Shown: positions 1 through 64,000 of the stretch, one piece after another | How positions within the stretch are numbered: the stretch's first letter is position 1 | How the letters are laid out: each line of letters starts with the position of its first letter | Source of the DNA: Clostridium sp. AM30-24 | GTDB taxonomy: Bacteria > Bacillota > Clostridia > Lachnospirales > Lachnospiraceae | Assembly: GCF_003480435.1 (NCBI RefSeq) | Contig: NZ_QUJB01000001.1 | Span: forward strand, 372,001-436,000 | Direction: 5' to 3' | Length of the DNA: 64,000 bases | The notes under the pieces: generated by a model | Told to the model about the DNA's origin: nothing | Seen by the model: only the letters and a program-made list of their open reading frames with translations | Databases searched by the model: none | Translations under genes and position numbers: made by a program

Positions 1-237
1 TTAAAATTGAGAAATATTTCCAATCTTGATACATTTTTCAAAGTCATCAATCAGTGTGACGGTGCTGTTGAGTTAAGTCTTCCGGAAGGCGGAAGCGTAA
101 ACTTAAAGTCCAAACTCAGCCAGTACTTCTCCATGGCTACCGTTTTTTCCAACGGAAACATCAAGGAGTTAAGCCTTACCACACACAACGATGCGGATTC
201 CAAGCGTCTGATCCAGTACATGGTTCAGGGCTGCTGA
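1..237 (+). CDS. Small hypothetical protein, 5' end outside window
   Basis: The reading frame is already open at base 1 (codons Leu-Lys-Leu-Arg-Asn) and ends with TGA at 235-237. The start codon probably lies just before the window, because the only in-window start candidate is a TTG at 7 with no ribosome binding site visible. About 79 residues are seen. The protein is soluble, has no signal peptide or membrane segment, and looks like a mixed alpha/beta small domain (a VELSLPEGG strand-turn, then a Lys/Ser/Gln helix). I do not recognise a function. It converges on the AlaX-like gene, with 5 bp between the stops. Confidence 0.6.
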   Translation, partial: LKLRNISNLDTFFKVINQCDGAVELSLPEGGSVNLKSKLSQYFSMATVFSNGNIKELSLTTHNDADSKRLIQYMVQGC

Positions 238-242
238 TCCAT

Positions 243-1409
243 TTAAGCCATAACAAACCCTTTACCGGCCAGATTGGAGAGCAGTTCTTCCTTCTTTGCG
301 AAGAAGGTTCCCTGTGCCATCTGGCTGCTTCCCCCGCCTCTCCCGGAGAGTTCCCCATTTAATTCCTTCGAGAGAGCGCGCATGTCCTCGCTCTGGCTCC
401 CCAGAACATAAGAGAATCCCCCATTCACACTTTCTGACAGGGCGAGGACAATTTTCCCCTTCTTCTCTTCCAATGCAAAGTTCACAAAGTGGCGGAGCTC
501 CGTCATATCGTAACCATCTCTCAGCCAGCAGATCTTATCATTTCCATCCTTTAACTGATCCGCCTCAATCTTCATGAGTTTTCTTGACATTTCAGATAAT
601 TTTGCCTGTGTCATCATCAGCTCATTTTTCATTTTATCTACGGCATCTGCAGTCTTTCCGGCCTTGGCAGATAACAGAACCGAAATCTTCTGAAGCTCGT
701 CCCGCTTCTTCTCATAATCCATGACCGCCTTTTCACCGCAGAGCAGCGAGATCCTCACACCGCCCTTGTAATGGATTATTGATAAAAATTTCACCAGTCC
801 GATCTCGCCCGTTGTCTTTACATGCGTTCCACAGCACGCGCAGGTGTCCCCGCCCGGAATCCTGACGATGCGGATCTCACCGGAAAGTTCCTTTTTGCTC
901 CGGTAATCAATCTTTTCCAGTTCCTCGGCGGACGGAAATCCCGCATAGACCTCACGGTTCTCCCAGATGATCCTGTTTGCTCTTTTCTCGATCTCCAGAA
1001 GCTCCTCCCACTCCAACAGTCCATTCAGGTCAATGGTGATCTCCTCCGATCCCATATGAAAACCGACGTTATCGTAACCATACTTCGCATGGATCAGTCC
1101 GGAGACAAGATGCTCGCCGGAATGTCCCTGCATATTCCGAAATCTTCTCTCCCAGTCGATCTCGCCAGTCACGGTCTCACCGACGGTAAGCGGTGCGTCC
1201 GTATAGTGGATGATCTCGCCCTTTACCTCATGGACCGCCGTCACATTGACGCCGCCGAGTACACCCGTATCGTAAGGCTGTCCGCCTCCCTCCGGAAAAA
1301 ACGCTGTCTGATCCAGAACTACCTCATATCCCTTTTTTCCATCCGTACAGGAAAGGACCTTTGCCTCGAATGTGCGGATATATGCTGAATCATAATATAA
1401 TTTTTTCAT
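243..1409 (-). CDS. AlaX-type alanyl-tRNA editing protein with DHHA1 domain
   Basis: A predicted trans-editing hydrolase that removes Ser or Gly mischarged onto tRNA-Ala in the cytoplasm. The 388-aa protein has the AlaRS-type N-terminal beta domain (FFPEGGGQP near residues 38-46). It carries both halves of the zinc-binding editing site, HSGEH near residue 97 and CCGTH near residue 193. The C-terminal third is a DHHA1-like domain ending in the Gly-rich GRGGGSSQMAQG motif. This is the long AlaX architecture, so it resembles the editing and C-Ala parts of AlaRS without the synthetase core. The start is supported by GAGGAG upstream of ATG at 1409. A good promoter lies about 170 bp upstream. Family assignment is secure; the exact tRNA substrate is inferred. 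Confidence 0.9.
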   Translation of the reverse strand: MKKLYYDSAYIRTFEAKVLSCTDGKKGYEVVLDQTAFFPEGGGQPYDTGVLGGVNVTAVHEVKGEIIHYTDAPLTVGETVTGEIDWERRFRNMQGHSGEHLVSGLIHAKYGYDNVGFHMGSEEITIDLNGLLEWEELLEIEKRANRIIWENREVYAGFPSAEELEKIDYRSKKELSGEIRIVRIPGGDTCACCGTHVKTTGEIGLVKFLSIIHYKGGVRISLLCGEKAVMDYEKKRDELQKISVLLSAKAGKTADAVDKMKNELMMTQAKLSEMSRKLMKIEADQLKDGNDKICWLRDGYDMTELRHFVNFALEEKKGKIVLALSESVNGGFSYVLGSQSEDMRALSKELNGELSGRGGGSSQMAQGTFFAKKEELLSNLAGKGFVMA

Positions 1410-1577
1410 AACTGTCTTTCTCCTCTTTGTCTCTCAATTTCCCCGGATCTTCTGGAAATCATCAAGCCTGACTGACAGTTTTTTCCGTCCTGTCATATCC
1501 TGTCTGCTCCTTTCCGGATCCGTACTCCCAGAACCATCTGCTGCGGTCCCTGCTGCCGGACGTCCCAGTGTATCTTG
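1410..1577. other. 5' leader of the AlaX-like gene, no gene seen
   Basis: This is the transcribed leader between the predicted promoter at 1578-1606 and the start at 1409. I see no T-box motif, riboswitch core or credible small ORF in it. The rest of the 1410-1713 gap is the promoter and a hairpin element. Confidence 0.4.
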
Positions 1578-1606
1578 ATTTTACCATCTCGCTTCCCATA
1601 TGACAA
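1578..1606 (-). promoter_or_regulatory. Sigma-A-type promoter for the AlaX-like gene
   Basis: On the minus strand: -35 TTGTCA (1601-1606), 17-bp spacer, -10 TAAAAT (1578-1583) preceded by TGG (extended -10). This is close to consensus with ideal spacing. Confidence 0.65.
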
Positions 1607-1609
1607 GAT

Positions 1610-1653
1610 GGGGATTTCGCCGATGTTTCTCACTCGAAATCGCCAAAATCCCC
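1610..1653. repeat. Intergenic hairpin element (GGGATTTcGCCGAT type)
   Basis: GGGGATTT (1610-1617) pairs with AAATCCCC (1646-1653). An inner CGAT/ATCG stem and two mismatches follow, with a 14-nt loop. The core GATTT(T)GCCGAT recurs in perfect form at 3404-3443 and in a related form at 51919-51963. No T-tract follows on either strand, so it is not a simple terminator. It abuts the -35 box of the AlaX-like gene. Confidence 0.5.
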
Positions 1654-1713
1654 ACCCATTACTGTGTCATATAAACTTTCAGTTCAAAAAATCTCTGTCT
1701 GCGAAAAGGGATG

Positions 1714-2505
1714 TTATGACACCCATGCACCGTCCCCGTTCACATGATACCCGTCCGGAGTAACTGTGTTGACATAGAGCGTGCCGGTCTTGTCCGCACA
1801 ATACCAGATGCCTCCGACCTCAAACCAGCCGGTCTTTGCATAACCGTCGGCATCCAGATAGCTCCAGTTGCCACCAGTCTTTTTCCATTCGTTCACATGC
1901 CACTTGCCGTCGTCCTCAAGGTACCACCAGCCATTCGTATCCTGATACCATCCGCTTGCGACAGAAGAATCGCGCAGACGTTTTGCTTTCTTTTTTGACT
2001 TTTTCTCAAGCTCCGCTGCTTCCGCCTCGATTGCCTCCTGTTTCGCCTTCGCACTTTCTCCCGGCGTACTGAATGCCGGGAATTTCAGATAGATCCGCAC
2101 ACCCCGGACTCCGTCTTCTTCGAGATCATCTTTTCTCAGCCATTCGCACTTTTCGTAGGTACACTCCAGACCGCGCAGCTGGATCTTCTCGACGGTCTCC
2201 TTCGAAAGCTTGTAACCACTGTCATAATAAAGATCGATCATGAGCTCCGGTGTGTCCATCCGGTCCCATCTGACCCGGTCATTTACATAATCGTAAGAAT
2301 GGATCGTATATTTTTCCGCAGACGTAGTGATCTCCGGAAGCGTATCATCCAGAAACTGTCCCGGCTTTGCCGCCTCCCCCTCAAGATAAAGGGAAATTTT
2401 CTGGATCCGCCCGGCTGCCGATGCAGGGAAAACGCTGATCCCTGCGCAGAGGAGTATCCCCGCAATAAAACCTGCTTGTCTGAGCTTTCGCTGATTCTTT
2501 TTCAT
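1714..2505 (-). CDS. Secreted cell-wall-binding repeat protein
   Basis: A predicted exported, wall-attached protein of 263 aa. The start is placed at the Met whose codon is 2503-2505, because AAGGAGGAACAGGTCAGT precedes it; a longer frame starting at 2577 lacks a ribosome binding site. Residues 1-31 are a signal peptide (Lys/Arg-rich start, hydrophobic core, ASA-type cleavage site). The middle is a beta-rich domain of about 110 residues with a DSGYKLSK motif. It also occurs in the 332-aa protein at 4413-5411, making the two paralogues. After a Glu/Lys-rich linker come choline-binding-like repeats (WYQDTNGWWYLEDDGKW, WSYLDADGYAKTGWF, WYCADKTGTLY) that would hold the protein on the cell wall. 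Ligand unknown. Confidence 0.8.
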   Translation of the reverse strand: MKKNQRKLRQAGFIAGILLCAGISVFPASAAGRIQKISLYLEGEAAKPGQFLDDTLPEITTSAEKYTIHSYDYVNDRVRWDRMDTPELMIDLYYDSGYKLSKETVEKIQLRGLECTYEKCEWLRKDDLEEDGVRGVRIYLKFPAFSTPGESAKAKQEAIEAEAAELEKKSKKKAKRLRDSSVASGWYQDTNGWWYLEDDGKWHVNEWKKTGGNWSYLDADGYAKTGWFEVGGIWYCADKTGTLYVNTVTPDGYHVNGDGAWVS

Positions 2506-2733
2506 ACTGACCTGTTCCTCCTTAATTTTATCTCGATCAGATAAATCCCACAGCCCTTTAAGGCGGCGAGAATTCATATATTGTGAGTTCGATCCGGACC
2601 ATGGTCCTGAATTTTCGCCGCATTCGGAAATGTCCCTTGCACGGCAATAGAAAATTTCTGCTGATATTCGTTAAATCCTGACATGCCCTCCTGCATATAC
2701 TGAAAGTGTAAAGATATTTCCGGAGGAAATAAC

Positions 2734-2988
2734 ATGAGTGATTTAGCTGCTACAAACTGTGGATGTGGATGTGACAGCCCGGCACCGGGCTGCGGCGGAT
2801 GCGGATGCGGAAACAACTCTCTTTGGATCATCCTGCTTCTCTGCTGCTGCGGCGGTTGGGGACATAACGGCTGCGGAAATAGCTGTGGAAATGGATGCGG
2901 ATGTGACAACAGCTGTCTCTGGATCATCCTGCTCCTCTGCTGCTGCGGCGGTTGGGGCAATGGAAACGGATGCGGCTTTGGCTGCTGA
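2734..2988 (+). CDS. Small Cys/Gly-rich protein with duplicated hydrophobic segment
   Basis: An 84-aa protein with 19 Cys and 22 Gly. Start supported by GGAGGAAATAAC before the ATG at 2734. Residues 30-43 and 62-75 are identical (LWIILLLCCCGGWG), 32 residues apart, each preceded by a CGCG-type Cys/Gly stretch. It is therefore an internal tandem duplication of [CG-rich, hydrophobic, CCCGG]. Similar proteins in Lachnospiraceae carry the uninformative database name 'chorion class high-cysteine protein'; that is recalled, not checked. The two hydrophobic segments are short for membrane spans. Possible roles are metal binding, lipid or membrane association, or a cross-linked coat material. Function unknown. 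A GC-rich hairpin follows. Confidence 0.75.
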   Translation: MSDLAATNCGCGCDSPAPGCGGCGCGNNSLWIILLLCCCGGWGHNGCGNSCGNGCGCDNSCLWIILLLCCCGGWGNGNGCGFGC

Positions 2989-3015
2989 TTCTTTTGCAGT
3001 CTCATCTCTTTCACG

Positions 3016-3036
3016 GGGCGGGAGATCTTCCCGCCC
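3016..3036 (+). terminator. Hairpin after the Cys-rich gene
   Basis: GGGCGGGA (3016-3023) pairs with TCCCGCCC just downstream around a GATCT loop, followed by TCCTGTT. The stem is strong but the T-run is weak. Confidence 0.5.
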
Positions 3037-3358
3037 TCCTGTTAAGATTCGCCCAATATTTCCTAACCATGCCTCCGCGGCACCTTCACTCCTTCTCTGT
3101 TCCATCCGCTTTTTCCCGTCGGATGGTTTTCCTCCACACGTTTCTGCTCATCCATCATCTTCTTTCTCTCACATTCCTCATCGATCTCATACACACTGTT
3201 TCCATCTATGACAAGTCTTCCCATTTTCTTCCATCCGGATTCCGTCCGCAGCTGCATCATTTCTTTCCATCTGCGTCTTTTTACTGTTATTTTATTCTGG
3301 AACTTCTTTCACTGTGAACCCGGAGAGGCAGTGCTTTCGCAGTTACTTTTCACGGGTA

Positions 3359-3483
3359 GGAATTTTCTGAACTGAAAATTCCGTATGATACCGTTGTGGT
3401 CGCGGATTTTGCCGATTTGGAATGCGAAGCATCGGCAAAATCCTGTTACAGTACGCAGGCATGGAGTGACCGTGTACTGTAAC
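3359..3483. repeat. Composite element of three consecutive perfect inverted repeats
   Basis: Three perfect stems lie head to tail in the 2989-3569 gap. GGAATTTTC (3359-3367) pairs with GAAAATTCC (3374-3382). GGATTTTGCCGAT (3404-3416) pairs with ATCGGCAAAATCC (3431-3443). GTTACAGTAC (3445-3454) pairs with GTACTGTAAC (3474-3483). No T-tracts follow. Related modules occur at 1610-1653 and 51891-51963. I see no credible gene in the rest of the gap (3037-3358, 3484-3569). Confidence 0.6.
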
Positions 3484-3569
3484 CTTTCGCATTCCTCTTT
3501 CATCCGGATTTTCCCGTCATGAGCCGGAACTTCCTCTCATATATTTTCACATACAGGAGGTCCACAAGT

Positions 3570-4004
3570 ATGAGTGAAAAAGAATTAAAACTGACCGATC
3601 TCGACTACGCTACCGGTGATCATCATCTCCAGATGGTGAAAGCCGCACTCCCCTACCTCGACATCGGCAGGCAGAGAAATCTTTCCATGTTCGTAAAAGC
3701 CGAAGAGCTTCTGCGGACCATGGAATTTTTCCGGGACAACGAGGACGGCATGATGAAGATCTGTGCGCTCGATGCGGAACACACTTCTCCGCGATCCATG
3801 CTCTCAGCCGTCCGCCCCTACGCAAACCATCAGGAGCAGGAGATGATCGATATGATGACCCGGTTCTTAGAGACCCGGAAAGGCGCCGCAAATGCCGGAG
3901 TCACACCGGATCAGCTTCTCGCGCTTCTGCCGCCGGATGTAAAAAATCAGTTTGAGACCCTGCAGATGGTGATCCAGAGCTTCGCGCCGGGAGGTTCCGC
4001 ATGA
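3570..4004 (+). CDS. Conserved hypothetical protein, first of a coupled pair
   Basis: A 144-aa soluble protein with no signal peptide or membrane span. The start is chosen at ATG 3570 because AGGAGGTCCACAAGT sits just upstream; an in-frame upstream ATG at 3519 has no ribosome binding site. The sequence is predicted to be mostly helical (ATGDHHLQMVKAALPYLDIG, then VKAEELLRTMEFF) and ends in a LLPPDVKNQFETLQMVIQSF segment. I do not recognise the family beyond an impression that this pair is conserved in Lachnospiraceae. It overlaps the next gene by ATGA, so the two products are probably translated together and may interact. Confidence 0.7.
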   Translation: MSEKELKLTDLDYATGDHHLQMVKAALPYLDIGRQRNLSMFVKAEELLRTMEFFRDNEDGMMKICALDAEHTSPRSMLSAVRPYANHQEQEMIDMMTRFLETRKGAANAGVTPDQLLALLPPDVKNQFETLQMVIQSFAPGGSA

Positions 4005-4276
4005 ACAACTCCACATGGAAATCCGACCCGAGACTTCACGCCATGGACGCCTCGAAGATCGCGCTTCTCGCATCCTTTGCGGATGAGCTTGCAAGCACCC
4101 CCGAAAATGAGAGGATGCGTGCGTTTCTCAACCTGAATCAGAAGCTGCAGAAAGAGTCCATCTCCTTTTCGGCAGACGAAAAAGAACTTCTCTTTGATGT
4201 CCTGTGTGAATCCCTCTCCCCGCCGGAGCGTCAGAAAGCCGAAATGATCCGCCGCCTCGCCGGGCGGCTGAGGTAA
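4001..4276 (+). CDS. Conserved hypothetical protein, second of a coupled pair
   Basis: A 91-aa protein whose ATG overlaps the previous stop (ATGA at 4001-4004), with GGGAGG about 6-10 nt upstream inside the previous gene. It is highly charged and helical (IALLASFADELASTPENERM, NLNQKLQKESISF), ends in PPERQKAEMIRRLAGRLR, and has no signal peptide or membrane segment. Function unknown. Translational coupling suggests a 1:1 partnership with the upstream product. A strong hairpin terminator follows within 15 bp and ends the pair. Confidence 0.7.
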   Translation: MNNSTWKSDPRLHAMDASKIALLASFADELASTPENERMRAFLNLNQKLQKESISFSADEKELLFDVLCESLSPPERQKAEMIRRLAGRLR

Positions 4277-4289
4277 CAAGTGAACAAAA

Positions 4290-4332
4290 GCGGCTGGGAC
4301 GACATGTCATATGAGCATGTCTTCCCAGCCGC
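4290..4332. terminator. Bidirectional intrinsic terminator
   Basis: A 10-bp stem, GCGGCTGGGA (4290-4299) with TCCCAGCCGC (4323-4332), is extended by GACATG/CATGTC across a single mismatch, with a 9-nt loop. Plus-strand transcripts then read CATTTTCTC; minus-strand transcripts read TTTTGTTC. It ends the small gene pair and can also end the 26-kb surface/ATPase operon arriving from the right. Confidence 0.85.
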
Positions 4333-4412
4333 CATTTTCTCTGCTGCCGCACATCCGTGAAAAAATTTCATGCCGCTCTGAAACCGGTCATGAGTCTTCC
4401 CGGATCACATGC

Positions 4413-5411
4413 TCAGGAGATCCAGACTCCGGCTTCCCGGTCGGAACCATTTCCAAAACGATACGTCTTTCCGTCGATCGTTCTCTCTCCGGTTACCATC
4501 GCACCGGATTCATCGAGATAATACCAGGTTCCATCCGGAGACTGGTACCAGCCGGTCACCATGTAGCCGTCCGCATCAAACCGGTACCAGCTTCCGCCGA
4601 TCTCCTTCCACTGGTTCTGACACCAAGAAGTCCCTCTGGCATTCATCACATAACGCCACTTTCCGGTTTTGTCTTCCTCGATCCACGCACCTGAAAATGC
4701 CTGATCTTTCGGAGTACCTCCATCTTGTGATGTGAATCTGGTTCCGGTATAGACGATCCCGGGTCCGGCAACCGCTTTACTCTTCTTTCCATCGCTGTTT
4801 TCTGCTGTCACAAAGAAGGTGTAGAGCTTTCCTTCCTTCATCTGACCGGAAAAATCGATCGTATTTCCACGTTTTACCGTCTCACTCGTTCTCTTTTTTC
4901 CATTCTCATAAAGGGTTACATGATAGGAAACCGCCTTATATGCCTGACTCCACTTTGCTGTCCCGGTACCACTCCAGTCCGGATCCAGAGGAACCCCGAT
5001 CTTTTTATTCATCGGGATCATGTCCACATAGAGCCAGACCTCTTCATTCCCCTCGTATTCTCTCGATACAAAGCGATAGACATCGGACCCTTTGAGGTCG
5101 AAATAGGAGCTTCCCTTTTTCCGGAACTCATACCCGCTGTCCGCAACAAGCCCGATCTGGACACGTGCGCAGTAGGAAGAATTCCAGTTGTCAACATCCG
5201 CCCCGTTGATGACCTCGCAGCCGGTAACTGTGTAGCCTTTTCCCATATTTGTGACCTTGACCTCCCCGGTCTTTGTCAGTTGGGATTCCAGCTTCAGTTT
5301 CACCCGCTCGATCTTCACGGGATCTCCCTCTGCCGCCCACGCGCCTGACGAAAACGTCAGGCACATGAGGAGCGACAGAAAGAATACTTTCCAGCTTTTT
5401 TTCTGTTTCAT
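4413..5411 (-). CDS. Secreted cell-wall-binding protein, last gene of the surface/ATPase operon
   Basis: A 332-aa exported protein with a signal peptide (Lys-rich start, FFLSLLMCLTF core, SGAWA-A cleavage near residue 27). A beta domain related to that of the 1714-2505 protein follows (DSGYEFRKK motif). Next comes an Fn3-like segment (AYKAVSYHVTLYENGKK ... LYTFFVTAENSDGKK), then choline-binding-like wall repeats (GTSWCQNQWKEIGGSWYRF, DGTWYYLDESGAMVTG, KTYRFGNG). The start has GGGAGGAAATAAGATTCC upstream; this SD lies in the last codons of the 3566-aa gene, only 6 bp away. The protein is thus cotranscribed with the F1-like system and is probably its peptidoglycan-facing anchor or adaptor (inference). 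Confidence 0.85.
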   Translation of the reverse strand: MKQKKSWKVFFLSLLMCLTFSSGAWAAEGDPVKIERVKLKLESQLTKTGEVKVTNMGKGYTVTGCEVINGADVDNWNSSYCARVQIGLVADSGYEFRKKGSSYFDLKGSDVYRFVSREYEGNEEVWLYVDMIPMNKKIGVPLDPDWSGTGTAKWSQAYKAVSYHVTLYENGKKRTSETVKRGNTIDFSGQMKEGKLYTFFVTAENSDGKKSKAVAGPGIVYTGTRFTSQDGGTPKDQAFSGAWIEEDKTGKWRYVMNARGTSWCQNQWKEIGGSWYRFDADGYMVTGWYQSPDGTWYYLDESGAMVTGERTIDGKTYRFGNGSDREAGVWIS

Positions 5412-5417
5412 GGAATC

Positions 5418-8400
5418 TTATTTCCTCCCCTCTCTCTTTCTGAGCAGAAGACCAAGGGATAAGAGAATTCCCATCGCAGAGAACGCACCGAAGATCATGA
5501 TTCCGTATTTCTTGTCTTCCACGAAATCGTTGCTCTTTAACTGTGCCTGATCGGCGATCAGTCCCTGAGATGCCATCTCCTTCACCTTGTCGTCCACACT
5601 TGTAAGATCACTGCTCTTTTGAGACAGGTAATCTTTCGCTGTGTAGACCTTGTAAGATCCGTCTGCCGGATTATAGACAGTGATCAGTTTCCTTTCCGTC
5701 ACAGAGCCGGATGTCGGATCGGTGGTCATTCCATCGGCTGCTTCCGCAGATGTTCCGTCGAAGGAGGCCTCAGAAGCCTGTTGTCCGGAAGCTTCAGAAG
5801 AATTTCCAGCGGACTCTCCGGCCTGTTCTCCGTCAGTCTGAGCTGCCGCGTCTGCTGCCTTTCCGGCTTCATCCGCGGAACCTTCTGCAGATGTTCCGGA
5901 GGTCGTATCCTCAGAGGCAGCATTCGAATCTGCATCTTCAAAATCATTCTCCGATCCTGCAGAGTCGGAAGCTGCTGCACCGGAATTGTCCGTATTGCCG
6001 GTCTCTGCGTCATCTGCACGGTTCTCCGGCAGCGCGTTCTGTGCTTTGTCTGATCCGTCTGCAGTCTTCTCTGCGTCTTCCTTCTGCACTGTCAGGGATT
6101 CTGCATTCTGAGCTGCATTCTTCATCTGAGTATCGGCTGCACCGGATTGCTTCGCTGCATCCGTGCTCTCTGATGCATCTTTGCTCTTCGCATCGGCCGC
6201 ATCGGCTTTCACATCGTCCTTCGCCTTTCCGAAGAGACTCCTGATCTTATCCACGATACTGCTGTTTCCGGATTTCTCCTTCTCAGCCGCGCTCTCAGAT
6301 ACAGCGGCTTTCTCTTTTCCGCCATCCTTTTTGTCAGTCGTCTTCTTCTCGGAATCCGGCTTCTCGGAAGCTTTTACATCCTTTTCAAAAGTATCCGCCT
6401 CACGATCCTTCACCGATGTTCCGGAAACAGTATTTTTCTCCGTATTGTCGGAGGTCCTTCCGTTTCTGTCTGTCGTTTCCGTCTTGTCAGCCGTTCTGTC
6501 GTTTTCTCCGTTCTTTTCGGTCTTGTCAGGATCACCGGATGAGGATCCGTCTCCTCCTGCCTTTCCGGAAGAAACAGCCGCATCCCCGTCTCCGGAGGCG
6601 GTTCCCTTGTAGGAAAGGATATCGTCAAGACTTCCAAGTTTTCCGTTGCTTAAGTTCGTCATGAGGTTCACGGATGCCTGATATCCGGAATTGTTGATTC
6701 CGAACCAGCTTCCTAAGTAACTCTCGATATACTGACCCGCGTAATCCGCAAGCGTCAGATCCTCGCCGTTCTCCCAGGAATCCGCCTCCTCAAGCGTAAG
6801 CTCCGTTCCGGTCAGGAAGTTGAAGGCAAATACCTTTCCGTCCTCAAACCGGCCGATCGCGACATGGCTGCTGTCGTTCATATTATCAGCCAGCTCCACG
6901 ATCCCGCGGTTTGTGAAGCTCTCCGGAAGATGGATCGACTCATTTAAGTCATGAAGCATTCCATCGGTTCCGAGAACTGTCAGATACTGGCTGTCCTGAT
7001 ATGTATCTACGAGCACTGCCCCGTAGACAAGCTCCGGATCCGTCTCCAATCCGAACAGGGTTCCGTTCTTCACATAAGCGAGCCTGTCGAGGTCCTCCCC
7101 GTCGTAGTGGATGAACTGGTGGTAGACGGAAAGCTTCTTTCCATCGTATGTAAAGGTATGGACTGCCTTCGGTTCCTCCCACTGAATGTCAGAGAAATCG
7201 CAGTGCGATACGACGCTTCCGCTCTCCACATCCCAGACATCGCCGTTTAAGTCGAGCGCTTTTCCGTCGCGCAGGTTCAGGAAGCTTCCCGCGATCTGCT
7301 TTCCGGACGCACTCCGGATCCCGGAACCGGTCAGGTAATACTGATCCCCGTTCCATGCCATGACGGAGGACACAAGGTCCGTCGCCAGAACATCATAGGT
7401 CTGTGTAAATCCGAGTTCCGGTGCCGAGAGCGTTACGGTAAGCGGCGTACTGTAATTGTACGGCATCGTATAGATCCGGTCGGTCGTGTTGACACTTAAG
7501 ACTTCCCCGGATCCATCTGCAACCGTCATCGTCACTCCGACAACGTCGGGAGCGAGTTCAAACGTGATGGACGCCGGTCCCGAAGCGGATACCCAGAGGT
7601 ACTGCTCGTCGGTAAGATCCCGAAGTGACAACATCGAAGTCATCGCGCCTGTCGGGATCGGAACTCCCCAGAAGCCGTAGGAGCCATCCTCATAGTTGAT
7701 GAGGTTTGTCTGTGTCTGATCCGGATACGGGTAGAAGCTCTCCCCCGTCTTTACATACGGGAAATGTGCCGTATACGTATCATTCTTTCCAGGCTTCAGG
7801 TTCTTATAATCCCAGTAGCTGGAATTCAGGCTCAAAACATTCGTGTAGAACGCATTGGTACCAAACACATTCGCATCCGTAACAAAATACTGGTACGGAG
7901 CAACGGCTGCCGGATCATCGAATTTCGTCGGATCCTTCGCATTTGCATTCAGCTTAAGTTCCGCATACGGTTTTCCGCTTCCGGTGTAATCCTGGATCTT
8001 CGAACCGTTCTCGCCCCAGAGCGGTGTGCCGTTTAATTTCAGTCCGCCCCAGACAGCTGCCTTCGGAGCTGCTCCGTTCACGGTCCGGATCCCCTCATCG
8101 TCAAGAGTCCTTGTCGGTCTTAAATAAGTTGAATCCGTATCTGTGTACTCAGTCGTGTCCAGATAGAAAGTACCCCAGACGGTCGGTGTACTCGATCTGC
8201 CCGTCACGGTTACATCCGAAGTCAGAACGAGATTATTATAATTTTCGCTGCTCAGATAGTCATTTCCGTGGGCAACGACAGCACCCGTCGCATCTCTCTC
8301 CGGATTGCTGTAGGTGAGACGTCCGACAAAAGCGCCTGCCTGCTCAACAGATTTGACCGTTCCTCCGAAGATACCTTCCTTCACCATCGCGCGGTTGTAT

Positions 8401-11400
8401 GAAATGTATCCACGGTTATCGTATTTGTAGTCGTAGAGGATTCCCGCAAATGCACCGGCTGCAGAACCAGTCGCCTCGACATCCGCATTGCAGTTCATAT
8501 ACGTATATCTTCCGGCGATCGCAATTCCGGTGATACCGCCAACCCCCGTGACGCCTTTGACCTTTGTGTTATTGACAACGAAGAAGCTGGCGGCCGTTCC
8601 GGTTCCCTCGTTTCTTCCGGCAATTCCGCCGACACCCATCGAAGTTGCTCCGGTTCCCTGAACTGTACATCCGACAACCGCAACCTGAGAGATCCCCTCC
8701 TGGGCAGATGTATTACCCATGATGCCGCCGATATAGTTTCCGCTTCCCTCGACCGTTGAATCAACGACGCTCGAGTAGTAGATACCGCCACTCTGCCCGT
8801 TTGAAATACCGGCAACGTAGGAAGTTCCGGTGATCACGGACTCTTTTACGAGTGCGCGGTTCACTTTCGCTCCACTCTGGATGATTCCCATCGTGTAGCT
8901 TCCGGTTCCCTTAATATAGGAGCGGTATACCATGGCATCATCGATCCTCGTCCACCAGCTTCCGATTCCGAGGATACCTGCGGTGGTTCCTCCGCCGGAG
9001 ACATAAGTGTACTGCACCTTCGTGTTCGTGATCGGTGCACTGTCTCTCGTCGACTCGGAGAACAGGGAGCCGATACCGCCGGTATAGTTTTTGCCGCTTA
9101 CAAAGACCGGATATCCGCTCTCACCGACCGTAAGGTTTCCGGACGGCACGCCCTGAGCGAGACGTCCGGCGATACCGCCGTTATAACTATAACCACTGAC
9201 ATAGATTCCTTTGACCGAAGCATCTGTAATCGTCGCTTTTGTTCCGCCGACGATACCGCCGACGCCCTCACTGTACGGTGCAACGATCCGGTAGGTAAAG
9301 AGTGTGTCCGATGGAAGACCGTCGAGGGACGTATAGTCCACCGCGTCTCCTTCCGCCATGATGTTGCTGATCGCACCGGTCGAGTAACCGGCAAGACCAC
9401 CAACATAGCTGGACGAAGCAGAAACCGAGATCTCGATGTTCTTTAAGGAAGCATTCGTGATCGTACCTGTGTTCGTTCCGATCATACCGACCTGGGACGC
9501 CTGATAACCGGTAAGTTTTACCTTCTCGAACTCGCAGTTCTCGATCGTACCCTGGTTTGTGGAGACAATACCAAAACCGGTTCCCGCTTTCGTTCCGTTG
9601 TTGATCGCAATATCAGCGAAGCGCAGATTCTTCATCTCCCCGGCGATCACGTTGATCATGGATTCCGCAGCACTCGCTGTGCTGTACTCCTTTCCGCCAA
9701 AGGTGATCGTATACTTTCCGCCGTCGCTCTTTGTCTCACCGACGAGGGAATTGATCTTTAAGCCCATCGGGATCTTTCCGTTCGTTACATACTTGGAAAG
9801 ATCGATATCCCCGGCGATCCGAAAGTTCTCGAAGTTCTGTCCCGCCTCTGTCATCGCAGCATACCACTCTTCCGCGCTGCGGATCGTCCGCGCGATGACG
9901 GTTCCCTCTCTCACGAGGATCTGGATCGCGAGGCGCTTCTCCACACCGCCTTTCTTAAAGACTGCGAATGCCGGGTAGACGGACTGGAACTTCGTCGGCA
10001 GTACATCCGAATACTGGATTCCAAGCCCATCGGATGCCTTTTTAGGATCTGAGGAGGAAAAATCGAGTCCATCCGCCTCAATGCGTTCCAAAAGGAAACC
10101 GTTTCCGCCGTTTTCCGCGTATACTTCAACGTTGTAGACACCGCTGCTCAGCTGATAAATCTCCGCTCTTCTCACTTTCAGGTTTTCATCCGGAAGTTCG
10201 CGCGGGGTCTGATCTGCGAGAATTTCCCCGGAAACATTCTTTAACTGCGGAAGATATCCGTCCTCGATCCGGCAGCCGCTGCTGCCCTCGATATCAAAGC
10301 TGTTTCCGATTCGTCCGCGGTTTCTGAAGAAGTTCTGGGTCAGGAATTCCCCTGCCGCAGAGAGGTAAGTCGCTGTCAGAAGATCGACGGAAGTTCCCGT
10401 TCCGACGATCTGGCCGCTGTAGGCAGCGCCGTTTGTGACTGCACACTGTGCAACACCACGTATATTTCCGTAGATACGGTTGATATTGGAACCACTTCCG
10501 GAGAGGTTTCCGATCGAGATGACATCATCAACCGAGACGTTATCCGTCGCAATTCCCAGAATTCCGCCGAGATCTCCGGTCGAGCTTGTGATATCCGTCA
10601 GAGATACCGCCTCACTGACGTCAGAGCTTCCGGCTCCCACGATCCCGCCGGTGCCGCCAAACGCGGTATTGATCGTTCCGTGGGAGTAAGCGTTTGATAC
10701 AGCTCCGAATGTCTCGACGTATCCGACGAGACCTCCGACTCCGTTCGCACGGACTCCGTTCTTCGCCTCGATATCAAGCCCCGATGCGTAGGAGTTCTTC
10801 ACCGTGAGACCTTTTCCGTAACCGACAAGACCGCCGACCGAAAGGGCGCTGTTTCCGTAGGCTGCTGTCCGGATCGATACATCTTCCATCCGGCAGTCCT
10901 CGACTGTGCTGTACTCAAGGTAAGAAACAAGACCGCCGATGTTGGCCGGCATATCGGAGAGCGTCACCTTCGACGCACGGATATTCTTTAAGGTCGTGTT
11001 GTTTAAAACCTTGCCAAAGATCCCGGCCTGCATGGACTTCGCCTTGTTGTACGTGGAATCATTTGTGATTAGTTCGACATTTTCAAAATTGATGTCTTTG
11101 ATCTCCGCTCCGGATACGACCGCAAAGATCGTGGAGCCGACACCGCTGATATTCTTTACCGTATGTCCGTCACCGTTTAGCTTTCCGCTAAACGGGACCT
11201 TTTCCGTGCCGACCTGCATCGCCGCGAGGTTCTTTCCGGTGAAGTCGAGATCATCCACAAGGATAAAGTTCTCTGCCGGGTACTGGTCCAGATAGAGCCA
11301 ATCCTCGAAGCTTGCGATCTCGCGGTAGAAATCAGCCTCAATATAGTTTCCGTCCTGACCGCAGGCGACAGTCGTCGTCTCGTGGCTCACCGTGTTGATC

Positions 11401-14400
11401 TCGTAGGTAATGCTCGTATAGAGATACTTTCCGGTAAAGGATTTCGGATCGCTGACCTTCACGCGGACAACGTACATGCCGTTTTCTGTATACTGGTCAA
11501 GAACCTCCGTCGTCAGGCCATCGATGCCGATTCCGGTAATCTTCTGCTGGTTGTTGCTCCGGTAGTAGAGGAGGATTTCCGCCTCTTTATTTGTCTGGCT
11601 GACCACACGGCTGCTGACAAATTCCGGAACATCTGCACCCGGTGCCGGCGGCAGGGCGATATTCTCCTGCGCCGTCTCCATCGCATCCGACATATTGATC
11701 CGCGGATAGTATCCGCTCGCGAGCTGGCTCTCGATCGTAAAGGCATCCGGATTCTTGAAAGCCTTCTCATACCAGACACCGTCCCAGAGTCTCTGGACCG
11801 CCGTCGCCGTTCCGAGATCCTTCGGATATACCGCTACGGAACTCATCGAGATATGGTAGAGATCCGTCGCGCGCGCACCGCTGTTGTTGACGCCGACCGT
11901 AGATCCGCCCTTATCGTAGATCTTGTAGACGGACTGTTTTCCGTTTTCATACGTATAATAGTAGGTGTCTCCGACAAAGAAGCTGTTCCGGACGGTACCG
12001 CTGTTTATTCCGACAATTCCGGCAGTCCGGCTCATTGCCCACTCACTGTTGTTGTACTCGTTGACCGTATTGTTGATCACAAAGGTATCCTCGATCAGAC
12101 CGGTCGCCGAGTTTGTATATGCCATCGCACCATACTGACCAGATCCGACCGTCACATCGCCTCCATAGACAACGCTCTCCATGACAACGTCCTTTCCGTA
12201 GACAACACCGCGGCGGATCGTTCCCTGGTTTGTGCAGCTCACGATACCAATGCCACTTCTCGCGTGGAGCTCCTTCTCAAGTTTGATAGAGAAGTTTTCG
12301 ATCACGCCGGATTTATAGTTCGTATATACAAGGAAACCGTTGCTGTAGTTCGGTCTCGTCCGCCCGAGTGACATCGTCATCACGACATTCTGGATCGTTC
12401 CGTAGTTCATGTTGACAAGTCCGCCATCCTGAGAAATCTGTGAAGTCGGTCCTACCGTTCTCCGGTAATTGAATACAAGGTTCTTTACCACACCGGTGCT
12501 CTTGAGCGTTCCGATCACAGATCTGTAGTTGCTGCCCTCCGGGAAGGAAAGGGAATGACCCTGAAAGTCAACCGTTCCGGCAAAGTTCCATACATAGCTG
12601 GAATCCGTCCTCTCGATATCCGCGATGACCGCGAACTTTCCGTTCGGATTTGCATTCAGCTTCGTCCGGAACTCCGTCCAGTTCGAGATCGTATCCATTC
12701 CGGCCTCCGTCGTGAAGTTCACTTTTGAGAGAACGATGTCCTCGTAACCGCGGACACTGATCAGGAGATCGACCTCGTATGTCCAGAATCCCTCACAGTC
12801 AAAGCTCTTTGCCTCCGAGATTCCCTGGTCTCCCGCCGTATCATACGGGAAATCATAGGGAGTCCGGCTGATCTCCTTTAACTTGGAGGAGTCAACGTCC
12901 ATACCGTCCGCTCCTTTTAAGAGCAGGGTGTAAGTTCCGTTCTTCAGTTCCTTCTTCCGGTCGTTTAATGTAACCGTCACGGAAGATTTCCATCCGGATC
13001 CCGCAGCTACAATGGACTCGAGATCAAGTGAACCGGTAATTCCTTCACCCGTTGTAACATAGAGTCTGTTCGGATCCGGGAACGTGTAGTTCGTCTCATT
13101 CTTTCCGCTGTCGTAGTAGACGTTGTAGTTCTGCGCCGTGAACTCAATACGGTAATCCGTATCCATCTTCAGGTTATTGAAACGAAGACTTTCGTACTCC
13201 GTATTTGTCTTGATCATTCTGGTCTCGACAAGGCTTGCCTCCGATACGGAGTAGAGCTTTACCGTGATCGTTCCTTTATCGACGGCATTGTCCGGGTCAT
13301 CGAAGTAGAAGTGGTAGATCTCGATGAAGTTCGAGAGTGTGAACACGCCGTCATGACGGATTCCCGCCGTCTGCTTCAGGGTACGGAGCTGAAGGCTGTT
13401 TGTCGACGCGCCAACGTTGTATTCACTTCCGCCCTGAGCTGCAACAGCTCCGACCGATACCGTGTAAACGGTCATGGAGTCGAACGGATCATCCTGTCCT
13501 TCTCCCTCGCAAAACTGCAGTTCTGCTCTCCAGCCCTTCATGAGAAGCTCCCAGGCATTCGTATTTTCCGTCGGTGCTGTTCCCGTGAGAACGACCTTCG
13601 GGACAGACGCATCTGTCGAATCGTGATCCTGGATCACCATGCTCGCAGTACCGGCCTGCACCGGCACTTTCTCGAGTTCTTTCCTTGAGAGGATCTCCTC
13701 GTTCTTCCATGTCTTTGTATCGGAAGAGATCTCGACCGGAAGGCGCTCCATAAGAGTCAAAAGACCCTCAAGTGTCTTATCTGTATCGATGCGGAGTCCG
13801 ATCGTGAACGAAGAATCCGTGATATCCGCGGAGTCAACGTCCACATACGCGTTTCCGAGAAGGCTGATCGGAGCCGTGTAGACGGAAAGTCTTCCGAGCT
13901 GCATGTTTCTCTGCCAGTTTTCCGTATTTTTATCATTCAGATCATAATCCGCACGGGCAACCATATAGAACGAGCTTCCGGACGGAAGGTTTGTGATCGT
14001 AAACTCATTCGCTGTTCCATCCGTGGAAACTGCCCTGCGGTAGCGCGTATTGATCCCGTCTCCCGTCTCGTCAAAGGCCGGCACATCTTCTCCCTGCTGG
14101 TTGACCACATAGAAATAGCAGTTCTCCATCGCCGCATGGTCCGTGTTCTGGATCTGGACGGAGATCGTCTGGGTCCCGACCGTGTTTCCTGTCTCGCGGA
14201 GTGAAGCTTTCGGCTCCACTTTGCTCGTATGGGTCGATCCCTTTGTGATGCTGTCCGATGTCAGTTCAAATTCATTCCGGAACCGGTCCATGACGCGGAT
14301 CGTATAATCATAGGTCTTATTGGAAGAAAAACCTTCTTTGGAAAGCCAGTCTCCCGCTGTTCCCTTTTTGATATTTCTCACGATCGTACCGCCGACGTTG

Positions 14401-16118
14401 TAATCCTCACCGCCGGCCGTCACCTCGATCCTGCTGATGTACGGGATCGCGGAGATCCGTTCATCGGAAGTCGCGACATCCTCTGCGAGGATCCTGTCGA
14501 TCCCGATCTGATACGGGAGGAAGGTATCCCGCTCAGAGAATGTCAGCCGCATCGGGCGAAGTGTCGTCATCGGAAGTGTCGAGATCTCGATGGCATCCAT
14601 GAATGGCTTTGTCACCTTGATACCTTCATCGTTGCGGAAAACGATATCTCCGCTTAACTGGTACGTCGTTCCCGGTTCCAGGTTTGTAACCTCGAGCGTA
14701 CCTTCTTTTTTCATGTTTTTACGGCTCTTCTGGGTTCCGTTGACACTGAACCGGAAGACGACACGAACAAGGCGGCTCTGATCATCTGTGATCTCAACCT
14801 TGCCTGTCATGCCATATACGCCGACATTGATATTGGAAAGTGTCACTGTCGGTTCCTTAAATTCATCCGGACGTACGTCAGAATCGCCTCCGTCGGAGGA
14901 TCCATCGCCTGTGTCTGCACCGGAATCGCCGTCTCCGGACTGGTCAACGCTGCCGCTGCCTCCGGATGGGGAGGACGAACTTCCGCCGCCTCCGCCGGAA
15001 CTTCCGCTTCCGGAGCTTCCGCTTCCGCTTCCGGAGTCGGATGCGCCGCCTCCGCTGGAGCCGCCGGAGCTGCTTCCGCTGCCTCCGCTCGCAGATCCGC
15101 CTCCCGCGGAACCGGAGCCGCTGCCGGAACCGGAGTCGCCGGAGCTGTCTCCGCTGCCTTCCTCTGCGAAGGTGCTGTCCGTATAGAGACCGCTGTTATC
15201 GCTTCCGTTATTTCCATCCGTGCTGCCGGACTCATCGATCTCCTCGTTCACCTGTCTGTTCCCATCGGCTCCCGGTGTTACCGGAAGTGCCGGTGTGACA
15301 GAGGCGTCCGCATTTGCGACAGTCTCTCCGTTTGCATGCTCGCCGGAAGATCCCGGTCTTCTCTGCTCACGGTCCGAACGGTCGGCCGGGTTTGTCTCCG
15401 CCTCCGTCTCCGGCTGTATTTTCTGCTCTGTGGAGCTGTACTCTGCAACGAGACCGAGCTGTTTTAAAAACTCATCGTAGGACATGCTGACCGAACCGAT
15501 CTTGACCGTGTCCCCGTAAGTGATCTTTGTCTGCCCGTAGACAAGTCTTCCGTCATCGTAGCTGTAATAGTGGATGCCGGAATCTCCAAGGTACATGATA
15601 CTGTTTAAACGGATCCTTGATTCGTTACCGGAAGAGGTCACGGTCATCGGCTGGGTGTTGATGTAGAGACCTTTTCCTGCTGTGGAGAGGATATACTCCT
15701 CGTCCTCTGCTGTCTGACCGTCAATATCATATGCAGTACCATTGCTCAGGAGCATACCTTCATACGGTTCATACGACTCAAAATCGTTTGTGATGAGTTT
15801 GAGATCACCGTTTAAATAATAGAGCGCCGTTCCCTCCTGTGCAAATAACGGGTAGGTGATATCGACGGATTCTTTCTTATCGCCGATAAAGTACCGGTTT
15901 GCTCTGCGGTACAGCGCTTCATCCTCTGTGCAGGCACGCATCGAAAGGACCTCTTTGTCTTCCTCCGGCGTTCCGTCTGCCTTTAAGGTATCTGTGATGT
16001 CCTTTTCTGTCACTGCAAATGCCGGAAGCTGAAGCCAGGCCAGAGTCTGAAGGCGGTATGTGTAGGCAAATACCACCACCGCAAGCAGCATGGCTGCCAT
16101 CGCGATAATTTTTTTCAT
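5418..16118 (-). CDS. Giant surface protein (3566 aa) with Fn3-like and GLUG-like repeats
   Basis: Layout by approximate residue: N-terminal membrane segment 4-22; beta-rich head to about 235; linker, with a Ser/Gly-rich stretch at 312-415; Fn3-like domains about 425-1140 (LEPGTTYQLSG and similar turns). A long GLUG-like beta-helical array follows at about 1140-2650, with many GGLVGY/GGIVG units and 'NSYASG' turns as in adhesins and M26-type proteins. Then a module with YYLTGSGI near 2928, a Lys/Glu/Ser/Asp-rich low-complexity stretch about 3176-3470, and a C-terminal hydrophobic segment followed by RKREGRK. Both ends can therefore sit in the membrane, and there is no LPXTG motif. AAGGGGGAA precedes the ATG, 22 bp after the 242-aa gene. 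It is probably a very large extracellular loop or fibre driven by, or anchoring, the ATPase (inference). Confidence 0.9.
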   Translation of the reverse strand: MKKIIAMAAMLLAVVVFAYTYRLQTLAWLQLPAFAVTEKDITDTLKADGTPEEDKEVLSMRACTEDEALYRRANRYFIGDKKESVDITYPLFAQEGTALYYLNGDLKLITNDFESYEPYEGMLLSNGTAYDIDGQTAEDEEYILSTAGKGLYINTQPMTVTSSGNESRIRLNSIMYLGDSGIHYYSYDDGRLVYGQTKITYGDTVKIGSVSMSYDEFLKQLGLVAEYSSTEQKIQPETEAETNPADRSDREQRRPGSSGEHANGETVANADASVTPALPVTPGADGNRQVNEEIDESGSTDGNNGSDNSGLYTDSTFAEEGSGDSSGDSGSGSGSGSAGGGSASGGSGSSSGGSSGGGASDSGSGSGSSGSGSSGGGGGSSSSPSGGSGSVDQSGDGDSGADTGDGSSDGGDSDVRPDEFKEPTVTLSNINVGVYGMTGKVEITDDQSRLVRVVFRFSVNGTQKSRKNMKKEGTLEVTNLEPGTTYQLSGDIVFRNDEGIKVTKPFMDAIEISTLPMTTLRPMRLTFSERDTFLPYQIGIDRILAEDVATSDERISAIPYISRIEVTAGGEDYNVGGTIVRNIKKGTAGDWLSKEGFSSNKTYDYTIRVMDRFRNEFELTSDSITKGSTHTSKVEPKASLRETGNTVGTQTISVQIQNTDHAAMENCYFYVVNQQGEDVPAFDETGDGINTRYRRAVSTDGTANEFTITNLPSGSSFYMVARADYDLNDKNTENWQRNMQLGRLSVYTAPISLLGNAYVDVDSADITDSSFTIGLRIDTDKTLEGLLTLMERLPVEISSDTKTWKNEEILSRKELEKVPVQAGTASMVIQDHDSTDASVPKVVLTGTAPTENTNAWELLMKGWRAELQFCEGEGQDDPFDSMTVYTVSVGAVAAQGGSEYNVGASTNSLQLRTLKQTAGIRHDGVFTLSNFIEIYHFYFDDPDNAVDKGTITVKLYSVSEASLVETRMIKTNTEYESLRFNNLKMDTDYRIEFTAQNYNVYYDSGKNETNYTFPDPNRLYVTTGEGITGSLDLESIVAAGSGWKSSVTVTLNDRKKELKNGTYTLLLKGADGMDVDSSKLKEISRTPYDFPYDTAGDQGISEAKSFDCEGFWTYEVDLLISVRGYEDIVLSKVNFTTEAGMDTISNWTEFRTKLNANPNGKFAVIADIERTDSSYVWNFAGTVDFQGHSLSFPEGSNYRSVIGTLKSTGVVKNLVFNYRRTVGPTSQISQDGGLVNMNYGTIQNVVMTMSLGRTRPNYSNGFLVYTNYKSGVIENFSIKLEKELHARSGIGIVSCTNQGTIRRGVVYGKDVVMESVVYGGDVTVGSGQYGAMAYTNSATGLIEDTFVINNTVNEYNNSEWAMSRTAGIVGINSGTVRNSFFVGDTYYYTYENGKQSVYKIYDKGGSTVGVNNSGARATDLYHISMSSVAVYPKDLGTATAVQRLWDGVWYEKAFKNPDAFTIESQLASGYYPRINMSDAMETAQENIALPPAPGADVPEFVSSRVVSQTNKEAEILLYYRSNNQQKITGIGIDGLTTEVLDQYTENGMYVVRVKVSDPKSFTGKYLYTSITYEINTVSHETTTVACGQDGNYIEADFYREIASFEDWLYLDQYPAENFILVDDLDFTGKNLAAMQVGTEKVPFSGKLNGDGHTVKNISGVGSTIFAVVSGAEIKDINFENVELITNDSTYNKAKSMQAGIFGKVLNNTTLKNIRASKVTLSDMPANIGGLVSYLEYSTVEDCRMEDVSIRTAAYGNSALSVGGLVGYGKGLTVKNSYASGLDIEAKNGVRANGVGGLVGYVETFGAVSNAYSHGTINTAFGGTGGIVGAGSSDVSEAVSLTDITSSTGDLGGILGIATDNVSVDDVISIGNLSGSGSNINRIYGNIRGVAQCAVTNGAAYSGQIVGTGTSVDLLTATYLSAAGEFLTQNFFRNRGRIGNSFDIEGSSGCRIEDGYLPQLKNVSGEILADQTPRELPDENLKVRRAEIYQLSSGVYNVEVYAENGGNGFLLERIEADGLDFSSSDPKKASDGLGIQYSDVLPTKFQSVYPAFAVFKKGGVEKRLAIQILVREGTVIARTIRSAEEWYAAMTEAGQNFENFRIAGDIDLSKYVTNGKIPMGLKINSLVGETKSDGGKYTITFGGKEYSTASAAESMINVIAGEMKNLRFADIAINNGTKAGTGFGIVSTNQGTIENCEFEKVKLTGYQASQVGMIGTNTGTITNASLKNIEISVSASSSYVGGLAGYSTGAISNIMAEGDAVDYTSLDGLPSDTLFTYRIVAPYSEGVGGIVGGTKATITDASVKGIYVSGYSYNGGIAGRLAQGVPSGNLTVGESGYPVFVSGKNYTGGIGSLFSESTRDSAPITNTKVQYTYVSGGGTTAGILGIGSWWTRIDDAMVYRSYIKGTGSYTMGIIQSGAKVNRALVKESVITGTSYVAGISNGQSGGIYYSSVVDSTVEGSGNYIGGIMGNTSAQEGISQVAVVGCTVQGTGATSMGVGGIAGRNEGTGTAASFFVVNNTKVKGVTGVGGITGIAIAGRYTYMNCNADVEATGSAAGAFAGILYDYKYDNRGYISYNRAMVKEGIFGGTVKSVEQAGAFVGRLTYSNPERDATGAVVAHGNDYLSSENYNNLVLTSDVTVTGRSSTPTVWGTFYLDTTEYTDTDSTYLRPTRTLDDEGIRTVNGAAPKAAVWGGLKLNGTPLWGENGSKIQDYTGSGKPYAELKLNANAKDPTKFDDPAAVAPYQYFVTDANVFGTNAFYTNVLSLNSSYWDYKNLKPGKNDTYTAHFPYVKTGESFYPYPDQTQTNLINYEDGSYGFWGVPIPTGAMTSMLSLRDLTDEQYLWVSASGPASITFELAPDVVGVTMTVADGSGEVLSVNTTDRIYTMPYNYSTPLTVTLSAPELGFTQTYDVLATDLVSSVMAWNGDQYYLTGSGIRSASGKQIAGSFLNLRDGKALDLNGDVWDVESGSVVSHCDFSDIQWEEPKAVHTFTYDGKKLSVYHQFIHYDGEDLDRLAYVKNGTLFGLETDPELVYGAVLVDTYQDSQYLTVLGTDGMLHDLNESIHLPESFTNRGIVELADNMNDSSHVAIGRFEDGKVFAFNFLTGTELTLEEADSWENGEDLTLADYAGQYIESYLGSWFGINNSGYQASVNLMTNLSNGKLGSLDDILSYKGTASGDGDAAVSSGKAGGDGSSSGDPDKTEKNGENDRTADKTETTDRNGRTSDNTEKNTVSGTSVKDREADTFEKDVKASEKPDSEKKTTDKKDGGKEKAAVSESAAEKEKSGNSSIVDKIRSLFGKAKDDVKADAADAKSKDASESTDAAKQSGAADTQMKNAAQNAESLTVQKEDAEKTADGSDKAQNALPENRADDAETGNTDNSGAAASDSAGSENDFEDADSNAASEDTTSGTSAEGSADEAGKAADAAAQTDGEQAGESAGNSSEASGQQASEASFDGTSAEAADGMTTDPTSGSVTERKLITVYNPADGSYKVYTAKDYLSQKSSDLTSVDDKVKEMASQGLIADQAQLKSNDFVEDKKYGIMIFGAFSAMGILLSLGLLLRKREGRK

Positions 16119-16140
16119 AATCCAGTTCCCCCTTTGCTTC

Positions 16141-16869
16141 CTATTTGTTCTCCATTCTGTTTAACGTTCCCGGTCTCGCAACGAGAAGATACCAGGTTCC
16201 GTTCGCTTTCTTCATCGTGTCTGTTCCCATGTCAAGGACATCCCCGTTCGCGAAGGAAGCTGTAAGCTCCGATTCCCCTGTCTGGACAACCGTGCTCGTT
16301 CCTGCTGCATAGTCGAAATACTGGAGTGTATTCCCGTATCTCGCCACAGCATACGAAAGCGCCGGGACTTCCACACTGCCGCCGTCCCAGCGAAGTTCTG
16401 TATTTTCAAGGAATATATAAGTGTCCACGCCGTCGAAGAGATATCCGCCGGCATTTTCCGCCTTCAGATTTCCGTCTCTGAGAACGACCGAGTTGTTCTC
16501 GATCGCCATCGTACTGAAATGGGACAGGCGGTATACGCTGTCATTTCCCGCATACCACGCGTAATCAAACGGCAGAAGTGCCATTCCGTCCGGCTGGTAC
16601 AACGGTTTGGAATTCAGGGTCTGCGTTCCGTTTTCATCCCGGATCGTCACCTCTTTATCCGTGTACTGGACTCTGCATTTTCCTGTATATTCGACTTTTA
16701 CATCTCCGAAATAGTTGTATGCTCCGTCCTTTAAGACGACGGAGTCCATATCTCTCTTAAAGATCAGGACCAGGGCAGCGATCACAAGGACTGCAGCCAT
16801 GATCCCGAGGCTTAAGAGCCGGTCCCGGAATCCTCTGCCTTTTCTCTCTAATTTTGTTCTGCCTTTCAT
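16141..16869 (-). CDS. Single-pass membrane protein with extracellular beta domain
   Basis: A 242-aa protein: a basic cytoplasmic N-terminus (residues 1-17), one membrane segment (about 18-37), then about 200 residues of beta-strand-rich extracytoplasmic sequence with many Tyr, Asn and Asp-Gly turns. I recognise no family. Its style of short strands and Asp-Gly turns resembles the heads of the 651-, 2062- and 3566-aa proteins. Its ATG overlaps the stop of the 166-aa membrane protein (ATGA), and GGAGGAGCAGTC lies upstream, so it is translationally coupled to it. It is a likely membrane-proximal link between the ATPase rotor or stator and the giant proteins (inference). Confidence 0.75.
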   Translation of the reverse strand: MKGRTKLERKGRGFRDRLLSLGIMAAVLVIAALVLIFKRDMDSVVLKDGAYNYFGDVKVEYTGKCRVQYTDKEVTIRDENGTQTLNSKPLYQPDGMALLPFDYAWYAGNDSVYRLSHFSTMAIENNSVVLRDGNLKAENAGGYLFDGVDTYIFLENTELRWDGGSVEVPALSYAVARYGNTLQYFDYAAGTSTVVQTGESELTASFANGDVLDMGTDTMKKANGTWYLLVARPGTLNRMENK

Positions 16870-17366
16870 GACTGCTCCTCCATATCTTTCAGTAAAAAGT
16901 ACGCGCTGTAAACGATCAGGAAAATTCCGAGGAATCCGAGGATCACCGCAACATAGAGGTCAAACCTCGTCTCCCTCAGGTACCCGCTCAGGACATTTCC
17001 GACCAGCAGGGCGACAAAGATCAGGATGCTGTTCAGAAGATCCCTTAAGAATACGCGTCCGCCGCCTCCGGCGACTGCTTTTGCCGCCGCAAGGAGGAAA
17101 AGGAACACCAGATGCGGCAGCTCCATCTCGACCCGGAAGATCACGGACGAGAGGACGAACAGGAACCCGAGAAGCGATACTGCAAAACAGACCGCCTCCC
17201 GGTCGCTCCGGTTTATGAGAAATCCATAGACGCCGCGCGCTCTTCCGTTCCACGAAAACTTTCTTGTTCCGATCACAGCGAGCAGGGAACCGATGATTCC
17301 CGCCGCAAGCGTCAGCAGTATGAAGTTTTTAAACAGGACGATTCCCGCGATCAGTTCATCTATCAT
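16866..17366 (-). CDS. Five-span integral membrane protein
   Basis: A 166-aa protein with predicted membrane segments at about 8-32, 58-77, 84-101, 110-129 and 136-158. It lies directly after the epsilon-like gene (4-bp gap), with GGGAGAATGAGACT before the ATG. In position and topology it could replace the F0 a-subunit. However, I cannot find the hallmark a-subunit helix with the essential Arg and its flanking Asn/Gln; charged residues here are in loops (for example R104, R108, R131). Either it is a highly diverged a-like subunit that no longer conducts ions, or an unrelated membrane platform. No known family recognised. Confidence 0.7.
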   Translation of the reverse strand: MIDELIAGIVLFKNFILLTLAAGIIGSLLAVIGTRKFSWNGRARGVYGFLINRSDREAVCFAVSLLGFLFVLSSVIFRVEMELPHLVFLFLLAAAKAVAGGGGRVFLRDLLNSILIFVALLVGNVLSGYLRETRFDLYVAVILGFLGIFLIVYSAYFLLKDMEEQS

Positions 17367-17370
17367 AGTC

Positions 17371-17610
17371 TCATTCTCCCGTGATCAGAAGTTCAAATTC
17401 GTTATGGCTGTGCATAAAATATCCGGTTACATTTTCGTAAGTCTCCGTCCTGTCCCCACTCACGATCTCAACATTTCCTTTGATCTCGCCGAGGACCGGC
17501 ATATAGTCTTTCAGGATCAGAAGGTTGTAGGTGCTGCTCACGATCCGGATCAGATCGACATGTTCGAGGACCTTAAGGCCTTCGTGAAAGCCGAGGATCC
17601 TGGCTGTCAT
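17371..17610 (-). CDS. F1 epsilon-like subunit, beta-sandwich domain only
   Basis: About 79 aa, matching in size and pattern the N-terminal beta-sandwich of ATP synthase epsilon (GEIKGNVEIVSGD, then YENVTGYFMHSHNEFELLI, as in the 'GFLEV..V.VL' end of that domain). The C-terminal helical hairpin of bacterial epsilon, about 45-50 residues, is absent. Position straight after beta is that of atpC. I place the start at ATG 17610 (GGAGGGAATT upstream); a TTG at 17622 with GGGAGGAATCAAG is an alternative. It would join gamma to the c-like ring. Loss of the helical arm removes the usual ATPase-inhibiting element, consistent with a dedicated hydrolase (inference). Confidence 0.6.
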   Translation of the reverse strand: MTARILGFHEGLKVLEHVDLIRIVSSTYNLLILKDYMPVLGEIKGNVEIVSGDRTETYENVTGYFMHSHNEFELLITGE

Positions 17611-17638
17611 AATTCCCTCCAACTTGATTCCTCCCTTT

Positions 17639-19783
<2,145 letters not shown>

Positions 19784-19797
<14 letters not shown>

Positions 19798-21130
19798 TTC
19801 CCTCTGCCGCTCCTTCCTGTAAAATCGCGGAAAACTTGGAAATACATGTCTCTGGTGACTGCGGGCTATATTTGTACTGGATCAGACCCTCAAGGATCTT
19901 TGCGCCTCTCTTTAATTTTGCTCTCATGAGCGGGCTCATCTCATCCATATTGGCGAGCTCATAAACTTCCCTCGTCTCGAGGTAGCTTAAGAGTTCTCTT
20001 CGTACTTTTGTACCGAGTTTCTTTACCTTCTCCTCCTGTACCGCTCCGCCGAGACGGGATACGGAGAGTCCGTAGTTGATCGCCGGTTTCTGTCCTTTAT
20101 CAAAGTTTTTCTTTGAGAGAACGATCTGTCCGTCCGTGATGGAGATGATGTTTGTGGAGATATATCCCGTGATATCCCCGCCCTTTGTCTCCACGATCGG
20201 AAGGATCGTGATCGAGCCGCCGTTTAAGTGCTGGCATCCTCTCTCCAGAAGTCTGGAATGTGTATAGAAGATATCCGGCGGATATGCCTCACGTCCCGGC
20301 ACATGGCCTAAGAGCAGGCTGATCTCTCTGTGGACATCCGCATGGCGCTTTAAATCATCGAAGACTAAGAGGACATCGTTGCCCTCCATCATGAACTTCT
20401 CCGCGATGGACGCTGCCACATACGGGGTCAGATAGAGAACCGGCGTCGTATCATCGTTGAAGGCCGCGAGAATGATCGTGTAGCTCATGCAGCCCTTTGC
20501 AAGGAGCTCCTGATAGACGCGCTTTACCTGTTTTTTCGTCTTGCCGATCGCCACATAGATACATACCATATTCTTTCCCTTCTGGTTTGCGATGGCATCT
20601 AAAGTGATCTGGGTCTTTCCTGTCTTTTTATCTCCGATGATGAGCTGACGCTGGCCTTTACCGATCGGGTAGATCAGATCGATTCCGGCGATCCCGGTCT
20701 CGAGCGGACGGCAGACTTTTCCCCGATCCATGATGGAGATCGGCTCATTCTCGATCGCGATCGGCTCTGCGTCCTCGAGGACCTGATCAGTCATCCGGTC
20801 GCGTCCGAACATATCAACGACTCTTGAGAAGGAGCTTAAAGCGAATGCCGCTTTGTAGGTCTCCCCAGTTCCGCGGACCTGATCTCCGATAAATACCGGT
20901 CCATTGCTCTTTACGACGGTGACACAGATTTCCGATCTGCGGATCGCGTTGACGTATCCCTCCGCGCCGTTTCCGATCAGGACTCTCTCCATGAAAACGG
21001 CATTTTCCAGTCCGCGGACCGTCAGAATGTATTCTTTTACAGCTGTCACCAGACCGATTTCATAACTGTTGCGTCCGGCTTTGATCTCTTCAATTTTTTT
21101 ATCAACCAGACTCTTGCTGTAACTTTCCAT
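19784..21130 (-). CDS. F1-ATPase alpha-like subunit
   Basis: A 448-aa relative of AtpA, shorter than the usual 500 or so. The P-loop GDKKTGKT at 166-173 replaces the standard GDRQTGKT, so the usual Gln is Lys. The Arg-finger region SVSRLGGAVQ is intact, as is ISITDGQI near residue 330. The protein can bind nucleotide and supply the Arg finger to the beta site. The N-terminal segment (SLVDKKIEEI) is short, and in true ATP synthase this region docks delta, which is missing here. Start supported by AAGGAGAAGCAAAG. It follows the b-like gene by 12 bp. Confidence 0.9.
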
Positions 21131-21142
21131 CTTTGCTTCTCC

Positions 21143-21910
21143 TTATATACTGTAATCGAACATCCGGTTTCCGCGGACAACGCGGACTCCCTCGCAGATC
21201 CCTTCATCGTAGACCGTCTCGACCCGCCCGTCTTTTCCGGCACCCTCCGGATTTCCGGTATAGACAGTCGTCTTGTCACTGTAAAGATCCGAGAATACGG
21301 AGGCATACTCGCGGAATCCGCAGGCATCCATCGTACCATTCTCATCAAGATACTGCTCCAGAATCTTTAACTCTTCCTCATCCAGACACTGTCTTAAGAT
21401 CTGCTCCTGCTCTTCCGGATCGAGAGTTGAAAGACTGTATGCAGTTTCGAGCGGAAGATCCGTAAGGATCCTGCCGGCCGCTTTTCCGGTCTCTGCCATC
21501 GGACCCGGATTCAGAGAAAGGATCCCCCGGATCTCTGCGCTTCTGTCCACCGCAAATTCGTTCCGGACATTTCTGTATGCTTCGCCGAAATCTGTCTGTC
21601 CTGTCGATGCCGGCGGCAGCTCCAGACCGGCTGCGGGTGTTTCTGCGACAGTCTGGACCTTCGCCGGATTCTTTGCAGGCGCGTCCTTTTTCATCAGGTT
21701 GACTCCATAGAGCCGCTCTTTTTCTTCCAGTTCTTCAAGCTTTTTCTTTTTTTCCTCATACAACCGGTCAAAGACGGAGAGCTCGCGCATATACCGCCCG
21801 TTGACCTGCCCGGTTACCCGGTCCGATACCTGCCTGATTACCAAAAACATAAATGCGATCATAAGCAGGAGAACCACCAGAACCGCCAGAAATATCATGA
21901 CATACCGCAT
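21143..21910 (-). CDS. Membrane-anchored coiled-coil protein, b/delta-like stator candidate
   Basis: A 255-aa protein: membrane segment about 3-25, then a charged coiled coil about 44-70 (DRLYEEKKKKLEELEEKERL), a Pro/Ala-rich linker, and a helical C-terminal half with DPEEQEQILRQCLDEEELKILEQ. It sits between the c-like and alpha-like genes, exactly where atpF (b) and atpH (delta) stand in bacterial atp operons. Its plan of membrane anchor, coiled coil and helical domain suits a fused stator stalk. No direct b or delta motif can be claimed from sequence, so the role is inferred from position and architecture. AGGTG lies about 8 nt before the ATG. Confidence 0.65.
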   Translation of the reverse strand: MRYVMIFLAVLVVLLLMIAFMFLVIRQVSDRVTGQVNGRYMRELSVFDRLYEEKKKKLEELEEKERLYGVNLMKKDAPAKNPAKVQTVAETPAAGLELPPASTGQTDFGEAYRNVRNEFAVDRSAEIRGILSLNPGPMAETGKAAGRILTDLPLETAYSLSTLDPEEQEQILRQCLDEEELKILEQYLDENGTMDACGFREYASVFSDLYSDKTTVYTGNPEGAGKDGRVETVYDEGICEGVRVVRGNRMFDYSI

Positions 21911-21931
21911 GGTCTTGCACCTGCCTTTCGA

Positions 21932-22253
<322 letters not shown>

Positions 22254-22277
22254 TTTCTCATAATAACCTGTTTCCGA

Positions 22278-24233
22278 TTACTCCCCGACCTTCGTCTCAT
22301 CTTCAGTCCTGATGATCAGAGGCTTGTCCGCCGGGATTGTCTCAAACAGCGGTTCAGCGCTCTTTAAGACGATCTCCGAATTATTTTCGGAAGAAGATCT
22401 GTCCGCGTCATCATTCACCGTTGTCCCGTCCGAAACATTCTGGGAAGAAGCATCCTGGGAAGAAGCATCCTGGGAGGATGTACCGCCGGATGTGCTTCCG
22501 CCAGATGTGCTTCCACCGGATGTGCTTCCGCCGGATGTGTTTCCGCCGGACGTGCTTCCACCGGATGTGCTTCCGCCGGATGTACCGGAGCTTCCGGAAC
22601 CGCTTCCGCTGTTGTAATACGGGTTCTTTGCCGTGATCGTCTTTAAGACAGTCGCCTGACTGCTGTTCGCTGCAAAGATCTGGAGCTCCAGACGGTAGGT
22701 TCTCACATCTTCTCCAACCGCTGCATCAAACCATTCTGTGACTTCACCGTTTGCCGCTTCGCTGACATCGACCTCATTTTCGCTGAGTTCGTTTCCGCTC
22801 TCATCATAGAGAACGGCTCTTGCGCTGTACGCCGGATAATCGTCGTTGATGCTGAGAGCATACTCGATACCGGAGCTCGTGATGGAACGGACGGTGAAAT
22901 CGCAGTTGACCGTCTTCGTCCAGACCCTCATGGTATCCATGACCTTGAAGGAACCTTCGTCCTCATCGCTCTCATCATATTCCGGATAGTAACCGAGTAC
23001 CACTCGGTATTTCGTCTTGGGAAGAAGTTTCTCTGTAAAACGGTAATCACTGTCATCCGGGCTCACAAACGCGTGCGCGATATAATTGTCATCATTCGCA
23101 GAGTGATTTGCCTCATAAACACGCAGCTCGATCACACCATAGTATCCGAACGGGTCGGAAATCGCAAATGAAGTATCAATATAGGAAGAATCACTTGTCA
23201 CCTGTTTTAACTGCATGGACTGGCGTCCTAAGATCGCCTGGTCGGATCCGCTGTTGTCGATACTTCCGCCATCGCCTCCTCGTCCGCCGGATCCACCGTT
23301 TCCTCCTGCTCCGCCATCACCGCCGTTTCCACCGTTTCCACCGGAACCGCCGTTTCCGCCGGACCCACCGATACCTCCGGATCCACCGATACCTCCGGTG
23401 CCTCCGGTACCTCCGGTGCCTCCGTTTCCACCGAGACCGCCGTTTCCGCCTTTACCGCCGAGACCGCCGCTTCCGCCGACACCGCCGCTTCCGCCGACAC
23501 CGCCGTTTCCGCCGTCTCCGCCGCGGATCGTGTAAGAGTAGAGCTTCTGGCCGAGATTATACGGATCTTCCACGACTTTTAAAGAGCCGAGGACCTGACC
23601 GAGATCGACCGTGCGCTCGAGTCCGAGATCCAGTGTTTCATCCTTCACGGTGAATGTGATATCCCCGGTCTTAAAGGATTGTGCATCAAGGATCTTGAGA
23701 TCAAGAAGGTCGTTCATCACATGGACATTTCCGGAGCGGTCGCCCACCATGAATGCCCAGCCTTCTGCCTGAAGGCTTCCGGTGTTGTCGGTGATCCCGC
23801 TTCCGGTCATCAGATATTTCCGGTCTGTCAGTTTGTAAAAGGCCGGTTCACTGAGATCCGTGATCTCATAGCGGGAGTCAAGTCTTTCCACGGTTCCATC
23901 CGGATAAAACCGGTAGCCGCCTCCGTAGACCGTCAGGGATTTTGCCCCCGGATCATACGCAACCGTCTGGCGTCCGAGAGAATATTCTTTCTTATTATCA
24001 TCGACCAGATTGTATCCTTTATTCCAGCTGCGGTATATTTTTCCTTCTGAGCCAATCTCGATCTTTGCGTAGCTGTTGTCATATACGGTCCCACCTGCGG
24101 GCACCGCATATTTCTCCGACTGAGTATTGGCTGCGCTCACGACCCCAACGCTGAACCCTGCAACGGCTGTTGTCACAGCCGCTGCAAAGATTACGAAGGA
24201 CCGCTTTGCTTTTCCTGTTAATGCTCGTTTCAT
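22278..24233 (-). CDS. Exported protein with 29 GGX triplets (polyglycine rod) and Fn3-like domains
   Basis: A 651-aa protein. Residues 12-35 form a signal peptide or anchor with a possible SAA cleavage. A beta-rich head follows (about 36-235) containing KYLMTGSGI, matched by YYLTGSGI in the 3566-aa protein. Residues 238-324 are exactly 29 uninterrupted Gly-Gly-X triplets (X mostly N, S, T, V, I, D), the pattern of polyglycine II helical bundles. An Fn3-like region comes next (LLPKTKYRVVLGYY). A C-terminal tail of GGSTS/GGNTS repeats and a Ser/Asp/Gln-rich end follow, without a sorting motif or membrane span. AGAAGGGGCGACAGAG precedes the ATG, 17 bp after the 2062-aa gene. It is likely a rigid extracellular rod. 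Confidence 0.88.
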   Translation of the reverse strand: MKRALTGKAKRSFVIFAAAVTTAVAGFSVGVVSAANTQSEKYAVPAGGTVYDNSYAKIEIGSEGKIYRSWNKGYNLVDDNKKEYSLGRQTVAYDPGAKSLTVYGGGYRFYPDGTVERLDSRYEITDLSEPAFYKLTDRKYLMTGSGITDNTGSLQAEGWAFMVGDRSGNVHVMNDLLDLKILDAQSFKTGDITFTVKDETLDLGLERTVDLGQVLGSLKVVEDPYNLGQKLYSYTIRGGDGGNGGVGGSGGVGGSGGLGGKGGNGGLGGNGGTGGTGGTGGIGGSGGIGGSGGNGGSGGNGGNGGDGGAGGNGGSGGRGGDGGSIDNSGSDQAILGRQSMQLKQVTSDSSYIDTSFAISDPFGYYGVIELRVYEANHSANDDNYIAHAFVSPDDSDYRFTEKLLPKTKYRVVLGYYPEYDESDEDEGSFKVMDTMRVWTKTVNCDFTVRSITSSGIEYALSINDDYPAYSARAVLYDESGNELSENEVDVSEAANGEVTEWFDAAVGEDVRTYRLELQIFAANSSQATVLKTITAKNPYYNSGSGSGSSGTSGGSTSGGSTSGGNTSGGSTSGGSTSGGSTSGGTSSQDASSQDASSQNVSDGTTVNDDADRSSSENNSEIVLKSAEPLFETIPADKPLIIRTEDETKVGE

Positions 24234-24250
24234 CTCTGTCGCCCCTTCTG

Positions 24251-27200
24251 TTACGGAGTAAATGTGATCGTATCTTTATAGATCTGACCACCATCTTCTT
24301 TCAGGAACTGGATCGTTACCGCATACTGGACATCGTCCTCCGAAAGTTCGATCGGAATTGTCGTCGTATAGGTTGACGTTGTTCCTTTCTGTGTAAACAG
24401 TCCTGTCGTTCCTGCTGATACCGTCTTACTCTCGGTATGAGCTGTACCCTGGCTGTCAACCCAGTTTACAGTCGTCTGGATCATCTTGATGTTATCAAGA
24501 TTATAACCGTTGTATACAAGGATCTGGATCTGGTTTCCTGCATTTCTCTTGATCTGGATGCTGTCGAAACGACCTCCCCAGGTATCCATCGTCTTCTCTG
24601 CAGACTCGTAAGCCGCAAAGCTCTGCTTCTGGGCATCGGACATATTTTCGATCTCGCCCCAGGTAAGTCCCGTCTCGGTTCCCTTGTTCTCCAGATCTTT
24701 TCTCGCATAGATGTGGAGCTTGTATTCTTTGTTTGAATCAAGGCTGCCGATCTTATCTGTCGTGGAAACGGTCACAATACCGTCCGAGACATTCTTTTCC
24801 CAGACACACATCTGATCATTGTTTTCAACGATCTTGTTGTCGCTGTCGTAGAGTGCGATCACATATTTACCTTCCGCAAATGCCTTGTTCGGATCCTGCG
24901 GGGTAACCGAGATGCTGAGTCCCTGTCCGTTGTTTACCGGTCTCGTTTCTACATAGAAGCCAGGATCGATCAGCTTATCCCAGTTGATCGTTGCAAAATA
25001 ATTTCTGTTTCCGATCACGGACTCACCATTTGCATCCTTCGCACGGATATAGAGCCGGTACTGGTGTCCAGGCTGCATCAGTGTGTTCTTTGAGAGATCG
25101 ATCTTTTCGGTCATCTCAGACATGTAGCTTCTCGCGCGGCCGTCCTTGTCGATCCATGTTCCATCGCTGTTCTTTGTATAGCCCATTGCCGCAAGGATCG
25201 CGTCATTGCCTGCCACAACATGCTGCAGTTCAACACCATTTACGACTTCTTTCAGCTCATAAGTGATATCGAAGCCCTCTGTCAGGGACAGACCGTAGGA
25301 AACATTCACACTCTTGTCTGTGTAGCTTACATAGTTGATATCCGATGCTTTAATTCCGGTGATATCCATTCCGTCCATCGTCTGGACAAAGTAGATCGCT
25401 TCGCTGTTCCTGTCATTATCAAGAAGCTCCTTTAAGGTATCGCTTCCCATTGCCTTTCCAAGAACGTGGATCTCATACTCGGTATTCTGGCTGAGACCGG
25501 TGATCTGGCTTGTATAGTACGCAGCCTGATCTCCCTCGATCGGGATCTTTTCCTCAAAGACCGGATCTCCTGTCGTCTCACCTCGTCTGTAGACGCGGAC
25601 CACGATATATCTATTTCCGTCCTCTTCTTGCGCCAGAAGATCACGGCTGTTGGTACGGAACTGGAGGCGGCAGGTTGTAAGCGCTGTCGTTCTCATAACA
25701 TCATTGATCGTCGGACTTAAGGTTCCAACGGTCACAGACATCTGGTTTGCATCCGCATCCCTTTCGAACATGAGTTTTTTCTCCACCTTGAGAAGCGGCT
25801 GGAGTGTTCCGCCGACTTCCTTGTAACCGGAAGTTCCGAGACGGAGCTGGAGGACCTGTTTATTGAATTCCTCCTCCTTCTGTTCATCCGTATAGGAGGA
25901 CGGGAAGTTATTCGATATATTCCGGAAGTTCAGAAGAATGTCTCCATCTTTTTTATTCTTCTTCGCATCCTCCGGCCAGAGACTGTCGATGTCTGTCACA
26001 TTTCTGACTGTATACCTTGCCATCCACGGAGTGGACAGAAGGTACGGATCCTTGCGGACAAGATTGCCGTTTGCGTTGATCGTATAGTACCATGCCATAT
26101 ACTGGCTGCTCTCACCGTTGTCCAGGGACTCCACGATATAATTTCCGGTCGTGCCTTCCGCGCCGTTCTCATTGACCGGTGCATTCGTCAGATAGTACTG
26201 ACCTCCGAAGCCGGAATCATACTGAAGGTTCACTGTAAAGGTTACCTTCTTTCCGCTCGTAATTCCTTTTAAGAGGGAGAGATCATAACCCACATACTGG
26301 TTTCCTCCGTCTGTCTTTCCGGTAAAACCAGCATAGTAAGAGGTATACGGAGTTCCGCCTTCCGGTGTTCCTGTCACGGTTACGCGGCTGACGCGGTTCA
26401 GATCGATCGCATTATTCTTTACGATAAACTCAAAGCGCACCGTATTGGAATTGTTTGCATGTGACACACGGATAGCAAGGTTGTTCTTTATATCGGAAGG
26501 TTCCATCGGCGGCGTATACATATGGGACGCCAGCGACAGGGTTGCGGAGGTCGGTTGGCTGCCGTTCTCCATGACATCTTTCTCATTATAGAGGACCTGA
26601 TTCATCTTGATGGTGTAGACCTGTGTGGCATCTCCCATCGCCATCTTCATGATCCCGTAATCGCCATCTGGTTCGATATAAGAAAGTTCATTTGTTGTCG
26701 GTGAAATTCTCTTTGCACCGAGGAATACTTCGCCGAGTGTGGCATCGTCCGTAATATCCGCCTGTGCGAGTATGGATGATCCATCCACATCATCGTAGTG
26801 GTATTTCCACTTCACTCCGCCCTTCTCGATCTTTTCGATATACATCTTTACGTCCGGAGACTGCTTCGGTGTGTCGACAACTCCCGATGAGAGCAGGGTG
26901 CCCTTACTGAAGCTTCCTGTCACATTGTTCGGGAAGATATAGTTGGAGTTGTTTCGGAAGGTCAGTCTCGCCTTGTATGCAAATACATAGTGCCATCCTC
27001 TCGTGACGTTTGAGTTTGGTCCCGCAAAGATCGAGACGGTACCGTTCGACGGACTATTGAAGTACGAAGCAGCTCCACCGTTCGTGTTGCCGACCTTCTC
27101 CTCCTCGCTCATCCGGAGTCCCCAGGTGTTCCATACGGAATCCATCGTGCTCGTCACGCCGTTTACCGGATCCATAAAGAAGATATTGATCGACGGGAGC

Positions 27201-30200
27201 GAACGGTCATTCGCATTGACCGGAAGCGTAAATTTCAGTTTCGGGGAGTTATCCTTGCCCCAGTCTGTCCACTCGGTCGGATCATTTCCCTTATCTGTAT
27301 CGGAATCGTTCTCATATCCGAGAATATCCTTCTCCGTCATTACATAGTAAGTGACAGAGTTCGCAAGTCCGCCTTCGTTGTTGTAGTTCGCGCAGAGGTT
27401 ATATCCGACGATCGTGTCGTCCGCAAGGTTATCTTTTGTCGTTCCCTGCAGATAGGAGTTTGCCTTCGCGTTCGTGATGGGAGTCACAGTCACACCGGAA
27501 GTCAGCGGGCTCGGGAAATCCGGAACCTTCTCATCGTAGCTTACGGAGTAGTAAGTGGTACTTCCCGTCTCGAACGGAAGCTGGTTCTCATAATTTGACA
27601 GGTTCTGGGCAGAATCTGCCGGGTAGGAGTAGTTATATGTATAGTCGTAAACGCCGAGGATCGCGATCGTATATTTCGATGCTGTCAGCTCTGCGGAGGA
27701 AAGACCGAAGGTCTGGGCGCTGATCTTTAATGCGTCCTGACGTCCGTTCTCGCCCCAGTACTTGCTGACGAAATCACCCGTATACGGTTTGCTGTTGTCC
27801 GTGCTATCGATATAGACGTCAACCGGACCGGCTCCCAGCGGAGTTCCGGAGGTGTTGGCACCTGTATAGATCGCAGCACGGACCATCTTGACCGATTTCG
27901 TTGAAAGATTTGCAGTGTCTTCTGTATCGGTATCTTTACCGAAGTAGACCGATACACCGACGTTCACAGAGGAGTCCGGAACAACGTTCACGGAGATCGG
28001 GCTGTGCTCGCCTGTACTTACAACACAGTCACCGAGATATGTCCTCGTGAAATTCTTTGTCACCGGATCCTCAACGTAGCCCCATGCGGAGATACGGTAG
28101 CTGGACTTTGTCTTTAATCCGTACTGGAGGATCGGAATGTTGTATTTTCCTTCACCATCTGAGTAGTTGGAGTCCTTGGAGTTTAAATTGATCTTCATCG
28201 TTGAAGTGTAGTTTCCGCTGCTCTCGATCATGATCTCCAGCGGATGGTCCTCTGATGAAAAGATCGTTCCGTACTCCTTCGGGTCGATGGTAAGAACACC
28301 GTCGAGAGTTGTGTTCTTATCGACTGTAGTCTCATTCCAGGTATAGTAAAGGGAAACCTCACCCTTGGAAGTCATCATGAATCCGTCGGACGGATCACTC
28401 GTAACTTCAACATTCTTTTCGTTATCGTAATAATTCATTGTGACGCGCACAATGTACTGGTGACCTTTTTCGATCTTGTTATTTCCATCTTTTGTCGGTC
28501 CGATATAGAGGGAGGTATTTGGCTTCGTGGAAGTCAGGGTTTCGATCAGTGCCCCCCTGTTCTCCGGATCCAGGATCTCCCAGGTATAACCGGTAACTGC
28601 CTCATCCTCATCCTGTACTTTTACAGAGAGATCAAAGTAGGTCTGGCTGTTTGCGTAGCCGGCCGGTTTTCCGTCAAATTTCGGAGTCTTCTTTAAGGTC
28701 TTCCATGTCTGGGTAGTACCGCTCGTCTTCCAGACTCCGCCCACATAGGACTCAAGTTTTACACTGTAAGTCTTATCACTCGTAAGAGTATTATTTCCGC
28801 CGTTTAAGGCTGTAAAGTCAGAAGCCGTGTCGAGTGTTACGAGATTGCTGTGATCTGCAAGCTCGGTCGCACTGACCTCTTTTCTCATGATCTCTTTTCC
28901 CTTGGAATCGAGGATCGTGATCCTTGCCTGAGTCGCTTCGGAGTAATCCATTCTCTCAAGAGTTACAACGAATCCATCTTCCTTCGCATACGCCTTATCG
29001 AGGTTTAATCCCGAACTGTCTGTATAGAAGGTACGGTTGATGTAATCCCTGCTTCCCGTAATATTCTTTAACAGATACCCGGATTTTACGACCAGACGGT
29101 ATTCCTGATCCGGACTTAAGTTGGAACATGTCACGGTGTAGGTCTCATCTGCCGCGAAGTTGATCCTCGTGTTGTCCGCTTCCCCACTTACCTCAAGCTC
29201 GACCGGCTGGCCGTTCTTATCGTAAATGTAAACGCTGCCTTCCTGACCGTTTAAGACGTCGTCCTCATCGGTTACAGTGAAGGTTGCCTCAAGAGTACCG
29301 GCTGTCAGCGTGAATTCCGTGATCTGGAAGGATGCCTGTGCCTGGGTCTCCGGATTGTTTAAGCTTCCGTTCGTACCCTTTTTTCCACCGGATCCGTTGG
29401 AACCGCTCTGACCGTTGGAACCGCTTCCGCCATCGGAGCCATCATCTCCGCTGCTTCCTTCATCGCCGTCCTGGCCTTCGTTTCCATCTTCACCGTCTTC
29501 TCCGTCTTCGCCGTTGTTTCCGATCTTTCCTTCTTTTCCTTCGTCGCCCTGCTCACCAGCCGCACCGGTCTCTCCGGCTGCGCCTGTCTCTCCGGCTGCA
29601 CCTTCCTCACCGGACTGACCGTCAACGACCGTAAAATCGAATTCCGGTGCAACCCAGTCCTCTGCAGACTGGACCTGAATGTTATCATCCGCATCCAGAA
29701 GCATCTCCTGAAACGTCATCCGGCTGTTGCCCTGGGCATCAGAAATAATCTGGTCACCGAAGTCATAGCGGACTCCATTGCCCAAAGTGATGTATGTACC
29801 ATCTGCAACGATCTGGTACTGTGCTGTATCGTTTGCAAGACAGATGATCCCCTGTTCCGGGTACTCCGCCTCGAGCCATCCGTCGATCGCCATCTCTTCT
29901 CCGGAAGGCAGATGCAGCGATGCGCCGTTCGAGTAGACCATAAAACGGTCATCACCGATCTTCCAGATAAAGTTGTTGAAGGAGATCTCATTTCCATTAT
30001 TTGTCACGGAGAATCCGCCATTGGATGCCGCGAGGACCGTATTCTTCTCCACACTGTAGTGGTTGACAAGTCCTGTATTGACATCATCCAGGTTCACGAG
30101 CACACCGTTTGATGTGGCACTCGCCGAACCATCCGCGTAGTGGAGAAAGCTCTCCTTTCCTACGCTGCGCTTTGTTCCTTCGATGTCACGAAAGACAAGC

Positions 30201-30439
30201 TCGTTCGGGAATTTTCCTTTTACCTTTGTTCCACCCGAAAAATAGTACGATTCCGGAGCTGCCTCTTCGCTCCCGCTTTTCTCGCTTTGCGTACTTTGCC
30301 AATCTGACGACAGAACATAGCCATCCGCCGCCATCGAGGATTCTCTCGCTGATGACATAAAGATCCCGGCTGATAATGTTCCTGCGGCGGCAAGCAGCGT
30401 CGTTGCGCCGATCGCAATCAGTTTTCCGTATTTCGACAT
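24251..30439 (-). CDS. Giant exported protein with 29 collagen-like GXX triplets and Fn3-like domains
   Basis: A 2062-aa first gene of the operon. There is an N-terminal membrane segment at about 7-27 and a beta-rich head to about 265, with DDRFMVYSNGASL placed like the LTGSGI motif of the 651-aa protein. Residues 274-360 are 29 uninterrupted Gly-X-X triplets with no proline. The first 20 or so triplets are rich in Glu/Asp (GEE, GET, GED) and the last in Ser/Asn/Gly. A long series of Fn3-like or related beta domains follows to the C-terminus (LSPDQEYRLVVKSGY, LSQNTEYEIHVLG). No LPXTG and no C-terminal membrane span. GAGGTGAGAAAAA precedes the ATG. It is probably a trimeric collagen-like stalk carrying a long domain string at the cell surface. 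Confidence 0.88.
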   Translation of the reverse strand: MSKYGKLIAIGATTLLAAAGTLSAGIFMSSARESSMAADGYVLSSDWQSTQSEKSGSEEAAPESYYFSGGTKVKGKFPNELVFRDIEGTKRSVGKESFLHYADGSASATSNGVLVNLDDVNTGLVNHYSVEKNTVLAASNGGFSVTNNGNEISFNNFIWKIGDDRFMVYSNGASLHLPSGEEMAIDGWLEAEYPEQGIICLANDTAQYQIVADGTYITLGNGVRYDFGDQIISDAQGNSRMTFQEMLLDADDNIQVQSAEDWVAPEFDFTVVDGQSGEEGAAGETGAAGETGAAGEQGDEGKEGKIGNNGEDGEDGEDGNEGQDGDEGSSGDDGSDGGSGSNGQSGSNGSGGKKGTNGSLNNPETQAQASFQITEFTLTAGTLEATFTVTDEDDVLNGQEGSVYIYDKNGQPVELEVSGEADNTRINFAADETYTVTCSNLSPDQEYRLVVKSGYLLKNITGSRDYINRTFYTDSSGLNLDKAYAKEDGFVVTLERMDYSEATQARITILDSKGKEIMRKEVSATELADHSNLVTLDTASDFTALNGGNNTLTSDKTYSVKLESYVGGVWKTSGTTQTWKTLKKTPKFDGKPAGYANSQTYFDLSVKVQDEDEAVTGYTWEILDPENRGALIETLTSTKPNTSLYIGPTKDGNNKIEKGHQYIVRVTMNYYDNEKNVEVTSDPSDGFMMTSKGEVSLYYTWNETTVDKNTTLDGVLTIDPKEYGTIFSSEDHPLEIMIESSGNYTSTMKINLNSKDSNYSDGEGKYNIPILQYGLKTKSSYRISAWGYVEDPVTKNFTRTYLGDCVVSTGEHSPISVNVVPDSSVNVGVSVYFGKDTDTEDTANLSTKSVKMVRAAIYTGANTSGTPLGAGPVDVYIDSTDNSKPYTGDFVSKYWGENGRQDALKISAQTFGLSSAELTASKYTIAILGVYDYTYNYSYPADSAQNLSNYENQLPFETGSTTYYSVSYDEKVPDFPSPLTSGVTVTPITNAKANSYLQGTTKDNLADDTIVGYNLCANYNNEGGLANSVTYYVMTEKDILGYENDSDTDKGNDPTEWTDWGKDNSPKLKFTLPVNANDRSLPSINIFFMDPVNGVTSTMDSVWNTWGLRMSEEEKVGNTNGGAASYFNSPSNGTVSIFAGPNSNVTRGWHYVFAYKARLTFRNNSNYIFPNNVTGSFSKGTLLSSGVVDTPKQSPDVKMYIEKIEKGGVKWKYHYDDVDGSSILAQADITDDATLGEVFLGAKRISPTTNELSYIEPDGDYGIMKMAMGDATQVYTIKMNQVLYNEKDVMENGSQPTSATLSLASHMYTPPMEPSDIKNNLAIRVSHANNSNTVRFEFIVKNNAIDLNRVSRVTVTGTPEGGTPYTSYYAGFTGKTDGGNQYVGYDLSLLKGITSGKKVTFTVNLQYDSGFGGQYYLTNAPVNENGAEGTTGNYIVESLDNGESSQYMAWYYTINANGNLVRKDPYLLSTPWMARYTVRNVTDIDSLWPEDAKKNKKDGDILLNFRNISNNFPSSYTDEQKEEEFNKQVLQLRLGTSGYKEVGGTLQPLLKVEKKLMFERDADANQMSVTVGTLSPTINDVMRTTALTTCRLQFRTNSRDLLAQEEDGNRYIVVRVYRRGETTGDPVFEEKIPIEGDQAAYYTSQITGLSQNTEYEIHVLGKAMGSDTLKELLDNDRNSEAIYFVQTMDGMDITGIKASDINYVSYTDKSVNVSYGLSLTEGFDITYELKEVVNGVELQHVVAGNDAILAAMGYTKNSDGTWIDKDGRARSYMSEMTEKIDLSKNTLMQPGHQYRLYIRAKDANGESVIGNRNYFATINWDKLIDPGFYVETRPVNNGQGLSISVTPQDPNKAFAEGKYVIALYDSDNKIVENNDQMCVWEKNVSDGIVTVSTTDKIGSLDSNKEYKLHIYARKDLENKGTETGLTWGEIENMSDAQKQSFAAYESAEKTMDTWGGRFDSIQIKRNAGNQIQILVYNGYNLDNIKMIQTTVNWVDSQGTAHTESKTVSAGTTGLFTQKGTTSTYTTTIPIELSEDDVQYAVTIQFLKEDGGQIYKDTITFTP

Positions 30440-30522
30440 TTTTTCTCACCTCTTGATTATGCTGGGGACATATCTGTAAGCTTTTTCACATACTTCTGTT
30501 TATAAGTATCCCATAATACATA

Positions 30523-30551
30523 ATGCTACCACGTTTGGAAAAAAATGTCTA
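30523..30551 (-). promoter_or_regulatory. Candidate promoter of the surface/ATPase operon
   Basis: Minus strand: TAGACA (30546-30551), 17-bp spacer, TAGCAT (30523-30528), about 85 bp before the 2062-aa start. The boxes match consensus at 5/6 and 4/6. The A/T-rich region offers alternatives, so this is tentative. Confidence 0.35.
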
Positions 30552-30790
30552 TATTTCCATGATTTTTTGTCTATTCGCGTCGATTTCTGTACAAAATACA
30601 TAAAATTTGATGGATTTCACCCATTCCGTTCAGTGAAATTTCAGGGTTGTTATCCGTGCAGCGACAGATTTTGTCCTGCTTCTCTTCCTATTATAATGTG
30701 TCTTTTTATAATGTGTCTCTGTGCCATAGGGAACTTTTTGAATTTTCCAATCATAGAAAACAGACTCCGCCTTGGCATATTCTCTCGTTT

Positions 30791-30840
30791 CACGCGGTCG
30801 CTTGCGACAATCTACATCTTCGCGCGAGTGCACATCATTG
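30791..30840. repeat. Dispersed intergenic repeat, copy 1
   Basis: This 50-nt core matches 41330-41379 at 35 of 50 positions, and 14 of the 15 differences are transitions. Weaker similarity continues upstream (AATTTTC, ACA..CTCCG, GGCAT). It contains the arms CGGTCGC..GCGAC. Confidence 0.5.
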
Positions 30841-30857
30841 GCGCGTTAGTGCCTTTT

Positions 30858-30893
30858 GTGTAATAGGAAATTCCGAGGAATTTCCTATTACAC
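30858..30893. repeat. Perfect 17-bp inverted repeat
   Basis: GTGTAATAGGAAATTCC (30858-30874) and its exact complement (30877-30893) are separated by 2 bp. It lies just beyond the terminator at 30895-30935 and has its own short A/T flanks. It could act as an extra terminator for minus-strand transcripts, or it is the arm of a small mobile repeat. Confidence 0.6.
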
Positions 30894-30894
30894 G

Positions 30895-30935
30895 AAAAAA
30901 TGCCTCCGGATATCGTTACAGTATCCATGAGGCAT
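30895..30935 (-). terminator. Intrinsic terminator after the exported protein gene
   Basis: Minus strand: ATGCCTC..GGATA pairs with TATCC..GAGGCAT across a one-base bulge and a wobble, then TTTTTT. It starts about 15 bp after the stop at 30950. Confidence 0.8.
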
Positions 30936-30949
30936 CTTTCTCTTCTTAT

Positions 30950-31789
30950 TTAGTTCACCATACCTTCCAGATCTTCCACTTCTCCGGCGATCATGATTCT
31001 GGTCCCGGAATCCATAGACTGGATCAGCATTCTCACATAGGACTGGGCGAGCTGGATCCCGCAGAGAGATCTATTCTTCGAACCGGACTGCTGACAGTTT
31101 ACAACCAGAGCCGGATAGCCTTCCGCACCCTCCTCCGGTTTTAATATCATTCCAAAGTTGGAAAAAGCACGCATTGCTTCCAGATTGACAAACTGAGTTG
31201 CCAGAAGTCCTTCCGGCTTCTTTCCAGTGATCACGCCGAAACCGTCTGCCTCCGGATCCGTGATCCAGTAATCGTTTTCCGTAAGTTTCCGGTACGGTGC
31301 AAGGCTGCCCGGATCATTTTCGCTTCCGAAGGTACTCTCCAGACGGTAAACGCCATACGCCTCAGAGTCATCCTCCTGGCCGCCGGAAACATAGCAGTTG
31401 ACCGAAAAATTTTCCTGCCAGCCGTTATCCGTTCTTGAGAGGTAGAGAAGTCTCGAGTTCCCCGGAAGCTGCTTTCTCTTCGAGCGTACAACCTTCTCAC
31501 CGGAAGTTTGATCTTTTGTTGTTTTTACTGTATCCGTTTCGGTATCCAGATTATTGATGATCAGGAGCAGGCTGTTTACATCGTCACCAATCCCCATCTT
31601 ATCGATCCAGCGTCCTTTATCCTGCTGGGTCTTCCAGCCGAGATCTACCGCTACCTCATCATCGGGCATCTCTGCGTCCATCGTGATCGTATCGACTTGC
31701 GCAGATCTTACTGCGCCAGACGCAGTGCCGCCAGAAATCCCAACTGCTGCTGTCAGCGCAAGAACTATCGCAAATAAGCGTTTCCGCAT
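30950..31789 (-). CDS. Exported protein with L,D-transpeptidase-like C-terminus
   Basis: A 279-aa predicted secreted protein with a signal peptide (MRKRLFAIVLALTAAVGIS..., cleavage near TASGA). Start at 31789 is favoured by GAAGGAG 8 nt upstream over the in-frame ATG at 31825. The mature part contains LLYLSRTDNGWQ, YWITDPEADGFG and a C-terminal SLCGIQLAQSYVRMLIQSM...GTRIMI. That end resembles the YkuD/L,D-transpeptidase active-site strand (SHGCIRL...GT.V.I) but lacks the His-Gly before Cys and has Gln for Arg. It may be a diverged or inactive transpeptidase-fold protein; the motif similarity is suggestive only. It is monocistronic, with its own promoter candidate and terminator. Confidence 0.7.
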   Translation of the reverse strand: MRKRLFAIVLALTAAVGISGGTASGAVRSAQVDTITMDAEMPDDEVAVDLGWKTQQDKGRWIDKMGIGDDVNSLLLIINNLDTETDTVKTTKDQTSGEKVVRSKRKQLPGNSRLLYLSRTDNGWQENFSVNCYVSGGQEDDSEAYGVYRLESTFGSENDPGSLAPYRKLTENDYWITDPEADGFGVITGKKPEGLLATQFVNLEAMRAFSNFGMILKPEEGAEGYPALVVNCQQSGSKNRSLCGIQLAQSYVRMLIQSMDSGTRIMIAGEVEDLEGMVN

Positions 31790-31929
31790 GCAAAAATCTC
31801 CTTCTCTGATCCGGTCCCGCCTCAAAGCTTACTGCTTTCGCATTCCCACAGGGATCACGTTTTTCGAAAACCGGATATAAAATCGAATTCCTTCCGAGAT
31901 CTGTAAAGACAGACCCACGCTTATATGTA

Positions 31930-31958
31930 AGCGTACCATACTTTACACCGCTTGTCAC
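31930..31958 (-). promoter_or_regulatory. Candidate promoter of the exported-protein gene
   Basis: Minus strand: GTGACA (31953-31958), 17 bp, TGG then TACGCT (31930-31935). The -35 is good and the -10 poor apart from the extended TGG. The rest of the 31826-32114 gap shows no gene. Confidence 0.3.
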
Positions 31959-32114
31959 TGAAAAATCAGGACTGACGAAATTTTGCCACAAAAATTCCAT
32001 ATTAAGGCCTGTCCGCTCCACTTAAAAGCCTGTCATACTTCCAAATTCATCAATATAAAAAGGCCTGCTAATAAACAGAGATGCAATGATAGAATCATTT
32101 CCGTTTTCTCAGCC

Positions 32115-32140
32115 AAAAAGGCTGCCCTTTCGGACAGCCT
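32115..32140 (-). terminator. Intrinsic terminator after the S9 peptidase gene
   Basis: Minus strand: AGGCTGTCC pairs with GGGCAGCCT (one mismatch), followed by TTTTT. Confidence 0.7.
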
Positions 32141-32184
32141 CTTTGCTTTAATATAAATTGTTGACTTTTCTGTTGTCTGCCATC

Positions 32185-34167
32185 TTACTTCAGATACTTC
32201 TCAAACCACTCCATCATCTCCGTCATTCTGCGGATTCTGTGTTTCGGTTTACCGCTTCTTGAAAGTTCGTGGTTCTCGCCATGGAAGAGGCACATGCGGG
32301 CTTCAACGCCGAAGTATTTTAACGCGGAAAACATCTGGATCGCGTCGCCCATCCAGCAGCGGTAGTCTTCATCTGACTGGATAAAGAGGGTCGGAGTTTT
32401 CGCCATGTTCGCGTATTTGAGCGGTGAGTGCTGCCACATCTTCTCCTGGCTGTTCCACGGATCTGCCTTGATCTGATCCATATTGAAGTAATAGCCGATA
32501 TCGGTAGTCATGCACTTGGATACCCAGTTGGAGATACTTCTCTGGGAGCAGGCCGCTGCGAATCGTGTGGTGTTTCCGATCACCCAGTTTGTCATAAATC
32601 CGCCGTAGCTTCCGCCCATAACGCCCAGGTGCTTCTCGTCAACCTGCGGATAGCGCTTCAATACCTCATCTGTGAGTGCCATGCAGCATTCAAAGTCGAT
32701 TCCGCCGTGCTTTCCGGTAATGTCAGCGAACTCATTTCCACGTCCGTCGCTTCCTAACGGGTTTGTAAAGAATACAAAGTATCCGGCATTCGCGAATACC
32801 TCGCTCTCGTGGAAGAAGGTCGGACCGAAGGTCGCGCGCGGACCGCCGTGGATCGTTAAGATACCGGGGTACGTCTTATCAGGATCAAAGTTTACCGGTT
32901 TGATCACATATCCGTCCAGTTCAAGATCCTTGTATGTAAAGGTAAACTCCTCTACCGGGCATACGCTTCTCTCTGCCATCACCGCGTCGTTGAAGGAAGT
33001 GAGCTTCGTCTCCTCTTTTCCGTCAAAGGCGTAGCACTCGGTAAGTCCCATATCACGCATGCCTGTAAAGTAAATGGTATCACCGGACTTCGCCAGGGTG
33101 TGGACACTACCCTGACGATCCAGGATCGTCTCCATATTGCCCTTGGCGTCGAAGGTCCGGATCACGCTCTGTTTTCTTAATGTAGCGATAAAGTAGATCT
33201 TATCCTCATCATGGATCGCAGAAGCTCCGTCTGCAAACTTGCAGTCACAGCAGATCGTGTTGCGGATGCTGTCATCGTAATCGGAAAGAAGCTCCACTTT
33301 GCCGTCCTCTACTGTATACAGTTTGTCATTCTCGTTGAAGCCGTATTCCTTCATGTAGGAACCGAAGAAGGTCACTTTTCCTTTCAGGATGCACGCATAG
33401 TCAATGCTCATGTCCTTCTGCTCCACAAGGGTCTTGAGCTCTCCAGTGGAGATCGTATACTGCTTTAGGCCCTGATATACGTCCTTTTTATCGGTATAAA
33501 GGCTGGAGACATAGAGGATCGTATCATCTCCCTCTACCCAGGAATTCTCCACATTTTCATAATCCGGTGTCACGATCTCGCAGGAACCATTCTCCGGATC
33601 GTAAACCGCCAGTCTCGTTCTCTTCTTGTTTACGATTCCCTGACCGTTCGCCCAGAACGGAAGCTCATCGAATACTTCGTAATCTTTCTCTTCCTTCCAG
33701 GCCTTGAGAGAAGCCTTCTTCTCCTCGCCCTCTTCCATATGGGAGAGATCCGGCTTATTGTAATCATATTTTACCGTGAGGACAAGTTTATTTCCGGCCT
33801 TTTTCATCTTCACTGCCTTATATGGAACAGCGAACGCAAACTGCGCCTCACCGCCGTGGATATTTAAGGTATAGAAGCAGGTCCAGTCTTCCTCATTCTT
33901 CGCTTTTTCCTGATATGTCTTCTCGCGGTCCGCAATAAAAAGGACCGTCTCGGAATCCATCCAGATAAATGTACGCTCTTTCTTTCCGCTTGTCAGTCTG
34001 GACGTTTTCTTTGTCTCCATATCATAGAGCCATAAGCAGGACTCATAGCAGTTGTCCTTCTCGTTGGCATCCACCACCGCCATCACCGCGTGCTTTCCAT
34101 CCGGTGCCGGGGTAAAGATCGTGGGATAATGATAATTTGTAAAGTCTCTGATATCGATCTGTTTCAT
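32185..34167 (-). CDS. S9 family prolyl oligopeptidase / acylaminoacyl peptidase
   Basis: A 660-aa cytoplasmic serine peptidase. The N-terminal two-thirds form a WD-like beta-propeller (YDMETKKTSRLTSGKKERTF, VTPDYENVENSWVEGDDTILYVSS). The C-terminal alpha/beta-hydrolase domain carries the nucleophile in GGSYGGFMTNW, an Asp in SDEDYRCW near residue 600 and the His in HGENHELS (H633). There is no signal peptide. It would release acyl- or dipeptidyl-type residues from short peptides. It lies next to a complete oligopeptide importer, which supports a role in degrading imported peptides, but has its own promoter and terminator. Confidence 0.92.
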   Translation of the reverse strand: MKQIDIRDFTNYHYPTIFTPAPDGKHAVMAVVDANEKDNCYESCLWLYDMETKKTSRLTSGKKERTFIWMDSETVLFIADREKTYQEKAKNEEDWTCFYTLNIHGGEAQFAFAVPYKAVKMKKAGNKLVLTVKYDYNKPDLSHMEEGEEKKASLKAWKEEKDYEVFDELPFWANGQGIVNKKRTRLAVYDPENGSCEIVTPDYENVENSWVEGDDTILYVSSLYTDKKDVYQGLKQYTISTGELKTLVEQKDMSIDYACILKGKVTFFGSYMKEYGFNENDKLYTVEDGKVELLSDYDDSIRNTICCDCKFADGASAIHDEDKIYFIATLRKQSVIRTFDAKGNMETILDRQGSVHTLAKSGDTIYFTGMRDMGLTECYAFDGKEETKLTSFNDAVMAERSVCPVEEFTFTYKDLELDGYVIKPVNFDPDKTYPGILTIHGGPRATFGPTFFHESEVFANAGYFVFFTNPLGSDGRGNEFADITGKHGGIDFECCMALTDEVLKRYPQVDEKHLGVMGGSYGGFMTNWVIGNTTRFAAACSQRSISNWVSKCMTTDIGYYFNMDQIKADPWNSQEKMWQHSPLKYANMAKTPTLFIQSDEDYRCWMGDAIQMFSALKYFGVEARMCLFHGENHELSRSGKPKHRIRRMTEMMEWFEKYLK

Positions 34168-34202
34168 GGTTCCAGGTCCTCTCTTTCCTTTTTATATATG
34201 TA

Positions 34203-34231
34203 GTTTTATCGCAGGATCATTTCCCTGTCAA
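34203..34231 (-). promoter_or_regulatory. Promoter of the S9 peptidase gene
   Basis: Minus strand: perfect -35 TTGACA (34226-34231), 17 bp, TAAAAC (34203-34208), about 36 bp before the start. Confidence 0.65.
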
Positions 34232-34341
34232 ATTTATTATACTTACAAAACAAGCTGCCCCCACAGCCCTGCACAGCATAAATCGAGTCAATTCTGTCGG
34301 CAGTTCCGATTGCAGAGCAAACAATCATTTAAAACAGTATA

Positions 34342-34364
34342 CCCCCGCCAGATACCGGCGGGGG
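34342..34364 (-). terminator. Terminator after the opp operon
   Basis: CCCCCGCC (34342-34349) pairs with GGCGGGGG (34357-34364). The minus-strand transcript then reads TATACTGTTTT, so the stem is strong and the T-run interrupted. It lies 15 bp after the oppF-like stop. Confidence 0.6.
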
Positions 34365-34379
34365 CATACGAATGTCTCC

Positions 34380-35336
34380 TTATTTGCCTTCCGTCAGATG
34401 GCATGCCACGAAATGATTCGGTTCGATCTCGCGGAGTACCGGTTCCTCGCTTCTGCAGCGGTCTGTCGCATACGGACAGCGGGCAGCAAAACGGCAGCCT
34501 GGCTTCGGGTTGATCGGGGAAGTGATCTCACCCTTTAAGATGATACGCTCTCTCTTCTTCTTCAGGCTTGGTACCGGAATTGCGGAGAGCAGAGCCTGTG
34601 TATACGGATGGGTCGGCTTATCGAAAAGCTGCTCAGACGGAGCCTTCTCGATGAGCTGTCCAAGATACATAACCGCGATATCATCTGCAAAGTGGTTGAC
34701 AACGGAAAGGTCGTGTGTGATGAAGATATAGGTCAAGCCCATCTGTTCCTGAAGATCCTGCATCAGGTTTAAGATCTGTGCCTGAATGGATACGTCAAGG
34801 GCAGAAACCGGCTCGTCGCATACAATAAGCTTCGGTTTCATCGCAAGCGCTCTTGCGATACCGATACGCTGGCGGCGGCCGCCGTCAAGCTCATGCGGAT
34901 ATGTATTGATCAGGCGGTCCGCAAGACCTACGACCTGCATCAGCTCACGCACACGGTCCATACGGGCTTTCGGATCCGTAATGAGCTTCTGGAGCTTTAA
35001 CGGCTCAGCAATGATCTCACTGACTGTCTTTCTCGGGTCAAGAGACGCGTACGGGTCCTGGAAGATCAACTGCATGTCACGTCTTAAGAGACGGAGTTCA
35101 TTTTTATTCTTTTTACATACATCCTCACCGTCGAAGATGACCTCACCGGAGGTCGGCTCGATGAGCCGTAAGATGGAACGTCCTGTGGTGGACTTACCGC
35201 ATCCGGACTCACCTACGATACCGAGGGTCTTTCCACGTTCCAGAGTGAAGTTCACGTCATCGACCGCATGGAGCAGTCCCTTTGGAGTGTTGAAATATTT
35301 TTTCAGGTGTTTTACTTCAAGGATCGTATCTGCCAT
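34380..35336 (-). CDS. oppF: Oligopeptide/dipeptide ABC importer ATPase, OppF-like
   Basis: A 318-aa cytoplasmic ATPase with Walker A GESGCGKST, signature LDGGRRQRIGIARAL (LDGGR in place of LSGGQ) and Walker B LIVCDEPVSALDVS. The C-terminal oligopeptide-importer extension has Cys residues (CRFAARCPYATDRC) typical of the OppD/F family, which may hold an Fe-S cluster. It is last in the operon oppA-B-C-D-F. Its ATG overlaps the oppD stop (TAATG). The unusual signature also occurs in other clostridial OppF proteins as far as I recall, so it is not a defect. Substrate (di- or oligopeptide) cannot be fixed from sequence. Confidence 0.92.
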   Translation of the reverse strand: MADTILEVKHLKKYFNTPKGLLHAVDDVNFTLERGKTLGIVGESGCGKSTTGRSILRLIEPTSGEVIFDGEDVCKKNKNELRLLRRDMQLIFQDPYASLDPRKTVSEIIAEPLKLQKLITDPKARMDRVRELMQVVGLADRLINTYPHELDGGRRQRIGIARALAMKPKLIVCDEPVSALDVSIQAQILNLMQDLQEQMGLTYIFITHDLSVVNHFADDIAVMYLGQLIEKAPSEQLFDKPTHPYTQALLSAIPVPSLKKKRERIILKGEITSPINPKPGCRFAARCPYATDRCRSEEPVLREIEPNHFVACHLTEGK

Positions 35337-36340
35337 TACTGCTCACTCCTTTCAATGGAAAATCCCGGCTCTTCGTAGCGGACGCAGCGCACATAGTGCG
35401 TATCGCTCGCCCACTTCTTTTCCGGTCTGTCTTTTTTGCACGCTTCTGTGCAGTACTTACATCTCGGGGAGAACGGGCAGCCTTTCGGAAGGTTTGTCGG
35501 ATCCGGCATCAGGCCCGGAATCGGCTGAAGTCTCGCCTTGCGGTCCTCAATGTTCGGAAGAGAACCGAAAAGACCTTCTGTGTATGGGTGCATGGTATGG
35601 TTGAAGATATCTTCCAGAGTTCCATGCTCAACGATCTGTCCAGCATATACAACGGAGACCTCATCACAGACCTCTGCGATAATTCCCAGATCATGAGTGA
35701 TCATGATCATCGCGGATCCAAATTTCTTTCTTAAATCCTTCATCGTCTCGAGAACCTGTGCCTGAATTGTCACATCGAGAGCGGTTGTCGGCTCATCGGC
35801 AAGAAGGAGCTTCGGGTTGCAGGCAAGAGCCATAGCGATAACGACACGCTGCTTCATACCACCGGAGAACTGGTGCGGATACTCGCCGAAACGTTCTCTC
35901 GGGATACCTACCACTTCCAGCATATCGCCGGCTCTCTGTTCAGCCTCTTTCTCACTGATCTTATCATGGAGCTTGATAACCTCGGCGATCTGGTCGCCGA
36001 CGGTGAGCACCGGGTTTAAGGATGTCATCGGATCCTGGAAGATCATGGAAACGGTATTTCCACGGATTGCCTCCAGCTCCTTCTGCGGCATATTTAAGAT
36101 ATCTTTTCCGTCAAGAAGGATGGAACCGTTTTTAATAACTCCCGGCGGGTCCGGAACGAGACGCAGGATTGAAAGAGCGGTTGTTGTCTTTCCGGATCCG
36201 GTCTCTCCTACCAGTCCTAATGTTTTTCCGTGCTCTAACTGGATATCGATGCCGTTTACCGCCTCTACAACGCCGTCATCGGTCTCATAATGGATCACAA
36301 GATCCTTAATATCAAGAATTAAGTTTTTGTTATCTTCCAA
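35336..36340 (-). CDS. oppD: Oligopeptide/dipeptide ABC importer ATPase, OppD-like
   Basis: A 334-aa ATPase with Walker [10 protein letters not shown], signature FSGGMKQRV, Walker [14 protein letters not shown] and a C-terminal [14 protein letters not shown]ys cluster typical of OppD/DppD. It starts at a TTG codon (36338-36340) with GGGAGGACAAAATA upstream; no ATG is nearby in frame. It pairs with OppF to power the OppB/OppC channel. The gene is 13 bp after oppC and overlaps oppF by one base. Confidence 0.92.
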
Positions 36341-36353
36341 TATTTTGTCCTCC

Positions 36354-37250
36354 CTACTTCTTCAGTTTCGGGTCTAACGCATCACGAAGACCATCGCCTA
36401 ACAGGTTCAGGGAAAGGATCGTAATGATGATCGCAATACCCGGGAATACGGTCAGGTGCGGAGCGTTTCTTAAGTAAGCACGTCCGCCGGAAAGCATTGC
36501 GCCCCACTCCGGTGTCGGAGCCTTTACGCCGAGGCCCAGGAAGCTTAAGCCGGATGTGGAAAGGATCGCGGATGCAACCTTCAAAGATACCTGAACGATG
36601 ATCGGTGCCATACAGTTCGGGAGAATATGGGAGGAAATGATCTCGAAGTTGTTTGCTCCGATACATTTCGCCGCCTCTACGAATTCCTGATCCTTTACGG
36701 TAAGGACGGAAGCCCGGACGATTCGCGCGTAGCCCGGCACGGAAGAGATCGCGATGGCAAGCATTAAGTTGAAGATGCTCGGTCCAAGTGCGGATACGAT
36801 TGTGATGGAAAGAAGAAGGCTCGGTACCGCAAGGAAGATATCCATGATACGCATGATCACGTTATCGATCTTTCCGCCGTAGAAGCCTGCGATCGCTCCT
36901 AAGGATCCGCCGATCAGAAGTGCGATGGATACGGCTATAACGCCGACGCTTAAGGATACTCTTGATCCGTGAACAAGACGTGCCAGAATATCGCGTCCGA
37001 ACTCATCTGTTCCGAGCCAGTGAGCTGCGCTCGGAGTCTGGAGACGGATAGCTGTGTTCTGTTTGATAACAACAGTATTGTAATCGAACAGGAAATCCGC
37101 AAAAATGGAGATCAACACGAGGAAAACGACGATCCCAAGTCCGATCATTGCCATTTTATTCTTTTTCAAGCGGCGCCAGATCTCTTTAAACTGGCCGCGC
37201 TTCTTTACAGCCGCGCCGGATGCCGCTTCCTGATTCTTTGATGTTCCCAT
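36354..37250 (-). CDS. oppC: Oligopeptide/dipeptide ABC importer permease, OppC-like
   Basis: A 298-aa permease. It has a basic cytoplasmic N-terminus, a first membrane span near 35-55 and an extracytoplasmic loop with [21 protein letters not shown], a family hallmark of OppC/DppC. The BPD_transp_1 core follows, with EAA loop [22 protein letters not shown] sequence ([13 protein letters not shown]). AAGGAGGAAAGCGT precedes the ATG. It forms the transmembrane channel with OppB. Confidence 0.92.
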
Positions 37251-37262
37251 ACGCTTTCCTCC

Positions 37263-38195
37263 TTATTTTTTCTTATACTGCGCTTTGATACGCGGGTCAA
37301 TGAAAGCGTAGAGAATGTCCACGCAAAGGTTTACGATACTGAAGGTAATGGTCATCATGATAACGCCGCCGAGGACTAACGGGGCATCCTTACTCTTGAT
37401 GGAGTCTACCAGGAGACGGCCAACGCCAGGCCATGCGAATACGGTCTCGGTAAGAGTCGCGCCGCCAAGAAGGGAACCGAACTGAAGTCCGATGACGGTA
37501 ACGACCGGGATCAGTGCATTCTTTAATGCGTGTTTCCGGATCACCATTTTCTCCGGCACACCCTTCGCTCTCGCGGTACGGATATAATCCTGACGGATGA
37601 CCTCAAGCATGGAGGAACGCGTCATACGGCAAATCAGCGCTGCGTCGCCGGTACCAAGGGTGATCGCCGGCATAATGTAGTTCTTCCAGGATCCCATACC
37701 GCCGGATGGAAGCCATCCAAGGTTTAAGGAGAATACGATAATGAGCATCAGGCCCAGCCAGAAGTTTGGCGTCGCGACACCCAATAGGGCGGCGACCATA
37801 CCCACATTATCGATCATACTGTACTGCCTCGTGGCACTGATGATACCGATCGGAAGCGCGATGGCTACTGCTACCAGGATTGACCAGAACGCAAGCTTTG
37901 CTGTATTCGGGAATGCAGCCATGATCGTCGGGAAAACATCACGTTTTGTCTTGTAGGATTTACCCATATCGCCGTGAAGAAGGTTCAGCATATATTTTCC
38001 GTACTGAACGATAACCGGCTGGTCAAGTCCGAGGTCTTTTCTTGTCGCTTCGATCGTCTCTGCGTCTGCCGACTCACCTGCGATCATCGCTGCTGTATCA
38101 CCTGGCGAAAGGCTTAAGATGAAATAAACCATGAATGTCACGCCGATCAATACCGGGATCAGCATCGCAAGTCTCTTTAACACATATTTGCTCAT
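37263..38195 (-). CDS. oppB: Oligopeptide/dipeptide ABC importer permease, OppB-like
   Basis: A 310-aa permease beginning SKYVLKRLAMLIPVLIGVTF, the usual OppB/DppB start, followed by the DLGLDQPVIVQYGKYM loop and the inner-membrane core ending in FIDPRIK. I chose ATG 38195 from family alignment; ATG 38204, three codons earlier, is possible, and neither has a strong SD. It is separated from the upstream binding-protein gene by about 200 bp containing a stable hairpin, which probably lowers permease expression relative to the binding protein. Confidence 0.9.
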   Translation of the reverse strand: MSKYVLKRLAMLIPVLIGVTFMVYFILSLSPGDTAAMIAGESADAETIEATRKDLGLDQPVIVQYGKYMLNLLHGDMGKSYKTKRDVFPTIMAAFPNTAKLAFWSILVAVAIALPIGIISATRQYSMIDNVGMVAALLGVATPNFWLGLMLIIVFSLNLGWLPSGGMGSWKNYIMPAITLGTGDAALICRMTRSSMLEVIRQDYIRTARAKGVPEKMVIRKHALKNALIPVVTVIGLQFGSLLGGATLTETVFAWPGVGRLLVDSIKSKDAPLVLGGVIMMTITFSIVNLCVDILYAFIDPRIKAQYKKK

Positions 38196-38330
38196 GCACA
38201 CCATCCAATCTACCGCATCCCGCGGCTGTTTTTTTGTGTTTCCGAAACCCGTCTGTCGGGGCCGAAGTTCCGGATCCTTGTCTCAGGGTTTCTGGAATGT
38301 TTTCCGGGCTTTCACCGGATTCTGGAAATA

Positions 38331-38358
38331 GGTACGGATCCCTTTCGTGATCCGTACC
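38331..38358 (-). terminator. Intercistronic hairpin between oppA-like and oppB
   Basis: GGTACGGATC (38331-38340) and GATCCGTACC (38349-38358) form a 10-bp stem with an 8-nt loop. The minus-strand transcript then reads TATTTCC, too weak for full termination. Such hairpins commonly give high binding protein and lower permease levels. Confidence 0.5.
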
Positions 38359-38398
38359 CTGTCTTTGCATGGACTCTGTCCTTTTTGGGGATCAGATA

Positions 38399-39991
38399 TT
38401 ATTTTTCGTAATGGCAGTTGCCAAGGTAATGCTGTGCGCCTTTGTGAAGCTTGAAGCCCTTTAAGTCTGCGCGGACACCGACGTTATCGTATTTGTAGTA
38501 TAACGGGCACCACGGGGAGATCTCGTGGAGACGATCCTGAAGCTCCTTGTAGAGTCCCATACGCTTGGTATCATCGCTTTCCTCCTGAGCGGCGATAATG
38601 AGTTCGTCGACCTTCTCATCTGTTAAGAATGCACGGTTGCCGGTTGCACCATGGTTCTCAGAGTAGAATAACTGGTAGGTGCTTCCGTCTGCGTCAAAGC
38701 TTGTGTTGGACCATCCGAGGATGAACATCTCGTGATCACCTGCATTTAAGGAATCAAGCAATGCGCCCCACTCATAGGTAGAAATATCAACGGTGATTCC
38801 AACTTCAGCGAGCTGTGCCTGAACGATCTGCGCGGAACGTGTACGAACGTCACCGTTTACATAGAGACTGCACTCAAATCCATTCGGATAACCTGCTTCC
38901 GCAAGGAGCTCTTTTGCCTTTTCCGGATCATACGGGTAAGCTTCTTCTTCTTCAGACCAACCAGGAATTGTGGAGTTGATGTAGCTGTTTGCTACTGTTC
39001 CGCGGCCCTCAACGATCGTATCAACGAAGGTCTGCTTATCCAGTGCGTAGTTGATTGCCTGACGGACTCTCTCATCGGAGAACTTCTCTTTTGTCGTATT
39101 CATTCCAAGGTACTCGATGGAAGAAGACGGCTGGGAAAGAAGCGTTACGTCGGAGTTTGCTTCCACGTTCGCACAGTCTGTCGGGTCAACGTTCCATACA
39201 AGATCGACCTCCCCTGCCTCAAGAGCGATCGTTCTTGCACTTCCCTCCGGGATTACGCGGACGGTAATGGACGTTGCGATCGGTTCTGTACCCCAGTATT
39301 TTTCGTTTTTTGTGAGGGTGTAGTGATCATTCGGAACCCACTCCGTAACCGTGAACTCACCGGATCCGAGTACATTCTCCACATCGCCGTAAGCATCGCC
39401 TGCTGCTGTGACAGCTGCCTCAGAAACGATACTTAAGTTTGTCTGGGTAACGATTGTCTTGAACGCTGCGTATGGCTGTGTGAGTTTGAAGGTTACGTGG
39501 TAATCATCGTCAGCGATAACCTCTGCGATCTTTGAAGTATTGGACTTTGTCTTCGGCATATCCTTCGCACGGTCATACGTAAACTTTACATCCTTCGCTG
39601 TTACCGGTGTTCCGTCTGAGAAGCATGCATCTTCACGGAGCTTGAAGGTATACTCTGTATCACTCTTCATCTCATAGCTCTCAGCGAGATCCGGAACAAG
39701 GTTTCCTTCCTCATCGATATCCATCAGAGTGCTGTATACGTGATGGATCAGTACTCCGGATGTGGTATCCTGCTGTCCTGCCGGATCCAGTGTGACAACA
39801 TCTGCGCCCATACCCACAACGATATCTGTCTTTGTGATCTCGCCGCTTCCGCCGTTATCGGTAGTTGTCTGCGCGCTGCCACCTGCCGGTGCGTTTGTAG
39901 ACTGATCAGTGTTTCCACCTCCGCAGGCTGTAAGGATCATAGCTGCTGCCATTGCCATTGCTGTTGTTCTTGCAATACCCCTTCTTTTCAT
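38399..39991 (-). CDS. oppA: Peptide ABC importer substrate-binding lipoprotein, paralogue 1
   Basis: A 530-aa family 5 (DppA/OppA) binding protein. The lipoprotein signal ends in LTAC with lipidated Cys23, followed by a Gly/Asn/Thr-rich linker. The mature protein has the family pattern DVVTLDPAGQQDT ... VPDLAESYEMKSDTEYTFKLRE ... VRQAINYALDK. It captures peptides outside the membrane for OppBCDF. AACAGGAGGAATTTGTGA precedes the ATG. It is the first gene of the opp operon, with a near-consensus promoter and a candidate RpiR site. It is closely similar to the two other paralogues at 41434 and 43458. Confidence 0.92.
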   Translation of the reverse strand: MKRRGIARTTAMAMAAAMILTACGGGNTDQSTNAPAGGSAQTTTDNGGSGEITKTDIVVGMGADVVTLDPAGQQDTTSGVLIHHVYSTLMDIDEEGNLVPDLAESYEMKSDTEYTFKLREDACFSDGTPVTAKDVKFTYDRAKDMPKTKSNTSKIAEVIADDDYHVTFKLTQPYAAFKTIVTQTNLSIVSEAAVTAAGDAYGDVENVLGSGEFTVTEWVPNDHYTLTKNEKYWGTEPIATSITVRVIPEGSARTIALEAGEVDLVWNVDPTDCANVEANSDVTLLSQPSSSIEYLGMNTTKEKFSDERVRQAINYALDKQTFVDTIVEGRGTVANSYINSTIPGWSEEEEAYPYDPEKAKELLAEAGYPNGFECSLYVNGDVRTRSAQIVQAQLAEVGITVDISTYEWGALLDSLNAGDHEMFILGWSNTSFDADGSTYQLFYSENHGATGNRAFLTDEKVDELIIAAQEESDDTKRMGLYKELQDRLHEISPWCPLYYKYDNVGVRADLKGFKLHKGAQHYLGNCHYEK

Positions 39992-40063
39992 TCACAAATT
40001 CCTCCTGTTTTTTTCTACCGCTCCCCACAGCGGTCGCACTTCATAACGGTAACATATGTCAGT

Positions 40064-40075
40064 ATTCACTATACC
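40064..40075 (-). promoter_or_regulatory. Candidate RpiR operator, binding-protein gene 1
   Basis: Plus-strand ATTCACTATACC. Its near end is 34 bp from the -10 box, the same distance as the matching site at 43096-43107 in front of paralogue 2. The motif also occurs at the rpiR promoter (41216-41226). Confidence 0.5.
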
Positions 40076-40109
40076 CGTCATGCAGTACTTAGTTCGTTCT
40101 CATGAACCA

Positions 40110-40138
40110 ATGATAACAGTATTGAACATATTTGTCAA
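40110..40138 (-). promoter_or_regulatory. Promoter of the opp operon
   Basis: Minus strand: TTGACA (40133-40138), 17 bp, TATCAT (40110-40115); 6/6 and 5/6 matches. Confidence 0.75.
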
Positions 40139-40258
40139 TAATTTTCAATTTACAAGGGGTTAATTTAGCAATTTTCACAAATTATTGTGATCTTTTTTGT
40201 ATTGTATTTACTGTACTCCTATTATACTGATAGGTTGCCCCTTTCGAAGATCCGCTGC

Positions 40259-41146
40259 CTATAAACCGTCTTTAACGAAGTCGGTGCTGCCGATCGCACT
40301 TCTCACTTCCGAGAGGCGCCCACGGCGTTTATTCGTCTCCTCCGGGTTATCCATGGCGGCGAAATATATCAGGGCGTTCGCCACAGACATATATCCCATC
40401 ACGGAGTTATAAAAGAACAGGTCGTGGTTATTGCAGGTAAAAACGGTCGTTCCGTAGGACGCGATCGGTGAAGTTCTCTGATCCGTGACGGCGATCTGCG
40501 GGATCTTTTTCTTATCGAGATATCTTGCGGTATTCACGATATGTTTCGCGTATCCGGGTGCGGAAAAGATGATGGCACAATCCTCCGGCGTTGCGTGGGC
40601 CAGGTAATTATTGTAGAGAGCCCGGCTCAGATTCGAGAGATCGAGCGCCTCCAGCCCCAATGTCAAGAGTCTTCTCGTCGTGTAGGCACAGAGCCCTGTC
40701 ACCAGCTCGCTTCCCACCACATAGATCTTCCGGGACTGCCTGATGATCGCCACTGCGGAGAGGATATCCTTTAAGGAGACCTGTTCGAAGGTCTTCGCGA
40801 TCACACTCTTCTCGTTCGCGACGAACTCCTGAAACATCTTCTCCTTGTCGTGATCACCGAACCGGATCCCGCCCACATGATCCGCGATTCTGTTCAAACC
40901 GTCCCCATGGACCAGTCTCGTCTGCAAATGCTCCCGCAGACGGTTCTTCATCTCCACGAAGCTCTGGGCCCCGATCTTCTTCGTGAACCTTAATATGGTC
41001 ACCTCCGTCACACCCAGTGTCTCCGAAAGCTCTTTCAGGGAGTAAAAGCAGACCTGATCCGGATATTTGAAGATAAAATCCGCGATCCTTTTCTGAACCG
41101 GGCTGAGTTTTTCATAGCTTGCGTTTACTTCTTCGAGAATTCCCAT
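40259..41146 (-). CDS. MurR/RpiR family transcriptional regulator
   Basis: A 295-aa regulator with an N-terminal RpiR helix-turn-helix domain (residues about 1-77: LSPVQKRIADFIFKYPDQV, LGVTEVTILRFTKKIGAQSF). The C-terminal SIS sugar-phosphate-binding fold spans about 125-255 (KIYVVGSELVTGLCAY, AIIFSAPGY). The start at 41146 (second Met) fits AGGAGGAGATGAGC better than 41152. Members of this family sense phosphorylated sugars, often amino sugars from peptidoglycan. Between three peptide-binding-protein genes it probably links peptide or muropeptide uptake to an amino-sugar-phosphate signal. A TATAAT -10 with overlapping operator-like repeats suggests autoregulation. Confidence 0.9.
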   Translation of the reverse strand: MGILEEVNASYEKLSPVQKRIADFIFKYPDQVCFYSLKELSETLGVTEVTILRFTKKIGAQSFVEMKNRLREHLQTRLVHGDGLNRIADHVGGIRFGDHDKEKMFQEFVANEKSVIAKTFEQVSLKDILSAVAIIRQSRKIYVVGSELVTGLCAYTTRRLLTLGLEALDLSNLSRALYNNYLAHATPEDCAIIFSAPGYAKHIVNTARYLDKKKIPQIAVTDQRTSPIASYGTTVFTCNNHDLFFYNSVMGYMSVANALIYFAAMDNPEETNKRRGRLSEVRSAIGSTDFVKDGL

Positions 41147-41215
41147 GCTCATCTCCTCCTGTTTTACTATTCAGCCCTATCCCCATTTTATCAGCGAATT
41201 CTCTGAATAGTTATA

Positions 41216-41255
41216 ATTCACTATACATCGTACTATACATGATAGTGACATTATA
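41216..41255 (-). promoter_or_regulatory. rpiR promoter -10 and candidate operator cluster
   Basis: The minus-strand -10 TATAAT (41250-41255) has no clear -35. Immediately downstream lie ATTCACTATAC (41216-41226), ACTATAC (41232-41238) and an inverted GATAGTGACAT (41241-41251), covering the expected transcription start. Confidence 0.5.
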
Positions 41256-41329
41256 ACCGAACATTTCATGAATTTCCAGTATTTTTTGTGTAATTTTCAA
41301 AGAATGGGTTCTTACACCTCCGGGCATCC

Positions 41330-41379
41330 CGTGTGGCCGCTTGCGGCGATCTGCGTCTTCGCACGGTTGCGTGTCGTTG
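41330..41379. repeat. Dispersed intergenic repeat, copy 2
   Basis: Counterpart of 30791-30840: 35 of 50 identical and 14 of 15 differences are transitions. It sits between the rpiR 5' region and the terminator of paralogue 2. Confidence 0.5.
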
Positions 41380-41383
41380 AAAA

Positions 41384-41411
41384 GGGGGCAGACACCTTCA
41401 TGTCTGCCCCC
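41384..41411 (-). terminator. Terminator after binding-protein gene 2
   Basis: GGGGGCAGACA (41384-41394) pairs perfectly with TGTCTGCCCCC (41401-41411). The minus-strand transcript continues TTTTCAACG. Confidence 0.8.
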
Positions 41412-41433
41412 GTCTTTCACATTTTAAATATTA

Positions 41434-43029
41434 TCAATCTTCATAATGGCAGTTGCCAAGGTAGTGCGTTGCGCCCTTGTGAAGCTTGAATCCCTTTAAG
41501 TCTGCGCGGACACCGACATTGTCATTTTTGTAGTATAACGGACACCACGGGGAGATCTCGTGGAGATATACCTGAAGTTCTTTGTATAACTCCATACGCT
41601 TGGTGTCGTCACTCTCTTTCTGCGCGTTGATGATCAGCTCATCGACTTTATCATCAGTTAAGAATGCACGGTTACCGGTTGCTCCATGGTTTCCGGAATA
41701 GAATAACTGGTAAGTACTTCCATCCGCGTCGAAGCTTGAATTCGACCATCCGAGGAGGAACATCTCATGCTCACCTGCATTTAAGGAATCGAGAAGAGCG
41801 CCCCACTCATAGGTAGAGATATCAACCGTGATTCCAACCTCTGCAAGCTGGGCCTGAATGATCTGGGCGGAACGGGTACGAACGTCGCCGTTTACATAGA
41901 TCTTGCATTCGAATCCGTTCGGATAGCCGGCTTCCGCAAGAAGCTCCTTCGCCTTCGCCGGATCATACGGATAAGCTTCCACCTCGTCGGTCCAGCCCGG
42001 GATCATCGAGTTGATGTAGCTGTTTGCTACAGTTCCACGACCCTCAATGATCGTATCAACAAACGCCTGTTTATCCAGCGCGTAATTGATCGCCTGTCTG
42101 ACTCTCACATCCTTGAATTTCTCTTTTGTCGTATTCATACCGAGATATTCGATGGAAGAAGACGTCTGGCTCAACAGCGTCACATCCGGATTTGCCTCGA
42201 TGTTCGCACAGTCTGTCGCGTCAACGTTCCATACAAGATCGACCTCTCCTGCCTCAAGGGCAATGGCGCGGGCGCTTCCCTCCGGGATCACGCGGCAGGT
42301 GATCGTTGTAGCGATCGGCATCTCATCCCAGTATTTTTCGTTTCTTGCAAGGGTGTAGTGGTCGTTCGGGACCCACTCGGTAACTGTGAACGCACCGGAT
42401 CCGAGAACATTGTCAACATCACCGTAGGACTCTCCCGCTGCTGTGACCGCTGCCTCGGAGACGATGCTTAAGTTGCTGTTTGTAATGATCGTCTTAAAAG
42501 CTGCATACGGCTGTGTCAACTTGAAGGTAACATGGTGATCGTCGTCCGCGATAACCTCCTCGATCTTGGAGGTATTGGATTTCGTCTTCGGCATATCCTT
42601 CGCGCGGTCAAATGTAAACTTTACATCCTTCGCTGTAACCGGCGTGCCATCGGAGAAGCATGCGTCCTGTCTCAGGGTGAAGGTATATTCCGTATCACTC
42701 TTCATCTCGTAGCTCTCTGCCAGATCCGGAACAAGGTTGCCATCATCATCGATATCCATCAAGGTACTGTACACATGTTTCATAAGTACACTGGAAGTGG
42801 TATCCTGCTGTCCTGCCGGATCCAGGGTCACGACGTCAGAGGCCTGGGCAAAGACGATATCTGTCTTTGTGATATTTCCGCCGCCGGAGCTTTCCGCTGT
42901 CGCCTGAGTCTCACTGCCGCCTGCCGCCGCGGTCGTTGCCGCTGCATTGTTTCCGCCTCCGCACGCTGTCAGCACCATCGCTGCTCCGACAACGGCTGCC
43001 ATCGATCTCGCTGCTGTTCTTTTTCTCAT
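41434..43029 (-). CDS. Peptide ABC importer substrate-binding lipoprotein, paralogue 2
   Basis: A 531-aa family 5 binding protein with LTAC lipobox (Cys23), Ala/Thr/Gly-rich linker and the same DVVTLDPAGQQDT and VRQAINYALDK segments as paralogue 1, to which it is very similar along its whole length. AAGGAGGGCATGTGA precedes the ATG. It has its own promoter and terminator and no permease genes attached, so it probably feeds the OppBCDF encoded at 34380-38195, perhaps with another peptide preference. It carries the candidate RpiR site at the same promoter distance as paralogue 1. Confidence 0.92.
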   Translation of the reverse strand: MRKRTAARSMAAVVGAAMVLTACGGGNNAAATTAAAGGSETQATAESSGGGNITKTDIVFAQASDVVTLDPAGQQDTTSSVLMKHVYSTLMDIDDDGNLVPDLAESYEMKSDTEYTFTLRQDACFSDGTPVTAKDVKFTFDRAKDMPKTKSNTSKIEEVIADDDHHVTFKLTQPYAAFKTIITNSNLSIVSEAAVTAAGESYGDVDNVLGSGAFTVTEWVPNDHYTLARNEKYWDEMPIATTITCRVIPEGSARAIALEAGEVDLVWNVDATDCANIEANPDVTLLSQTSSSIEYLGMNTTKEKFKDVRVRQAINYALDKQAFVDTIIEGRGTVANSYINSMIPGWTDEVEAYPYDPAKAKELLAEAGYPNGFECKIYVNGDVRTRSAQIIQAQLAEVGITVDISTYEWGALLDSLNAGEHEMFLLGWSNSSFDADGSTYQLFYSGNHGATGNRAFLTDDKVDELIINAQKESDDTKRMELYKELQVYLHEISPWCPLYYKNDNVGVRADLKGFKLHKGATHYLGNCHYED

Positions 43030-43095
43030 TCACATGCCCTCCTTCAAATTATTTCTGTTTCGTCAGAGTGTTGTTGGTAATCGTTGAATGTAAAT

Positions 43096-43107
43096 ATTTA
43101 CTATACC
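43096..43107 (-). promoter_or_regulatory. Candidate RpiR operator, binding-protein gene 2
   Basis: Plus-strand ATTTACTATACC, ending 34 bp from the -10 box, exactly as at the opp promoter. Confidence 0.5.
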
Positions 43108-43141
43108 TATATATACACTCTTTTCTGAATTTCATGATTAA

Positions 43142-43170
43142 AGAATATCATTTTCTAATATTTTTGTCAA
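43142..43170 (-). promoter_or_regulatory. Promoter of binding-protein gene 2
   Basis: Minus strand: TTGACA (43165-43170), 17 bp, TATTCT (43142-43147). Confidence 0.65.
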
Positions 43171-43290
43171 TAAAGTTTTCCTTTCTGCGCATTTTTTGTT
43201 TAATTTGTTTATTTTATTTGGTTTCAGCAATTCTATAGCCATAATCTGTTTACAATTTGTTCAAAATTAACAAAGCGGGATTTCTGCTAT

Positions 43291-43301
43291 GTATAGTAAA
43301 T
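43291..43301. promoter_or_regulatory. Distal, inverted copy of the candidate RpiR motif
   Basis: GTATAGTAAAT is the reverse complement of the ATTTACTATAC at 43096. It lies about 120 bp upstream of the promoter's -35 box and could allow looping. The rest of the 43030-43457 gap shows no gene. Confidence 0.35.
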
Positions 43302-43362
43302 GCTAACACTTTCCGGTCTTCGTATCTTCAGATGGATCGTTTTATCCTCTATTTTCTCAAAA

Positions 43363-43387
43363 GGGCGGGATCAAAAAGATCCCGCCC
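43363..43387 (-). terminator. Terminator after binding-protein gene 3
   Basis: GGGCGGGATC (43363-43372) and GATCCCGCCC (43378-43387) form a perfect 10-bp stem with an A5 loop. The minus strand then reads TTTTGAG. Confidence 0.75.
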
Positions 43388-43457
43388 CAAATTTCTCTGA
43401 ATATTTATATTATCAGAAATTTATTAAACGATTTGAATGCTCCTGATTTCGCTGTAT

Positions 43458-45053
43458 CTATTCTTCGTAATGGCAGTTACCAAGATAATGCTGTGCGCCT
43501 GCATGAAGAGTAAATCCCTTTAAGTCTGCGCGCACACCAACGTTATTCTCTTTGTAGTATAACGGACACCACGGAGATTCTTCATGAAGTACAAACTGGA
43601 GCTCTTTGTAAAGTTCCATACGTTTTGACTCTTCGCTCTCCCGCTGTGCAGAAAGGATCAGTTCATCAACCTTGTCATTTGAGAAGAATGCGCGGTTTCC
43701 GGTTGCACCATGATTTCCAGAATAGAATAACTGATAGGTACTACCGTCCGGATCAAAGCTCGTGTTGGACCAGCCAAGAAGAAACATTTCGTGTTCGCCT
43801 GCATTTAAAGTATCAAGAAGGGCACCCCACTCATATGTGGAAATGTCAACCTTGATTCCTACATCCGCAAGCTGAGCCTGAAGAATCTGTGCAGAACGGG
43901 TACGGAGATCGCCATTTACAAAAATCGAGCATTCAAATCCATCCGGATATCCGGCTTCCGCTAACAATTCTTTCGCTTTTTCCGGATCATACGGGTAAGC
44001 TTCCACTTCATCGGTCCATCCCGGGATTGCTGCATTGATATAGCTGTTTGCTACAAGGCCGCGACCTTCAATGATCGTGTCAACGAAGGCCTGCTTGTCA
44101 AGGGCGTAGTTGATAGCCTGACGGACTCTTTTATCAGAAAACTTTTCTTTCTGGGTGTTCATTCCCACGTAGTCAATACCTGTTGACGGCTGTGAAAGAA
44201 GTTTTACGTCGGGATTTGACTCTACATTTGCGCAGTCTGTCGGATCTACGCTCCAGACAACATCAATCTCTCCTGCTTCAAGAGCAATCGTGCGGGCACT
44301 TCCCTCCGGGATCACACGACAGGTAATAGAGGTTGCGATCGGCATCTCCCCCCAATAATTATCGTTTCTTACAAGAGTATAATGATCGTTTGGCACCCAC
44401 TCTGTTACTTTAAATGGCCCTGATCCGAGAAGATTATCCACATCACCATATGAATCTCCCGCTTCCGTCACGGCTTTCTCTGAAAGGATACTCAGGTTGT
44501 GCTGTGTTACGATTGTTTTAAATGCTGCATACGGCTCTGTCAGTTTAATCGTTACCTCATGATCCCCATTTACGGTAACCTCCTCGATCTTTGAGGTATT
44601 CGACTTTGTCTTCGGCATTCCCTTCGCGCGATCCAGAGAAAATTTAACATCCTGAGCTGTCACCGGAGTGCCGTCCCAGAAGCAGGCATCCTCGCGGAGT
44701 TTAAACACATACTCCGTGTCGCTCTTCATCTCATAGCTTTCTGCCAGATCCGGAACCACCTTTCCTTCATTATCAACGTCTAAAAGCGTACTGTACGCAT
44801 GTTTCATCAGCACACCCGAAGTCGTATCCTGTTGTCCCGCAGGATCAAGCGTGACAATATCCGACGCCTGACCGACAACGATATCTGTTTTTGTGATCTT
44901 CCCGCTTTCTGCACTCTCAGAAGCTGTCTGAGTCTCTCCTCCGGAAGAAGCACCTGTCGTAGGAGCTGTAGTGTTTCCACCTCCACAGGCTGTGAGCACC
45001 ATTGCTGCCCCCATAAGTGCCGCCATCGACCTCGCTGCTGTTCGTTTTTTCAT
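43458..45053 (-). CDS. Peptide ABC importer substrate-binding lipoprotein, paralogue 3
   Basis: A 531-aa family 5 binding protein. The start is placed at 45053 because GAGGGAGGATATGCGA gives the right SD distance; upstream in-frame Met codons lack one. LTAC lipobox with Cys23. It is more diverged than paralogues 1 and 2 (SLDRAKGMPKTK, STGIDYVGMNTQKEK) but the same family throughout. It has its own promoter and terminator. No copy of the ACTATAC motif is seen in its promoter, so its regulation may differ. Confidence 0.9.
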   Translation of the reverse strand: MKKRTAARSMAALMGAAMVLTACGGGNTTAPTTGASSGGETQTASESAESGKITKTDIVVGQASDIVTLDPAGQQDTTSGVLMKHAYSTLLDVDNEGKVVPDLAESYEMKSDTEYVFKLREDACFWDGTPVTAQDVKFSLDRAKGMPKTKSNTSKIEEVTVNGDHEVTIKLTEPYAAFKTIVTQHNLSILSEKAVTEAGDSYGDVDNLLGSGPFKVTEWVPNDHYTLVRNDNYWGEMPIATSITCRVIPEGSARTIALEAGEIDVVWSVDPTDCANVESNPDVKLLSQPSTGIDYVGMNTQKEKFSDKRVRQAINYALDKQAFVDTIIEGRGLVANSYINAAIPGWTDEVEAYPYDPEKAKELLAEAGYPDGFECSIFVNGDLRTRSAQILQAQLADVGIKVDISTYEWGALLDTLNAGEHEMFLLGWSNTSFDPDGSTYQLFYSGNHGATGNRAFFSNDKVDELILSAQRESEESKRMELYKELQFVLHEESPWCPLYYKENNVGVRADLKGFTLHAGAQHYLGNCHYEE

Positions 45054-45123
45054 TCGCATATCCTCCCTCTTATTTTCAGACAGGTATCTCATTTGCACTG
45101 TCCTTCTCAAAATTTATGAAATA

Positions 45124-45153
45124 AGAATATCACCATTTGTTACTTATTGTCAA
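45124..45153 (-). promoter_or_regulatory. Promoter of binding-protein gene 3
   Basis: Minus strand: TTGACA (45148-45153), 18 bp, TATTCT (45124-45129). Confidence 0.6.
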
Positions 45154-45263
45154 TTAAATTCGTTATTTCACGATTGTTTTGGTGATTTTGTATATTTTAC
45201 TTCCTTTTTTTCGACATTATGTACACGTGCAAGGAACATATGTCTTTATTGACTCGTAGAAGC

Positions 45264-45313
45264 AAAAAAGGCACTGAAAGCCGTTTCTGCTTAGGAAGCG
45301 ACTTTCAATGCCT
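45264..45313 (-). terminator. Terminator after leuS
   Basis: Minus strand: AGGCATTGAAAG..CG pairs with CG..CTTTCAGTGCCT around an interrupted inner stem, followed by TTTTTT. Confidence 0.8.
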
Positions 45314-45320
45314 CAATCTG

Positions 45321-45354
45321 ACGCAGCAGATGCGCAGACCTGCTGAATCATTAC
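45321..45354. repeat. Short intergenic repeat (CGCAGCA..TGCGCAGACCT type)
   Basis: ACGCAGCAGATGCGCAGACC and the following TGCTGAA..TTAC resemble 51990-52023. Each copy contains a small GCGCA/TGCGC-type inverted repeat. It sits between the leuS stop and its terminator. Confidence 0.45.
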
Positions 45355-45357
45355 TTT

Positions 45358-47769
45358 TTATTTTACAACAATATTTACGATCTTCTTCGGAACATAGATC
45401 TCCTTCACGATGTTTCCGGTGATCTTTCCTTCTACCGCAGCTTTACCTGCAGCGATCGCATCCTCTTTTGCGATGTCAGCCGGAACCATGATGACCGCTT
45501 TTACCTTACCGTTTACCTGTACGGCAACCTCGATCTCATCGTCCTTCATCGCTTCCTCATCGCACTCCGGCCATGTTGCGTGGAATACGCTGTCTGTGCC
45601 TCCAAGCTCTCTCCAGAGCTCCTCGCCGAGATGCGGAGTAAACGGAGCCAGTAAGATTACGAAGGTCTTTAAGGTCTCCTTGTCGATTCCGCCTTCCTTC
45701 TTTGCGACGTCTGTGAGCTTGTTGCAGTACTCCATGAATCCGGATACTACGGTATTCAGGCTGAACTGGTTGAAACGTGTCTCGATATCGTAGACAAGCT
45801 TGTGGCGGAGCTTCACCATCTCCTTTGTCTCTTTGATATCCTTGTCTTTGCTGTCCATCACAAGGTTGTAGAAACGATTCAAGAATCTGGCAACGCCCTC
45901 GATTCCTCTGTCATCCCACTCGGCATCAAGCTCCGGCGGTCCAACGAAGAGCTCGTACATTCTTAACGCATCACAGCCGTAATCTCTTACGAGGTCATCC
46001 GGGGAAACGACATTTCCTTTGGACTTACTCATCTTGATGCCGTTCTTACCGGTGATCATGCCCTGGTTGAACAGCTTCTTGAACGGCTCATCAAAGTCAA
46101 CTACTCCGATATCATATAAGAACTTCGTGTAGAATCTGGAGTACAGAAGGTGAAGAACGGCATGCTCAACACCGCCGATGTACATATCTACCGGAAGGTA
46201 CTTGTCTGCTTTCTCCTTGGATACAAGCTCCTTATCGTTCTTGTTATCGACATAACGTAAGAAGTACCAGGAAGAACCAGCCCACTGCGGCATGGTGTTT
46301 GTCTCACGTTTTGCCGGTGCGCCGCAGCACGGACATGTGGTGTTGACCCAGGAGTCGATCGCCGCAAGCGGGGATTCACCGGTACCGGTCGGCTGATAGC
46401 TCTCAACCTCCGGAAGTTTTAACGGAAGCTGGTCTTCCGGAACCGGAACATTGCCGCACTTCGGGCAGTGAACGATCGGGATCGGCTCGCCCCAGTAACG
46501 CTGACGGGAGAATACCCAGTCGCGGAGCTTGTAGTTCACGGTCTTCTTACCGATTCCCATCTTCTCGATGATGTGCGGAGCTTCTTTCTTTAAGACGGAG
46601 GACTCCATGCCGTTCCACTCGCCGGAGTTGATCATGGTTCCCTTTGCGTCTGTGTAAGCCTCTGTCATGTTTTCGATCTCTTTGCCGTCCTGGGCGATGA
46701 CCTGGATGATCGGAAGACCGAATTTCTTTGCGAACTCGAAGTCACGGTCGTCGTGTGCCGGTACGCACATGATCGCTCCGGTACCGTAGTCAGCGAGAAC
46801 ATAATCAGACAGCCAGATCGGAACTTCCTTGCCGTTTAACGGGTTGATCGCATAGGATCCTGTGAAGACGCCTGTCTTTTCCTTGCCCTGGAGACGGTCT
46901 ACGTTGGACTTCATGGATGCGTCGAAGATGTACTTCTCAACAGCCTCTCTCGTCTCATCCGTTGCAAGCTCTTTCGCAAGCTTATGCTCCGGGGAGAGTA
47001 CCATGAAGGTTGCGCCGTGAAGCGTATCCGGTCTTGTTGTGTAGACAGTGATCTTCTCGTCGCGTCCCTTTACCGGGAACTCAACTTCTGCACCGTAGGA
47101 TTTGCCGATCCAGTCTGTCTGCATCTTTTTAACCTTCTCCGGCCAGTCAAGCTTGTCAAGATCATCCAGAAGACGGTCTGCGTATGCTGTGATCTTTAAC
47201 ATCCACTGGCGGAGGTTCTTCTTTGTAACCGGTGTGCCGCAGCGCTCGCAGCAGCCATTTACAACTTCCTCATTTGCGAGACCTGTCTTACAGGACGGGC
47301 ACCAGTTGATCGGGAATTCTTTCTCGTATGCAAGACCTTTTTTGAACATCTGTACGAAGATCCACTGGGTCCATTTGTAGAAGGACGGATCTGTCGTGTT
47401 TACTTCCATATCCCAGTCATAGAGCGCTGCGATCTGGTTGATCTGGCGTTTGATATTTTTGATATTGGACGCTGTGGAGATTGCCGGATGAACGCCCATC
47501 TTGATCGCGTAGTTCTCAGCCGGAAGACCAAACGCGTCCCAGCCCATCGGGTGGATCACATATTTTCCCTTTAATAACTGATAACGGCTCCATACATCGG
47601 AGATTACATAACCTCTCCAGTGACCTACATGAAGTCCGCTGCCGGACGGATACGGGAACATATCCAGGCAGTAATATTTTTCTTTCTTTCCATCATTGAC
47701 ATTGATCGGATTCTTTTCCCAGTTCTCACGCCACTTGCTCTCAATGGCGGTGTGGTTGTACTGTGCCAT
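45358..47769 (-). CDS. leuS: Leucyl-tRNA synthetase
   Basis: An 803-aa class I synthetase charging tRNA-Leu. It has HIGH-type GLHVGHWRGY near residue 50, zinc-type CPSCKTGLANEEVVNGCCERC, the CP1 editing domain (TTRPDTLHGATFMV; AHDDRDFEFAKKFGLPI), KMSKS as GIKMSKSKGNVV, and a C-terminal anticodon-binding domain. The start at 47769 is set by GGAGGAGAAAAGCGTC; an in-frame ATG 14 codons upstream has no SD. Expression is controlled by the T-box leader directly upstream. Confidence 0.97.
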   Translation of the reverse strand: MAQYNHTAIESKWRENWEKNPINVNDGKKEKYYCLDMFPYPSGSGLHVGHWRGYVISDVWSRYQLLKGKYVIHPMGWDAFGLPAENYAIKMGVHPAISTASNIKNIKRQINQIAALYDWDMEVNTTDPSFYKWTQWIFVQMFKKGLAYEKEFPINWCPSCKTGLANEEVVNGCCERCGTPVTKKNLRQWMLKITAYADRLLDDLDKLDWPEKVKKMQTDWIGKSYGAEVEFPVKGRDEKITVYTTRPDTLHGATFMVLSPEHKLAKELATDETREAVEKYIFDASMKSNVDRLQGKEKTGVFTGSYAINPLNGKEVPIWLSDYVLADYGTGAIMCVPAHDDRDFEFAKKFGLPIIQVIAQDGKEIENMTEAYTDAKGTMINSGEWNGMESSVLKKEAPHIIEKMGIGKKTVNYKLRDWVFSRQRYWGEPIPIVHCPKCGNVPVPEDQLPLKLPEVESYQPTGTGESPLAAIDSWVNTTCPCCGAPAKRETNTMPQWAGSSWYFLRYVDNKNDKELVSKEKADKYLPVDMYIGGVEHAVLHLLYSRFYTKFLYDIGVVDFDEPFKKLFNQGMITGKNGIKMSKSKGNVVSPDDLVRDYGCDALRMYELFVGPPELDAEWDDRGIEGVARFLNRFYNLVMDSKDKDIKETKEMVKLRHKLVYDIETRFNQFSLNTVVSGFMEYCNKLTDVAKKEGGIDKETLKTFVILLAPFTPHLGEELWRELGGTDSVFHATWPECDEEAMKDDEIEVAVQVNGKVKAVIMVPADIAKEDAIAAGKAAVEGKITGNIVKEIYVPKKIVNIVVK

Positions 47770-47913
47770 GACGCTTTTCTCCTCCATTTCATATCGTTGA
47801 AGGCGGTACAAAAATACGCTCCGCGGATTTCGCCCGCCGCTGCATTTACCAGAATCCAGGAAGATCCTGATTCTGTTTCATTGCCCCTGAGCGCCCTTTA
47901 AAGACGTCCGGCA

Positions 47914-48218
47914 ATAAAAAAAGTCCCTCTATCTCTATCATTTTTATAGAGACGTGGGGGACTTACATTCTCACGCGGTACCACTCTATTTCATACTGGG
48001 TCTTCACCCGTATGCACTCTTTTTCCGATAACGGCGGAAACCGGCAATGCCTACCAAGAATACCGACGGCAGTGCCTCGTTTTTCACTGCTTACGCCCAC
48101 TTTTTCAGCATGCTGCTCCGAGGCGAGTTCGGAAAGCTTCTGGATGCTGCCTCGCACCGGCCGGCAGTTCTCTGTGCTCCGTATTCTCTCTTACTGGTCC
48201 TCTTCGACGCATTTTAAC
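47914..48218 (-). promoter_or_regulatory. T-box leader of leuS (Leu, specifier CUC)
   Basis: The minus-strand leader carries the T-box sequence AGAGTGGTACCGCG (complement at 47974-47987), which pairs with the uncharged tRNA end. A terminator follows: AAGTCCCTCTAT.. stem with T7 at 47915-47964. In the stem I region GAACTCGCC presents CTC (complement of 48125-48127) as the likely Leu specifier codon. Low charged tRNA-Leu would stabilise the antiterminator and let leuS be transcribed. The T-box and terminator are clear; the specifier assignment is by position and context. Confidence 0.9.
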
Positions 48219-48224
48219 TCAATA

Positions 48225-48253
48225 AATTTACCATAGAATCCCGGTTCTGTCAA
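48225..48253 (-). promoter_or_regulatory. Promoter of the leuS T-box transcript
   Basis: Minus strand: TTGACA (48248-48253), 17 bp, TAAATT (48225-48230), placed just before the leader. Confidence 0.7.
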
Positions 48254-48323
48254 GGTGTCATGCACAGCTCGATCCTACAGTCATGCATGGTTCATATGCA
48301 TGGTCGATTCTGCAGAAAACCAG

Positions 48324-48352
48324 TTGACTTTTTGGGGGTTCTTATTTAGTAT
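48324..48352 (+). promoter_or_regulatory. Promoter of the TauE/SafE-family gene
   Basis: TTGACT (48324-48329), 17 bp, TAGTAT (48347-48352), about 90 bp before the start codon. Confidence 0.5.
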
Positions 48353-48441
48353 GGAAGGACAGGTCTCTGCCTGAATTTTATCAGAAAAAGCGGTATTGCG
48401 GCATTTTTTCTGCCCGCCGCCAAAATACAAGGGGGATATCC

Positions 48442-49200
48442 ATGGAATACATCCATAATCTGATCTGGCTCTGCCCGCTCCTCTTCATTGCGGGATTTAT
48501 AGACTCTATCGCCGGAGGAGGCGGCCTGATCGCGCTTCCGGCTTATATGATGTGCGGAATGCCGATCTACTATGTTTACGGCTGCAACAAGTTCCAGTGC
48601 GCCTTCGGAAGCACCGTTGCGGCATGGAAATACTTTAAAAACGGCTGTCTCGACCTTAAGATCACGCTGATCAGCGCAGTGACCTCGTTCCTCTGCTCCA
48701 TGCTCGGAACCAGAATCATCTTTTACCTCAAAGAGGAACAGATCCGCTCGATGTTAATGGTGCTGCTTCCACTCACCGCGGTCCTTGTGATCTTTATGAA
48801 GAACGCCTGGAACTATACCGATACGGAAAAGCCGCTGATCCTGCCGAATGTGCTCCGCGCTCTTTTCATCGGAATGACCATCGGTCTTTACGACAGCCTC
48901 TACGGGCCGGGCGGCGGTACAATCGCCATGCTGCTCTTCACGTTTCTTTTAAAATACGATGTCCGCACGGCCTCCGGAAACGCGAAGCTCACGCTGATCG
49001 TCTCCAACTACACAGCGCTTCTCTCCTATATCCTTTCCGGAAACGTGTTCTACATGATCGCGATCCCGTGTGCTGTAAGCAACGTTCTCGGAAACTACAT
49101 CGGTGCCGGCTTCGCCATCAAAAACGGCGCGAAGATCATCCGGCCGGTGATGATCTGCGTGGTGACGGTGCTGATCGTGAAAATTGTTCTTGGAAAGTAA
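48442..49200 (+). CDS. TSUP family (TauE/SafE) membrane permease
   Basis: A 252-aa integral membrane protein with about 7-8 spans and the family signature at the start of each half: FIAGFIDSIAGGGGLIALPAYM and MTIGLYDSLYGPGGGTIAML. TSUP proteins move sulfite, sulfonates or other organic anions across the cytoplasmic membrane; the substrate here is unknown and the neighbours give no clue. AAGGGGGATATCC precedes the ATG. It is a single gene, with promoter and terminator on the plus strand. Confidence 0.88.
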   Translation: MEYIHNLIWLCPLLFIAGFIDSIAGGGGLIALPAYMMCGMPIYYVYGCNKFQCAFGSTVAAWKYFKNGCLDLKITLISAVTSFLCSMLGTRIIFYLKEEQIRSMLMVLLPLTAVLVIFMKNAWNYTDTEKPLILPNVLRALFIGMTIGLYDSLYGPGGGTIAMLLFTFLLKYDVRTASGNAKLTLIVSNYTALLSYILSGNVFYMIAIPCAVSNVLGNYIGAGFAIKNGAKIIRPVMICVVTVLIVKIVLGK

Positions 49201-49206
49201 AATGAT

Positions 49207-49239
49207 ACGAGCGTGCTTATTTTACATAGGCACGCTCGT
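49207..49239 (+). terminator. Terminator after the TSUP gene
   Basis: ACGAGCGTGC (49207-49216) pairs perfectly with GCACGCTCGT (49230-49239), then TTACTG. Strong stem, short T-run. Confidence 0.65.
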
Positions 49240-49382
49240 TTACTGTCATCCATTCACCCGTATCCGTTTTCCCGCTATTTTCCTCTTACCAAGCCGGAAA
49301 CTGCCTGCGCTTTCCATCCCAGCTTCCGTCCGGGATCGGGTTGAAATAGTACCATTTTTCATTGATCTCGATCTCCCGGCAC

Positions 49383-50402
49383 TTAGTTAAATCCAAAGAA
49401 CTTCTGCGCGATCTTATATCCCGCGATGGAGAGGGATCTTCCGCCTTTTCCCGGAAGGTTCATGCCCTGTCCCAAGAAGCCCCAGCGGAGTCGCAGGTAG
49501 AGCGCCGGATTGGATTTCTTTAACTCTTCCCACAACGCTTTTTTCTTTTCCATATTCTCCTCACTGCCGGACTTGATTGCAAGGATCGAGCAGATGACCA
49601 TCATGATCTCCAGATAGCGGACCATATAGTGGCGGAGCTTCCGGTTCTGGATCTTTGTCACATCGTAGTAGCCAAGCATCAGCTTCGTCACACGGATCTG
49701 CTGGTCGATCCTTCCGATCATGACCTGTTCGTTGACAGACTGATCCGAGCGGCCGATAAAATAGCGATAAAAGTTCACATTAAGATAGTACATCGTATGT
49801 ACATGTGGGAGCGGCTCGTAGACAAAGATATTATCCACATAGAACGTGTGCTCCGGGAGTTCCAGCTTGCAGTCTCTTAAGAGCTCGGTGCGGTAGATCA
49901 CGGAGTGCATCAGGATATACTGTCCTGCCACAAATACCTTTACATCATTCCAGCTAAAGAGCTCATCTTTCGGAAGCGCCAGCTTGTAGCTCATAACCTT
50001 CTTGTGTCTTGCACCCTGTTTCTCATAGACAAAGTTTGTGATCAGCATATCGAGGGTATCTTTTCCGTAGACGAAGCGGCGCAGGGTGTCAAGCACCTGT
50101 CTGTATGCCTGCTCATTGACCCAGTCATCACTGTCCACGACCTTAAAATAGATCCCGGTAGCGGCCTTTAATCCCGCGTTCACCGCAGCGCCGTGTCCGC
50201 CGTTCTCCTGATGGATCGCTTTGCAGATCCCCGGATATTCTTTCTCGTAGCGGTCAGCGATCTCGGCCGTATTGTCTTTTGTGGAACCGTCGTCCACGAT
50301 CAGGATCTCCACTTCATTTCCGCCCGGAAGCAGAGACTTGATACAATTTTCCATATACGCCGCTGAATTGTAGCACGGAATTGCTATCGATAACAGCTTC
50401 AA
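49383..50402 (-). CDS. Family 2 glycosyltransferase
   Basis: A 339-aa GT-A fold glycosyltransferase with SIAIPCYNSAAYMENCI, EILIVDDGSTKDNT and the DXD-type VVDSDDWV (about 110-117) that binds the metal and nucleotide sugar. The C-terminal part is helical without clear membrane spans. It begins at a TTG codon (50400-50402) with AAGGAGGAAACAATT upstream. It probably acts in cell-surface glycan synthesis at the membrane; it is alone rather than in a polysaccharide cluster, so donor and acceptor are unknown. Confidence 0.9.
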   Translation of the reverse strand: MKLLSIAIPCYNSAAYMENCIKSLLPGGNEVEILIVDDGSTKDNTAEIADRYEKEYPGICKAIHQENGGHGAAVNAGLKAATGIYFKVVDSDDWVNEQAYRQVLDTLRRFVYGKDTLDMLITNFVYEKQGARHKKVMSYKLALPKDELFSWNDVKVFVAGQYILMHSVIYRTELLRDCKLELPEHTFYVDNIFVYEPLPHVHTMYYLNVNFYRYFIGRSDQSVNEQVMIGRIDQQIRVTKLMLGYYDVTKIQNRKLRHYMVRYLEIMMVICSILAIKSGSEENMEKKKALWEELKKSNPALYLRLRWGFLGQGMNLPGKGGRSLSIAGYKIAQKFFGFN

Positions 50403-50496
50403 AATTGTTTCCTCCTTACGTTCCCCCTGATAGGGAATTTTTCGTTACCGGCTGTGTAGGACACGGACGGCAGCGATTTTCGACTCAGTTGTTCTT

Positions 50497-50525
50497 ATTT
50501 TAGCATAAATTATCTGAAAAAGCAA
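50497..50525 (-). promoter_or_regulatory. Promoter of the glycosyltransferase gene
   Basis: Minus strand: TTGCTT (50520-50525), 17 bp, TGC TAAAAT (50497-50502), an extended -10. The rest of the 50403-50818 gap holds the AT-rich divergent promoter region for the arcC-like gene and no ORF of note. Confidence 0.5.
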
Positions 50526-50818
50526 AAAATTATTTCTTTCGATTCTCTTTCATTCCCTAAGCTTCTGCCGCCCCAGGACCATGCAAAATTTTCTGTCCGG
50601 AAAATTCCTGTCTGTGTACAGTAACAAATTTCCATCTGAGTCCCATCATAAAACTTTGAGTTTTTTCTTCCATAATCACTTAAAATATGGTAAAATATCT
50701 GAAAATACATAAAAGCAGGCCGCTTTCTACCGGTCCGCGGAGAAAACTTATCCGCGGCTCCCACTTAAGCAGATCTGCCCCAACGATATCGGTATGAAAT
50801 AGAAATGAGGGATTCGAT

Positions 50819-51748
50819 ATGGCAAAGAAAAGACTTGTTTTAGCACTTGGACATGATGCTCTCGGAACAAACCTTCCGGAGCAGAAAAACGCCGTTACAA
50901 AGACGGCGAAAGCCATCGCCGATTTTATTCAGGACGGCTGGCAGGTTGTGATCACCCACGGAAATACTCCGCAGCTCGGTATGATCCACACCGCGTTAAA
51001 TGAATTTGCGAAAAATCACGAAGGTTACACTCCGGCTCCAATGTCTGTCTGCTCCGCAATGAGCCAGGGATATATCGGCTACGATCTCCAGAACGCTCTC
51101 CGCTCCGAGCTTATCAAACGCGGCATTTACAAAGCTGTATCTACGATCTTAACACAGGTTACAGTTGACCCGTACGATGAGTCCTCCTACACTCCAATGA
51201 AGGTGGTTGGACGTGTGATGAACGCTGAGGAGGCGAAGGAGGAAGAGGCAAAGGGCAACTTCGTTGTAAAGGAAGGCGAAGGCTATCGCCGTATCGTTGC
51301 GGCTCCGAAGCCGGTTGCGATCGTCGAGATTGATGCGATCCGCGCTCTTGCGGATGCTGACCAGCCGGTGATCGCCGCAGGCGGCGGCGGAATTCCGGTT
51401 ATGGAACAGGGCTCCCACTTAAAGGGTGCCAGCGCTGTCATCGAGAAAGACCGTGCGGCAGGACTTCTCGCGAAAGAACTTGACGCTGATGTCCTGATGT
51501 TCATCACAGGTGTTCCGAATGTCGTATTAAACTACGGCAGTGACCATCCGATCAACATCGATAAGATGACAACGGCTGAGGCAGCCCGCTATGCCGGGGA
51601 AGGCCACTTTAAGACAGGTTCCATGCTGCCGAAGGTTGAAAGCTCCATCGACTTCATCAACGCAGGAAAAGGACGCCGTGCGATCATCACTTCCCTTGAC
51701 GGTGCAAAGAGCGCCTTAGCCGGTAAGGGCGGCACTACGATCCAGTAG
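50819..51748 (+). CDS. arcC: Carbamate kinase
   Basis: A 309-aa cytoplasmic amino-acid-kinase-fold enzyme that makes ATP from carbamoyl phosphate and ADP. Family motifs are LALGHDALG (usual LALGGNAL, with GH for GG), VVITHGNTPQLG (usual HGNGPQVG), VIAAGGGGIPV and KTGSMLPKVE. The Asn in HGN is kept, but the Gly-Gly-Asn near the N-terminus is Gly-His-Asp. These variants are seen in a subset of clostridial carbamate kinases as far as I recall. It stands alone without arcA/arcB, so the carbamoyl phosphate source must lie elsewhere. GAGGGATTCGAT precedes the ATG. Confidence 0.9.
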   Translation: MAKKRLVLALGHDALGTNLPEQKNAVTKTAKAIADFIQDGWQVVITHGNTPQLGMIHTALNEFAKNHEGYTPAPMSVCSAMSQGYIGYDLQNALRSELIKRGIYKAVSTILTQVTVDPYDESSYTPMKVVGRVMNAEEAKEEEAKGNFVVKEGEGYRRIVAAPKPVAIVEIDAIRALADADQPVIAAGGGGIPVMEQGSHLKGASAVIEKDRAAGLLAKELDADVLMFITGVPNVVLNYGSDHPINIDKMTTAEAARYAGEGHFKTGSMLPKVESSIDFINAGKGRRAIITSLDGAKSALAGKGGTTIQ

Positions 51749-51808
51749 TCTATACATTCTGATTTGACTCAGGTCAATCTGATTTTAATCCGGAAGAAAC
51801 AAAAATAT

Positions 51809-51852
51809 GATCCCTGGGAGTTCTATATTTGAACTTCCCTGGGATCTTTTTT
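51809..51852 (+). terminator. Terminator after arcC
   Basis: GATCCC.GGGA.GTTC pairs with GAAC.TCCC.GGGATC (one mismatch, one bulge), then TTTTTT. Confidence 0.85.
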
Positions 51853-51890
51853 CAAATAACGTTTTCCCAACTTTTCTAATCGTACAAATC

Positions 51891-52023
51891 CCGTAACTGT
51901 TCAATGCTCACAGTTACGGGCAAAAATCCATTCCTAATCGGCTTCGCCGATGGGATTTTTGCCTTCAAGCCTGTGTTTTATTACGGTCAGCGCAGCAAGT
52001 GCGCAGACCTACTGAACAGTTAC
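51891..52023. repeat. Composite palindromic intergenic element
   Basis: CCGTAACTGT/ACAGTTACGG (51891-51919) is followed by GGCAAAAATCC/GGATTTTTGCC (51919-51963) with an inner ATCGGC-TTC-GCCGAT stem. The CGCAGCAAGTGCGCAGACCT segment (51990-52009), also found at 45321-45354, comes next. The stems recall those at 1610-1653 and 3404-3483. No coding sequence is seen between arcC and rnfB. Confidence 0.55.
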
Positions 52024-52033
52024 CAAATCCCCT

Positions 52034-52078
52034 CAAAAAAAGACCCGCCAGAAAGCATTTCTGCCTTCCGCGGGTCTT
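52034..52078 (-). terminator. Terminator after the rnf operon
   Basis: AAGACCCGC (52040-52048) pairs with GCGGGTCTT (52070-52078). The minus-strand transcript ends in TTTTTTT. Confidence 0.85.
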
Positions 52079-52104
52079 TCTTTTTTCTACAAGTTGTTAC
52101 CCAA

Positions 52105-52899
52105 TCAGATAATAACATGCGCCGGGCACTTCGCCGCGCACTTGCCGCAGCCGGTACACTTTGTGTAATCGATCACAGCAACATTGTTATCCATATGGAT
52201 CGCATCGAACTCACACTGCTTTGTGCAGAGCGTACATCCGATACAGCCTGCCTCGCAGACCTTCTTGACAGCCGGTCCTTTGTCGTGGGAGCTGCACTGT
52301 ACGAGGTGGTTTGCCTTGTACGGAACAAGCTCGATCAGGTGACGCGGACAAGCCTCCGCACACTTACCACAGGCAACGCACTTCTCCTTGTCGACAACGG
52401 CAACACCGTTTACAACATGGATCGCGTCAAACTGACATGCCTTTACACAGCTTCCGGAACCGAGACATCCGTAGTTACATCCCTTGGAGCCGCCGCCCGG
52501 AACTGCATCTGCGATCTTGTGGCAGTCGTCAATACCATAGTAGTTGTATTTCACAGTTGCCTTATCGCAGGTACCTTTACATTTTACAAATGCAACCTTC
52601 TTCTCAGCGGAACCAGCCTCAACGCCCATGATCGCAGCGATCTTTTCTCCTACCGGAGCGCCGCCGACCGGACACTGGTCAACCTTTGCCTTGCCCTCTG
52701 CAATTGCTTTTGCAAGAGCGTCACAGCCTGCGTAACCGCAGCCGCCGCAGTTGTTGCCCGGAAGCTCTGCACGAACCAGAATTTCCTTCTCGTCTACTTC
52801 TACTTTAAACTTCTCGCTGGCGATTCCAAGGAGTACGCCGATGACGATACCGACGATACCGACAACCGCAGCAGCGATGATAATGCCTGTCATGTTCAT
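52105..52899 (-). CDS. rnfB: Rnf complex subunit B (Fe-S ferredoxin-like)
   Basis: A 264-aa subunit with one N-terminal membrane anchor (about 4-26). The Fe-S domain CGGCGYAGCDALAKAI follows, then further clusters: CYGCLGSGSC-type (NYGCLGSGSCVKAC), CVACGKCAEACPRH, CIGCTLCTKQC and CTGCGKCAAKCPAH. It is the probable entry point for electrons from reduced ferredoxin. Last gene of the operon in the order C-D-G-E-A-B. AAGGAGGAACGAGAG precedes the ATG. Confidence 0.96.
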   Translation of the reverse strand: MNMTGIIIAAAVVGIVGIVIGVLLGIASEKFKVEVDEKEILVRAELPGNNCGGCGYAGCDALAKAIAEGKAKVDQCPVGGAPVGEKIAAIMGVEAGSAEKKVAFVKCKGTCDKATVKYNYYGIDDCHKIADAVPGGGSKGCNYGCLGSGSCVKACQFDAIHVVNGVAVVDKEKCVACGKCAEACPRHLIELVPYKANHLVQCSSHDKGPAVKKVCEAGCIGCTLCTKQCEFDAIHMDNNVAVIDYTKCTGCGKCAAKCPAHVII

Positions 52900-52912
52900 C
52901 TCTCGTTCCTCC

Positions 52913-53488
52913 TTAAATCATTCCGGAAAATCCGAAGAGAGCGATCGACATTAAGCTTGCTGTGATCAGGACGATCGGGGATCCCTGAAAAGCGTGCGGC
53001 ACATCATTGTGCTCGATCTTCTCACGGATACCTGCAAGCAGGACGATGGCGATCAGGAATCCAACGGAAATACCGATACCGTTTACGACACTCTGAATGA
53101 AGTTGTAGGCCTTCTGTACGTTTGTCAGCGCAACACCGAGAACCGCACAGTTTGTTGTAATTAACGGAAGGTATACGCCGAGTGCCTCATAAAGGCTTAC
53201 CATGTTCTTCTTTAAGAACATCTCAACGAACTGTACCAGAGCCGCGATTACAAGGATAAATACGATCGTCTGTAAATACTCGATATGGAGCTTTACGAGA
53301 ACGAAATCATAAACAAGGCTTGTGCAGGCGGATGCGATCGTAATAACGAATACGACTGCAGCGCCCATACCAGCTGCTGTCTCTGTTTTCTTGGATACAC
53401 CAAGGAACGGGCAAAGACCGAGGAACTGGCTTAAAACAACGTTATTCACCAGGGCAGAACCGATGGCGATCAATAAAAGTTCTTTCAT
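52913..53488 (-). CDS. rnfA: Rnf complex subunit A (membrane)
   Basis: A 191-aa six-span membrane protein opening with LLLIAIGSALVNNVVLSQFLG, the RnfA/NqrE signature. A conserved Cys in LGLCPFLG and TTNCAVLG lies in opposing half-membrane helices that hold an intramembrane Fe-S cluster in the Rnf/Nqr family. It partners RnfE in the ion-translocating core. AAGGAGGAAATGGAGAA precedes the ATG. Confidence 0.96.
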   Translation of the reverse strand: MKELLLIAIGSALVNNVVLSQFLGLCPFLGVSKKTETAAGMGAAVVFVITIASACTSLVYDFVLVKLHIEYLQTIVFILVIAALVQFVEMFLKKNMVSLYEALGVYLPLITTNCAVLGVALTNVQKAYNFIQSVVNGIGISVGFLIAIVLLAGIREKIEHNDVPHAFQGSPIVLITASLMSIALFGFSGMI

Positions 53489-53503
53489 TTCTCCATTTCC
53501 TCC

Positions 53504-54337
53504 TTAATTTTCTTTGCCGGCATCTGCTGCTTCAGTCTTAGCTGCCTCTGCCGCTTTTGCAGCCTCAGCTGCCTTCTTAGCTGCGAGAGCCTTCTCTGCT
53601 GCTGCCTTCTTTGCTGCCGCTGCGGCTGCTGCTTCCTCTGCCTTCTTCTCAGCAAGAGCAGCATGGTTTGTCATGCTGACACAGCCTGCACAGCTTGCAC
53701 AGTTACCGCCGCATACAAGGTCAGACTTCGGTGCGTCACCGTTGGTCGCGCATGGAAGACGGAGCTTGTTCTGGATCGCGGAAAGCATAGCCAGAGTGAA
53801 CAGAGCACCCGGTGCAAGGATGATGATGGAAATGTGGTAAGCTTCCGGAATGATGGTGTGTCCGAAGATCGCACCTGCACCGAAGAGCTCACGGCACATA
53901 CCGATGACGGTAAGGGAAAGAGAGAAACCAAGTCCCATACCAAGACCATCGAAGAAAGATTCAACCGGACCGTTCTTGCAGGCATATGCCTCGGCACGGC
54001 CAAGGATGATACAGTTAACAACGATAAGCGGGATGTAAATACCCAAAGATGCATACAGGGACGGAACATAACCCTGCATTAAGAGCTGTACGACTGTAAC
54101 CAGGCTGGCTACGACTACGATGAAGGCCGGAATACGGACTCTGTCCGGAATGATCTTACGCAGTGCGGAGATCAGCAGGTTGGAAAACATCAGTACGGCT
54201 GTTGTGGAAAGTCCCATGCCGAGACCGTTGATGGCGGATGTTGTCGTCGCAAGAGTCGGACACATACCTAACATCAGGATGAAGGTTGGGTTTTCCTTGA
54301 TAATACCGTTATATAAACGTTCTACGCATTTATTCAT
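53504..54337 (-). CDS. rnfE: Rnf complex subunit E with long Cys/Ala/Lys-rich C-terminal tail
   Basis: A 277-aa protein. Residues about 1-194 are a standard RnfE/NqrD membrane subunit (NPTFILMLGMCPTLATTTSA, VNCIILGRAEAYA). The last 83 residues are an addition: a Cys-rich patch CGGNCASCAGC (about 209-219), then a 45-residue stretch almost wholly Ala, Lys and Glu that should form a long single helix. Standard RnfE is about 200-230 residues. The Cys patch could bind a metal or Fe-S cluster, and the tail may dock a partner in the cytoplasm (inference). CTAGGAGGTGGGCATTC precedes the ATG. Confidence 0.93.
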   Translation of the reverse strand: MNKCVERLYNGIIKENPTFILMLGMCPTLATTTSAINGLGMGLSTTAVLMFSNLLISALRKIIPDRVRIPAFIVVVASLVTVVQLLMQGYVPSLYASLGIYIPLIVVNCIILGRAEAYACKNGPVESFFDGLGMGLGFSLSLTVIGMCRELFGAGAIFGHTIIPEAYHISIIILAPGALFTLAMLSAIQNKLRLPCATNGDAPKSDLVCGGNCASCAGCVSMTNHAALAEKKAEEAAAAAAAKKAAAEKALAAKKAAEAAKAAEAAKTEAADAGKEN

Positions 54338-54350
54338 GAATGCCCACCTC

Positions 54351-54968
54351 CTAGTTTAAGCAGTTATGCAGATAGTATAAAGCTGCATTGACTGCGTTTG
54401 TTGTAGCGTTTGATGTGATGGTGGCACCGCTGATGGCATTGATCTCAGTGTCAGACGCAGAACCGGATTTTGTTACGCTTAAGCTCTCGCAGTTCTTTCC
54501 AACGTACTGATTTCTGTAGTCATCATCTTTTGCCTTTAAGCCAAGACCAGGAGTATCACTTGTCTCACGGATACCAACACCTGTGATAGTGCCGTCTGCA
54601 TCAAAGCCGATGGAGAGCTTGACAGCTCCACCGTAGGAGTCGTTGGACAGGGAGTTGATCACATGTCCTACTACTTCGCCGTTTGCGTCCTTTGCCTCGA
54701 GAACGGACTCGATCGCAACGCCGCCGAAGCCGAGGTTTGCGATCTCATCTGCTGTCTCAGCGATCTTTTCTGTGGAACCTTCCACATCATCGAAGCTCTC
54801 TGCCTCCGGAAGGACCTGTTTGTAGGTTGCGTTGTTGGCTGCGATGGTAGCCGCCTCGATCGGAGCTTTTGTCACATCATAGACAACACCGAGACATAAA
54901 CCGGAAACCAGGGTGATCGCAAAAAGGATCAGGGCATCTTTCATAAATCCAGACTTACTTGCTGCCAT
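54351..54968 (-). CDS. rnfG: Rnf complex subunit G (covalent FMN)
   Basis: A 205-aa subunit with one N-terminal membrane span (about 9-30) and an FMN-binding domain outside. The flavinylation motif is SGAT in NAISGATITSNAT, where FMN is bound to Thr. The preceding ETSDTPGLGLKAKDD segment is also typical. It carries electrons between RnfD and the core. Overlaps rnfD by 14 nt. Confidence 0.95.
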   Translation of the reverse strand: MAASKSGFMKDALILFAITLVSGLCLGVVYDVTKAPIEAATIAANNATYKQVLPEAESFDDVEGSTEKIAETADEIANLGFGGVAIESVLEAKDANGEVVGHVINSLSNDSYGGAVKLSIGFDADGTITGVGIRETSDTPGLGLKAKDDDYRNQYVGKNCESLSVTKSGSASDTEINAISGATITSNATTNAVNAALYYLHNCLN

Positions 54969-55899
54969 TTTTCTTACCCCCTTTTCCGAATGCTGTCGGG
55001 AGAGTTACCTTCTCAATCAACGGAACAAGCATGTTGCAGAAGATAATTGCGTAGGAAACGCCCTCTGCACCGCTTCCGAAGATACGGAACAGTCCTGTTA
55101 AAATACCAAGGCAGATACCGAATACGATCTGTCCTTTTGCAGTGATCGGGCTTGTTACATAGTCGGTAGCCATGAAGAATGCACCGAAGATCAGTCCGCC
55201 GCCGCAGACCTCTGCGAGCACGTAGTTAATATTGTGCTGGCCGAAGATAAATGCGAATACTGCGAAGGAAAGGATGTATGCTGCCGGGATGCGGATCGTA
55301 ATTACTTTCTTAACGAGCAGGTAAGCTGCACCGATTAAAAGGGCAATTACAGAAACCTCACCGATGGTTCCCGGAATCTTACCAATGAACATAGCTGCAA
55401 GATCATATGTATCACCGGCTTTGATCGCCGCAAGAGGAGTTGCGCTCGCAACTGCGTCTGTTACCGGGTCTGTGAACTTTGTCATAGCCTGTGCAAAGGA
55501 GATCAGCATAAAGCATCTCGCTGCCAGAGCCGGGTTCATCCAGTTCTGACCAAGTCCGCCGTAAAGCTGTTTTACGACGATGATTGCAAATACACCGCCA
55601 AGAATCGGCATCCATAACGGAATTGCCGGCGGCATATTTAAGCCTAAGATCATACCTGTGACAAGGGCACTGCCGTCACTGATGGTAACCGGCTTGTGCA
55701 TCAGTGTCTCAAAAAGGTACTCACTGAGTACACAGGAAAGAACCGTTGCAACAACAACGATAAGGGAATAGATACCGAACTGCATCACGCCCCAGATCGT
55801 AGCCGGAAGCATTGCGATCGCCACATCGTACATTAAGTTCTTTGTGGAAACACCGCAGCGTACATGAGGGGATGATGATACGTTTAATAATTTACTCAT
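54955..55899 (-). CDS. rnfD: Rnf complex subunit D (membrane, covalent FMN)
   Basis: A 314-aa multi-span membrane subunit with LLNVSSSPHVRCGVSTKNLMYDV at the start, DGSALVTGMILGLNMP in the core and DAVASATPLAA, the expected site of covalent FMN on Thr. It is the central ion-pumping subunit with RnfG. GTAGGAGGTGTGACAA precedes the ATG. Confidence 0.95.
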   Translation of the reverse strand: MSKLLNVSSSPHVRCGVSTKNLMYDVAIAMLPATIWGVMQFGIYSLIVVVATVLSCVLSEYLFETLMHKPVTISDGSALVTGMILGLNMPPAIPLWMPILGGVFAIIVVKQLYGGLGQNWMNPALAARCFMLISFAQAMTKFTDPVTDAVASATPLAAIKAGDTYDLAAMFIGKIPGTIGEVSVIALLIGAAYLLVKKVITIRIPAAYILSFAVFAFIFGQHNINYVLAEVCGGGLIFGAFFMATDYVTSPITAKGQIVFGICLGILTGLFRIFGSGAEGVSYAIIFCNMLVPLIEKVTLPTAFGKGGKKNGSK

Positions 55900-55911
55900 T
55901 TGTCACACCTC

Positions 55912-57240
55912 CTACGCTTTCTTTCTTCTGGCTGCCATGACAGCTTTACGCATCTCTTTGAATGCCTGTGTCAGCGGTCTGTGTGCAGGGCAGATGAAAG
56001 TACAGGAGCCGCATTCGCAGCACTCCATACCATTTAATTTTTCGAACAGGGCAAGATCATTTCTTTCTGCTGCCGCCATCATCATCTGCGGAACAACATG
56101 ACCTGGACATACCTCGATACAGCGTCCACAGCGGATACACGGAGATTCCGGATTTGCTGCAACCTGATCTTTTGTGAAGCAGGTCAGGGCAGAGGAGTTC
56201 TTCATTACCGGAATATCCAGTGAGAACAATGCCTGTCCCATCATAGGACCACCGGAGATCATCTTCTCCGGCTCTTCCTTAAAGCCGCCTGCAGCTTCAA
56301 GGATCTCGCGATAGCACATACCGAGCGGAACCTGGAAGTTCTGCGGATTCTTAACCGCATCACCGGTAACGGTAATGATCTTACGAATTAACGGTGTGCT
56401 CTCACAGACTGCATTGTAAATGGAGATAACGGTATCTACGTTATCTACGATACATCCTGCATCCGCCGGAAGCATCGTGGAGTTGATCTCGCGTCCGCCT
56501 GTAACCGCATAGATCAGGAAACGCTCGCCGCCCTGCGGATACTTTGTCTTTAACGGACATACCGTGATCTTTGGCTCGTCTTTTACGAGACCTTCCAGAA
56601 GCTTGATCGCCTCCGGCTTGTTCTCCTCGATTCCGATCACGCCTTTCGCGTTCGGGAACATGCTTAACATGACTTTGATGCCGCCGATCAGTCTCTCCGG
56701 CTGCTCCATCATCAGGCGATAGTCACTTGTCAGATACGGCTCACACTCAGCCGCGTTTACGATAATGTGATCGATCGCATTGTCATCCTTCGGTGCAAGT
56801 TTTACGTTGGTCGGGAAACCTGCGCCGCCGAGACCTACGATACCGGCTTCTTTTACGATATTCCGGATCTCTTCCTTGGAAAGTTTTGTGTAATCGCGTT
56901 TTTCGCCAAAACCTTCGATTGCTGTGTACTCGTTATCGTTCTCAACGATAATGGACTGTACGATTGCTCCGTTCGCAACCAGACGCGGTTCGATTCCCTT
57001 TACTGTACCGGATACGGAACAGATAACATTTGCGGAAATGAAGCCGCCTGCTTCAGCGATCTTCTGGCCAACCAGGACCTTGTCACCCTTGGCAACAAGC
57101 GGTTTCGCCGGAGCACCGATATGCTGGGAGAGAGGATAAACCAGCTCACCCTTCGGCTGGATCACCTGAATCGGCTTATCTGCGGACAGTTCTTTTCCCT
57201 CATAAGGATGAACGCCGCCTATAAATGTGCTCAGACCCAT
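55912..57240 (-). CDS. rnfC: Rnf complex subunit C (NADH/FMN, Fe-S)
   Basis: A 442-aa peripheral subunit on the cytoplasmic face. GLGGAGFPTNVKL is the NADH/FMN-binding Gly-rich loop as in NuoF. Two four-Cys clusters, CIRCGRCIEVCPGH and CECGSCTFICPAH, lie near residues 370-420. It exchanges electrons with NAD+. First gene of the operon; AGAAGGTTTGTTAA precedes the ATG and a strong promoter lies 48 bp upstream. Confidence 0.96.
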   Translation of the reverse strand: MGLSTFIGGVHPYEGKELSADKPIQVIQPKGELVYPLSQHIGAPAKPLVAKGDKVLVGQKIAEAGGFISANVICSVSGTVKGIEPRLVANGAIVQSIIVENDNEYTAIEGFGEKRDYTKLSKEEIRNIVKEAGIVGLGGAGFPTNVKLAPKDDNAIDHIIVNAAECEPYLTSDYRLMMEQPERLIGGIKVMLSMFPNAKGVIGIEENKPEAIKLLEGLVKDEPKITVCPLKTKYPQGGERFLIYAVTGGREINSTMLPADAGCIVDNVDTVISIYNAVCESTPLIRKIITVTGDAVKNPQNFQVPLGMCYREILEAAGGFKEEPEKMISGGPMMGQALFSLDIPVMKNSSALTCFTKDQVAANPESPCIRCGRCIEVCPGHVVPQMMMAAAERNDLALFEKLNGMECCECGSCTFICPAHRPLTQAFKEMRKAVMAARRKKA

Positions 57241-57287
57241 TTAACAAACCTTCTTTCTATAAAATTTCATAGTACCCATCACACCGT

Positions 57288-57316
57288 AGTATAGCATATT
57301 TGGAATTTTTCTACAA
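57288..57316 (-). promoter_or_regulatory. Promoter of the rnf operon
   Basis: Minus strand: TTGTAG (57311-57316), 17 bp, TGC TATACT (57288-57293), an extended -10 with 5/6 match. Confidence 0.7.
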
Positions 57317-57428
57317 TTGGAAATCGGTTAACTTTTTAACAGAAATGGCCTTTTTCGGCGTTTGTATCAAAAAAAAAACAAAAATATGGTGGGAGACCAC
57401 TTAAGAAAATGAAGTTTTCAACAAAAAA

Positions 57429-57458
57429 AGCGGACAGGAACCGCGATTCCGTCCACTT
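57429..57458 (-). terminator. Terminator after the ABC/MATE operon
   Basis: Minus strand: AGTGGAC.GGAA pairs with TTCC.GTCCGCT (one wobble), followed by TTTTTTTG. It lies about 25 bp after the stop at 57483. Confidence 0.8.
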
Positions 57459-57482
57459 TTTTCCATTTTCTGTTAGTTTTTA

Positions 57483-59363
57483 CTAATTTAATTCAGCCAT
57501 ACCTGTATACAATCGGTAATAACGTCCTTTTTCTTTCAGGAGATCCTCATGATCACCACGCTCGATGATCTCTCCGTTCTCCAGAACCATGATGGCGTTG
57601 GCGTTCCGCACTGTGGAAAGACGGTGGGCGATCACGAAGGTGGTCCGTTCTGCCATCAGACGGTCCATGCCCTGCTCGATGTGCTTTTCCGTTCTCGTAT
57701 CGACGGAGCTCGTCGCTTCATCGAGGATCAGGATCGGTGCCCTGGATACCGCCGCTCTCGCGATATTAAGAAGCTGTCTCTGGCCCTGGCTCAAGTTCGC
57801 GCCGTCGCTCTCCAGAACCGTGTCATAGCCCTTTGGAAGCCGCATGATAAAGGAATGGGCAGATGCCATCTTCGCCGCCTGAATGACCTCTTCATCGGTG
57901 GCATCCAGTCTTCCGTAGCGGATATTCTCCATGACCGTCCCCGTAAACAGATGGGTGTCCTGAAGAACCATGGCAATGTGGCGGCGCAGCTCGTCCCGCC
58001 TGATATGGCGGATATCAACGCCGTCGATGGTGATGGTCCCGCTCTGGATATCGTAAAAACGGTTGATAAGGTTCGTGATCGTAGTCTTTCCGGCTCCCGT
58101 GGAACCCACGAAGGCGATCTTCTGTCCCGGCTTCGCGTAGAGGCTGATATCCTTTAAGATGACCTTGTCCGGGTTGTAGCCGAAGGTCACATGATCTAAT
58201 ACCACTTCCCCGCGCATGCCGTCCATGGACACTGCGTCCTTATCATCCCCCGCCTCCGGCTCCTCATCCATCACGGAGAAAACGCGCTCCGCTCCGGCGA
58301 GAGCTGAGAACACGTTGGAGACCTGCATGGAGATCTCGTTGATCGGCCTTGAGAACTGTCTCGAAAAGTTCAGGAATACCGTGAGCCCGCCGACATCGAA
58401 GTTTTTCACCACACAGAGGATCCCGCCGATGCACGCCGTCAGGGAATAGTTTACCTGACTTAAGTTGTTCATCACAGGTCCCATCATGCCCCCAAGGAAT
58501 TGGGCGCGGATCTGTTTTTCGCGGAGATCCCTGTTTAATATATCAAATTCTTCCTCCGCGATCTCCTCATGACAGAAGACCTTTACCACCTTCTGTCCGG
58601 TGATGGTCTCCTCGATGTATCCGTTTAAAGCACCGAGAGCCGACTGCTGGGCGCTGAAGTATTTCTGGCTCCGCTTCGCGACCTCTCCACCGGCCCGCAG
58701 CATGAGCGGGATCATGATCAGGGTCACGGCTGTCAGCCAGATGTTCGTGTAGAGCATGAGGAACAAGGTCCCGATGATGCTTAAGGTTCCGGAAAAGAGC
58801 TGCACAAGAGTACTGCTCAGCATATTTCCGATAGTGTCCACGTCGTTTGTGAAGCGGCTCATCAGATCCCCATTGGAACTTGTATCATAAAATCTCACCG
58901 GAAGCTTCTGCATCTTTGTAAAGAGGTCTGTCCGGATCCGCACAAGGGCGCTCTGGGCAACCTCCAGCATCAGTCTTGACTGGAGATAATTTGCGATAAC
59001 CCCCAGAAGATAGACGCACGCCATCATGGTCAGCCCTTTAAAAAGTCCTGCCACATTGCCGGGACTTCCGTCCGGCGGTGCAATAAATCGGTTGATGATC
59101 GGGCGCAGCATATAGGAACCGGTCAGTGTCGCCACCGTATTTACAATAACACAGAAAAATGCGATCCCCATCCGGAGCCTGTCCGCTTCCAGATAGGACA
59201 GCAGGCGCTTTAAGGCCGCTCCCGTGCTCTTGGGGCGTCCTCCGCCTCTCGGAGCCCCCGGTCCCGGTCCTCTTCCCATCCCTCTCCTTTTCGGTGCGGC
59301 TGCCACGCGTCCGGCATATCGTTTTTTCAGACTCGCTTCGCGGTCTGCCCTCGTGACACTCAT
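57483..59363 (-). CDS. ABC exporter half-transporter, catalytically complete half
   Basis: A 626-aa type IV ABC exporter: a Gly/Pro/Arg-rich N-terminal extension of about 45 residues, six membrane spans, then a nucleotide-binding domain. The NBD has Walker A GSTGAGKTT, signature LSQGQRQLL, Walker B ILILDEATSSVDT with catalytic Glu, and H-loop AHRLST. It pairs with the product of the overlapping upstream gene (ATGA-type overlap), whose Walker B lacks the Glu. Such heterodimers (BmrC/D, TM287/288, LmrC/D) export drugs, lipids or peptides. Substrate unknown. Confidence 0.92.
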   Translation of the reverse strand: MSVTRADREASLKKRYAGRVAAAPKRRGMGRGPGPGAPRGGGRPKSTGAALKRLLSYLEADRLRMGIAFFCVIVNTVATLTGSYMLRPIINRFIAPPDGSPGNVAGLFKGLTMMACVYLLGVIANYLQSRLMLEVAQSALVRIRTDLFTKMQKLPVRFYDTSSNGDLMSRFTNDVDTIGNMLSSTLVQLFSGTLSIIGTLFLMLYTNIWLTAVTLIMIPLMLRAGGEVAKRSQKYFSAQQSALGALNGYIEETITGQKVVKVFCHEEIAEEEFDILNRDLREKQIRAQFLGGMMGPVMNNLSQVNYSLTACIGGILCVVKNFDVGGLTVFLNFSRQFSRPINEISMQVSNVFSALAGAERVFSVMDEEPEAGDDKDAVSMDGMRGEVVLDHVTFGYNPDKVILKDISLYAKPGQKIAFVGSTGAGKTTITNLINRFYDIQSGTITIDGVDIRHIRRDELRRHIAMVLQDTHLFTGTVMENIRYGRLDATDEEVIQAAKMASAHSFIMRLPKGYDTVLESDGANLSQGQRQLLNIARAAVSRAPILILDEATSSVDTRTEKHIEQGMDRLMAERTTFVIAHRLSTVRNANAIMVLENGEIIERGDHEDLLKEKGRYYRLYTGMAELN

Positions 59364-61186
59364 ACTGCCGCCTCCTCTCCTGCCCTGATGGACTGATTTC
59401 CGATCTGGGTCGTATAGATCTCGCTGTATGCCTCACAGGTCTTTAAAAGTTCCTCGTGGGTTCCGTGACCAATGATCTTTCCGTCCTCCAGTACCAGAAT
59501 CTGATCCGCCTCCTGAACGGAGGAGATCCTTTGGGCGATGATGATCTTTGTGGTATCCTTGAGATCATGGTAGAGACTCTCCCGGATCTTCGCCTCCGTT
59601 GCCGTGTCAACAGCGCTGGTGGAGTCATCCAGGATCAGAATCTTCGGGCGCTTTAAAAGTGCTCTCGCAATACAGAGACGCTGCTTCTGACCTCCTGAGA
59701 CGTTGACGCCGCCCTGCCCCATCTCGGTATCATATCCGTTTTTGAAGGTCTTAACGAAGGGATCTGCCTGGGCGCTCTCCGAGAACCGGATGACATCCTC
59801 CATCGGCGCGTCCTCATTTCCCCATCGGAGATTTTCCTCGATCGTTCCCGAGAAGAGGATATTTTTCTGGAGGACCATGCCAACGCCCTCACGCAGGTGT
59901 TTTAAAGAGTATTCTTTGACGTTCACGCCGTCGACAAGGACTTCGCCTCCGGTCACGTCATAGAGTCTCGGGATCAGCTGCACGAGGGAGGTCTTTCCGC
60001 TTCCCGTGGAGCCGATGATCCCGATGGTCTGTCCCGGTTCTGCCGTAAAGGAGATTCCTTCCAGAACGAGATCCTTTCTCCCGTTCTCTCCGCTGTAGCC
60101 AAAGCTTACATTCTTAAACTCCACACGGCCTTCCGTGACTTTTTTATCCTTATTTTTCGCATGATCATCATTTAAGCCGATCTCCGTGTCGAAGATCTCA
60201 TTGATCCGCTTCATGGACGCGCTGGCACGGGAGCTCTGTAAGAATACCATGGAAAGCATCATGAGGGACATCAGGATCTGAACGATATACGTCGTAAACG
60301 CGGTGAGATCCCCCACCGGCATCTTTCCGGCAATGATGATATTTCCTCCATACCAGACGACAGCCAGTGTCGTCACGTTCATGGCAAACGTCATCACCGG
60401 CATCGTGGCGATCACGATCCGGAGCGCACGGAGGCTGCTCTCCTTTAAGTCGTCATTTAATTTACTGAATTTTTCGATCTCATGATCCTCCCGGACGAAG
60501 GATTTCACTACCCGGACATTCGTCAGGGATTCCTGGATCCCGGAATTCAAACGGTCCAGTCTCCTCTGCATCTCCCCAAAGCGCGGGAATGCAGTCTTTA
60601 AGATCAGAAGGATCGCCGCGAGAAGAAGCGGGATCACGATGAGGATGATGACCGCAAGCTGACGATTCATCATAAACGCCATGATCAGGGCGCCGAGGAA
60701 CATTCCGGGCGCTCTAAGCGCCATGCGGAGCCCCATCATCAGGACATTCTGAACCTGCTGGACATCGTTCGTGAGCCTCGTAACGAGAGAACCGGTGCTG
60801 TAGTCGTCGATATTCTCAAAGGAGAACTGCTGGACCTTCCTGAAGAGGTCGTTTCTCATGTCACTGGTAAAGGAGATGGACGCCTTCGCGGAAAAGTAGG
60901 CGCCGAGGATCCCGCCCACCGCCATAAAAAGGACAGTCAGGACCATCAGCGTCCCCATCTTTCCGATATAGGCAACATTTCGACTTGCGACACCGTTGTT
61001 GATGATCATGGACATAAATTTCGGGAGCATGACCTCTCCCGCCACCTCGGTGAGCATCATCAGCGGACCGACCACAAAGGCACTGAGATACGGGGTGATG
61101 TATTTTTTGTATCGTTTCAATTCTGTTGTTTCCTTTCTGGTCAGATCTGCATTCGTTGGATTCTTCCGTTGCTGTTTATCACGCAT
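59360..61186 (-). CDS. ABC exporter half-transporter, degenerate half
   Basis: A 608-aa type IV ABC exporter half with six membrane spans. Its NBD has Walker A GSTGSGKTS and signature VSGGQKQRL, but Walker B is ILILDDSTSAVDT (Asp for the catalytic Glu) and the H-loop is AQRISS (Gln for His). This is the classic degenerate partner of a heterodimeric exporter, so one ATP site is catalytic and the other regulatory. Its start overlaps the MATE stop by 8 nt. ACTTCCGAAGGAAG precedes the ATG. Confidence 0.92.
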   Translation of the reverse strand: MRDKQQRKNPTNADLTRKETTELKRYKKYITPYLSAFVVGPLMMLTEVAGEVMLPKFMSMIINNGVASRNVAYIGKMGTLMVLTVLFMAVGGILGAYFSAKASISFTSDMRNDLFRKVQQFSFENIDDYSTGSLVTRLTNDVQQVQNVLMMGLRMALRAPGMFLGALIMAFMMNRQLAVIILIVIPLLLAAILLILKTAFPRFGEMQRRLDRLNSGIQESLTNVRVVKSFVREDHEIEKFSKLNDDLKESSLRALRIVIATMPVMTFAMNVTTLAVVWYGGNIIIAGKMPVGDLTAFTTYIVQILMSLMMLSMVFLQSSRASASMKRINEIFDTEIGLNDDHAKNKDKKVTEGRVEFKNVSFGYSGENGRKDLVLEGISFTAEPGQTIGIIGSTGSGKTSLVQLIPRLYDVTGGEVLVDGVNVKEYSLKHLREGVGMVLQKNILFSGTIEENLRWGNEDAPMEDVIRFSESAQADPFVKTFKNGYDTEMGQGGVNVSGGQKQRLCIARALLKRPKILILDDSTSAVDTATEAKIRESLYHDLKDTTKIIIAQRISSVQEADQILVLEDGKIIGHGTHEELLKTCEAYSEIYTTQIGNQSIRAGEEAAV

Positions 61187-62528
61187 CTTCCTTCGGAAGT
61201 TTTCTCCTCACGATATAGAAGCAGATCATATGGGCCGTCGCCGTGACGATCCAGGTAAACGGATAGGATAAGTATAACACTGTCAGGTTATGGTATACCT
61301 GAAACACCGTAAAGATCCAGACGATCCGGAGTCCACACGCTCCCAGAAGGGAGACGCACATCGGCATAACGGAGTATCCGAGACCGCGGATGCTGCCCAC
61401 CATCGTATCCATGATCCCACAGAGGAAATATGTCGTTCCAAAGACCACAAGTCTTCTCATTCCGTATACAATGACCTCCGGGTCTGAGGAATAGATCCGG
61501 ATCAGGGCATGTCCGCAAAGATAAGCCGGGATTCCCATCCCGAGTCCCACTGCCGTCACAACGCCGAGGCAGGTAACCATGATCCGGTTGATCCTCGAAT
61601 ACTTTTTGCCGCCGAAGTTCTGGCTCGTGAAGCTTAAGTTTGCCTGATAAACCGCATTCATGGCGTTATAGATGAATCCCTCAATATTCTGGGATGTCGT
61701 ATTTCCTGCCATTGCGACAGAACCGAAGGAATTGACAGAGGACTGGATCAGAACATTGGAAATAGAAAATACTGCGCCCTGCATCCCCGCCGGAAGGCCT
61801 ACCTGAATGATCTGACGGAATTTTGAGCGGTGGATCTTCAGATCTTTTAAATGAAGCTTCAGACCGCCCTCGCTCTCCAGCAGGCAAAGGATCACCAGAC
61901 ACGCCGAGATCGCCTGAGAGATCGCGGTCGCCAGAGCAACTCCCGCCACATCCATCTGGAACATGATCACAAAAAAGAGGTTTAAGACCACATTGATCAC
62001 ACCCGCCGCCGTAAGGAAATACAGCGGGCGCTTCGTGTCTCCCACCGCGCGGAGGATCGCGCTTCCAAAGTTGTAGATCATATTCGCAGGCATGCCGATA
62101 AAGATGATCCGCATATAAATCGTAGATTTATCGATCACATCGTCCGGAGTTCCCATGAGTTCCAGCATTGGCCTCGAGAGAAGCTGACCCACAATGATCA
62201 GAAAAAGACCGCTGACGATGCTGAGTGCCATGGCCGTGTGGATCGTATCCTGCACGTCTTTTTCCCGCTTCGCTCCATAATATCTCGCCACGATGACATT
62301 GACACCCACGGACAGTCCGATAAAGATATTGATCATCAGGTTGATCAGCGCCGTTGTGGAACCCACCGCCGCCAGAGACTGGCTGCCCGCGAAACGTCCC
62401 ACAACGATAACATCCGCAGCGTTGAACAGAAGCTGCAGGATTCCGGAAAAGATCAGCGGAATCGTAAAGGTGAGCAGTTTTCCGAGGATCGGACCGCTGC
62501 ACATGTCCATTTCGTAATTTTTCTTCAT
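61179..62528 (-). CDS. MATE family efflux transporter
   Basis: A 449-aa, 12-span cation-coupled multidrug/toxin exporter. N-terminal MCSGPILGKLLTFTIPLIFSGILQLLFNAADVIVVGRFAG and internal GLPAGMQGAVFSISNVLIQSSVNSFG are family hallmarks of the two inverted halves. It is first in an operon with the heterodimeric ABC exporter, giving a three-gene efflux unit. AAAGGAGTATT precedes the ATG, with a very good promoter about 155 bp upstream. Substrate unknown. Confidence 0.93.
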   Translation of the reverse strand: MKKNYEMDMCSGPILGKLLTFTIPLIFSGILQLLFNAADVIVVGRFAGSQSLAAVGSTTALINLMINIFIGLSVGVNVIVARYYGAKREKDVQDTIHTAMALSIVSGLFLIIVGQLLSRPMLELMGTPDDVIDKSTIYMRIIFIGMPANMIYNFGSAILRAVGDTKRPLYFLTAAGVINVVLNLFFVIMFQMDVAGVALATAISQAISACLVILCLLESEGGLKLHLKDLKIHRSKFRQIIQVGLPAGMQGAVFSISNVLIQSSVNSFGSVAMAGNTTSQNIEGFIYNAMNAVYQANLSFTSQNFGGKKYSRINRIMVTCLGVVTAVGLGMGIPAYLCGHALIRIYSSDPEVIVYGMRRLVVFGTTYFLCGIMDTMVGSIRGLGYSVMPMCVSLLGACGLRIVWIFTVFQVYHNLTVLYLSYPFTWIVTATAHMICFYIVRRKLPKEDA

Positions 62529-62683
62529 AATACTCCTTTTTCCCGTATCTGTATTTTCTTTCCGGCAGCATCCGGAAAGAAAAGCAGACTGGCATTTCCC
62601 GCCCCTGTCCGTCTGCTCATTCTATCCACGGCTGCTCCCGGTGCCGGAATGCGTAAGGCACATTCCTTTTATCTATTACGCAA

Positions 62684-62712
62684 ATTATAGACGATTTTTA
62701 CAAATAATGCAA
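62684..62712 (-). promoter_or_regulatory. Promoter of the MATE/ABC efflux operon
   Basis: Minus strand: TTGCAT (62707-62712), 17 bp, perfect TATAAT (62684-62689). Confidence 0.75.
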
Positions 62713-62729
62713 TCCTGCCGCAACACGCT

Positions 62730-63722
62730 TCAGTCCTCGAGGACATACGCCCGGAAGAGACCGGACCACGGATTTCCGATAATATAGCAGGTGTAGGCTC
62801 TTCCAGCACGGACGTTGACGTTGAAGGTGAGAAGCGGATTCGCCACAGTGCAGGTCGGGCAGGAAACGCCGACGATGGAGGAAAGGACAAGGACCGGAAG
62901 CTCGCCTAAGGCTGAAACTGCATACTGGGAACCTGTCACAAAGAAGGTATAGGTTCCGCTGGATGTCTGTTTATAGCTCGTCACTTCCTTGTATCCGATC
63001 CCCGCAAATGCTGTCTGGTTGTTGAAGGTCCGCACATCGTAGCTGGATCCCGCGTAGGACATGTTCGCTACACGGAGACAGCCGTAACCTGCCGGAACGT
63101 TCGTGCAGCCCATGTCGGAAACACGGGTCAGGGACACTCCGGATACTGTGTCTAAGATCACCATCGTGAGTCTCTCACCGGACACAAAGGCAATCGTCTG
63201 CTGATAATAGATCTGACCGTTGGTCCTGCGCACAGTGACGGTGTGGAATCCGTCCGTCACGCGGATATAAGAAGAAATCGTGGCAAATTCAGAACCGGAA
63301 AAGATATTCCGGCCATCGATATAGACATCCAGAGTTCGGCCTGATGTGCTGGCATTTAAAAACCGGACTCTGCTGTAGTAATTTCCTCCTGAGACCGTCG
63401 GATATGTGACCGGAAAAGAAATCGTTGGAAAGCCCGGGCGTCCGATGGTATTGTCGGGATAGACAGGGCGTCCGCCAGACGGCGCGACCGGTGTCGTTGG
63501 GATTCCAGCGAGATCGTCATCCCCAGGATAAACAGGTCTTCCGCCCGGTGAAGCGATGGGCGGCACAGGGATTCCCGCAAGATCATCGTCTCCCGGATAA
63601 ACAAAAACTCCTCCTAATGGCTCGGCCGGTGTCTCCGGTACATTTGCGTCGTTCTTCCCTGCCACAACCTCCGCCGTATTCTCCCCCGACGGCTCCGGCA
63701 TTGATGTTGGATTCTCTGGCAT
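62730..63722 (-). CDS. DUF4397 domain protein with YPGDDDLAGIP repeats
   Basis: A 330-aa protein. The N-terminal 115 residues are Pro/Gly-rich and contain two exact copies of VYPGDDDLAGIP plus a third truncated RPVYPD unit, spaced 23 residues apart. The rest is DUF4397-like: VRFLNASTSGRTLDVYIDGR, LRVANMSYAGSSYDVRTFN, and a repeated beta-sandwich pattern. No signal peptide, lipobox or membrane span is visible, although DUF4397 proteins are usually surface-located; a cytosolic, spore-coat or non-classically exported location is possible. GAGGTGTTAAT precedes the ATG. Confidence 0.8.
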   Translation of the reverse strand: MPENPTSMPEPSGENTAEVVAGKNDANVPETPAEPLGGVFVYPGDDDLAGIPVPPIASPGGRPVYPGDDDLAGIPTTPVAPSGGRPVYPDNTIGRPGFPTISFPVTYPTVSGGNYYSRVRFLNASTSGRTLDVYIDGRNIFSGSEFATISSYIRVTDGFHTVTVRRTNGQIYYQQTIAFVSGERLTMVILDTVSGVSLTRVSDMGCTNVPAGYGCLRVANMSYAGSSYDVRTFNNQTAFAGIGYKEVTSYKQTSSGTYTFFVTGSQYAVSALGELPVLVLSSIVGVSCPTCTVANPLLTFNVNVRAGRAYTCYIIGNPWSGLFRAYVLED

Positions 63723-63865
63723 ATTAACACCTCAATATCTTTTTTACTACAAAATATGAAAGCAGAACGGAAAGTGTTCCCTGCACGTGTTTGAACCTCC
63801 ATGAGCTTTCCGAGGAATTGATCTTTTTGTATGAAAAATTTATTCAAATTTTTTTGTTTTTATCG

Positions 63866-63894
63866 TTGACAAACCTGTTGATCCATGATACTAT
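63866..63894 (+). promoter_or_regulatory. Promoter of the tRNA-Thr gene
   Basis: Perfect TTGACA (63866-63871), 17 bp, TACTAT (63889-63894), 33 bp before the tRNA. Confidence 0.75.
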
Positions 63895-63927
63895 ATTGGA
63901 GGTTCAAAAAACACAGTAAATGTGTTC

Positions 63928-64000
63928 GCTGCCTTGGCTCAGCTGGTAGAGCGTCGCCTTGGTAAGGCGGAGGTCGGCAGTTCAAATCTGCTAGGCAGCT
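63928..64000 (+). tRNA. tRNA-Thr (anticodon GGT)
   Basis: The 73-nt body folds as a cloverleaf: acceptor GCTGCCT (63928-63934) pairs with AGGCAGC (63993-63999), with discriminator T at 64000. The D-arm is GCTC..GAGC, the anticodon loop TTGGTAA with GGT, and the T-arm GGCAG-TTCAAAT-CTGCT-type. A CCA end, if encoded, lies beyond the window. It reads ACC/ACU codons. Confidence 0.95.

Follow-up and report, generated by a model that had tools for sequence, protein, structure and literature searches.

Background

Relatives of the F1 head of ATP synthase serve uses other than ion transport, as in the ATPases of type III secretion and flagellar export. Among mycoplasmas, the F1-like X0 ATPases include the Type 2 G1-ATPase of Mycoplasma mobile, a gliding motor with F1-like alpha, beta, gamma and epsilon and no a subunit in its cluster, and the Type 3 X0 ATPase (MIB-MIP), in which an F1-like ATPase shares one block with membrane and surface proteins. 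PMC11864180 and PMC12994834 propose that the G1-ATPase turns ATP hydrolysis into surface movement, and PMC11864180 mentions a b-delta fusion as the hypothetical origin of GliD.

We describe here a gene block from the window, a 64,000-nucleotide stretch of Clostridium sp. AM30-24, that shares these gene features with both mycoplasma systems and, like the G1-ATPase, would be linked to a surface function. Unlike the cluster of the G1-ATPase, it has retained a c-type ring, the N-terminal helix of alpha and a b protein that is anchored in the membrane and has a probable delta domain, follows the gene order of an ordinary atp operon and has no 12-span protein. It differs from the Type 3 system in that no homologues of the 12-span protein, protein 2 and protein 5 were found, and in retaining ring and stalk. 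With ordinary F1Fo it shares the alpha-gamma-beta-epsilon order, c before b, the ring motif, the RNP loop and b plus a probable delta, but it has no recognised a subunit, no ring carboxylate, surface genes on both sides, and a shorter alpha C-terminus and epsilon. Its anatomy lies between ordinary F1Fo and the mycoplasma forms, with the ion site gone and the ring and stalk kept. A literature search found no description of such an arrangement outside mycoplasmas, and the block is a candidate equivalent there, available in named strains (Kineothrix alysoides, Chakrabartyella piscis and Bifidobacterium colobi). How F1 torque could cross a membrane to a surface structure becomes testable with a ring from which the known ion site is missing.

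Organization and phyletic distribution of the gene block

In the ORF list of the window, 12 minus-strand ORFs occupy positions 4413 to 30439. From their coordinates the successive spacings, read 5' to 3', are 17, 85, 21, 12, -14, 17, 16, 4, -4, 22 and 6 bp, which bears out the operon-like arrangement of short gaps and overlaps originally predicted, the one gap put at about 100 bp being the 85 bp between rod and c. The features are as follows:

24251..30439, minus strand: coll, 2062 aa, surface protein anchored at its N-terminus; it carries a membrane-proximal beta domain, a collagen-like stretch and fibronectin-III-like arrays
29717..30424, minus strand: anchor and shared membrane-proximal domain of coll, residues 6-241 (profile matches to the single-pass protein and rod)
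29360..29620, minus strand: collagen-like G-X-Y stretch of coll, residues 274-360 (GXY run)
22278..24233, minus strand: rod, 651 aa, anchored surface protein (ORF, model, homologues)
23604..24113, minus strand: membrane-proximal beta domain of rod, residues 41-210 (AlphaFold2 model me28ce37c9f0e)
23262..23522, minus strand: polyglycine GGx stretch of rod, residues 238-324 (GGx run)
22614..23219, minus strand: two fibronectin-III-like domains of rod, approximately residues 339-540 (Foldseek)
21932..22192, minus strand: c-like ring subunit (PF00137; 77 sequences aligned)
21998..22000, minus strand: codon of c Thr65, which takes the place of the essential ion-binding carboxylate (alignment)
21143..21910, minus strand: b-like stalk protein with an N-terminal membrane helix, a coiled region and a helical part (sequence)
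21146..21427, minus strand: probable delta(OSCP)-like domain at the C-terminus of the b-like protein, residues 162-255 (hhalign)
19784..21130, minus strand: alpha, with N-terminal helix and Arg finger (Pfam, motif)
19015..19797, minus strand: gamma (PF00231)
17639..18997, minus strand: beta, catalytic residues intact (Pfam, motifs)
17371..17622, minus strand: epsilon-like subunit (position and weak profile alignment)
16866..17366, minus strand: 5-span membrane protein, TM166 (AlphaFold2 model of the L020 fusion)
16141..16869, minus strand: single-pass protein (g242), carrying the shared beta domain (profile matches, fusions)
5418..16118, minus strand: giant surface protein, 3566 aa, with an N-terminal hydrophobic segment, FnIII-like array, GLUG-like repeats and C-terminal membrane helix
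4413..5411, minus strand: choline-binding-repeat wall-binding protein (PF01473, 45.9 bits)

Eleven of these genes (coll, rod, c, b, alpha, gamma, beta, epsilon, 5-span, single-pass and giant) form a block that we traced in 80 loci spanning Bacillota and Actinomycetota, including the three named strains, and the preservation of gene order across these loci excludes chance. Upstream sequence of 7 kb or more is available for 59 loci, and every one of them has a coll homologue (in a downstream position in 3), alongside rod in 57, c in 57 and b in 59. Hence the surface genes belong to the block, as originally predicted; clusters devoid of surface genes, named beforehand as a refuting result, do not occur among those 59. 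On the other side, the 61 loci that extend 6.5 kb or more downstream yielded gamma in 61, beta in 61, epsilon in 60, the 5-span protein in 60 (counting fused forms), the single-pass protein in 56 and the giant protein in 50. The genes for c, rod and the single-pass protein are missing from two loci (L002 and L003), so a ringless form may exist.

The block is rare and patchy, being found in 3 of 391, 4 of 296 and 1 of 246 genomes, counts that each include the centre genome, and no relatives were found in viral contigs. The expectation that an ordinary atp operon would be found elsewhere in the same genome holds in part: an ordinary a subunit is encoded elsewhere in 18 of the 30 block-carrying genomes tested, whereas neither an ordinary F-type a nor delta is recognisable in 12 of the 30, which may thus lack another atp operon, a result named beforehand as refuting. 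As a second F-type operon beside an ordinary one the block resembles the N-ATPase (alternate F1Fo), but it scores far below the cut-offs of the N-ATPase models (TIGR03305, 426 bits for beta against 752; TIGR03324, 356 against 750.5; TIGR03322, 13.8 for c against 130.85).

The catalytic head, the ring and the stalk

Alpha and beta match PF00006 with 250 and 221 bits, and gamma matches PF00231 with 87 bits, all above the curated cut-offs. The residues for hydrolysis are intact, as had been claimed: in the window beta carries GGAGVGKT, GERSREG and D241, and alpha the Arg finger R359. Across the family the Walker A motif reads GGAGVGKT in 71 of 72 betas (GGAGIGKT in the remaining one), GERSREG is present in 72/72, and VSRLGG in 69 of 72 alphas. 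Alpha also keeps its N-terminal segment, which in ordinary enzymes binds the peripheral stalk. The epsilon-like protein has no Pfam match; against a profile of 15 ordinary epsilon sequences it gives a full-length, colinear but weak alignment (P 0.0097, where chance pairs elsewhere reach P 0.0074), and it lacks the C-terminal helical hairpin, an element with a regulatory role in epsilon.

The ring subunit is recognised by PF00137 at 35.6 bits, above the curated cut-off, and retains the glycine motif as well as the RNP loop, which contacts gamma and epsilon in ordinary enzymes. Its ion site is lost, in agreement with the original prediction. In 77 c-like sequences (the window, with Thr65, and 76 of the 80 loci) this position is Thr, Ala, Ser or Val in 76 and Asp or Glu in none, against Glu in 19/19 ordinary c subunits from block-carrying genomes; the sole carboxylate in the ion-site helix is a neighbouring Asp in L018. 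The C-terminus has an invariant Asn-Pro, predicted to lie on the outer side. The claim that no clear a gene exists likewise stands, as none of the 12 proteins encoded here matches PF00119. The 5-span protein was considered as a diverged a subunit and rejected, since its profile did not match that of 17 ordinary a sequences (P 0.29).

The b-like protein reaches 16 bits with a b-type Pfam model, below the cut-off, and matches an ordinary b profile over 42 columns only (P 0.012). Its C-terminus aligns with ordinary delta over 94 columns (hhalign P 8.2e-5, prob 61), unrelated pairs giving P 0.056-0.71, and PF00213 (delta) is touched by only 2 of 37 members (best E 0.045). By this comparison the C-terminus of b probably carries a fused delta-like domain, and the earlier statement that no clear delta gene exists would need revising. 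DUF4446, of unknown function, is touched by 11 of the same 37 members (best E 0.0033).

Membrane and surface components

The surface proteins inspected begin with ordinary N-terminal hydrophobic anchors. Behind an anchor-like segment, a common membrane-proximal domain is found in coll, rod and the single-pass protein, recovered by profile comparison between coll and rod (prob 99.6, coll residues 3-522), rod and g242 (93.2), and coll and g242 (91.7). The single-pass protein compares with the N-terminus of the giant protein at prob 45, and the latter perhaps possesses this domain too. In rod, which has no Pfam match, the domain is modelled by AlphaFold2 (me28ce37c9f0e) with pLDDT block means of 91-98 over residues 41-210, and about residues 339-540 match tandem FnIII domains (Foldseek, best E 1.2e-7).

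Coll gives a collagen match of 39.7 bits. Nevertheless, of 55 coll homologues 28 have GXY runs of at least 8 and 27 have none, and GGx runs of at least 6 occur in 36 of 65 rod homologues and are missing from 29. Fibre character is consequently not constant, the collagen and polyglycine stretches being optional, and we discarded both the description of these proteins as uniformly fibre-forming and the notion of fibres as the essence of the system.

The giant protein has a C-terminal membrane helix in 5/5 extended loci, the helix being absent from the shorter ORFs of L008 and L009. It was not found in 11 of 61 loci, and in the five whose next genes were read (L015, L018, L048, L061 and L070) these look unrelated. 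No wall-binding gene follows the giant gene in 5/5 extended loci (judged by eye from ORF ends). For this reason the gene at 4413-5411, originally counted as part of the operon, is probably a local, lineage-specific addition.

Neither the 5-span protein nor, above the cut-off, the single-pass protein matches Pfam. The two are fused in ten loci, and their halves were scored with profiles built without those fusions. The model of the L020 fusion has a mean pLDDT of 91.4 (AlphaFold2) and no PDB match with E below 0.06 in Foldseek. The VIA-align rows for this model mostly concern the helical part, residues 10-204, and barely cover the beta domain; the protein names in those structure-match lists, some of them toxins, were dismissed as chance and meaningless here.

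Functional implications

The loss of the ion residue from the ring and the giant surface genes adjoining the ATPase suggest that the machine burns ATP to shift or reshape extracellular structures and does not make ATP. The reading we prefer, with a probability of roughly 55%, is an F-type ATPase with a carboxylate-less ring that hydrolyses ATP to turn this ring, a rotation by which the co-encoded anchored surface proteins would be moved or remodelled; we infer both that hydrolysis moves the surface structures and that torque is transmitted to them. The alpha3beta3 head would be held by the b-delta stalk while gamma and epsilon turn the ion-inert ring. The turning ring, through its outer-face Asn-Pro, would drive a surface assembly of coll, rod, the single-pass protein and the giant protein, which would extend across the wall and either adhere to the surroundings or act on them. 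By analogy with the gliding motor of Mycoplasma mobile, we would guess at adhesion or gliding-like movement as its biological use. A narrower version, which we put forward tentatively and at somewhat less than even odds, is a purely mechanical rotary motor: an ATP synthase minus its ion path, with head, shaft, stalk and ring kept, in which the ring's outward Asn-Pro face drives giant arms through the Gram-positive wall, the block moving between phyla as one unit. If true, it would show how a machine for motility or adhesion can arise from ATP synthase.

The co-encoded giant proteins could also be the substrates of an ATPase that assembles, unfolds or exports them in the manner of FliI or SctN, instead of moving finished structures. 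Type III secretion ATPases are themselves F1 relatives, their stator protein is also a b-delta-like fusion, and beta scores about 200 bits with the models of these enzymes. These scores (206 bits against a cut-off of 604.75 for SctN, 202 against 587.45 for FliI clade 3) are however below the cut-offs and lower than those to AtpD and AtpA, the beta score to AtpD being 465 bits. Moreover, the block retains gamma, epsilon and a c-type ring, and we know of no secretion ATPase with these in this form; together with the ordinary N-terminal anchors of the surface proteins inspected, this makes export improbable.

Considerably less probable still is a residual ion pump, in which a highly diverged a subunit would be represented by the 5-span protein and the ring would use a non-canonical site. 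The 5-span protein belongs to the block in 60/61 loci and a-type subunits have five or six spans, but its failure to match ordinary a sequences and the ring's want of an ion-site carboxylate speak against this. In principle a complete rotary machine that has no ion path could also run in reverse or act as a sensor, the head being altered or driven by outside force on the surface arms so as to report or store mechanical load; with the hairpin of epsilon absent, we consider this the most far-fetched of the readings.

Relationship to the mycoplasma X0 ATPases

By the tests run, the block appears not to be a mycoplasma F1-like X0 ATPase, because it keeps the ring, the b stalk and the alpha N-terminal helix and because none of its membrane or surface proteins matches theirs. 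The original picture of a simple Bacillota counterpart of the mycoplasma machines is accordingly not upheld for the proteins compared. The X0 profiles were built from 11 Type 3 clusters, with 2 Type 2 clusters added for proteins 1 and 2 alone; 4 of 17 mycoplasma stretches (L168, L169, L170 and L184) were left out as their seven-gene order was not recognised. The 12-span protein 1, protein 2 and protein 5 gave no convincing match to c, b, epsilon, 5-span, single-pass or rod, the best pair, between c and protein 5 of Type 3, reaching P 0.0074 across 30 columns and the next P 0.021. For the giant protein, compared with mycoplasma ORFs by hmmsearch alone, the best E was 0.078. Homology of the b-delta protein to mycoplasma protein 2 or GliD was rejected (P 0.31 and 0.24).

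An origin of the block from an ancestor shared with the Type 2 and Type 3 enzymes, after their split from ordinary F1Fo, is nonetheless conceivable, if doubtful. Its alpha and beta fall outside the ordinary group, its gamma matches Type 3 gamma (P 2e-6), the beta-half FastTree joins it with Type 3 (0.956) and less firmly with Type 2 (0.632), and the AU test does not reject placing it with Type 2/3 (p 0.44). Against this, the alpha half joins ordinary and Type 2/3 sequences to the exclusion of the block (0.595), a topology that is equally good (AU p 0.55); the other block proteins lack convincing X0 matches; and the ring, the anchored stalk and the alpha N-terminal helix are absent in Type 2/3, the alpha segment by eye from all 15 alphas inspected, and also by profile offsets. 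All four topologies tested lie inside the 95% set, and the alpha and beta halves disagree. The FastTree analysis used 21 of 72 family alpha-beta pairs, with two of 19 ordinary loci (L101 and L116) dropped for an incomplete alpha or beta, and the AU test 30 of 109 pairs with 5000 replicates, too few by the program's own warning.

As a separate observation, among the ORFs of six mycoplasma stretches the profile of the single-pass protein matches one epsilon-like protein, in L171 (E 7.3e-6, the next E being 0.29), and the same type of pair gives P 0.014 by profile comparison.

A gene block joining an F1-like ATPase to surface proteins

The anatomy of the block is that of a rotary ATPase without ion coupling, joined to a surface assembly. 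In the window, 12 ORFs on the minus strand run from 30439 to 4413; two pairs of neighbors overlap, and the spacers between the others measure 4 to 22 bp except for one of 85 bp. Promoter-like sites 5' of the first gene (5 on both strands, against 1.8 expected from shuffling) and the failure to find a terminator-like site at the 3' end of the operon amount to weak hints. Other features of the window include:

1714-2577, minus strand: second choline-binding-repeat protein, its N-terminal part resembling by eye the wall-binding protein encoded at 4413-5411
3519-4004, plus strand: 161-aa ORF directly downstream of the operon, with no Pfam match
47945-48216, minus strand: T-box leader, 113 bits

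A pattern derived from the alpha alignment, with confirmation by tblastn, recovered 150 loci encoding alpha relatives across 84,980 species represented by one genome each, and the best 80 of these were studied. Going by record titles, the hosts of these 80 loci are Lachnospiraceae, other Clostridia, Bacilli, Erysipelotrichaceae, Coriobacteriales and one Bifidobacterium. The named carriers are Kineothrix alysoides, Chakrabartyella piscis and Bifidobacterium colobi. Across the host groups we repeatedly find the order anchored collagen-like protein, polyglycine rod protein, c, b, alpha, gamma, beta, epsilon, 5-span membrane protein, single-pass membrane protein and giant surface protein. Counted solely in loci with sufficient flank, the genes upstream of alpha (n=59) are the collagen-like gene in 56/59, rod in 57/59, c in 56/59 and b in 59/59; the three loci lacking an upstream collagen-like gene carry it downstream, bringing it to 59/59, and in L065 an additional c is masked by an overlapping ORF. 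Downstream (n=61), gamma and beta are each present in 61/61, epsilon in 60/61, the 5-span protein in 60/61 if its parts in fused ORFs are included, the single-pass protein in 56/61 and the giant protein in 50/61. Loci L002 and L003 are devoid of the c, rod and single-pass genes. Upstream in L002 lie ORFs that by eye resemble a resolvase and an EF-G-like GTPase.

The block is rare and patchy in occurrence. At E-values up to 1e-140, and with the centre genome counted every time, the alpha profile detects 3/391 genomes when the class around L001's genome is scanned, 4/296 for the class around L013's genome and 1/246 for the phylum to which the Bifidobacterium carrier belongs. That so rare a block is so uniform between genomes far apart suggests its transfer as one unit. 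Genome G001 has two alpha copies, on contigs C2 and C17, and two metagenome-assembled genomes hold several of the 80 loci, one with two (L008, L010) and the other with three (L042, L045, L049). In Chakrabartyella piscis (CP092441; L075, L114) an ordinary atp a gene is found at 632 kb, and the fetched locus holding the F1-like block starts at 643.9 kb, about 11 kb past it.

The catalytic head

The alpha, beta, gamma and c proteins of the window exceed the curated Pfam cut-offs. Against NCBIfam models, beta scores 465 bits with AtpD, slightly above the cut-off of 462.85, whereas alpha scores 421 and 396 bits with the AtpA models, below the respective cut-offs; the head is hence F-type, yet diverged. 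Across the family the beta Walker A motif is GGAGVGKT in 71/72 and GGAGIGKT in 1/72, and GERSREG, including the catalytic glutamate, is present in all 72 betas. Alpha displays VSRLGG in 69/72 and a GD-K-TGKT P-loop in 65/72, and the DELSEED loop is partly preserved (EELSQQD in the window). A head of this composition should hydrolyze ATP. In several Bacilli-type loci alpha bears a long, acidic, repetitive C-terminal tail, possibly a tether, which brings the whole protein to 562 to 1090 aa; in L013, L015, L018, L047, L048, L054 and L055 the tail ends in a Glu-rich stretch followed by Val-Ile, Val-Leu or Thr-Ile.

The ring and the ion path

The essential-carboxylate column of 77 c-like proteins is occupied by Thr (39), Ala (24), Ser (7), Val (6) and one other residue, with Asp or Glu in 0/77; only in L018 does an Asp lie one column off this position. 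At the ion site, all 19 ordinary c subunits compared, taken from 18 genomes of the family, carry Glu. As judged from these residues, the ion site of the ring is lost. Other features of the c-like proteins are strongly conserved, namely the glycine motif (76 or 77 of 77), the RNP loop (77/77) and a C-terminal Asn-Pro (77/77). As the c termini of ordinary rings point outward, the Asn-Pro would by analogy be positioned at the outer ring face.

A Pfam scan of the window block detected no a subunit (PF00119), and the 5-span protein gave no profile match to 17 ordinary a sequences. Of 30 genomes examined, covering 30 of the 80 loci, 18 encode an ordinary a and an ordinary delta elsewhere, and in the other 12 (G007, G009, G012, G015, G019, G021-G025, G027, G028) a search restricted to the F-type recognized neither. 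These 12 are all metagenome-assembled, 11 of them 1.3 to 1.8 Mb in size, and the absence may or may not be real.

The stalk and epsilon

The b-like protein has a membrane helix at its N-terminus, and its terminal stretch at the other end can be aligned from end to end to the C-terminal region of ordinary delta (P 8.2e-5 over 94 columns, probability 61), against P 0.056 to 0.71 for unrelated profile pairs. The b-like protein resembles ordinary b weakly (P 0.012 across 42 columns), and 2/37 single b-like members reach the Pfam delta model. In ordinary enzymes an N-terminal segment of alpha touches the stalk. This segment is present in the family and missing from mycoplasma alphas of Type 2 (gliding) and Type 3 (MIB-MIP). 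Its absence is stated in published accounts of Type 2 (PMC11864180) and Type 3 (PMC12994834). From end to end, the epsilon-like protein can be aligned to the first domain of ordinary epsilon, but with P only 0.0097, and chance pairs reach 0.0074; its location 3' of beta is the better argument for its identity.

Relationship to the mycoplasma ATPases

We compared the family with Type 3 and Type 2 alphas, their betas and neighboring genes. A joint tree separates the family, the ordinary enzymes with mycoplasma Type 1, Type 2, and Type 3. In its alpha half Type 2 joins Type 3 (support 0.988) and the family falls outside ordinary plus Type 2/3 (0.595), whereas in its beta half the family groups first with Type 3, at support 0.956, and next with Type 2, at 0.632. 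None of the tested topologies was rejected by the AU test, which gave p 0.44 for the family grouped with Type 2/3, 0.55 for the ordinary enzymes grouped with Type 2/3 and 0.11 for the family grouped with the ordinary enzymes. The Type 3 gamma matches that of the family (P 2e-6); beyond alpha, beta and gamma, no convincing match links the block to the Type 3 and Type 2 neighbors compared, the comparison being by hmmsearch only for the giant protein and for protein 5 of Type 2. Searches of open-licence papers in PubMed Central, as distinct from subscription papers and preprints, brought up no description of such a system outside mycoplasmas.

The surface module and a proposed function

Profile comparisons connect the surface proteins to one another: the collagen-like and rod proteins are similar across their first 500 residues (probability 99.6), the membrane-proximal domain of the single-pass protein recurs in rod (93.2) and the collagen-like protein (91.7), and the collagen-like and giant proteins have FnIII-like arrays in common (98.5). 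The giant N-terminus matches the single-pass protein weakly (45). In the AlphaFold2 model, rod begins with a helix at its N-terminus and continues through a beta domain and a glycine stretch of low confidence to a pair of FnIII domains.

The 5-span and single-pass proteins are naturally fused in L020, L022, L023, L035, L040, L042, L044, L045, L046 and L049, the last cut by a contig end. Profiles built without the fused sequences recover both halves, with E-values between 5e-29 and 2e-5 for the 5-span half and between 2e-58 and 2e-42 for the single-pass half. The L020 fusion is modeled (mean pLDDT 91.4) as helices followed by an all-beta domain. In 9/10 fusion loci, all except L049, the next gene encodes a 451-549-aa protein matching both giant and single-pass profiles, a possible link between these families. 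Giant proteins in five extended loci span 3261 to 4423 aa (L186 from an internal start) and have a C-terminal membrane helix, which is absent from the shorter giant ORFs of L008 and L009, both ending within the locus.

The best reading, to which we give a probability slightly better than even (about 0.55), is that the motor would turn the ring and the turning ring would in turn drive the surface proteins. Downstream of the single-pass gene in L048 (17730-21344) are ORFs of 93 to 413 aa that by eye have the look of WXG100-type secretion substrates.
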